Shown: positions 1-26,015 of the stretch, in pieces | Position numbering within the stretch: the stretch's first letter is position 1 | Layout: the number at the start of each line of letters is the position of its first letter | DNA from: a virus | Strand: one strand, 5' to 3' | Virus record (IMG/VR): IMGVR_UViG_3300028761_000003 | Span: 1 to 26,015 of that record | DNA: 26,015 nt | The notes under the pieces: generated by a model | Databases searched by the model: none | What the model was told of the DNA's origin: nothing | The model's input: only the letters and a program-made list of their open reading frames with translations | Translations under genes and position numbers: made by a program

Positions 1-45
1 GTTCTCCAACTCGCCCTCCGGCAACGGTTCAATCTTCCACCACAT
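1..45 (-). CDS. Start of a gene cut by the window edge
   Basis: An ATG at 45 opens a frame that runs off the left edge after 15 codons, reading MWWKIEPLPEGELEN. It overlaps the last codons of the gene upstream (stop at 29) in another frame. An AAAGGA Shine-Dalgarno-like sequence lies about 9-10 bases before the ATG, which supports a real start. Too little protein is visible to assign a family. If the molecule is circular, this could be the N-terminus of the zinc-ribbon gene that leaves the right edge, but that is only a guess. Confidence 0.5.
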   Translation of the reverse strand, partial: MWWKIEPLPEGELEN

Positions 46-481
46 TTCGAGGTTTCCTTTCTAGTGTTTTTGCCAGCAGTTGTACAACCGTCTCGTGGAC
101 GTACCCCCACCGCAAACACACCGCCGCCAGATCGCGGTAGGGTTGTTGCAATCGCTTCGCAGCCGCGTGCAGATCGGAAACGACGGTCGCTACGTCCTCG
201 TTGAGACGCCAGCACAGCCCCAGATGCGCATCCGTCGCGTCGGGATCGATGTACGTTTCCCCAATCGCTGCACCCTCGCGAAGCGCCGGGATGTGGTATC
301 GGATGAAATAACGAATATACGTCGCCCGATATCCGACGGCGAGCATCAGTTCCGCGACCGCTTGCGCATCACTGCGCAGTTTGCGGCGCGTCCAGCGCAG
401 CAACCTCGCTTCCGTCGCCTCAGCGCCGCGCAGCCGCTCGGCGAAGAACTGCATTGCGGCGCGCAGATCGTCATCGCGCAT
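29..481 (-). CDS. Hypothetical helical protein, 150 aa
   Basis: I do not recognise this protein. It is 150 residues, rich in Arg, Ala and Leu, without signal peptide, membrane segment or cysteine cluster, and probably mostly helical. The start ATG at 481 has GAGGAG seven bases upstream and overlaps the end of the preceding gene by 11 bases, so the two are translationally linked. It is the last full gene of the replication/recombination block. A role in replication or its control would fit the position, but nothing in the sequence shows it. Confidence 0.75.
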   Translation of the reverse strand: MRDDDLRAAMQFFAERLRGAEATEARLLRWTRRKLRSDAQAVAELMLAVGYRATYIRYFIRYHIPALREGAAIGETYIDPDATDAHLGLCWRLNEDVATVVSDLHAAAKRLQQPYRDLAAVCLRWGYVHETVVQLLAKTLERKPRNVVED

Positions 482-839
482 CGTTGATCTCCTCGCATAA
501 CCGGCGCAGTATCCGCGCCGACGGCGTCAACCCCAACTGAAACCGCCACTTTGCCGCTCGCCTGTCGCGTTCGTCTTCGACGCGTTCCAACGCCCGCATC
601 ACCGCTGACGCCAGACGCAGCGCAGCGCTCCCCGGCGCGTCGTTCAGCGCGTCATTCCAATGTCTGAAAATGAACTCGCCAAGCAGCGACGGCGCGCATT
701 CGTACAAAAGATATTCCGCCAGCGCCTCCCGATCCGACAACGCACGCTGCAGCGTCGCACGCGCAGCGTAAACATCGAGCGGGGCATCTGGCGGAAGTTG
801 CACGTACCAGCGCACAAAGCGCTCTTCAGCGTTATTCAT
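471..839 (-). CDS. Hypothetical protein, 122 aa
   Basis: The product is a 122-residue charged, helical, soluble-looking protein of unknown function. AAGGAG lies seven bases before the ATG at 839, and the start overlaps the stop of the nuclease gene upstream. Its C-terminal stretch, FQLGLTPSARILRRL, loosely recalls the LGLTPxSR motif at the end of P27-type small terminase subunits. The rest does not fit that family, and a better candidate lies next to the large terminase. It is co-transcribed with the SSB-like and nuclease genes. Confidence 0.75.
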   Translation of the reverse strand: MNNAEERFVRWYVQLPPDAPLDVYAARATLQRALSDREALAEYLLYECAPSLLGEFIFRHWNDALNDAPGSAALRLASAVMRALERVEDERDRRAAKWRFQLGLTPSARILRRLCEEINDAR

Positions 840-1245
840 TCGTTCGCTCCTTCCCGACGAGTTCCTCGAGAACTCGCCTGGGCATCATCACCCACTCCCG
901 ATCCACCCGCGCGCCGTTCTCGGTGCGCGTCGGCACGTCGTCGCCGAAGACCAAAACGAACAGCGGGATGCGCTCAAAGCGCGCGGCTCTGTCTATTGTC
1001 TGTAACAGCGCGTCTAACGTCGGTTTTGTAAGCATCCTTTTCCTCGCTTTCACCTCAACAACGTAACCGGGATCGCTACCAACAAGCCCGTCAACCCCGA
1101 AGCGCGTAAGATGCCCTACGCGCCCGGTCGATGTCAAAAGGCGGGCAAGCGACGGATCGCTCACCCGCCCGAAGATGGCTTGCAACGCCTTGATTGCCTC
1201 ACGCTCCTTTCGCTTCCAGCGCGGTTCAGAACGGGACTTCTTCAT
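832..1245 (-). CDS. Small PD-(D/E)XK nuclease, resolvase/VRR-NUC size
   Basis: This is a basic 137-residue protein. Its N-terminus is rich in Lys and Arg (residues 1-17). A PD-(D/E)XK-like core follows: Asp52 in FGVDGLVG, then Glu64-x-Lys66 in YVVEVKARK, the usual metal-binding and catalytic signature. Size and spacing resemble small phage nucleases such as Holliday-junction resolvase-like or VRR-NUC proteins, which cut branched or recombination intermediates. The ATG at 1245 lies inside the acidic C-terminal codons of the SSB-like gene (20-base overlap), so the pair is coupled. The nuclease fold is well supported; the exact substrate is not. Confidence 0.7.
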   Translation of the reverse strand: MKKSRSEPRWKRKEREAIKALQAIFGRVSDPSLARLLTSTGRVGHLTRFGVDGLVGSDPGYVVEVKARKRMLTKPTLDALLQTIDRAARFERIPLFVLVFGDDVPTRTENGARVDREWVMMPRRVLEELVGKERTNE

Positions 1246-1705
1246 CTTCGTCTTTCTTCCGGTTGCGCGCCTTGCGGACGGGCGCGATATGAACGATCTC
1301 AACCCAACCGCTGGGTTTAGTCTCCAGCGTGAGTTGATACTCACGCCCGACGGCGACGTTCTGCACATAATCTTCGGCGGCATTGAGCTGCTCATCCGTC
1401 ATCTGAGCGACGCCGTACAGCGCCGCAATCGTTTTGTAAAGATTGGAAACCTTGCCATTCTTCGCCGGGTGGTCAAGCCGCGGCGGTTTCCGCACCCACT
1501 TCGAGACGCGCACCGGCTCGTCAAGGTCGGGGTCTGACAACTCGAACTCAAACACAAACACGTCCTCATAGACCGGTTCCGGGTCATTCCGCGTCTCAAA
1601 CGTCGGACGCTGCCGCTGCGAAACGCCCAGAAACCGCCCGATGTACGCCCCGTTGAGTTCCGGTCGTTCGCGTCCGTTCCCGTTGTGGATAAGTTCCTTG
1701 AACAT
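1226..1705 (-). CDS. Putative single-stranded DNA-binding protein
   Basis: The product has 159 residues and probably a beta-rich body (for example VYEDVFVFEFEL and YQLTLETKPSGWVEIVHI). It ends in a short basic patch followed by the acidic tip DEDEEVPF. This tip resembles the DDDIPF peptide with which bacterial SSB proteins recruit partner enzymes. Together with its place among polymerase and nuclease genes, it suggests an OB-fold SSB analogue. The ATG at 1705 is chosen because it follows an AAAGGAAG sequence and lies about 45 bases downstream of a near-consensus promoter at 1755-1783. No close family match is claimed. Confidence 0.6.
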   Translation of the reverse strand: MFKELIHNGNGRERPELNGAYIGRFLGVSQRQRPTFETRNDPEPVYEDVFVFEFELSDPDLDEPVRVSKWVRKPPRLDHPAKNGKVSNLYKTIAALYGVAQMTDEQLNAAEDYVQNVAVGREYQLTLETKPSGWVEIVHIAPVRKARNRKKDEDEEVPF

Positions 1706-1745
1706 AGCCGTCACTTCCTTTCTCTGCACCTTCGGCGCACTCGCC

Positions 1746-2438
1746 TTAGTTCGCAGTATACTCCAGAACGCTTGCTTTGTCAAGCGGTTCGCAGCGTTTT
1801 CTGAACGGACACCAACGACACTCCTCCGTCCCCCAGGCGACCGCTTCCGCAATACATCCCTCCAGCGCCAGCGACTGAAGTCGCAGCGCTTTGTACAGCA
1901 GCGCCTCAGCGCGGGCGCGGTCGATTCCGAAGCGCATCTCCTCCATCTCGCCGGTGTCTCTATTGACCAACAGCACAACGCCGGTCTGCGCATCGACCAG
2001 CGCGGCGTAGACGCTGATCTGGTCGATATATTCCTCGACCTTCGACCGCGACGCCCACTCGCGCGCGCTGACGGTTTTGACGTCGATCACCGTCAGCGTA
2101 TTGTCTTCCTCGATGAGCAGCGCGTCGATCCGCCCCGACACCGCACCGCCCACCACTCGAACCTCTGTTTCAACGCGACCAGGGAACGCCTCGACCAGCA
2201 GCGCTTCGAGATGCGCGTGGATCGCGTCGCCAATCAGCGCGGACGGATTGTCAGTTCTCGGCGCGTCCGGTTCGCAGCCGAGCAGCGCGAACGTGATACG
2301 CCGGTCGCAACCGGAAATCTCGCTCGCATACACGCGATCCCGCGCCGCAACCGGGCGACGCTTCGCTGCGACAGCGGCGCGGATGGCGTCAACAAGCGGT
2401 TGTTGTTTCTGGATTTTGACGCCAAAGAAGTTGCTCAT
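1746..2438 (-). CDS. Cas4/RecB-like exonuclease with four-cysteine cluster
   Basis: The 230-residue product shows the full layout of the Cas4/RecB nuclease group. Cys44 is near the N-terminus (SGCDRR) and a helical motif with His73/His75 follows. The PD-(D/E)XK core has Asp105 (GRIDAL) and Asp119-x-Lys121 (VIDVKT). A RecB motif Gln140-x3-Tyr144 comes next, and a C-terminal Cys207-x2-Cys210-x5-Cys216 completes the set. Four such cysteines bind an iron-sulfur cluster in Cas4 and AddB-like nucleases. No CRISPR or cas gene is nearby, so a role in phage recombination or DNA-end processing is likelier than spacer acquisition. It starts one base after the polymerase stop codon; GGAG lies upstream. 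Confidence 0.85.
   Translation of the reverse strand: MSNFFGVKIQKQQPLVDAIRAAVAAKRRPVAARDRVYASEISGCDRRITFALLGCEPDAPRTDNPSALIGDAIHAHLEALLVEAFPGRVETEVRVVGGAVSGRIDALLIEEDNTLTVIDVKTVSAREWASRSKVEEYIDQISVYAALVDAQTGVVLLVNRDTGEMEEMRFGIDRARAEALLYKALRLQSLALEGCIAEAVAWGTEECRWCPFRKRCEPLDKASVLEYTAN
1755..1783 (-). promoter_or_regulatory. Sigma70-type promoter for the SSB-nuclease operon
   Basis: On the minus strand, TTGACA (1783-1778), a 17-base spacer and TATACT (1760-1755) form a nearly perfect promoter. It lies in the last codons of the Cas4-like gene. It gives the SSB-like, nuclease and two unknown genes their own transcript. Confidence 0.8.
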
Positions 2439-2439
2439 T

Positions 2440-4746
2440 TCAGTATTTTCTCCAGTTCTTAGAAATCGGGTTCGCCTCGACCGCGGGCGGACAGCGCGTC
2501 ATATGCCGCTGCGCTGCGTTCAGCATCGTCTGCTCCAGCCAGCGCTGCGCGTCTTCTTCAGCAAGCGCTTCCGGCGCAATCGCCAGCGCCTCATCGTAGA
2601 TCGGGGCGACGATCATTCGTTCGATCCCCAGCGTCGCTTCGACGCCCCCCTCACGCGGCGCGCAGAGGGTAAAAGCATCCGACATCGCCTGCGCCATTAT
2701 CACCGCGTTGCCTCCTTGACAAGGATGGTTCATCGCTTGCCGGGTTATCACCCCGCGCTCGCGCCAGACGCGCTTTTCGTCAGCGCGGGCGCTCGCCGGT
2801 TTCGGCAGCGTGAACCAGCGACGCAAACCGGCATACGTTGTGATGTACCCGATGTTCGATCCGTCGGCGCGTTTCACAGTCTGCTCAAACGGCGCGCGCC
2901 CACAGTCAGCAAACCAGCGCGAGAGCGTCGGGTACGCGGCTTTGAAATCGCGGAAGAACTGTTCCGCTTCAGCAAGCGAGCAGTGCAGTTTCTTTGAAAG
3001 CCCGACCGGGGTTCCGCCGTAGAAATACAGAAACGCGACAACCTTCGCGGTTTGCCGCGTCGTCTTCTTGTACTTTTTACTGATACTGTCGGCTAGCCCG
3101 CTCTCCAGAACAAACCGCACCGTTCGCCGGGCGTCCCAGCTCGCCGGAATGATATATCCCTCAACTGGCTGGTTCTGAAACATCAGCGTGGTCAGTTCCG
3201 GCTCTGCAACATTTCCGCGCCGAATGTGGAACATTAACGCGGCGGTGACGCTGTGGTTGTCGCCGCCGGACGCGAACAGCGCCAGCAGCGCCGGGTCTTC
3301 CGACAAATCCGCCGCGATGCGCTGCTCCATCGCAGCATAGTCGGCGTTCACAAAAACGTACCCTTCCGGCGCAACGAACGCGCTGCGGTAGTCCAGATCG
3401 TCGCCCTCGCCGCGCGGCAAATTGAGGATGTTCGGCTCGCTGCACGCAAACCGCCCGGTGTCGGTTCCCGCGATTTTCAAATGCGGGTGGATGCGACCGG
3501 TCAGCGGGTGGATGTACGCGAGAAACGAACGTCCGTATGTAGTTACGCGCTTCTGCCAGTGCGACCACTGACGGTAGAGGTCGAAGAAGCGATGCTTCTC
3601 CAAGTCGTCTTTGTACTCGCGTTCGACTTCGCCCAATTCTTGCTTGTCGAGCGAGTCAATAGAGACGCCGCGCATCTTCGCCGCCGTCTTTACGAGTTCG
3701 CGCTTCGTTAAATCCTCCGGCTCAACGCCGAGATATTCAGCGAATTGCTCAGCCGCCGCACGCCGTCGCCGTTCCGCCTCGTCCGCCAACTCGCCCCAGC
3801 GGGCGGCGTCGATGCGCAGCCCGCAGTATTCTATCGCGGCGGTCGGGACGGTGAGGCTGATGAACAGCCGCACCGCGTCCAGCGCTCCCAGCGCCTCGGC
3901 GCGCTGCTGCTGGCGGCGCTGGATCGGGAAAAGGATTTCGACATCTTTCAGCGCGTACTCGACTTGTTCCGGCGTCGGCTCCAGCACGTGCGGGTTGGCG
4001 AACGTCTCCCTCACGCTCTTGTCGAGCGTCTCGCCCGCCCAGCGCTCGGCGACAGCGGCGAGCGAGTGCGCAAGGTCGAGACCGAGCGTAATCACGCGGT
4101 CGGCGACAACAACATCCCACGCAACTGTTGGGAAAACGCCGAAATTGTGCAGCACAAACTGCACATCAAACGTCAGATTTGCGCCGACCAACGACACGCG
4201 CTCGAAAATCGGAATAAACGCATCCAGCCCGACGCGCCGCGCGTTGAAGCAGAACGCCTTGCCGTCGGGCGTTGCGAACTGCATCAGAAAGATGCGCGAG
4301 GTGTGCGGTTCAAGCCCCGGTTGCACCGGGTCGTTGCTGTACGTCTCGTTCACCAACAGCGACGCAATATGACGCATCACCCACGCCGGAACAACCTCGT
4401 CTTCAAGCGCTTCGAGCGCGCTTTCCAGATCGCGGATGCGCCGCGCCGCCGTCGTCTTCCCGCTGCGCGAAGCGTCGTTGAGGAGGCGTCGCAGACGCTG
4501 ATGCTCGGCGACGAAATCGACGGGCGGGGGCAGCGGATTGGGCAAATCGTCGGGGTCAGGGTCGTACGTCAGACCCCAGCGGTTGCGCTTGAGGTAGTCG
4601 AAGTACGCCCGGTACGCCGTTTTCGTCCGCTCTTTCGGGTAGCGGAAGAGCGGCTGCGTCTCGATATCGAACGCAAGCGTTTCGTATGCGAGCAGCGCTT
4701 GCACTGCGTCAAGCGCCTCATCGCGACGGTTGATGCACTTCTTCAA
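2440..4746 (-). CDS. polA-like: Family A DNA polymerase with 3'-5' exonuclease domain
   Basis: The 768-residue product is the phage replicative polymerase. The proofreading domain has Exo I Asp27/Glu29 (FDIET), Exo II (GANLTFD) and Exo III (YALKD). More than 100 residues are inserted directly after Exo I, which is unusual. In the palm and fingers, motif A begins at Asp469 (DYAAMEQ). Motif B is Arg564-x3-Lys568-x3-Phe572-x3-Tyr576. Motif C reads Tyr717-Asp-Glu instead of the usual His-Asp-Glu. The start is placed at TTG 4746 because AAAGGA lies about 9 bases upstream and no ATG fits just before the exonuclease motif. This start is less certain than the domains. It overlaps the upstream nuclease gene and follows a promoter at 4872-4900. 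Confidence 0.9.
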   Translation of the reverse strand: MKKCINRRDEALDAVQALLAYETLAFDIETQPLFRYPKERTKTAYRAYFDYLKRNRWGLTYDPDPDDLPNPLPPPVDFVAEHQRLRRLLNDASRSGKTTAARRIRDLESALEALEDEVVPAWVMRHIASLLVNETYSNDPVQPGLEPHTSRIFLMQFATPDGKAFCFNARRVGLDAFIPIFERVSLVGANLTFDVQFVLHNFGVFPTVAWDVVVADRVITLGLDLAHSLAAVAERWAGETLDKSVRETFANPHVLEPTPEQVEYALKDVEILFPIQRRQQQRAEALGALDAVRLFISLTVPTAAIEYCGLRIDAARWGELADEAERRRRAAAEQFAEYLGVEPEDLTKRELVKTAAKMRGVSIDSLDKQELGEVEREYKDDLEKHRFFDLYRQWSHWQKRVTTYGRSFLAYIHPLTGRIHPHLKIAGTDTGRFACSEPNILNLPRGEGDDLDYRSAFVAPEGYVFVNADYAAMEQRIAADLSEDPALLALFASGGDNHSVTAALMFHIRRGNVAEPELTTLMFQNQPVEGYIIPASWDARRTVRFVLESGLADSISKKYKKTTRQTAKVVAFLYFYGGTPVGLSKKLHCSLAEAEQFFRDFKAAYPTLSRWFADCGRAPFEQTVKRADGSNIGYITTYAGLRRWFTLPKPASARADEKRVWRERGVITRQAMNHPCQGGNAVIMAQAMSDAFTLCAPREGGVEATLGIERMIVAPIYDEALAIAPEALAEEDAQRWLEQTMLNAAQRHMTRCPPAVEANPISKNWRKY

Positions 4747-5188
4747 GCCGAACCATCCTTTCTCTGATATCGTATTCGCGGTGCTTCCGCAGCGTCCCGC
4801 GCCGGTCGCGCAGCCAGCGGGCGGTTGAGTGCGTGCGCAGCACATCGAATACTGCCAATCCGTCGAGGAAGAGAATAGCAGCAAAGACGGGGACTGTCAA
4901 GCGCTTTGCTGCGTCAACGACGGATTGCGGAATGATCGTTGTGCGATACGCATCAGACCGCACCGCCCGACGTTTGACCTCAAGCGCCGCGACTGGTCGC
5001 TCGCCGTCGAGCAGCAGAAAATCCAACGACGCGTAGACGTCCAACCGCACGAGCGTCAGATCGGGACGATGCGGATAAAGCAGCAGCGCCGCCGTCTGTG
5101 CGATCAGACGCTCGTAGGGCAGACCGTATGCGGCTTGTTCTTCGAACGATCTCAACGTCGTCTCCTCAGGCGCGCCGGTGATGTTCAC
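4718..5188 (-). CDS. Restriction-like PD-(D/E)XK nuclease, 156 aa
   Basis: The protein carries Asp56 (SLDFLLLDGERP) followed by Glu70-x-Lys72 (ALEVKRR), the pattern of the PD-(D/E)XK nuclease fold. A helical C-terminal half follows, with no cysteine cluster. It starts at GTG 5188, which overlaps the primase-helicase stop (GTGA), so translation is likely coupled. No Shine-Dalgarno site is visible; the last copy of the 44-bp repeat lies directly upstream. Its place between primase-helicase and polymerase points to replication or recombination, or to degradation of host DNA. The substrate cannot be read from the sequence. Confidence 0.65.
   Translation of the reverse strand: MNITGAPEETTLRSFEEQAAYGLPYERLIAQTAALLLYPHRPDLTLVRLDVYASLDFLLLDGERPVAALEVKRRAVRSDAYRTTIIPQSVVDAAKRLTVPVFAAILFLDGLAVFDVLRTHSTARWLRDRRGTLRKHREYDIRERMVRLEEVHQPSR
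4872..4900 (-). promoter_or_regulatory. Sigma70-type promoter upstream of the polymerase
   Basis: On the minus strand, TTGACA (4900-4895), a 17-base spacer and TATTCT (4877-4872) lie inside the nuclease gene. They would give the polymerase and Cas4-like genes a separate transcript with a leader of about 120 bases. Confidence 0.7.
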
Positions 5189-8091
5189 GCAATAGCTGTC
5201 ACAACGCCGGACTTTCTTTTATTTAAATGATGTGTTGTGACAGACTTCTGTTCTGTTGTTCCGAGAAACTCGAATACCGGCGCGGCGCGTTGTTGATGAC
5301 GCTTGCGGATGCCTGTAGTGCGCAGGCGCGCTCGCTCGACGTTGACCAGCCGGTAGACGCGTACGCGCTTCCCTCCTTCAACCCGCTGCTGCTTCCCCTC
5401 AATCCCGACGCCGATGCTGGCGAAGAGCGCGCCGATGAACGACATCGGTTTTGCTCTGAAGTCCGCGCGCGCCTTGATCCCCAGCGCCGCCTGAATCAAC
5501 AGCCGGTTCCGGTCAACGAGATCGAGAAACTCTTCGGTGATTGCAATTTCTGCACCCTCTTCGATGCGCAGCCGCAGCGCGGCGAGGAGCGCGTTGAACC
5601 AGATTGCGAACAGCGCAAACCGGTTGCGGTCGGCGCTAAACCGTCGCGTCGTCTCTATCTCATCCAGCGCTTTTGCAATTTCTGCGTCCTCCACCGCCGC
5701 GAACCGCTGCGCCTGCCCGTATGCGCCTTTCTCGTCATCGAGCGCCAGATCGGCGTCAACCTCGATCCCGTACCGCTCCTCTAACTCAACCTTCCGTTCT
5801 GCGTCGCGCTTCTGTTCTTCCGTCTGCGCCTCGTCCGGCGCGGGCGCGCTGGCGATGCGTTCCGCCCGCGCCCGCTCTTGCGCTTCTCGCCGTTCGCGCA
5901 ACGACTTCGCCAGTTCGCGACGACGGTCGCGCGGCAGCAGCGGTTGATCGCGGTCATCCCAGATCTCAACGCCCTCAGCCGCATACGCGCCGACGAAGTT
6001 GTTGAAGAAGTCGTTCTTCTGCGCCGCAGTTTTGGCTTTGACGACGCAGTAGAGATCGAGGTACACGCGATCCCATTCCGTCGCCGGTTCCGCCGCGCCG
6101 GATGCGCGCGAAACGCGGAAGTCGGCTTCCAGTTCGCGCAGTTTGGCGAGGTCGCGGTACGCTTCGGGCGAAGTCGGTTCGTTCATCTTCTTCGTCTCGA
6201 CGTACACGTTGATCTCGCGCTCCAGCGGGTTGCGGATGCGCCCCAACTGCTGGCGGAAATCATCCACATCGCCGACGCCGACGCCGTTGCGCGCGATCCC
6301 GAACAATGCGAACCCTTCCACATCAATTGAGACGCCGGTGCCGACCGACGGCGAATAGATGAAAATATCAACATCTTTGAGAATATCGTTGATGCGCTCC
6401 AGCGTTTCGTTGTTGTTCTCGCTCGTTTCTGCCGTAATCTTCAGTATCCGCGCCTCCGGCGCGTACTGTCGGTAGAACAGCTCGGCGCGGTCGGCGTCGG
6501 CGCGGGTGTTGCACGCGAGCGCGATTTTACACTCGTTGGGGTCGTACCATTCTAATGATTTTTGGAGTACGTCTTCCGGCGACGGCAGCAGTACGAGGTG
6601 GTCAATTGCGCGGTGTGCGTACTCGTTCTCGACGTAGGCTATCGGCTGGTCGGGGAATGCGGATTGAATAAACGTCAACGTCGCCTCGCCAACGTCGGCG
6701 TCGGCGAGGATAATCAGGCGCGCTTTGCGCAGATGCTCCATCAGCGCCCCGACTGCCGAGACTTTGCGGCTCTTCAGATTGCGGTCGTTGACGATTGCCT
6801 TCAGCACCTGCTCGATCTCGTCGATAATAACGAGATCGTAGGGCGCGTCGGTCTCGATTTTGTCGAGACTGTGAATAGTTGTGGCGACGCGCGGGGCGTT
6901 CGTGATCCACTTCCCGTCTTCGTAGTACGGCGTCAGGTTGAGCCGCGCTGCGCTCTGGCGCACCAGCGAGACGCGGTGCCCGACTGACAGCACGCGCGGG
7001 TAGCACTTCGCGGCTTCCGCCAGCCACTGGGTTTTGCCCGTCCCTTTCGCCGACCGAATGACGACAATGTTGGGGTACTGGTCATCCGGGTCGATCTCAA
7101 TATCGAGGTAGCGTTGATTGATGCGCATCGCGTCGGGCAGTTCCGGTGAGACAACGTACCCGCCGCGCAGACCGGGAACTGCGCCCTCAAAGCCGTACTT
7201 GCGCGCGAGGTTGATCAGCACCCCGATGTTGCTCTCGACGCCTTCCGGCTTCTGGTGCTTCTCCCAGTCGTATGTCCAGCCGTCCAGCACCTCAGCCGCG
7301 TCCTCTTCCGAAAGCGCAGACTGAATCGCCCAGACCGCCGCCAGCCACATATTGTACTCCAACCCGTCGCCGGGAATGTATTTCAGCAGCGTCTCGATGG
7401 TCTCGCGCGTCGCCGCGCCGCCGACGCGCCTTGGCGCGAGCAGCGGGCGACGGGCGAACGCGGCGAAGTCGCTCAGTTCGTAGTAGCGGTCGCTGTTGCG
7501 GATGACGGCGACGGGCTTCTTCTGCGGGCGCTGCTTCCAGTTGTAACTTCCGACGACGCGAATCGACCGCGCGGCGTCGCTCGTATTGTCGAGCGTCCAG
7601 CCGTAGCGCGCCGCCGCCAGTCGCAGTTGCGCCTCGACGCCCGCTTGCACCGGCGCAACGTCGTTGACCCACTGCGGCGCGCGAAGCGCCCATATCGGCA
7701 TCAGTCCGTTTCCGGTGTGGACAATAAGCGTTGGCTCAGGCAAGCCGCTTTCGTCGATGATTTTCAACGCGTCGTCTTTCGATGCTGGGAGTGCGTTCTT
7801 CGCGTGCGCGGCGGATTGGATATCGATATCCGCGGTGATCACGCGCTGGTAGTACGCCAACTCAGCGCTCCCCGACGATCCGCGCTCTGGTTGCGCGTAC
7901 TGCGACGCGCGCTTGATGTAGATGTCGTATACAAGGTGATTCTCGATGTGTTTGACGATCTCTGCGCGCTGCGAGAGGCTGAACGTCCGGCAATCAAAAC
8001 GACCGTCCGCGCGTTTGACGCTGACGGTCGTATAAGCGGCGGCGTCATCGCCGTACAGCAAGTCTAAGAAATCCGCAAATGAGATGGACAT
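5185..8091 (-). CDS. Primase-helicase replication initiator (CyRepA1/RepB-like)
   Basis: The 968-residue product joins two enzymes. The N-terminal part resembles an archaeo-eukaryotic-type primase. It has Asp88-x-Asp90 (TADIDIQ), His125 (IVHTGNG) and an Arg/Asn/Lys segment near 175-186 (ARSIRVVGSYNWK). A PriCT-like helical linker follows at about 229-300. The second half is a superfamily 2-type helicase like origin-binding proteins and CyRepA1 plasmid initiators. It has Walker A SAKGTGKT (347-354), DEIE (424-427) and a motif VI-like QQLGRIRNP. A charged coiled region (about 700-800) and an unassigned C-terminus complete it. The last residues, roughly SVTTHHLNKRKSGVVTAIA, are encoded by a 44-bp repeat. 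The start is ATG 8091 behind GGAGGGAGGAAGGAG. It is the first gene of the replication operon. Confidence 0.85.
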   Translation of the reverse strand: MSISFADFLDLLYGDDAAAYTTVSVKRADGRFDCRTFSLSQRAEIVKHIENHLVYDIYIKRASQYAQPERGSSGSAELAYYQRVITADIDIQSAAHAKNALPASKDDALKIIDESGLPEPTLIVHTGNGLMPIWALRAPQWVNDVAPVQAGVEAQLRLAAARYGWTLDNTSDAARSIRVVGSYNWKQRPQKKPVAVIRNSDRYYELSDFAAFARRPLLAPRRVGGAATRETIETLLKYIPGDGLEYNMWLAAVWAIQSALSEEDAAEVLDGWTYDWEKHQKPEGVESNIGVLINLARKYGFEGAVPGLRGGYVVSPELPDAMRINQRYLDIEIDPDDQYPNIVVIRSAKGTGKTQWLAEAAKCYPRVLSVGHRVSLVRQSAARLNLTPYYEDGKWITNAPRVATTIHSLDKIETDAPYDLVIIDEIEQVLKAIVNDRNLKSRKVSAVGALMEHLRKARLIILADADVGEATLTFIQSAFPDQPIAYVENEYAHRAIDHLVLLPSPEDVLQKSLEWYDPNECKIALACNTRADADRAELFYRQYAPEARILKITAETSENNNETLERINDILKDVDIFIYSPSVGTGVSIDVEGFALFGIARNGVGVGDVDDFRQQLGRIRNPLEREINVYVETKKMNEPTSPEAYRDLAKLRELEADFRVSRASGAAEPATEWDRVYLDLYCVVKAKTAAQKNDFFNNFVGAYAAEGVEIWDDRDQPLLPRDRRRELAKSLRERREAQERARAERIASAPAPDEAQTEEQKRDAERKVELEERYGIEVDADLALDDEKGAYGQAQRFAAVEDAEIAKALDEIETTRRFSADRNRFALFAIWFNALLAALRLRIEEGAEIAITEEFLDLVDRNRLLIQAALGIKARADFRAKPMSFIGALFASIGVGIEGKQQRVEGGKRVRVYRLVNVERARLRTTGIRKRHQQRAAPVFEFLGTTEQKSVTTHHLNKRKSGVVTAIA
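5198..5241 (+). repeat. 44-bp inverted-arm repeat, copy A (inside primase-helicase)
   Basis: Arms GTCACAACGC and GTGTTGTGAC enclose a 24-base core containing CTTTCTTTTATTTAAAT. The arms pair with one G-T wobble, and CT/AG extend the stem outward. Read on the minus strand, this copy encodes most of the last 19 residues of the primase-helicase and ends 10 bases before its stop codon. Confidence 0.9.
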
Positions 8092-8136
8092 ATCTCCTTC
8101 CTCCCTCCTAACCCGACGTCTACTACACCAAGCCTG

Positions 8137-8165
8137 ATCTTACCACACAATTCCCCGCTTGTCAA
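8137..8165 (-). promoter_or_regulatory. Promoter of the replication operon
   Basis: On the minus strand, TTGACA (8165-8160), a 17-base spacer ending in GTGG, and TAAGAT (8142-8137) stand about 46 bases before the primase-helicase start. TGG directly before the -10 adds an extended -10 contact. It is back to back with a plus-strand promoter, 26 bases between the two -35 boxes. Confidence 0.8.
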
Positions 8166-8191
8166 GCGGTTTGCAAGATGAATTTCGACGC

Positions 8192-8220
8192 TTGGCAACC
8201 GGGCGGGTGTGTGGTATAGT
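8192..8220 (+). promoter_or_regulatory. Plus-strand promoter, divergent partner
   Basis: TTGGCA (8192-8197), a 17-base spacer ending in GTGTGG, and TATAGT (8215-8220) drive the small plus-strand gene at 8251. The design is almost the same as that of its divergent partner. Confidence 0.8.
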
Positions 8221-8250
8221 AAGTGTGCAATATCAACTCTGGAGTTGTCG

Positions 8251-8396
8251 ATGTCGAAATTTGGCGAATCAACGACGGCGACTGGCTCGCTGACGCGCTT
8301 GTTGATGTCGGGAGCTGTCGGCGATTACGTCGGGGCGAGGGGGAAACGCCGATTGAGGCGTTCGTCAACCTCGTCTACGACATCCAGCGCTACTAA
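8251..8396 (+). pseudogene. Small IWKG-family-like gene with start and frame out of phase
   Basis: An ATG at 8251 follows GGAG with six bases between, but the frame it opens gives an unnatural Ser/Thr/Arg-rich peptide running to 8430. The protein-like frame begins one base back, at GTC 8253, and reads VEIWRINDGDWLADALVDVG, then ETPIEAFVNLVYDIQRY before TAA at 8394-8396. The IW near the start and the helical end resemble the small proteins at 25289 and 25457. The in-frame GTG at 8223 lies upstream of the likely transcript start. One missing base after the ATG would explain this, either as a true mutation or a sequence error. Confidence 0.5.
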
Positions 8397-8446
8397 TCTG
8401 ACGCTCATCTTAAACATCCAGCGTTTCTGACCGCCCCCGCCGTCCC

Positions 8447-8482
8447 GCGCCTCAACCGCCCGCTGGGGCGCGCTTCGTTTTT
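8447..8482 (+). terminator. Likely rho-independent terminator
   Basis: GCGCCTC (8447-8453) pairs with GGGGCGC (8465-8471), with one G-T pair, and is followed by GCTTCG and TTTTT. It would end the small plus-strand transcript. It overlaps the 3' end of the minus-strand gene 8452-8613. Confidence 0.5.
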
Positions 8483-8613
8483 CTTGCCCGTCGCCCTCGC
8501 TCGATGCGCGTCACCAGCAGCAGCGCCACCGCCGTCGCCGCTACTTGCGCCGCGTCGGGATGCACGAACGCGAGGACAAACGCGCTGATCAGCAGAAAAA
8601 TGTCGATCTTCAT
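8452..8613 (-). CDS. Small two-segment membrane protein, holin-like
   Basis: This 53-residue protein begins MKIDIFLLISAFVLAFV, has a short turn (HPDA), a second hydrophobic stretch (AQVAATAVALLLV) and a strongly basic tail (RIERGRRARKTKRAP). Two membrane segments plus a charged tail is the layout of small class II holins. GAGGAAGG lies just before the ATG, which overlaps the stop of the previous membrane-protein gene. It ends the endolysin gene cluster. Whether it or the neighbouring gene forms the lysis pore is open. Confidence 0.65.
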   Translation of the reverse strand: MKIDIFLLISAFVLAFVHPDAAQVAATAVALLLVTRIERGRRARKTKRAPAGG

Positions 8614-8939
8614 TTCCTTCCTCGTTCTATAAACGCAGTAATCTTATCTATCAGAACCGGCAGCAGCGTCGGCGCAACGACCCCCGCAATGAATGGGATG
8701 TAGCCAGAGTAGCCGACCAGCACGCCCGCTCCCGCGCCGACCAGCACGCGCCCCAGCGCGCCTAGCTCGATGCTGTTCTGCTCTCGGTCGTATCGCGGCA
8801 GAAACACCTCGCCGTTGGTGTCCGCGAGATACGCCGTCGCCGCGCCGATCGCGCCGAAGACCGCGTTCCAGAGATAGTCGAGCGCGGTCAGCCCGGCGTG
8901 ACCGGCAGCCAGTAGTTGGAAGATTTCAACGATGTCCAC
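8610..8939 (-). CDS. Hydrophobic membrane protein next to endolysin, holin candidate
   Basis: The 109-residue product has a hydrophobic N-terminal half (LDYLWNAVFGAIGAATAYLA) and a hydrophobic C-terminal half (GRVLVGAGAGVLVGYSGYIP, then FIAGVVAPTLLPVLI). It ends in charged residues (ERGRK). A polar loop lies between. It starts at GTG 8939 with GAGGAG seven bases upstream, inside the end of the endolysin gene. Its position suggests a holin or related lysis protein; the sequence is not a clear member of a named holin family. Confidence 0.65.
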   Translation of the reverse strand: MDIVEIFQLLAAGHAGLTALDYLWNAVFGAIGAATAYLADTNGEVFLPRYDREQNSIELGALGRVLVGAGAGVLVGYSGYIPFIAGVVAPTLLPVLIDKITAFIERGRK

Positions 8940-9408
8940 TTCGCTGCTCCTCTGCTTGCCAGCGTCTGATGATCGCTACTACAAAATTCGCGTAGCGTTC
9001 CGGGTCGTTGCCGTCGCTGGACGGCGCGTAGCGCGGCAGCACTTGCCGCAAGCGGCACAGTCCGCGTCGTTTGCAGTAGTGCTCTTTGAGCAACTCGCAC
9101 CAATCATTCAAACCGTCCACCCAGCGCGCGTAGACTGCGAACGGGTGCGGCGTCTGTGCGATCATCCGCTTGCCGCGCCGCAGATTGCCCCAGTTGCGCG
9201 TGCGCACTGCGACGCCGCGCAGCCCGAAGCTGCTTTCTTTTGCGAAAAACGCCAACGCGATGGCGCGATCAGCGTTCCAGTAGTCTAGCGCCGCAAGCAG
9301 CGCCTCGGTTTCGACAAACGCCGGGCTGCGCGCGGCGCGCAGTACGCGCCGGAACGTCGCGGCGCTGATGCTGTGCGGCGCGAAGATGAGCGGATTATCG
9401 TCAATCAT
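8926..9408 (-). CDS. Endolysin, glucosaminidase/lysozyme-like
   Basis: The 160-residue enzyme has the marks of the glucosaminidase (FlgJ/LytD-like) lysozyme group, which cuts the glycan strands of peptidoglycan at lysis. Glu58 in FFAKESSFG fits the catalytic acid. RNWGNLRRG (71-79), FAVYARWVDG (90-99) and YAPSSDGNDPERYANFV (127-143) are typical of the family. No signal peptide is seen, so it should need a holin to reach the wall. ATG 9408 is preferred over GTG 9414 because the GTG lies within the Shine-Dalgarno GGAGG. Confidence 0.85.
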   Translation of the reverse strand: MIDDNPLIFAPHSISAATFRRVLRAARSPAFVETEALLAALDYWNADRAIALAFFAKESSFGLRGVAVRTRNWGNLRRGKRMIAQTPHPFAVYARWVDGLNDWCELLKEHYCKRRGLCRLRQVLPRYAPSSDGNDPERYANFVVAIIRRWQAEEQRSGHR

Positions 9409-9420
9409 ATACACCTCCCC

Positions 9421-10878
9421 TCACCGTAACACCGTCACGAAATCATCCGGGTTGAACGAGACGGTATACGTCGTTCGCTCGCGGCTAATAGTACGCGATG
9501 TGATCTTCGCGTTGCGATAGTAGCCGGGCACAATCGCGTAGTCGCTCACGTCCGCTGACCAGTTCGGAACCGTACATCCTTCGCGCGTCATCAGTTCGTA
9601 GCGCGAGTTATCCAACTCAACCGTTATCGGCGCGATCTGGCGATCCAGCGCGACCGCCGCCTCGTCGCGGCGCTCTTCCGCGATTGCTTTGCTGCCGTAC
9701 TCGCCAATGCTTGTATTGCGCGAGGCGAACGTCTGGCGGCGGTATTCGAGCGACAAAATCACTGCTGGCGCGGTCAGATGATCCGTCCAGTAGCCGCGAT
9801 ATTGACCGAATACGCGATTCGGCGCTTTGGAAATATCAACGACGCGCGTCGTCTCCGGGAAGCGCCAGACCAGCGAACTATCTGCGCGAAAGTCGATCGT
9901 CGGTCGCGGGCGGTCGCGGAGAAAGCGCTTGCGGTGGTATCTGACCGATACAAACTCGTTGGTGCTCTGCTCGATAATTTCGCGCAGATTTGCGTCCGGC
10001 TTCTCAATCCTCACATTTGTTTGAGTCGGCAGATAAACGTCACAACACCAGCCGAGCACACCCAAATCAGTAGACGTCAACACGTTGTTGATCCCAAAAA
10101 TGTCGGAGAGATTGACAATCGCACGAAACGTCACCGATGTCGTACCAGCAATCGTCTCTACACCATCCGCGCGCACGCCGATGACCCAGCCGTAACACGT
10201 TGTCGCCGTAACGGTTCCGGTCGAACTCAGTCCGGTAAACGTTCCAAGCGTCAGCGTATATGCGTTTGGTTGCGGGATCGCCGTCACCGGCGCAACCCAG
10301 ACGCCGGTTGCTAACCCCGTCACAATTGCCGGAAATACGATGACGCTCTCGTTTGTTTGTATCGTCACGTATCGTTCCGGCTGGTCAAACAGATACGCGA
10401 GAAAAAAGAGTGTTGCGGCTGAAATTAAAAACGTTTTCTTTGTTCGTATGCGTATGTGCGGAAATCCGAGTACGGAAACAACCTCGTACTCCCACAGATC
10501 TCCACGCGAATTGTACCCGCTGCCGGGCATAAATCCATCACCGACCGGCTTCCAGCGCGACATATCGTATATATTCTGCACGACCGAAATCCGCGCATCG
10601 CGCTGCAGCGCGCCGAACCCCAGCGCGTGCCAGACGATGCTTCCGTTGCGCGTCTCCTCGATCCGCTCGATCTGCCCGCGCCAGACGGTCTTTGAGAGTT
10701 GCGTACAGTAGATGATTAGTTCGTCGCCGATCTGCGTCATCGCCCCGGAACGCGCGTAGCCCGGCGGTAAAGTCACGCGCCCGCGCTCATCGCCGTCATC
10801 CGATGTCAAAAATTCGTAGTCGGCGACGGTCAGCGGGACGGGAAATTGCTGATGCGGTTTTGTGATTGCAACGAGCAT
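9421..10878 (-). CDS. Tail tip/baseplate protein, Tal-like
   Basis: The 485-residue protein lies directly after the Dit-like gene. Its beta-rich N-terminus and its end resemble siphovirus tail-hub or Tal-like proteins. The end contains TREGCTVPNWS, then VPGYYRNAKITSRTISRERT and TYTVSFNPDDFV. Such proteins sit at the tail tip and help bind or pierce the host envelope. No enzymatic domain or separate fibre protein was seen. ATG 10878 has GAGGAG six bases upstream and follows the stop of the preceding gene. The family call rests mainly on position and general pattern. Confidence 0.6.
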   Translation of the reverse strand: MLVAITKPHQQFPVPLTVADYEFLTSDDGDERGRVTLPPGYARSGAMTQIGDELIIYCTQLSKTVWRGQIERIEETRNGSIVWHALGFGALQRDARISVVQNIYDMSRWKPVGDGFMPGSGYNSRGDLWEYEVVSVLGFPHIRIRTKKTFLISAATLFFLAYLFDQPERYVTIQTNESVIVFPAIVTGLATGVWVAPVTAIPQPNAYTLTLGTFTGLSSTGTVTATTCYGWVIGVRADGVETIAGTTSVTFRAIVNLSDIFGINNVLTSTDLGVLGWCCDVYLPTQTNVRIEKPDANLREIIEQSTNEFVSVRYHRKRFLRDRPRPTIDFRADSSLVWRFPETTRVVDISKAPNRVFGQYRGYWTDHLTAPAVILSLEYRRQTFASRNTSIGEYGSKAIAEERRDEAAVALDRQIAPITVELDNSRYELMTREGCTVPNWSADVSDYAIVPGYYRNAKITSRTISRERTTYTVSFNPDDFVTVLR

Positions 10879-10888
10879 CGCTATCTCC

Positions 10889-12094
10889 TCACGCAAACGC
10901 AGCGGGTTCGATTCGTCGCGAACGAATGAGTAACGTTGACGAGCCGTTCATCGGTACATTCATTATACCGTTAAACACTGCGATGTAGCGGCTTGAGATA
11001 AACCCCGGCGCGCCGTAGACGGTTCCGATTGGGACAGTCTCGAACGGGCGCGAAAGGGCGCTCTGAAGATCGAGCGTGTGAAACGATAGCAGCGTCGGCG
11101 GCGTGAGAACGCTCCAGACGAACACGCCGTCGGTCGGGATGAGGATTAACGGCATCGCCGCCGTTCCGGTCGGCACGTTCTGTATCTCCAGCGTCAATGG
11201 AAACGTCGTATTGCTGCGCGTGAACAACAAGGGCGTATACCACGAGCGATCCCCGACGATCGTCTCTATGATCTGCGGCTGACCGTCCCAACTGACGATG
11301 TAGCGTGCGTTTAACGGAGGCGTCGTCGGGCAGAAAATCTCAATAAAGAGACGGTATACGTCGTGCGGGAATGTGGCGGGGTTGACGGTGTAGGTGATTA
11401 TTCCGTTTGTCGTATTCAGAAAATACGCGCGCAGCAACCCCGGCGCGGGCATATTCTGTAGAACGATTCCGCTTGTGACGGATGTCGGATTAATCGCAAT
11501 GATGCGACTCGTCCCTGTCGCGCTCTCCAATTCCTCAATCGCGAGCAGCGCGTTGTAGAGTCCCGGCATATTCGAGACGCTGTAGAACAGACTGCTCTTG
11601 TAGAGATACGCATCGCTCAGCCCCGACAACGCAACGACGCGGCGCTCATACGGAAGGAGCGATGACAGCGTATTCTGTGTAAACGTATAGTCGATGAACG
11701 GATTGATCAGCGTCCCCGTCACCCGCACCCGCGCGATGACGCCGGTCGAGGCCGCCTCGACGCTGAGCAGCGTGACCGCTGCGTCGCGCAGAAACGAGCG
11801 TAGCGTCGCGCCGTTGGCTGCGTCTTCCACAACCGTCAACACGCCGCCCGCGACAGCAAAACGTCCGTCTTGCCGCCGCTGCGCGTAACTGTACAGTTCA
11901 CGCGCGAGCGTGTTCACCGCATCCAGCGCCTGCCGCCGCGTCGCGCGCCGGAACGCAATCTCGACCGCAAACGGCTGCGGGTCGTAGAGACTATTTGTGC
12001 GAAATCCGATGCCAGGCGCGTCCTGGTTATTCGCATCAACGACGATATTGGTGTTCGCATCAAATACGAGCGTTCCAATCTGCCGTATCCTCAT
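10889..12094 (-). CDS. Distal tail (Dit-like) protein
   Basis: The 401-residue product directly follows the tape measure gene, the usual place of the distal tail protein. It is beta-rich with many Asn, Thr and Val residues. The first about 150 residues have a tail-component look (FVEIAFRRATRR-like segment and a RVTGTLINPFIDY segment). The later part may carry carbohydrate-binding-like beta domains, but this cannot be shown here. The start ATG 12094 lies one base after the tape measure stop. Confidence 0.6.
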   Translation of the reverse strand: MRIRQIGTLVFDANTNIVVDANNQDAPGIGFRTNSLYDPQPFAVEIAFRRATRRQALDAVNTLARELYSYAQRRQDGRFAVAGGVLTVVEDAANGATLRSFLRDAAVTLLSVEAASTGVIARVRVTGTLINPFIDYTFTQNTLSSLLPYERRVVALSGLSDAYLYKSSLFYSVSNMPGLYNALLAIEELESATGTSRIIAINPTSVTSGIVLQNMPAPGLLRAYFLNTTNGIITYTVNPATFPHDVYRLFIEIFCPTTPPLNARYIVSWDGQPQIIETIVGDRSWYTPLLFTRSNTTFPLTLEIQNVPTGTAAMPLILIPTDGVFVWSVLTPPTLLSFHTLDLQSALSRPFETVPIGTVYGAPGFISSRYIAVFNGIMNVPMNGSSTLLIRSRRIEPAAFA

Positions 12095-12095
12095 C

Positions 12096-14360
12096 TCAGA
12101 CCCTCCCGAAGCGCGCTAGGCGCGTAAGGTTATCGATTTCACTGCGCACCATCAACGCTAACCGCCGCTCGTCCATCCCAGGCGCGGCGTTGATAGTAAT
12201 CCCGCCGACGTTGACGGTTGATGTTGCTGGTTGCGCGGTCACCGCGTCGCGGGTGAGCAACGGCAGCGGGGCCAGCCCCTCGGTCAACCCGCGCAAGATG
12301 CCTTCTGCAAGCGGCATCCCGACATCGCGCGCTGCGACGCGCGACGGCGAGCGGATGCCCAACGTACGTTTCGCCGCATCGAGCGCATCCTTCGCCGCTT
12401 TCGCCGCCGCTTCCGCTAGTTTGCGCGCAGCGTTCTCTACGCCGCTGCGTATTCCGTCGATCAACGCTGCGCCGAGCGCTGGCGCGTTCGCAATCGCTTG
12501 ACGGAACGCGCTCTCCAGGCGCGGGTACAGTGTGTTGAACAGCGACGAGAGCGTATTCATCAAATTTTCCGCAGACGCGCGTATGCCATTCCACAGCGCT
12601 TCAGCGACGTTTTTGATCGCTGTCCAAGCAGAGCTCCAGTCGCCGCGCAGCGCGGCGGTTCCCGCCTCGAACAGTCCGCGCAACACCGCAAGCGCGGTTT
12701 CGGTCAATATCTTGATCTGATTCCACGCGAACCGCGCAACTGCGGTGATTTCGTTGCCGAAATTCGCCCACACCCACTGCGCCGCCTTCGTCAGCGCCTC
12801 GATTGCGGCTTGAATAAATCGCGCCGCTGCGGCGACGACGCTCATAATTCCCGACCAAGTGCGTTGCGCAAACGCGAGAATATCAGCGCCGTGCTCGTTC
12901 CAAATTCGCGTCACAAACGCCGTCGCAGCTTGCACTGCTTTCTGCGCCGCCGTAAGCGCAGTCTGCACCGCTGACTGCACCGCGCTCCACGCGGTCTGCG
13001 TCGACGGCGCAAGCGCGGCGCTCAGCGCGTTCCACGCTGCGAAGATCACAGCCGCAGCGCTGGTGATCATCTGCTGGACGCTGCCGGTCGTCACCCCCGC
13101 CAGCCCGATCTGTTCCGCCAGCGCTGCAACGGGATCGGCGGCGCTAAGGATGCCGGAAGTCCACGCGGTGAAGGCGTTGACGCCTTCCGCCGCAGCCGCG
13201 ACTAACTGCGTCAGATGCGGCAGCAGTGCACTGCCGACGGTTATCTGAAGCGTCTCCACTGCCGCGTTGAACTGGTCAAGCGTAAATTTGTACCCTTGCT
13301 GCATCGTTGCAGCCGCGGCCGCAGCGCCGCCCGCATCCTTCATCGCCTGCCCCATCTCGTTGAATCCTTTCGCGCCCGCGCCTGCAATCGCGGCAGCGGC
13401 GCGGATTGCGTCTGATCCGAATATCGTATTCAACGCCAGAAATTTCTGCTCTTCGCTGAGGTTTTTCGTCGCTTCGTGCAGCAGTTGCGCCGCCTTCTCC
13501 ATTCCGACGAAACTGCCCGTCGCGTCAAAGAACAACGACTTCCCGTCCTTCGTCGCCAGCCCCAACTTGATCATCATTTCCGTTGCGTCTTTGGTCGTTG
13601 GGATCAGGCGCTGGAGGAAGGTCTTCATTGACGTACCGGCATCGGCGGCGCTGCTGAAGGACGGCGCGATGAGCGCCATCGTCTGCACCGTTTCCTCAAA
13701 CGACAATCCGGCAACCTTCGCGCTGCCGCCGACGTTCGCCAGTCCGAGCGCGAGTTCCTCAACGTCTACCGTACTCGCATTTGCTGCGGACGCCAGAAGG
13801 TCAGCGACGTTCGCGGCGGTTACTCCCGTCTCGCCCCAGACGCCAAGTTGTTTGGCGACAATCGTTGCAGCGTTGGCGAGATCGAGTTGCGCCGCCGCTG
13901 CAAGCGCCAGCGTCGCGTCGGTCGCGCCGGTCATTACGTCTTTAACGTCGACGCCGCCTTTGACGAGTTCGGTCATCGCGTCCAGCGCTTGCTGTGCGCT
14001 GAACTGCGTTGACGAACCGAGTTCAAGGGCTTTCGTTTTGACATCATCAAACGACAGCCCGGCTTTCGTCAGCGAGTCGCCCGCGACGGCTTGGAACTTG
14101 AAGAGCGCGCTCTCGAAATTTGCTGCGACATCGACGCTTGTGCGCAGTTGATTTCCGAGCGCAGCGATGCCGGTCGCAGCCAGATTGACCGCCGCCGCGC
14201 CGATCTGCCGCAGCGCGCCGACCGCGACTTGTTCGAGCGCGCCGAACGCGCCGCGTTGCGCGTCAGCGGCTTGCCCGACGCCGCGCACGTTCTGGGCGAC
14301 GCGCTCGAGGACGCCGCTTGCGGCGTCAACCGCGCTCAGTTTGATGACGACATCGCTCAT
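12096..14360 (-). CDS. Tail tape measure protein, TP901 type
   Basis: The 754-residue protein shows the TP901-type tape measure core. This includes LELGSSTQFSAQQALDAMTE (about 112-131), further helical Ala-rich segments and MKTFLQRL (about 245). The rest is Ala-rich helix with two hydrophobic stretches and a low-complexity end. Tape measures set tail length; by the usual rule of about 1.5 angstrom per residue the tail would be near 110 nm. No lytic domain was recognised. ATG 14360 overlaps the stop of the chaperone frame before it. It is one of the safest calls in the window. Confidence 0.95.
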   Translation of the reverse strand: MSDVVIKLSAVDAASGVLERVAQNVRGVGQAADAQRGAFGALEQVAVGALRQIGAAAVNLAATGIAALGNQLRTSVDVAANFESALFKFQAVAGDSLTKAGLSFDDVKTKALELGSSTQFSAQQALDAMTELVKGGVDVKDVMTGATDATLALAAAAQLDLANAATIVAKQLGVWGETGVTAANVADLLASAANASTVDVEELALGLANVGGSAKVAGLSFEETVQTMALIAPSFSSAADAGTSMKTFLQRLIPTTKDATEMMIKLGLATKDGKSLFFDATGSFVGMEKAAQLLHEATKNLSEEQKFLALNTIFGSDAIRAAAAIAGAGAKGFNEMGQAMKDAGGAAAAAATMQQGYKFTLDQFNAAVETLQITVGSALLPHLTQLVAAAAEGVNAFTAWTSGILSAADPVAALAEQIGLAGVTTGSVQQMITSAAAVIFAAWNALSAALAPSTQTAWSAVQSAVQTALTAAQKAVQAATAFVTRIWNEHGADILAFAQRTWSGIMSVVAAAARFIQAAIEALTKAAQWVWANFGNEITAVARFAWNQIKILTETALAVLRGLFEAGTAALRGDWSSAWTAIKNVAEALWNGIRASAENLMNTLSSLFNTLYPRLESAFRQAIANAPALGAALIDGIRSGVENAARKLAEAAAKAAKDALDAAKRTLGIRSPSRVAARDVGMPLAEGILRGLTEGLAPLPLLTRDAVTAQPATSTVNVGGITINAAPGMDERRLALMVRSEIDNLTRLARFGRV

Positions 14361-14566
14361 CGACGCTTCTTCCGCTGATGTTCCGCCGTAATCGCTTGAT
14401 AGCGCCGTTCAGCGCGCAACGCAGCGAGATGCTGCGCCACGCGCTGGAGCGGAAGTCGGTCAAGCGCGTCAGGCGGACAGTGGTAGATGTCTCTGCACAA
14501 CACCAACTCAGTGTACGCCGCGGGCAGCGGCGCGAGGTCGAACAGACCTAACGCCGTCGCCCGCAT
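14357..14566 (-). CDS. Tail assembly chaperone, downstream (T-like) frame
   Basis: This short frame lies between the chaperone gene and the tape measure gene. As a free protein it would start at ATG 14566 (69 aa) or GTG 14569. It has no clear Shine-Dalgarno site of its own. It is more likely made by a -1 frameshift at GGGAAAC (14578-14572) as the tail of a longer 219-residue fusion, as with gpG/gpGT in lambda. It ends in the basic string EHQRKKRR. Confidence 0.7.
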   Translation of the reverse strand: MRATALGLFDLAPLPAAYTELVLCRDIYHCPPDALDRLPLQRVAQHLAALRAERRYQAITAEHQRKKRR

Positions 14567-15015
14567 CACTCGTTTCCCTCATTACCGACGCTGTCGAAGA
14601 TTTTCTTCAGCAGCAGCGCGGCTGCGGCATACGGCTCATTGAGAATATCCTCGCCGTAGGCTTTGACAAGCAACGTTTTGGCGACTTCGGGAAACGCGAT
14701 TTTACGTTCGCTCGCGTCCAGAAACTGATGATACTCGCCGAGCGTGATCTCGCCGACTGCGGGCGTCAACCCCGCTACCCGCGACCGAATCGCCTCATCC
14801 GGCTCGAAGATTTGCGGCAACACCCGTTCGTACACCGCCTTTAGCGCCCGCAGCGGGAACTGATCCGCTTGAGCGCCAATCGCCTTCCGCACCAGCCGCG
14901 CCACCACCGGCGCGGTCAATTCGTTGTTGAGGATAGTCGCGGCTTCGCGGATTGTCAGCGCGCTGCGGTCGACGCGGATTGCTTCGATGTCGTAAATCTC
15001 TGTCGGTTTGGTCAT
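14566..15015 (-). CDS. Tail assembly chaperone, upstream (G-like) frame
   Basis: The 149-residue, mostly helical protein lies between the tail tube gene and the tape measure gene. That position and size are those of the G-type tail assembly chaperone, which binds the tape measure protein during tail building. It starts at ATG 15015 behind AAGGAG. Close to its end the in-frame slippery heptamer G GGA AAC allows a shift into the next frame. Sequence similarity to a named family was not evident; the call rests on gene order and frameshift site. Confidence 0.8.
   Translation of the reverse strand: MTKPTEIYDIEAIRVDRSALTIREAATILNNELTAPVVARLVRKAIGAQADQFPLRALKAVYERVLPQIFEPDEAIRSRVAGLTPAVGEITLGEYHQFLDASERKIAFPEVAKTLLVKAYGEDILNEPYAAAALLLKKIFDSVGNEGNE
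14572..14578 (-). promoter_or_regulatory. Predicted -1 programmed frameshift site
   Basis: The minus-strand heptamer GGGAAAC is in the zero frame as G GGA AAC, one codon before the last sense codon and stop. After a -1 slip the next codons are CGA GTG ATG, which enter the downstream frame exactly. Lambda uses GGGAAAG at the same place. Confidence 0.8.
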
Positions 15016-15027
15016 ATCATTCTCCTT

Positions 15028-15546
15028 TTACGACGCTGGGTTGAGGTTGGTCGGGTTCGATGCAGCGATCGTGTATTGACGCAGCGACGGCGTTCGCACC
15101 GTCACCATCGCAACGTAGGGTTCGGCGTCGCTTGGATCGAGCGCGCTCAGCGTGACGCTGGTGATCACTCCCAACCCAAACGTTGTTCCGCCGTCGTTGC
15201 TTGTCCCGTACGCCCGCGCCGAACCGACGAGACCGCGCGGCGACCAGCGCACGCCGAGAGTCGGCGTGGCGCTTTGGAACCGGTTATACATTGTGTTCAC
15301 CGCAGACCCGGTATCCTCGTTGTACAGCACAGTAATTGTGATCTCGACCGGCTCGCGCTTGCCAACGGTGATCGTCGCATAGTCGCTCGACCCGCCGACA
15401 TACGCCTCACCCGACGGGCGGCTCAGTTCAACGTCGTCTATCTTCACCGTTGCGTTTGAGATCGCCGTCCAGGTTGTGTTGTCGGTCGTGATTTCGACCG
15501 CAAACGTTCCCGCGTACAGCGATCCGACAATTCCAGAATGCGCCAT
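15028..15546 (-). CDS. Major tail tube protein
   Basis: The 172-residue product has the beta-sandwich look of siphovirus tail tube proteins. It begins with short strands (SLYAGTFAVEITTDNTTW), contains a central segment typical of such proteins (TVGKREPVEITITVLYN) and ends with strands and a Ser/Asn/Pro-rich tail. It lies between the tail terminator-like gene and the chaperones, as expected. It starts at ATG 15546 with GGAGG five bases upstream. It should form the hollow tail tube around the tape measure. Confidence 0.8.
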   Translation of the reverse strand: MAHSGIVGSLYAGTFAVEITTDNTTWTAISNATVKIDDVELSRPSGEAYVGGSSDYATITVGKREPVEITITVLYNEDTGSAVNTMYNRFQSATPTLGVRWSPRGLVGSARAYGTSNDGGTTFGLGVITSVTLSALDPSDAEPYVAMVTVRTPSLRQYTIAASNPTNLNPAS

Positions 15547-15555
15547 ATCCGCCTC

Positions 15556-16017
15556 CTACACCGACGGCGCGCGTACCAGGTGTGTAAATCGCGTGGTCAT
15601 CGCAACACCTTCGTATGCGCGCTCGCCGTACTTGATAACATCTATTATCCCGCTTACGTTGACCAACTGCACATCGCCGCGCGCAAGCCAGGCGAAGCGC
15701 AGTTGCGTAACGTAATCCTCGATGTAGTCAACCAACGCCGCCGCCGTATCCGCGACGCCGCGCCCCATTCCGACATCGCGCACCAAGAGCAGATCGTCGA
15801 TCTCCCACACCGCGCGCGTTGCGCGAGTTGGGGTGTACACCCCGCTTTCGACCAGCCGCAGCCCGCCGAGTGCGGGGATGATCCGCACCGGCAACTGCGC
15901 GGCGTCCGACCAGTTCGGTTGTGTTGATAGTCGCCGGACGGGAACGACGGCGTTGTTGTACTGCACCGCCAGCCCCGCCAGCAACTCAATGATGTCGGTA
16001 ACAGAACTAAACAACAT
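15556..16017 (-). CDS. Tail terminator or neck protein candidate
   Basis: The 153-residue protein starts at ATG 16017 (MLFSSVTD), overlapping the end of the connector gene by 11 bases. It holds a helix-strand pattern (LLAGLAVQYNN, then LPVRIIPALGGLRLVESG) and lies between the head-tail connector and the tail tube. Genes in this position usually encode the head closure or tail terminator protein. An upstream extension to 16092 would add a Cys/Arg-rich peptide that does not look real. Confidence 0.6.
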   Translation of the reverse strand: MLFSSVTDIIELLAGLAVQYNNAVVPVRRLSTQPNWSDAAQLPVRIIPALGGLRLVESGVYTPTRATRAVWEIDDLLLVRDVGMGRGVADTAAALVDYIEDYVTQLRFAWLARGDVQLVNVSGIIDVIKYGERAYEGVAMTTRFTHLVRAPSV

Positions 16018-16579
16018 CGCGGTAGCGCTCCAGCGTTGAACGAACGTCATCCGGCAGCGCCGACGGCAGCAGCACCAGCCCGCCGTCCGCAACCGTCGGG
16101 CGATCCGGATCGTTCACCGTCCCGCGCTGGCGGTACATCCACGCCGCCAGCCTGATCGTCGCGTGGACAATATCGGCGGGCGGGGCGATGCTGTATCCCC
16201 AGCGCGCAGTAATCGTCGCTTGCTGCGACGCGCCGCACCAGCGCGCGCCTTTCCGCGCGAGGACGGCGTATGGCGCGTCAGGCGGATGGGCGTCGATTTC
16301 CGTCAGCGGGATCGGCGCGCCGTCGCCGTCGGTCGCACTGACGAGTTGCGCGATATAGACGCCCGACTGCAACAGCAGATAATCCCGCTGCAACTGCGCG
16401 TCCCACAGCATCAACTCGCGCCCGAAACGTCGGGATGACGCTGCTGGCGCAGCGAACGTTTTGCGCGTCATCTGCTCGATGATCGCGGTCGCGCGCACGA
16501 GCAGATCGGTCAGCAGCGCATCGTCTGCGGTTGATGTGACGCCGAGATATTCCTTCAACTGCGCCAGCGTCGCGTACAT
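16007..16579 (-). CDS. Head-tail connector, gp6/QLRG type
   Basis: The 190-residue product begins with MYATLAQLKEYLGVTS, followed by DALLTDLLVRATAIIEQMTR. This is the typical start of phage head-tail connector (gp6-like) proteins. A middle beta region and a C-terminal helix segment (IVHATIRLAAWMYRQRGT) agree. In related phages this protein forms the ring between portal and tail. It lies after the capsid region, as expected. Confidence 0.8.
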   Translation of the reverse strand: MYATLAQLKEYLGVTSTADDALLTDLLVRATAIIEQMTRKTFAAPAASSRRFGRELMLWDAQLQRDYLLLQSGVYIAQLVSATDGDGAPIPLTEIDAHPPDAPYAVLARKGARWCGASQQATITARWGYSIAPPADIVHATIRLAAWMYRQRGTVNDPDRPTVADGGLVLLPSALPDDVRSTLERYRDVV

Positions 16580-16587
16580 CCGTCACC

Positions 16588-17001
16588 TCACAGCACCCGA
16601 GTCCAGCCGGACGGCAGCGCCGCCGGGATGTCGCGTCCGGGAAACGCCGAAATCTCGATCGCAATCGAAACCGTCGCCGTACCCGTCACATCAATCTGCA
16701 CAAAGAGATGCGACGCGCGCGCCATCGCTGCGTATGCCTCAGCGCCAGATACGAAAATCTCATACGTCGAGTTCGACGCCAGCGTCGCGATTGTTTTATC
16801 AGTGATCTCGACCGCGCCCGACACGCTGTTGGCAGTGTTGACGAACACCCGCAGCGCCGCCGTTCCCGTCACCGTCCCGGTGTGGGCGACGATCCGCACC
16901 GCCTGCGTGTTCGCAATACTGACGACCGACGTATTTGTATCCGCAGTTACGTTCGCGTTGAAGAACCGCAGCAGCGGTTGAATGGTCTCCTGAACAAGCA
17001 T
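16588..17001 (-). CDS. Probable virion protein downstream of capsid
   Basis: The 137-residue protein is beta-rich, with many Ala, Thr and Val residues (for example VRIVAHTGTVTGTAALRVFV). It contains no cysteine or membrane segment. It lies between the major capsid gene with its three repeats and the connector gene. Capsid decoration proteins and other small head proteins often have this place and composition, but no family match was recognised. It starts at ATG 17001 behind GGAGG with a spacing of about nine to ten bases. Confidence 0.65.
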   Translation of the reverse strand: MLVQETIQPLLRFFNANVTADTNTSVVSIANTQAVRIVAHTGTVTGTAALRVFVNTANSVSGAVEITDKTIATLASNSTYEIFVSGAEAYAAMARASHLFVQIDVTGTATVSIAIEISAFPGRDIPAALPSGWTRVL

Positions 17002-17024
17002 TGTATGATCCCTCCTCCAGCGCT

Positions 17025-17068
17025 GTCACAACGCCAGCATTTCTTTTATTTCTATGCGGTGTTGTGAC
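17025..17068 (+). repeat. 44-bp inverted-arm repeat, copy B
   Basis: Arms GTCACAACGC and GTGTTGTGAC surround a core with TTTCTTTTATTTCTATG. CGCT/AGCG outside the arms also pair. A further GCAT/ATGC pairing inside the core needs one bulged base. Confidence 0.95.
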
Positions 17069-17108
17069 AGCGCCCGTTGTTTGTTCAACCGTTGATCCGT
17101 AACCCGCC

Positions 17109-17152
17109 GTCACAACACCTGCTTCTTTCTTAATTAAAGGATGTGTTGTGAC
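17109..17152 (+). repeat. 44-bp inverted-arm repeat, copy C
   Basis: Both 10-bp arms are perfect. The core is the most divergent of the seven: CTGCTTCTTTCTTAATTAAA. A lone half-arm, CTGTTGTGAC, follows at 17161-17170. Confidence 0.95.
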
Positions 17153-17197
17153 AGCCCCGACTGTTGTGACGCTCCCGCCGTCGGCGTCATCAGCAAT

Positions 17198-17241
17198 GTC
17201 ACAACACAGCATCTTCTTTTATTTCTATGCTGTGTTGTGAC
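17198..17241 (+). repeat. 44-bp inverted-arm repeat, copy D (best hairpin)
   Basis: This copy can form a perfect 15-bp stem, GTCACAACACAGCAT with its complement, around a 14-base loop CTTCTTTTATTTCT. It lies 11 bases after the major capsid gene stop, so the capsid mRNA would carry this hairpin at its 3' side. Confidence 0.95.
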
Positions 17242-17252
17242 GCTTCCGTTCA

Positions 17253-18416
17253 TTACGATCCCGCTGCGATCTCGACGAACGGGCTCACAGTGTTGTTGCC
17301 CGCGCCGTCCGCGAGGATGAGCGGCGCGTTGACCAGCGGCGCGCCGTCGATCCGAACGCCGAACAGCCACACCGCTTGGCGCTTCAAAAAGCGCACGTGC
17401 TCGCTAAACGCGACGCTGAACCCCGCACGCTCGACCATCGCGTAGTACGACAGATCGGCGAGAATAAGCGATCCCGCGCTCGTCACGGCGGGCAGGTGCT
17501 CGCTGTACGCGATCGGGATGCCCGCGAGCGTGTCGCCGTAGACGAGCGACTGCCCGTTGACGGTGTAGAGCAGCGTCTCGCCCAGCCGCGTCGCCATCAA
17601 GCGCGACCGCCAGAACGGGTGTGCAATCCACACAGCGGCGGCGCTGCCGGGCAGCAATCGCTGGATCATCGCCAGTATCGTATTTGTGTCGTTTTCGACC
17701 TGAGTGCCGCCAGCGGCGCGGGCGACGCTGATCGCCGCCGGATGCCCGACGATCCCGCGCGGCTGCCCGACGCCGGTTCCGCGCAGCATCACGCGCGCTT
17801 TCAATACTGCATACGCGCGGCCGAACAGCGTGACCAGCGTATCTTCGAGCGCTTGCGGCGCGTCAGAGATCAGCTCGGTCGATGCTGCGACGTACGCATC
17901 AGCCGCGTGCGGGCGAAAGATGCGCTGCTCGAAGCGCGGTTCGCTCTCGCTGACATCAGCGCTCTGTTCGCGCCAGATGAGCCGCACGCCGCCGACCAGC
18001 GCGCTCGATTCGACGTTCGGCTCTTGATCTTGCTCCAGAACCGGCAGCGCCAACTCCGCTGCGTTGGTGCGCAGCATCAACGGACCGCGTCCGGCGGCGA
18101 CCAACTGGTCAAACAGCATCGGCGCGCCGACGGCGCGGATGCGCTCCTCGAACTGCGTCGGCACCAGAAACCCTCCGCCCGCGCCGGTCGTTTCGTCCAG
18201 CGCTTTCACACTTTTGTAGACCGCGCGCAGACGCTGTACGTCGTTGGTTGCGACGCACTTCAGAAAGTCGCCGAACGACGCTTTTTCCCCTTCCGCCGCG
18301 GGCGCGCTCGTCGCCACGCCGACGTTCTGCGCTTTGATCGCAGCCGCGACTTCCTCGCGCAAACGCGCGGCGATCTCAGCCGCAAGTTCCGCCTGGTTCA
18401 TCACAATTTCCGTCAT
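17253..18416 (-). CDS. Major capsid protein, HK97 fold
   Basis: The 387-residue product has a helical N-terminal segment (AELAAEIAARLREEVAAAIK), which may be the delta domain removed by the protease. It is followed by the family hallmark ETTGAGGGFLVPTQFEERI. The rest agrees with an HK97-type shell protein in length and pattern. ATG 18416 is preferred; AAAGGAGG lies 11 bases upstream. ATG 18401 is a possible alternative, and a longer frame to 18590 would run over the protease gene. It is followed by three tandem 44-bp repeats. Confidence 0.95.
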   Translation of the reverse strand: MTEIVMNQAELAAEIAARLREEVAAAIKAQNVGVATSAPAAEGEKASFGDFLKCVATNDVQRLRAVYKSVKALDETTGAGGGFLVPTQFEERIRAVGAPMLFDQLVAAGRGPLMLRTNAAELALPVLEQDQEPNVESSALVGGVRLIWREQSADVSESEPRFEQRIFRPHAADAYVAASTELISDAPQALEDTLVTLFGRAYAVLKARVMLRGTGVGQPRGIVGHPAAISVARAAGGTQVENDTNTILAMIQRLLPGSAAAVWIAHPFWRSRLMATRLGETLLYTVNGQSLVYGDTLAGIPIAYSEHLPAVTSAGSLILADLSYYAMVERAGFSVAFSEHVRFLKRQAVWLFGVRIDGAPLVNAPLILADGAGNNTVSPFVEIAAGS

Positions 18417-18433
18417 CTCCTTCGTTTCCTCCT

Positions 18434-18910
18434 TTATTTGATAACAAGCCGGTAATTCCGAATCATTGTGCGCGGCTCTGCGGGCGTCGGCGTAATACTC
18501 GCGTCCAGCCCCAGCAGCCAGCGTTTGATATGCGTCGCCTTCCCGACCGGTTCTCGCACCACCAAATGAGCTGCGGTTCCGCTCGACCATCCCAACTCGT
18601 CCGCGATCTGCGCCAAATATCGATATTTCGCGTCGAGCAGCCCGCGGATGATGACCCCTTCGTCGGTGACTTCCAGTGCGCCGTAGCCGATCTGATCCTC
18701 GATGAGAATAATCCCCGATGCGGTTTTGATCGGCTGCGTGTGATTCAACCAGATCGGCGTTTCGCGCAAGCGTCCGAAATCCGTTTCTGCAGTGAAGAAC
18801 TCGTTTTCGAGATCAACGGCGTCGGGGTTGCCGAATACCACCAGCAGCCCCTCAACGTCGCCCGTCTCGACCGCCTTCAGCGCCGCGCCGGGCGCGGTCC
18901 GCCACTCCAT
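18434..18910 (-). CDS. Prohead maturation protease
   Basis: The 158-residue product fits the HK97/caudovirus prohead serine protease family (S78 type). It has VFGNPDAVDLENEFF at the start, His57 in WLNHTQP, the serine motif LGWSSGTAAH (Ser109 or Ser110), and the family end KRWLLGLDASITPTPAEP. It should cleave the N-terminal part of the capsid protein during assembly. It lies directly before the capsid gene, as usual. It starts at ATG 18910 after GGGAGG. Confidence 0.9.
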   Translation of the reverse strand: MEWRTAPGAALKAVETGDVEGLLVVFGNPDAVDLENEFFTAETDFGRLRETPIWLNHTQPIKTASGIILIEDQIGYGALEVTDEGVIIRGLLDAKYRYLAQIADELGWSSGTAAHLVVREPVGKATHIKRWLLGLDASITPTPAEPRTMIRNYRLVIK

Positions 18911-18913
18911 TTC

Positions 18914-19270
18914 TCACCTCCCCCTCTCTCTCAGCACCGCGATTGCTTCCTTCTTCGCCGCTTCCGCCGCGTCTCGCACCGACGCCCAACGCCCGGCGTG
19001 AACCCGCGCCTGCGGCATTCCGTAAACAAACCGCGCGTAGGACGCAGTGTTTTCGACGATGCGCGACGTTTTCGACAGTTTCCGCAATCGTAGTTTCTGC
19101 CGCAGATTGCCCGTTCGCCGATACCGCGATCCGGGCGGAGGCGACGGGTAAATTTGCATCACGCTGTGCGCCGCTGCTGCGCCCGCGTCAAGCGCCGCTT
19201 CGATCTGCGCCGCGCGCGGAAGTAATTTGCGCAGCGCGTTGTTGATGTCAACCGAAACGCTAACCCTCAT
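18914..19270 (-). CDS. HK97 gp10-like minor head or tail protein
   Basis: This basic 118-residue protein resembles the HK97 gp10-like group in size and in the segment PPPGSRYRRTGNLRQKLRLR, followed by ENTASYARFVYG. Members take part in head-tail joining. Usually the gene lies after the connector, whereas here it lies between portal-MuF and protease, which is slightly unusual. The start at 19270 overlaps the portal-MuF end by 11 bases. Confidence 0.65.
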   Translation of the reverse strand: MRVSVSVDINNALRKLLPRAAQIEAALDAGAAAAHSVMQIYPSPPPGSRYRRTGNLRQKLRLRKLSKTSRIVENTASYARFVYGMPQARVHAGRWASVRDAAEAAKKEAIAVLRERGR

Positions 19271-21158
19271 CCTTCCTCACCAGTCGCACGCCGCAGCGAC
19301 AGCGAGGATGCGCCGGGGGTCCGCTCAATCCGCCCCAGTCGTCTTCGCGCTTGCTGTGCAGCGCGCCGCAAATCGGACATACCCGCTCATCGTTGGCGGT
19401 CTCCCACACCATCACGTACTCCAGATTGTGTTCGGCGCGCAGCCCGTCGCGGTACGCCCGCACCCCCGCCGCCGCCGCTTCAGTTGCGGCAGTGATGGCG
19501 ACGGTTTCGGCGCGCGCTGCGCCGACCACCGGCTCAATCATTGCAACGAGTTCGGCGCGGTCAGCGCCCGGCATCCGCTGCCAAGCGGCGACCGCGCGGG
19601 CGATGTAGTCGCGCGTGTACGGGTAGAGCAGTTCCTCGACTTGCCGCCGCGTCGCCTCTTCCGCCCAGTCTGCGAGCAGCGCGTCGACGTTGACTGTCAC
19701 GCCGACATCGACGCGCATCTCGTCGGCGAACAGTCGTGCAATCGTTTCGATGTTGCGACGCATCGCGGGATACAGCGCTTCGTTGAACATCTGCGCCGTC
19801 AACTCATCCGCGCCGTCGAGCATCACCTGGCGCAATCTCTGGAACGCGCGCTTGAGGTCGCGGTAAAGTTGAACCTCGTGCGGCAGCAACTGCGGTTCGT
19901 CTTTCTTCAGCGCCTTCACCGCGTCTTCCGCCGGTTCAGCGTTGTTGACGCCCGCCAGTCGCAGCGCTTCCGCCGGGTCAATCCCCGCTGCGACCGCTTC
20001 GCGCGCCAGCGCCAGCCGGTTGCGCAGCCGCAGCAATTGCCGATCCGCTTCGTCTTCAACGAACTGCGGCAAATCCAGCCGCGCCCGCGCTTCGTTCAGT
20101 GTGAGCACCGGCTGCCCGGCGAGCCGCTGGATCGCCTCGGCTTTCTCCAGTTCGGCGTTCTGCACCGCGTCGATGCGCGCTTCGTTGCAGCGCAGCACTT
20201 GGTTGTACGCAGCAAAATGCGGCTGGAGCATCGCCGTCACTTCGCGAGCGCGGGCGAGGATCGTCAGGAGGATAAACGTCTGGTAGTCGCGCATCGCGGT
20301 TGCGTAGTTGCTGGCGCTGCTGAAGACCAAAGACATCGGGACTTGAAACGCGGTCAGCATCAGTTCCGCCGCGCGCTGGAGCAGTTCGGGCTGCATTGCG
20401 TCAGACAGCGTATCCCCCAACGTCACTGTTTTGATCTCGCTCGACAGCGCGAGATGTCTGAATGCGTTGCGGATGCCGCCTACCAGTTGTCGCAGCCACT
20501 GCTCGAACCGCGAGCGTTCGGCGTCCGTCGGGCGCTGGGCGAACATCCAGACGGTGGGGCGCACCGCGCCGCGCTCGAAGTACGCGGTCTGGTAGCGCTC
20601 GGCTGCGAGCAGTGCGCGCGCCTGCGTCAACGCGGTCGTCACCAGCCCGACGCCGGGCTCAACTTCGCTGCGCACTGACGGCTCCCAAATATGCAAGAGT
20701 TCGGCTTCCGGCTCCAGCCGGATTTCGGTGTTGTTCGCGCGGCGCGTAAACCCGACCAGCCCGCGCTTCGGGTCGGTGATCGGGGTGATGGTGCGCGGGT
20801 GCAGACGACGCAGACCGAGCGTCGCTGTCGGGTCGCGCAACAGATACGCCGCACCGTACAAACACAGGTCGATCTCGACGCCGCGAATGATCGCCGCCAG
20901 TCGTTCCGCGTCGAACGCGACCAACGTTCCGCGCCGGGTGACGATCTCCCACGGCAGCGACGCCAGCGCATTGGCGCGCAGCGTCACCGCCGTGCGCACC
21001 ACCGCGACGCGCTCATACGCCGTCTCGACATCAACCGCGTCGCCGTTGCCAGTGAACGCGCCAACCCAACTGGAAGGCAGAAAGTCTTCTAAGTTGAGCG
21101 TTTTTATGTCGTAACGCTCAGTTGGAGACAGCACAAGTTGTGCAGTCGTTCTAGACAT
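19260..21158 (-). CDS. Portal protein fused to a MuF head morphogenesis domain
   Basis: The 632-residue product joins two head proteins that are usually separate. The first about 380 residues match an HK97-type portal: an N-terminal arm, RVAVVRTAVTLRANALASLP, a PTVWMFAQRP segment and NYATAMRDYQTF. This ring feeds DNA into the head. The C-terminal part is helical and ends in the Mu gpF signature TANDERVCPICGALHSK, then PAHPRCRCGVRL, with four cysteines and a histidine. The start ATG 21158 has GAGGTG upstream and overlaps the terminase stop by eight bases. Confidence 0.9.
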   Translation of the reverse strand: MSRTTAQLVLSPTERYDIKTLNLEDFLPSSWVGAFTGNGDAVDVETAYERVAVVRTAVTLRANALASLPWEIVTRRGTLVAFDAERLAAIIRGVEIDLCLYGAAYLLRDPTATLGLRRLHPRTITPITDPKRGLVGFTRRANNTEIRLEPEAELLHIWEPSVRSEVEPGVGLVTTALTQARALLAAERYQTAYFERGAVRPTVWMFAQRPTDAERSRFEQWLRQLVGGIRNAFRHLALSSEIKTVTLGDTLSDAMQPELLQRAAELMLTAFQVPMSLVFSSASNYATAMRDYQTFILLTILARAREVTAMLQPHFAAYNQVLRCNEARIDAVQNAELEKAEAIQRLAGQPVLTLNEARARLDLPQFVEDEADRQLLRLRNRLALAREAVAAGIDPAEALRLAGVNNAEPAEDAVKALKKDEPQLLPHEVQLYRDLKRAFQRLRQVMLDGADELTAQMFNEALYPAMRRNIETIARLFADEMRVDVGVTVNVDALLADWAEEATRRQVEELLYPYTRDYIARAVAAWQRMPGADRAELVAMIEPVVGAARAETVAITAATEAAAAGVRAYRDGLRAEHNLEYVMVWETANDERVCPICGALHSKREDDWGGLSGPPAHPRCRCGVRLVRKDEG

Positions 21159-22362
21159 CAAACAACACCTCAGCGCTCTGCGCCGCGCCCCACACCGCCA
21201 GCGCGAGCGCAATCACCCCATCATCGCGACACCCCTCGGGCGCGCTGTAGCGGACGCGACCGGACGCGCCGATCTCGACGCTGAACATCTCCAGTTCGTT
21301 GAGCAGCCAATCCAGTTCCGGCAGTACGATTGTCCGCTGCTCCAGCGCCAGCGCGAGCGTATCGATCAGCAGCGGCTTGCTGGAGACCGTCGTAGTGAAC
21401 GCCTGAACGGGCAGCCCGGCGCGCTGTAACTCTTCAATATTCGGCGCGCCAATGCTGTTCGCCTCAGCGATCACCGCGCCGCCGCCGTTGCGCTGCCAGA
21501 ACGCAACCAACACGCGGCGCTGCGTTGCAAAATCGACATCAACTAATCGTTCAACGTCCGTCACACACCGCGTCTGCGGATCGAGCGCCGCAAACACCGT
21601 CGCATCCTCGTAGCGTCCCCAGTCTACGCCAATAATCGCCGCTTCGCCGCTGCGGACAATCTCGCCGACACAACTACGAACGTTGCGAAACACCGCGCCG
21701 CCGTCGTCTAAGAACTCGGCATCCAATTCTTGACGCGCGGCGCGCTCGGTCATCGCAGCGCGCAACAGTGCAATATCAGCCGGATCGAGGCGCGGGTTGT
21801 CGCTGGTTGAGCGCCGAATCGTCGCCCAACGCGGGTCGTCAAGCGCGGTCTGGTAAATGCGCCAGAAGTCCCCCTTCCCCTTCGGCGTTCCGGCGAGAAT
21901 CGCGCGCCCGCGACGGTCAAGCAGCGCGGGGATAAGGTTCTCGCGCCAGATTGTTTCGAGATTACGCACCAGTCCCGCCTCGTCTACGACGATCAGATCG
22001 TAGCCGCGCGATCTGCCCGCGTCCTCGTTGTCGAGCGACCAGAACTCAACCCGTCCGCCGGTGGTTGTGTCGATCCGCCGCTCTGCTTTGTACTCTTCCG
22101 CAACCGGCGCACGCAGCGTTCGGCGCACTTGTTCCCACACCGGCAGCATCAGTTTGTACGTCGGCGCGAAATACCCGACCGTCTGCCGCTTCACCAACGC
22201 CGCTTCGACCAGCATACGCGCCAGTAGATGTGATTTTCCCCACCGCCGCCCGGCGCGCAGATGCACGAACCGCGCGCTTCTGATCTGTTCCGCAACCGCG
22301 CGCTGGTCGGCGTGTAGATGAGGAAGGAGCACCTCATACTGTTTTGACGAACGCCGTCTCAT
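21151..22362 (-). CDS. terL: Terminase large subunit
   Basis: The 403-residue packaging motor has an ATPase domain with Walker A GRRWGKS (38-44), Walker B LIVVDE (123-128) and coupling motif AGTP (157-160). It also has an RNase H-like nuclease domain with Asp247 (GVDWGR), Glu300 (IAEANSIG) and Asp380/Asp381 (RDDGVIALALA). It cuts concatemers and pumps DNA through the portal. ATG 22362 overlaps the small gene before it; TTG 22365 is an alternative. Confidence 0.95.
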   Translation of the reverse strand: MRRRSSKQYEVLLPHLHADQRAVAEQIRSARFVHLRAGRRWGKSHLLARMLVEAALVKRQTVGYFAPTYKLMLPVWEQVRRTLRAPVAEEYKAERRIDTTTGGRVEFWSLDNEDAGRSRGYDLIVVDEAGLVRNLETIWRENLIPALLDRRGRAILAGTPKGKGDFWRIYQTALDDPRWATIRRSTSDNPRLDPADIALLRAAMTERAARQELDAEFLDDGGAVFRNVRSCVGEIVRSGEAAIIGVDWGRYEDATVFAALDPQTRCVTDVERLVDVDFATQRRVLVAFWQRNGGGAVIAEANSIGAPNIEELQRAGLPVQAFTTTVSSKPLLIDTLALALEQRTIVLPELDWLLNELEMFSVEIGASGRVRYSAPEGCRDDGVIALALAVWGAAQSAEVLFDV

Positions 22363-22537
22363 CAACGATTACCAATACGTCTCGTTCGGCGTTCGGGCGT
22401 TCCTCAAACTGCGACAGAAACAATCGCGCAGCGGCGACGCGCGCGCTCGCGGGATGCTCGTCGCTGAGGACGATCATCAGCAGCGCGCGCAGCACCGCAG
22501 CGCGGGCTTCGTCTGTCAGCAGTTCGTCTACGGTCAT
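22334..22537 (-). CDS. Candidate terminase small subunit, 67 aa
   Basis: The helical 67-residue protein reads MTVDELLTDEARAAVLRALL, then a segment with ASARVAAARLFLSQFEERP. It overlaps the large terminase gene by 29 bases and the stop of the upstream membrane protein as ATGA. Position and a helical protein-protein pattern suggest the small terminase subunit. The N-terminal DNA-binding helix-turn-helix of longer members is not evident, and 67 residues is short for the family, so the call is tentative. Confidence 0.5.
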   Translation of the reverse strand: MTVDELLTDEARAAVLRALLMIVLSDEHPASARVAAARLFLSQFEERPNAERDVLVIVDETAFVKTV

Positions 22538-22761
22538 TTGTACTTGTAGTACTTCCGGGCGATAGCCTCGGCCTCGGTCTCGCTCAACGGAACGTAATAC
22601 GAAACGCAATACCCAATGATCAACGCCAGAGCCGACTGAACTTCCGCCGACAAATCAATCCCCGCGAACTCGCGCAGCGCCCAAGCGAGGATGACGACCA
22701 TCGCCGCCGCCAGCGCGCCGTAGGTGATTTTATCCAACGGCTGAGAAAAGGGCAGGTTCAC
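22534..22761 (-). CDS. Holin-like membrane protein, first gene of the late operon
   Basis: This 75-residue protein has two hydrophobic segments. The first contains YGALAAAMVVILAWALREF (about 14-32) and the second SALALIIGYCVSYYVP (about 43-58). A charged end follows (ETEAEAIARKYYKYK). The layout and the helix pair ending in YVP resemble short holins of actinophage or r1t type. It is far from the endolysin gene, so a role in lysis is uncertain. It starts at GTG 22761 behind GGAGGAG and is the first gene after the predicted late promoter. Confidence 0.6.
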   Translation of the reverse strand: MNLPFSQPLDKITYGALAAAMVVILAWALREFAGIDLSAEVQSALALIIGYCVSYYVPLSETEAEAIARKYYKYK

Positions 22762-22789
22762 GTAATCTCCTCCTGAACATCTCTCTCCC

Positions 22790-22810
22790 AGCGGGCGCTT
22801 TTCACCCGCT
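22790..22810 (-). promoter_or_regulatory. 5' leader stem-loop of the late mRNA
   Basis: AGCGGG (22790-22795) pairs with CCCGCT (22805-22810) around a nine-base loop. It would lie almost at the 5' end of the late transcript, 50 bases before the first gene, where such a stem often protects mRNA from decay. Confidence 0.5.
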
Positions 22811-22817
22811 CACTTTA

Positions 22818-22826
22818 ATTATACCA
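22818..22826 (-). promoter_or_regulatory. Extended -10 late promoter
   Basis: On the minus strand TGGTATAAT gives a perfect -10 with a TGn extension. The hexamer 17 bases further up (ACGAAA) matches the -35 consensus poorly, unlike all other promoters in the window. It would start the terminase-to-lysis operon and could need an activator. Confidence 0.65.
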
Positions 22827-22873
22827 GGAACACCCCGCGTTTTCGTACGCCAGATCGCGGCGCGGGCGCGGGC

Positions 22874-22917
22874 GTCACAACACATCATCTTCTTTTATTT
22901 CTATAGCGTATTGTGAC
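22874..22917 (+). repeat. 44-bp inverted-arm repeat, copy E
   Basis: The left arm is perfect; the right arm is GTATTGTGAC, with one change. The core ATCATCTTCTTTTATTTCT is close to copies D and G. The 22762-23108 gene-free stretch holds the late promoter, copies E and F, and a terminator. Confidence 0.95.
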
Positions 22918-22994
22918 ACTGCTGCCGATGATTGCAACGACGGGCGAGCGCTCCATTCGGGTGATGCAGCGGACGCGCGGGCGGCGCGGCGAGC

Positions 22995-23038
22995 GTCACA
23001 ACACATCATAGAAATAAAAGAGAAGCAGGTGTTGTGAC
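22995..23038 (-). repeat. 44-bp inverted-arm repeat, copy F (opposite orientation)
   Basis: Both arms are perfect. The core is turned round compared with the other six copies: read on the minus strand it contains CTTCTCTTTTATTTCTATG. It lies directly after a minus-strand terminator and faces copy E across 77 bases. Confidence 0.95.
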
Positions 23039-23044
23039 AGCGCT

Positions 23045-23077
23045 GAACAAACAGAAACCCCGCCGTTATCGACGGGG
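23045..23077 (-). terminator. Minus-strand rho-independent terminator
   Basis: CCCCG (23058-23062) and CGGGG (23073-23077) pair, with further CG pairing inside. Read on the minus strand, the stem is followed by TTTCTGTTTGTTC. It ends the transcript of the small gene at 23321. Confidence 0.7.
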
Positions 23078-23108
23078 CTTCTGGAAGGAGAAGGAGGGGA
23101 ATCGTCTG

Positions 23109-23321
23109 TTACTCGCAGCGTCGCGCGTCCTCGTAGCGTAGCGCCTCGATCAGACGCCGCGCCTCGCTCTCTGTCGATCGCCAGCCGACTGACTCGCCTC
23201 GGTACTCGACCGCGAAATCGCGCGTCTCGCGGTCGAACAGAATACGGAAATCCTCACCCGACGCGACGAGGATTTCGCGCGCGGGGCGCGGGGCTGTTGC
23301 AGAACGTCGTTTGTTGCGCAT
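23109..23321 (-). CDS. Small hypothetical protein, 70 aa
   Basis: This basic 70-residue protein reads as a short beta-hairpin unit (GEDFRILFDRETRDFAVEYR) followed by a C-terminal helix (STESEARRLIEALRYEDARR). Strands followed by a helix starting near a Ser recall the small IWKG family further right, but similarity is weak. It has its own promoter (23356-23384), AAAGGA seven bases before the ATG, and its own terminator. It is a typical small accessory phage gene of unknown function. Confidence 0.75.
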   Translation of the reverse strand: MRNKRRSATAPRPAREILVASGEDFRILFDRETRDFAVEYRGESVGWRSTESEARRLIEALRYEDARRCE

Positions 23322-23355
23322 ATCAGCGTCCTTTCCGGTAATCGACTACGCACTG

Positions 23356-23384
23356 AGTATACCACGCGCACGCCGATCTGTCAA
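23356..23384 (-). promoter_or_regulatory. Near-consensus minus-strand promoter
   Basis: TTGACA (23384-23379), a 17-base spacer ending in GTGG and TATACT (23361-23356) drive the 70-residue gene. The -35 box is 35 bases from that of a divergent plus-strand promoter. Confidence 0.85.
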
Positions 23385-23419
23385 GCCCGCAAAATCGCGA
23401 GAAATTCCGAAATTGCCTT

Positions 23420-23448
23420 TTGACAAACTGCGGGTTGCGTGATAGTAT
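23420..23448 (+). promoter_or_regulatory. Near-consensus plus-strand promoter
   Basis: TTGACA (23420-23425), a 17-base spacer and TAGTAT (23443-23448). TATAGA two bases further is an alternative -10. It drives the small plus-strand gene ending at 23646. Confidence 0.75.
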
Positions 23449-23464
23449 AGAAACGTAATAAACA

Positions 23465-23646
23465 ATGCCGGACGAACCTGCTACGTCTATCAGACATCCG
23501 AGGGCGAGATTATCGTCCGCCTCGTCCGGCGGGCGAGCGGCGTCGGCAAGCCGCACTACAGTTCAGTTTTCCGGTTCCGCAGCTTGGAGGACGCGGCGCA
23601 GAGCGACGAGTTGCGCCCGGCGCTCAAAGATATGCGACTTATCTAA
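23465..23646 (+). pseudogene. Small plus-strand gene with start and frame out of phase
   Basis: A clear protein frame runs from 23446 to TAA 23644-23646. It reads NAGRTCYVYQTSEGEIIVRL from 23464, later VFRFRSLEDAAQSDELRP and DMRLI. It has no ATG, GTG or TTG near its beginning. The only ATG (23465) is one base out and opens a different, Ser/Arg-rich frame. FRSLEDAA matches FPSLEDAA of the 25289 gene, so this is a relative of that family. A promoter and a terminator frame it exactly. One base missing after the ATG would restore it; no Shine-Dalgarno site is visible. Confidence 0.6.
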
Positions 23647-23663
23647 CCGACAACCCGACCGAA

Positions 23664-23701
23664 CCCCCGCACCTCGCACGCGGGGGGGGGGGTTTTCTTT
23701 T
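23664..23701 (+). terminator. Plus-strand rho-independent terminator
   Basis: CCCCCGC (23664-23670) pairs with GCGGGGG (23680-23686) and TTTTCTTTT follows after more G residues. The run of 11 G (23682-23692) can slide the pairing and is a likely place for a length error. Confidence 0.75.
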
Positions 23702-23725
23702 CCCCGAAGTCGCCCCGGTTGCGCC

Positions 23726-23769
23726 GTCACAACACCTCATCTTCTTTTATTTCTACAGCGTGTTGTGAC
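23726..23769 (+). repeat. 44-bp inverted-arm repeat, copy G
   Basis: Both arms are perfect, with core CTCATCTTCTTTTATTTCT. It lies in the 23322-23828 gap, between the plus-strand terminator and a minus-strand terminator. Confidence 0.95.
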
Positions 23770-23774
23770 GCCGT

Positions 23775-23809
23775 TGACAAACAGAAACCGCCAGGCGCGC
23801 GCCTGGCGG
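23775..23809 (-). terminator. Minus-strand terminator with a 22-bp perfect palindrome
   Basis: CCGCCAGGCGC and its exact complement form the palindrome at 23788-23809. On the minus strand it is followed by TTTCTGTTTGTC. It ends the operon of 23829-25289. Tail and spacing to the 44-bp repeat closely match the terminator at 23045-23077. Confidence 0.8.
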
Positions 23810-23828
23810 TCGGTTTATGTGCGGCGAA

Positions 23829-24476
23829 CTAGTCGCACTTGACGAACGGGGTGACGGCGAATAGTCTTCCCCAGTCATCCCGGAACGACAGCCAGCCTTG
23901 GTCGTTCCGAAACACACTGACCGCATCACGCGGTCTAAACAGACGCAGTCCTTCTCGCAGTTGCTTGACGTTGTACCACATTTTCGCGTCAAGCGACTTC
24001 AGCCGAAACAACTCGTCGCCGCGCTTTGGTTCATCGACGAGTTCAACGAAGTCGTTGCCGCGCGCGGTCTTGATGAGTTTCAACGACGGCGCTTCACACA
24101 CCAACGTCGCGTGCGGCGGCGTGCAACGCGACAGAAACGATTCGATGCGCACCGTACGACACGCGAACGGTGGAAACGTCACAGTCAGGCGCTCAGAACG
24201 ATCCGCGTACTGTTCCTTCGTAACGAGGCGAACGGCGGTTCCGTCCACCTCGATGTACTCTGGATACACCTCGTTCACGAGCGCCGCCAGCGCCTTTGCG
24301 GTTGCGAGCGGGATCATCCCCTCGCCGCGAAGGTATTCAGCGCTCAGTTTGTACGCAACTAACATCACTCCATCCGAAGCGACCAGCGTTCCGTTCGTCG
24401 CCCGGACGCCCGCGTAGACGGGCGTCTGGAGACTGAGCGCAACCTCCAAAAACTGTGCAAGTATTGCGTCTGCCAT
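23829..24476 (-). CDS. Hypothetical protein, possible sliding-clamp-like fold
   Basis: The 215-residue protein has alternating strands and helices. An early segment reads TLVASDGVMLVAYKLS. A late segment has YNVKQLREGLRLFRP, followed by a strand pair and GRLFAVTPFVKCD at the end. Such an end (helix after YNVK, strands, then a final hydrophobic TPF) recalls the last domain of beta-type or PCNA-type sliding clamps, but 215 residues would be short and no motif is decisive. It starts at ATG 24476 with AAAGGA upstream. Confidence 0.65.
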   Translation of the reverse strand: MADAILAQFLEVALSLQTPVYAGVRATNGTLVASDGVMLVAYKLSAEYLRGEGMIPLATAKALAALVNEVYPEYIEVDGTAVRLVTKEQYADRSERLTVTFPPFACRTVRIESFLSRCTPPHATLVCEAPSLKLIKTARGNDFVELVDEPKRGDELFRLKSLDAKMWYNVKQLREGLRLFRPRDAVSVFRNDQGWLSFRDDWGRLFAVTPFVKCD

Positions 24477-24529
24477 TTCCGTATCCTTTCCTTACACTGC
24501 TCTCAGTAGTTCACAATACTCGTCTAGCG

Positions 24530-24892
24530 TCAACGCCAGCGCGCCCCCGACTCTGACGCGCGCTGCGGCAGCGCGGTATTCCGGATCGCTCGCGCAAGCG
24601 CCGCAATCAGCGACGCCGCTTCCGTCTCGTACTGCGCCAGCGCGCCCGTCGTCCCGCTCCAGTACGTGACCTCAACGCGCCAGCCGCTGTTGCGCCGCTC
24701 GATCTCAACACATACGACGCGCGCGAACGTCAACAGCGCGTCGAGCGGTTTGAACGCGCGAGGGTCAACGTCGAGAGCGAGCGCACCGAAAGCGTCGCTC
24801 GCGCGGGCGACTTCAACGATCCGGTCGCACTCGCCCGGCGCAGTCAGTACAGCGCAGATCGCGCCGGACAGTCGTTCAAATTGGAGTCTCAT
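24530..24892 (-). CDS. Hypothetical protein, 120 aa
   Basis: The start is placed at ATG 24892 (MRLQFERLSGAICAVLTAPG), overlapping a TGA as TGATG with GAGG six bases upstream. A longer frame to 25075 would only run over the gene upstream in a different frame. The protein has strands, an acidic middle (ALALDVDPRAFKPLDALL) and an Ala-rich helix near the end. Function unknown. It is in the same operon as the clamp-like gene. Confidence 0.65.
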   Translation of the reverse strand: MRLQFERLSGAICAVLTAPGECDRIVEVARASDAFGALALDVDPRAFKPLDALLTFARVVCVEIERRNSGWRVEVTYWSGTTGALAQYETEAASLIAALARAIRNTALPQRASESGARWR

Positions 24893-24969
24893 CACTCGCC
24901 TCGCGGCGGGATGACGCCCGCGCGCAGCATCTCCTGGAGATGCTGCTCGGCGGCCGCCTCTATCGTTCC
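24892..24969 (-). pseudogene. C-terminal remnant of an IWKG-family gene
   Basis: Directly after the stop of the gene at 25289, a short open stretch reads TIEAAAEQHLQEMLRAGVIP plus PRGE before TGA. This matches the family ends SLEDAAVEFQWELERAGLIP and LKAAEKDYAFILRKAGVI. No start codon or N-terminal half remains. It looks like the 3' end left from a tandem duplication. Confidence 0.6.
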
Positions 24970-24971
24970 GT

Positions 24972-25289
24972 TTACTGATCTTCAACCTCATCCGGGATGA
25001 GGCCCGCCCGCTCGAGCTCCCATTGAAACTCCACCGCGGCGTCTTCCAATGAGGGGAAAACGTGCACCTCTCCATAAACGGCCTCGTTCTCCCAACGAGA
25101 CCACTTAACGCAGTGGACTACGATGCGGTTTTTGGAATCGCGAAAGAACGTTGTCTCCACACCCCTCGCATCGTACTCTTCCCAACACGAACCAAGAACC
25201 TCGCCCTCAAATTCGACATATACATAATTCGACAAATCGTTGCCGAGGACGAAACGCTTAGTTCCCTTCCAAATTCGGATATGATTCAT
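24972..25289 (-). CDS. Small IWKG-family protein, 105 aa
   Basis: The 105-residue product begins MNHIRIWKGTKRF, has a beta-rich middle (VYVEFEGEVLGS, FFRDSKNRIVVHCVKW) and ends in a helix (SLEDAAVEFQWELERAGLIP). It clearly resembles the 92-residue protein of the plus-strand gene at 25457, which it faces across divergent promoters. AAAGGAGG six bases before ATG 25289 makes a strong initiation site. The function is unknown; small size, strong expression signals and duplication fit early accessory or host-takeover genes. Confidence 0.85.
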   Translation of the reverse strand: MNHIRIWKGTKRFVLGNDLSNYVYVEFEGEVLGSCWEEYDARGVETTFFRDSKNRIVVHCVKWSRWENEAVYGEVHVFPSLEDAAVEFQWELERAGLIPDEVEDQ

Positions 25290-25328
25290 TCTAAACCTCC
25301 TTTTTTTTTACGTATCGATTACACTTTT

Positions 25329-25357
25329 ACTCTACCACAACCCGCGCGTATTGTCAA
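25329..25357 (-). promoter_or_regulatory. Near-consensus minus-strand promoter
   Basis: TTGACA (25357-25352), a 17-base spacer ending in GTTGTGG and TAGAGT (25334-25329) precede the gene at 25289 and probably its operon down to 23829. Confidence 0.85.
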
Positions 25358-25393
25358 GCGGCAAATTCGTCGGATGTTCGCCGAAATCGGGAC

Positions 25394-25422
25394 TTGACGA
25401 ACAGCGGGGACTGTGGTAGATT
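25394..25422 (+). promoter_or_regulatory. Near-consensus plus-strand promoter
   Basis: TTGACG (25394-25399), a 17-base spacer ending in CTGTGG and TAGATT (25417-25422). It is back to back with the minus-strand promoter, 36 bases between the -35 boxes. Confidence 0.85.
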
Positions 25423-25456
25423 AGAAGCGTAGTAATCACTTCTGAGGAGGATCAAG

Positions 25457-25735
25457 ATGACAACCATCAGCATCTGGAAAGGACGCCGAAGTTTCACCGG
25501 CGACAGCAACTACGAGGTTGTATCTTTCGTTGGTTCGGAAATCGGCTCAGTTCGGTTCAACATCAACGGCGATGACGTTCAGTATCGCATCTTCCGAGAC
25601 GAAGGAGACAACATCATCATCTTCTTCGTCGAGCGGCGCGGGTATGAGTGCACCGCAGAAATCTTTGAGCATCCCGACCTCAAAGCCGCCGAGAAGGACT
25701 ACGCATTCATTCTACGTAAAGCGGGCGTCATTTAG
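25457..25735 (+). CDS. Small IWKG-family protein, 92 aa
   Basis: The product begins MTTISIWKGRRSF and has a beta-rich middle (YRIFRDEGDNIIIFFVERRG) and a C-terminal helix (LKAAEKDYAFILRKAGVI). IWKG, FRD and AG(V/L)I are shared with the protein of the opposite gene at 25289. TGAGGAGG lies seven to eight bases before the ATG. Promoter and terminator enclose this single gene, so it is a complete one-gene cassette and the only intact plus-strand gene in the window. Function unknown. Confidence 0.85.
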   Translation: MTTISIWKGRRSFTGDSNYEVVSFVGSEIGSVRFNINGDDVQYRIFRDEGDNIIIFFVERRGYECTAEIFEHPDLKAAEKDYAFILRKAGVI

Positions 25736-25753
25736 ACGCCCCGCAAGCGAAGC

Positions 25754-25786
25754 GCCCCGTCCGTTGTCGGACGGGGCTTTCTATTT
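25754..25786 (+). terminator. Plus-strand rho-independent terminator
   Basis: GCCCCGTCCG (25754-25763) and CGGACGGGGC (25768-25777) form a perfect 10-bp stem with a TTGT loop, followed by TTTCTATTT. It may also slow transcripts coming from the right, as the zinc-ribbon stop codon is four bases away. Confidence 0.9.
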
Positions 25787-26015
25787 CCCCTTGCACTTCC
25801 CGCAACGTCCATATCGCAACGCCGCAGCGTACTGCTGCTGCTTCGCCAGCGCCGCGCCGCAGTGCGGGCACTGGTACGACGCAGTGCGCTGCGGATGCGC
25901 CGTATGCGCCGTATGCGGATGCGTATCCGACTGCGGATGCGCCGTATGCGCCGTATGCGGATGCGTATCCGACTGCGGATGCGCCGTATGCGCCGTATGC
26001 GGATGCGTATCCGAC
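25781..26015 (-). CDS. Zinc-ribbon protein with 14-residue repeats, 5' end missing
   Basis: The frame enters from the right edge and ends at TAG 25783-25781. It starts with three exact copies of QSDTHPHTAHTAHP, then reads RTASYQCPHCGAALAKQQQY and ends GRCGKCKGK. The two CxxC pairs (CPHC and CGKC) should bind one zinc ion as in phage zinc-ribbon proteins; the His-rich repeats may also bind metal. Its N-terminus is outside the window. Function unknown. Confidence 0.75.
   Translation of the reverse strand, partial: SDTHPHTAHTAHPQSDTHPHTAHTAHPQSDTHPHTAHTAHPQRTASYQCPHCGAALAKQQQYAAALRYGRCGKCKGK
25890..26015 (-). repeat. Three tandem 42-bp repeats at the window end
   Basis: Three identical 42-bp units (25890-25931, 25932-25973, 25974-26015) code for 14-residue repeats. 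Each unit contains smaller repeats of CGTATGCGC/CGGATGCG type. The window ends exactly at a unit border, so the true copy number is unknown. Confidence 0.95.

Follow-up and report, generated by a model that had tools for sequence, protein, structure and literature searches.

Genomic context and copies of the element

The window, by which we mean the whole 26-kb stretch of DNA analyzed here, is an IMG/VR virus record with nearly all genes on the minus strand. It represents a tailed phage in which genes for terminase, portal, capsid, tape measure and a PolA polymerase were recognized, and which also encodes a Cas4-like nuclease and a helicase-primase containing a Herpes_ori_bp-like domain. An earlier note on this DNA, made from its letters, had described seven dispersed copies of a 44-bp element with inverted arms, and all seven are present, each of exactly 44 bp (Table 1). 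Their occurrence is far beyond chance, as exact arms with spacers of 20–28 bases give four matches in the window versus none expected (100 shuffles).

Several details of that description required correction. The 10-bp arms, presented as shared, are not identical throughout: they read GTCACAACGC in copies A and B, and GTATTGTGAC in copy E. The pairing of AGCAT with ATGCT in copy D and the G-T pairs in copies A and B are as described. Placement at gene borders does not apply to copy A, which is located within the helicase-primase ORF (5185-8091, minus strand) and is read there as SVTTHHLNKRKSGVVT. The core orientation, regarded as conserved, is the same in six copies of the window and opposite in one, namely copy F, the core of which is AGAAATAAAAGAG on the plus strand; the direction of copy C is weakly defined, since its core is near-palindromic.

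Table 1. Copies of the 44-bp element and an additional half-site in the window.
Feature	Coordinates	Strand	Context
Copy A	5198..5241	-	Helicase-primase C-terminal codons, in frame; just upstream of next gene
Copy B	17025..17068	-	Last in capsid array; start codon of gene 16588-17001 (-) follows after 23 nt
Copy C	17109..17152	-	Middle of capsid array; near-palindromic core variant TTAATTAA
Extra half-site GTCACAACAG	17161..17170	-	Spacer between copies C and D
Copy D	17198..17241	-	11 nt past stop codon of major capsid protein gene; extended stem of 15 bp
Copy E	22874..22917	-	Upstream of TATAAT promoter of gene 22534-22761 (-)
Copy F	22995..23038	+	Core reversed; directly after terminator of gene 23109-23321 (-)
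Copy G	23726..23769	-	59 nt past stop of clamp-like gene 23829-24476 (-), directly after its terminator

Copy G is flanked by two convergent terminators, and the part of the capsid-array spacer that holds the additional half-site is conserved in relatives. At the contig end (25889-26015) there is also a perfect 42-bp tandem repeat in three copies (CTGCGGATGCGCCGTATGCG...), which may belong to a coding sequence or reflect an end effect of the assembly.

Distribution and anatomy

An exact pattern scan over 2.9 million viral contigs of IMG/VR yielded 89 stretches (L007-L095) on 63 contigs, versus 2 loci in a control scan with a spacer of 26; 347 copies were extracted, 165 of them distinct at 44 bp. 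Longer fragments contain 8–13 copies each, and within IMG/VR they all belong to a single phage clade, no cultured member of which is named in the literature compared. When the arms were allowed spacers of 12–40 bp across all IMG/VR, elements of 43–45 bp were found in the clade, and elsewhere only two were found, at 34 bp. A search of known phages gave nothing convincing apart from one weak chance match, a scan of plasmids gave no copies, and phages with related terminases (36–40% identical) are without multi-copy palindromes. The window is without a match above the gathering score in Rfam 15. The possibility raised by the earlier note that the repeat is a common host insertion element found no support in a scan of bacterial genomes, which returned only four unrelated 46-bp palindromes with other centres. 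One of the contigs (3300028820; PMC9600594) was obtained from a mat in Yellowstone with a temperature of 62.7 °C, and the remaining source sites are probably similar, as can be inferred from the sample series.

In gene sense, the consensus of the element is GTCACAACAC-N4-TATAAATAAAAGAAG-N4-GTGTTGTGAC, with T or G at position 17. An asymmetric centre rich in A/T, TATAAATAAAAGA, is thus flanked on either side, at a fixed distance, by a 10-bp half-site (GTCACAACAC), the two being inverted relative to each other. The arms and the centre are nearly fixed and both 4-base spacers are free; copies start with GTCAC and finish with GTGAC. Core-bearing copies are 43, 44 or 45 bp long (8, 314 and 8 copies, respectively), and no other length occurs. 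A degenerate mini-element, GTCACAACA-GAA-GTGTTGTGAC, in which the centre is lost, was found in the capsid intergenic region of three phages (contigs 3300031830_000061, 3300031958_000008 and 3300031950_000280), at the same spacer junction in all of them.

Fixed sites across the clade

Phages of the clade carry 2–5 tandem copies in the intergenic region that follows the capsid gene, the first 7–12 nt past the stop and the last usually 19–24 nt before the next start; the distance from the copy corresponding to copy B to this start is about equal in 44 of 48 relatives. The earlier note had named relatives devoid of the repeat at the same sites as evidence against its reading. In a search anchored on the capsid gene, and therefore unbiased by the element, all 51 clade loci with enough sequence have an element directly after this gene, and such relatives were not found inside the clade. 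The in-frame site at the helicase C-terminus is occupied in 11 of 11 relatives, and the site of copy E, in either orientation, in 31 of 32. In the case of an FtsK/SpoIIIE-like gene located outside the window, each of 14 genes carries three in-frame copies, once four, in linkers. Remaining copies lie after terminators, before promoters, or just upstream of ribosome-binding sites, about 17 of them 12–39 bp upstream of clear sigma-70 promoters. Tail and polymerase genes have no copies. Among clade loci neither clean empty sites nor target duplications were seen, which agrees with the lack of a target-site duplication noted earlier, and at the single new site (L082, L064) the change does not amount to a clean insertion. 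Judged by these comparisons, the sites are old and fixed across the clade.

The FtsK/SpoIIIE-like translocase has an N-terminal membrane segment and extra AVTTP half-sites in its linkers, and is encoded by a phage of roughly 30 kb; an example is found on contig 3300031878_000003 (sense coordinates 14221-16078).

Such a translocase, together with the helicase-primase, brings to mind a replication, segregation or packaging site, bound by the helicase-primase as an origin or priming site, or serving the FtsK-like protein. Inverted boxes around an A/T-rich centre resemble the sites of origin-binding proteins, the phage helicase matches Herpes_ori_bp (PF02399, 9.9e-9) and the PHROG annotation 'replication origin binding', and the FtsK/SpoIIIE-like gene is not only encoded but itself carries the element. 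However, the Pfam match spans the helicase region and not a tested DNA-binding domain, and the clustering of copies at gene borders, with the tail and polymerase genes free of them, speaks against such a role; nor does a replication site predict an orientation tied to transcription, as described below. We regard this explanation as distinctly improbable. A chi- or KOPS-like 8-mer was rejected separately, as GTCACAAC/GTTGTGAC occurs at about chance frequency away from elements and is in excess only near them.

Selection on the nucleotide sequence

Copies that pass in frame through genes allow the constraint on nucleotides to be separated from that on amino acids. In the 14 FtsK-like genes, which together hold 43 copies, the arm codons GTC ACA ACA ... 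GTT GTG have fixed third positions in 15 of 15 columns, whereas only 21% of the 136 four-fold columns with a conserved residue outside the arms are fixed at the third position. The codon running past base 44 varies, and variation is back at base 45. Frozen silent positions in the arms and the return of variation at base 45 indicate that selection acts on the nucleotides as such and that its target ends at a precise border. Comparative genomics alone thus reveals selection at the nucleotide level, with base-exact borders, through coding sequence, which makes the element an unusually clean case.

The strict length, the fixed sites and the frozen silent positions lend strong support to the preference expressed earlier for protein binding or RNA function over a decayed insertion. 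Decay of an insertion or MITE is ruled out by the occupancy of the capsid, helicase and copy E sites and by the silent-position constraint. The silent-position constraint alone does not separate a DNA from an RNA function, and the general claim that the element is a selected cis-acting site is much safer than any specific role.

Polarity

The orientation of the element depends on where it lies. Among distinct variants, the ratio of orientations is 104:1 in transcribed places and 20:22 in terminator/promoter gaps (p 1e-13), so that the conserved orientation proposed earlier holds only for the former. The sole exception among the former is copy C of the window, with its near-palindromic centre. 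All 16 copies with a ribosome-binding site just downstream point one way, and the arms of reversed copies are no less well preserved than those of the remaining copies. This contrast suggests that the site matters directionally to transcription, although the orientation lock could alternatively reflect, wholly or in part, common ancestry, the demands of coding or a tendency to avoid U-rich RNA. A late promoter (TATAAATA) is not favoured as an explanation of the element: many copies are followed by host-type promoters (TTGACA/TATAAT), and at such places either orientation occurs.

Pairing of the arms and the inner stem

The earlier note suggested selection on hairpin pairing, and our results separate the inner stem from the arms in this respect. 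Among 347 copies there are 57 distinct departures from the arm sequence, all of them one-sided and none compensated, which favours recognition of the sequence over mere pairing. Variation at position 35 is found mostly in coding copies, in which C10 remains unchanged even when the pair is lost. The inner four pairs behave differently in the capsid array. With one method applied throughout, covariation amounts to z 5.4 in the first copy, half of the variants of which are fully paired, to z 3.0 in the middle copies and to z 0.8 in the copy before the next gene, versus z -0.2 at coding sites and z -0.1 in terminator/promoter gaps; a weak signal (z 2.5) is seen in unclassified '-' copies, and all these values overstate significance, since the sequences are related. 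The earlier suggestion of selection on pairing is thus only partly borne out.

These data bear on the possibility that the element acts as an RNA hairpin, in which a stem of 10–15 bp and an A-rich purine loop shape or protect mRNA, mainly the end of the capsid message, with the same device used elsewhere. In agreement with it, all copies fold better than shuffles (z -9.9 for the capsid intergenic RNA), the inner pairs covary in the capsid array except in the copy before the next ribosome-binding site, and the orientation is locked in transcribed places. On the other hand, a loop of 24 nt should tolerate insertions and deletions, yet the length is fixed; the arms lack compensatory changes, copies of both orientations in terminator/promoter gaps keep their arms, and FtsK-like coding copies lie in the middle of ORFs without inner pairing. 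The fixed loop length and the well-kept reversed copies in the gaps favour recognition as DNA, and we find an RNA hairpin as the general function unlikely.

Possible recombination at the elements

Of 1100 cases in which similarity between relatives breaks off, 302 have the break within an element at both ends, while elements with their margins constitute 2.6% of the sequence. The elements could accordingly be recombination linkers or selfish palindromes at module borders that swap and multiply cassettes, passively or by means of a recombinase. The left and right halves occur in many combinations, the core at a given site can be found reversed, additional copies appear together with their spacers, and in one subclade the accessory genes are separated by elements. 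Nevertheless, the sites are fixed across the clade, with no clean empty site or duplication seen, copies within a genome are no more alike than copies from different genomes, and the silent-position constraint would call for either a function or highly efficient conversion. Of the genes that were scanned, none was recognised as coding for a recombinase. An enrichment of breaks would be expected for any repeated 44-bp intergenic homology; as any such homology attracts recombination, we take the breaks as a consequence of the repeats or as a rival function. Strand exchange at the element would look the same here as homologous recombination, from which it cannot be told. We consider a primary role in recombination unlikely; if it were true, the elements would show how the borders of phage modules are maintained. 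Concerted evolution was likewise rejected because of the equal similarity of copies within and between genomes.

Three further observations concern the surroundings of the elements. In relatives, the segment between copies E and F (22918-22994), upstream of gene 22534, corresponds to the first capsid-array spacer in reverse complement; the sharing of this spacer with the capsid array (ACTGCTGATGA...GGAGTACTAC...GGGTGA) indicates that the element and its spacer form a larger repeated unit. Contig 3300031830_000078 and positions 1-3300 of locus L077 contain a cassette-like accessory region with elements about 610 bp apart, between which small paralogous genes (IWKG family, like those at 24972 and 25457 of the window) lie on the opposite strand. 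The product of the window gene 832-1395 (minus strand) is weakly similar to resolvases of Holliday junctions (PHROG 244, E 0.017), and could act on cruciforms at palindromes.

Proposed function

The explanation that fits most of the observations, and which we tentatively prefer, is that the element is a directional 44-bp site at the borders of transcription units that is read by a protein, in a manner resembling stoperators. A phage protein would bind the element as double-stranded DNA, with one contact per arm and one at the centre, and such contacts would account for the fixed length of 44 bp. The bound protein would act directionally on transcription at unit boundaries. Next to promoters the element would be operator-like, with either orientation working, while inside operons it would be a polar roadblock that works in one orientation only. 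The sites of the capsid array, especially the first of them, may also serve as mRNA hairpins. The location of copy G between convergent terminators is odd for an operator.

The fuller proposal of a phage-wide regulatory network, in which a 44-bp dyad of a kind not described before, with a directional centre, would be read by a novel protein family as a promoter operator and a polar roadblock within operons, would pass in frame through protein linkers and would serve as an mRNA hairpin after the capsid gene, is doubtful as a whole. Scans of PHROGs, Pfam and NCBIfam recognised no cognate repressor or integrase, and many of the small genes are matchless; a candidate binder (29-481) gave no useful family match and a poor structure model (pLDDT 45). 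The 44-mer offers a concrete bait for a DNA-binding protein of thermophilic mat phages.

Comparison with known systems

Palindromes of 20–40 bp located at transcript ends and sometimes within genes are known as REP/BIME sequences (PMC3733652). In contrast to these, the element described here is without the GTAG/CGTC tag, occupies fixed sites and is found only in phages. No RAYT-like transposase was recognised among the clade phage genes scanned, and a classification as REP was rejected.

The element is similar to the lambdoid boundary or linker sequences and to integron attC in that module borders and recombination breaks coincide with repeats; it differs from attC, the length of which is variable, in its fixed length. 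Identity with attC was rejected, as the arms GTCACAAC/GTTGTGAC do not fit the GTTRRRY/RYYYAAC core and no integrase was recognised in the genes scanned.

In the case of HSV oriS, inverted protein boxes surround an A/T-rich centre. The element shares this arrangement, and the phage encodes a related helicase domain, but the element is present in about 11 copies at gene borders.

Start-associated sequences (SAS) are short repeats that closely precede the starts of genes and in some cases are accompanied by an inverted repeat. In cluster K mycobacteriophages, SAS and extended SAS have been named (PMC3203893). The element differs from them in sequence and size, and it is also located after terminators and in coding regions, with one exact length.

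The closest parallel appears to be with the stoperators of cluster A mycobacteriophages (L5, Bxb1, TipsytheTRex), of which 20–30 copies lie scattered over a phage genome, both at promoters and within short stretches between genes, and which are oriented with transcription (PMC6550527, PMC9283540). The element is likewise present in many dispersed, mostly intergenic copies and in one orientation relative to transcription, which is mixed only in the gaps. However, stoperators are 13–14 bp long, lack dyad symmetry and are bound by a repressor monomer, whereas the element has 44 bp, 10-bp inverted arms and an asymmetric centre, and some of its copies run in frame through genes. The element may serve to test whether a stoperator-like logic also arose outside actinobacterial phages.
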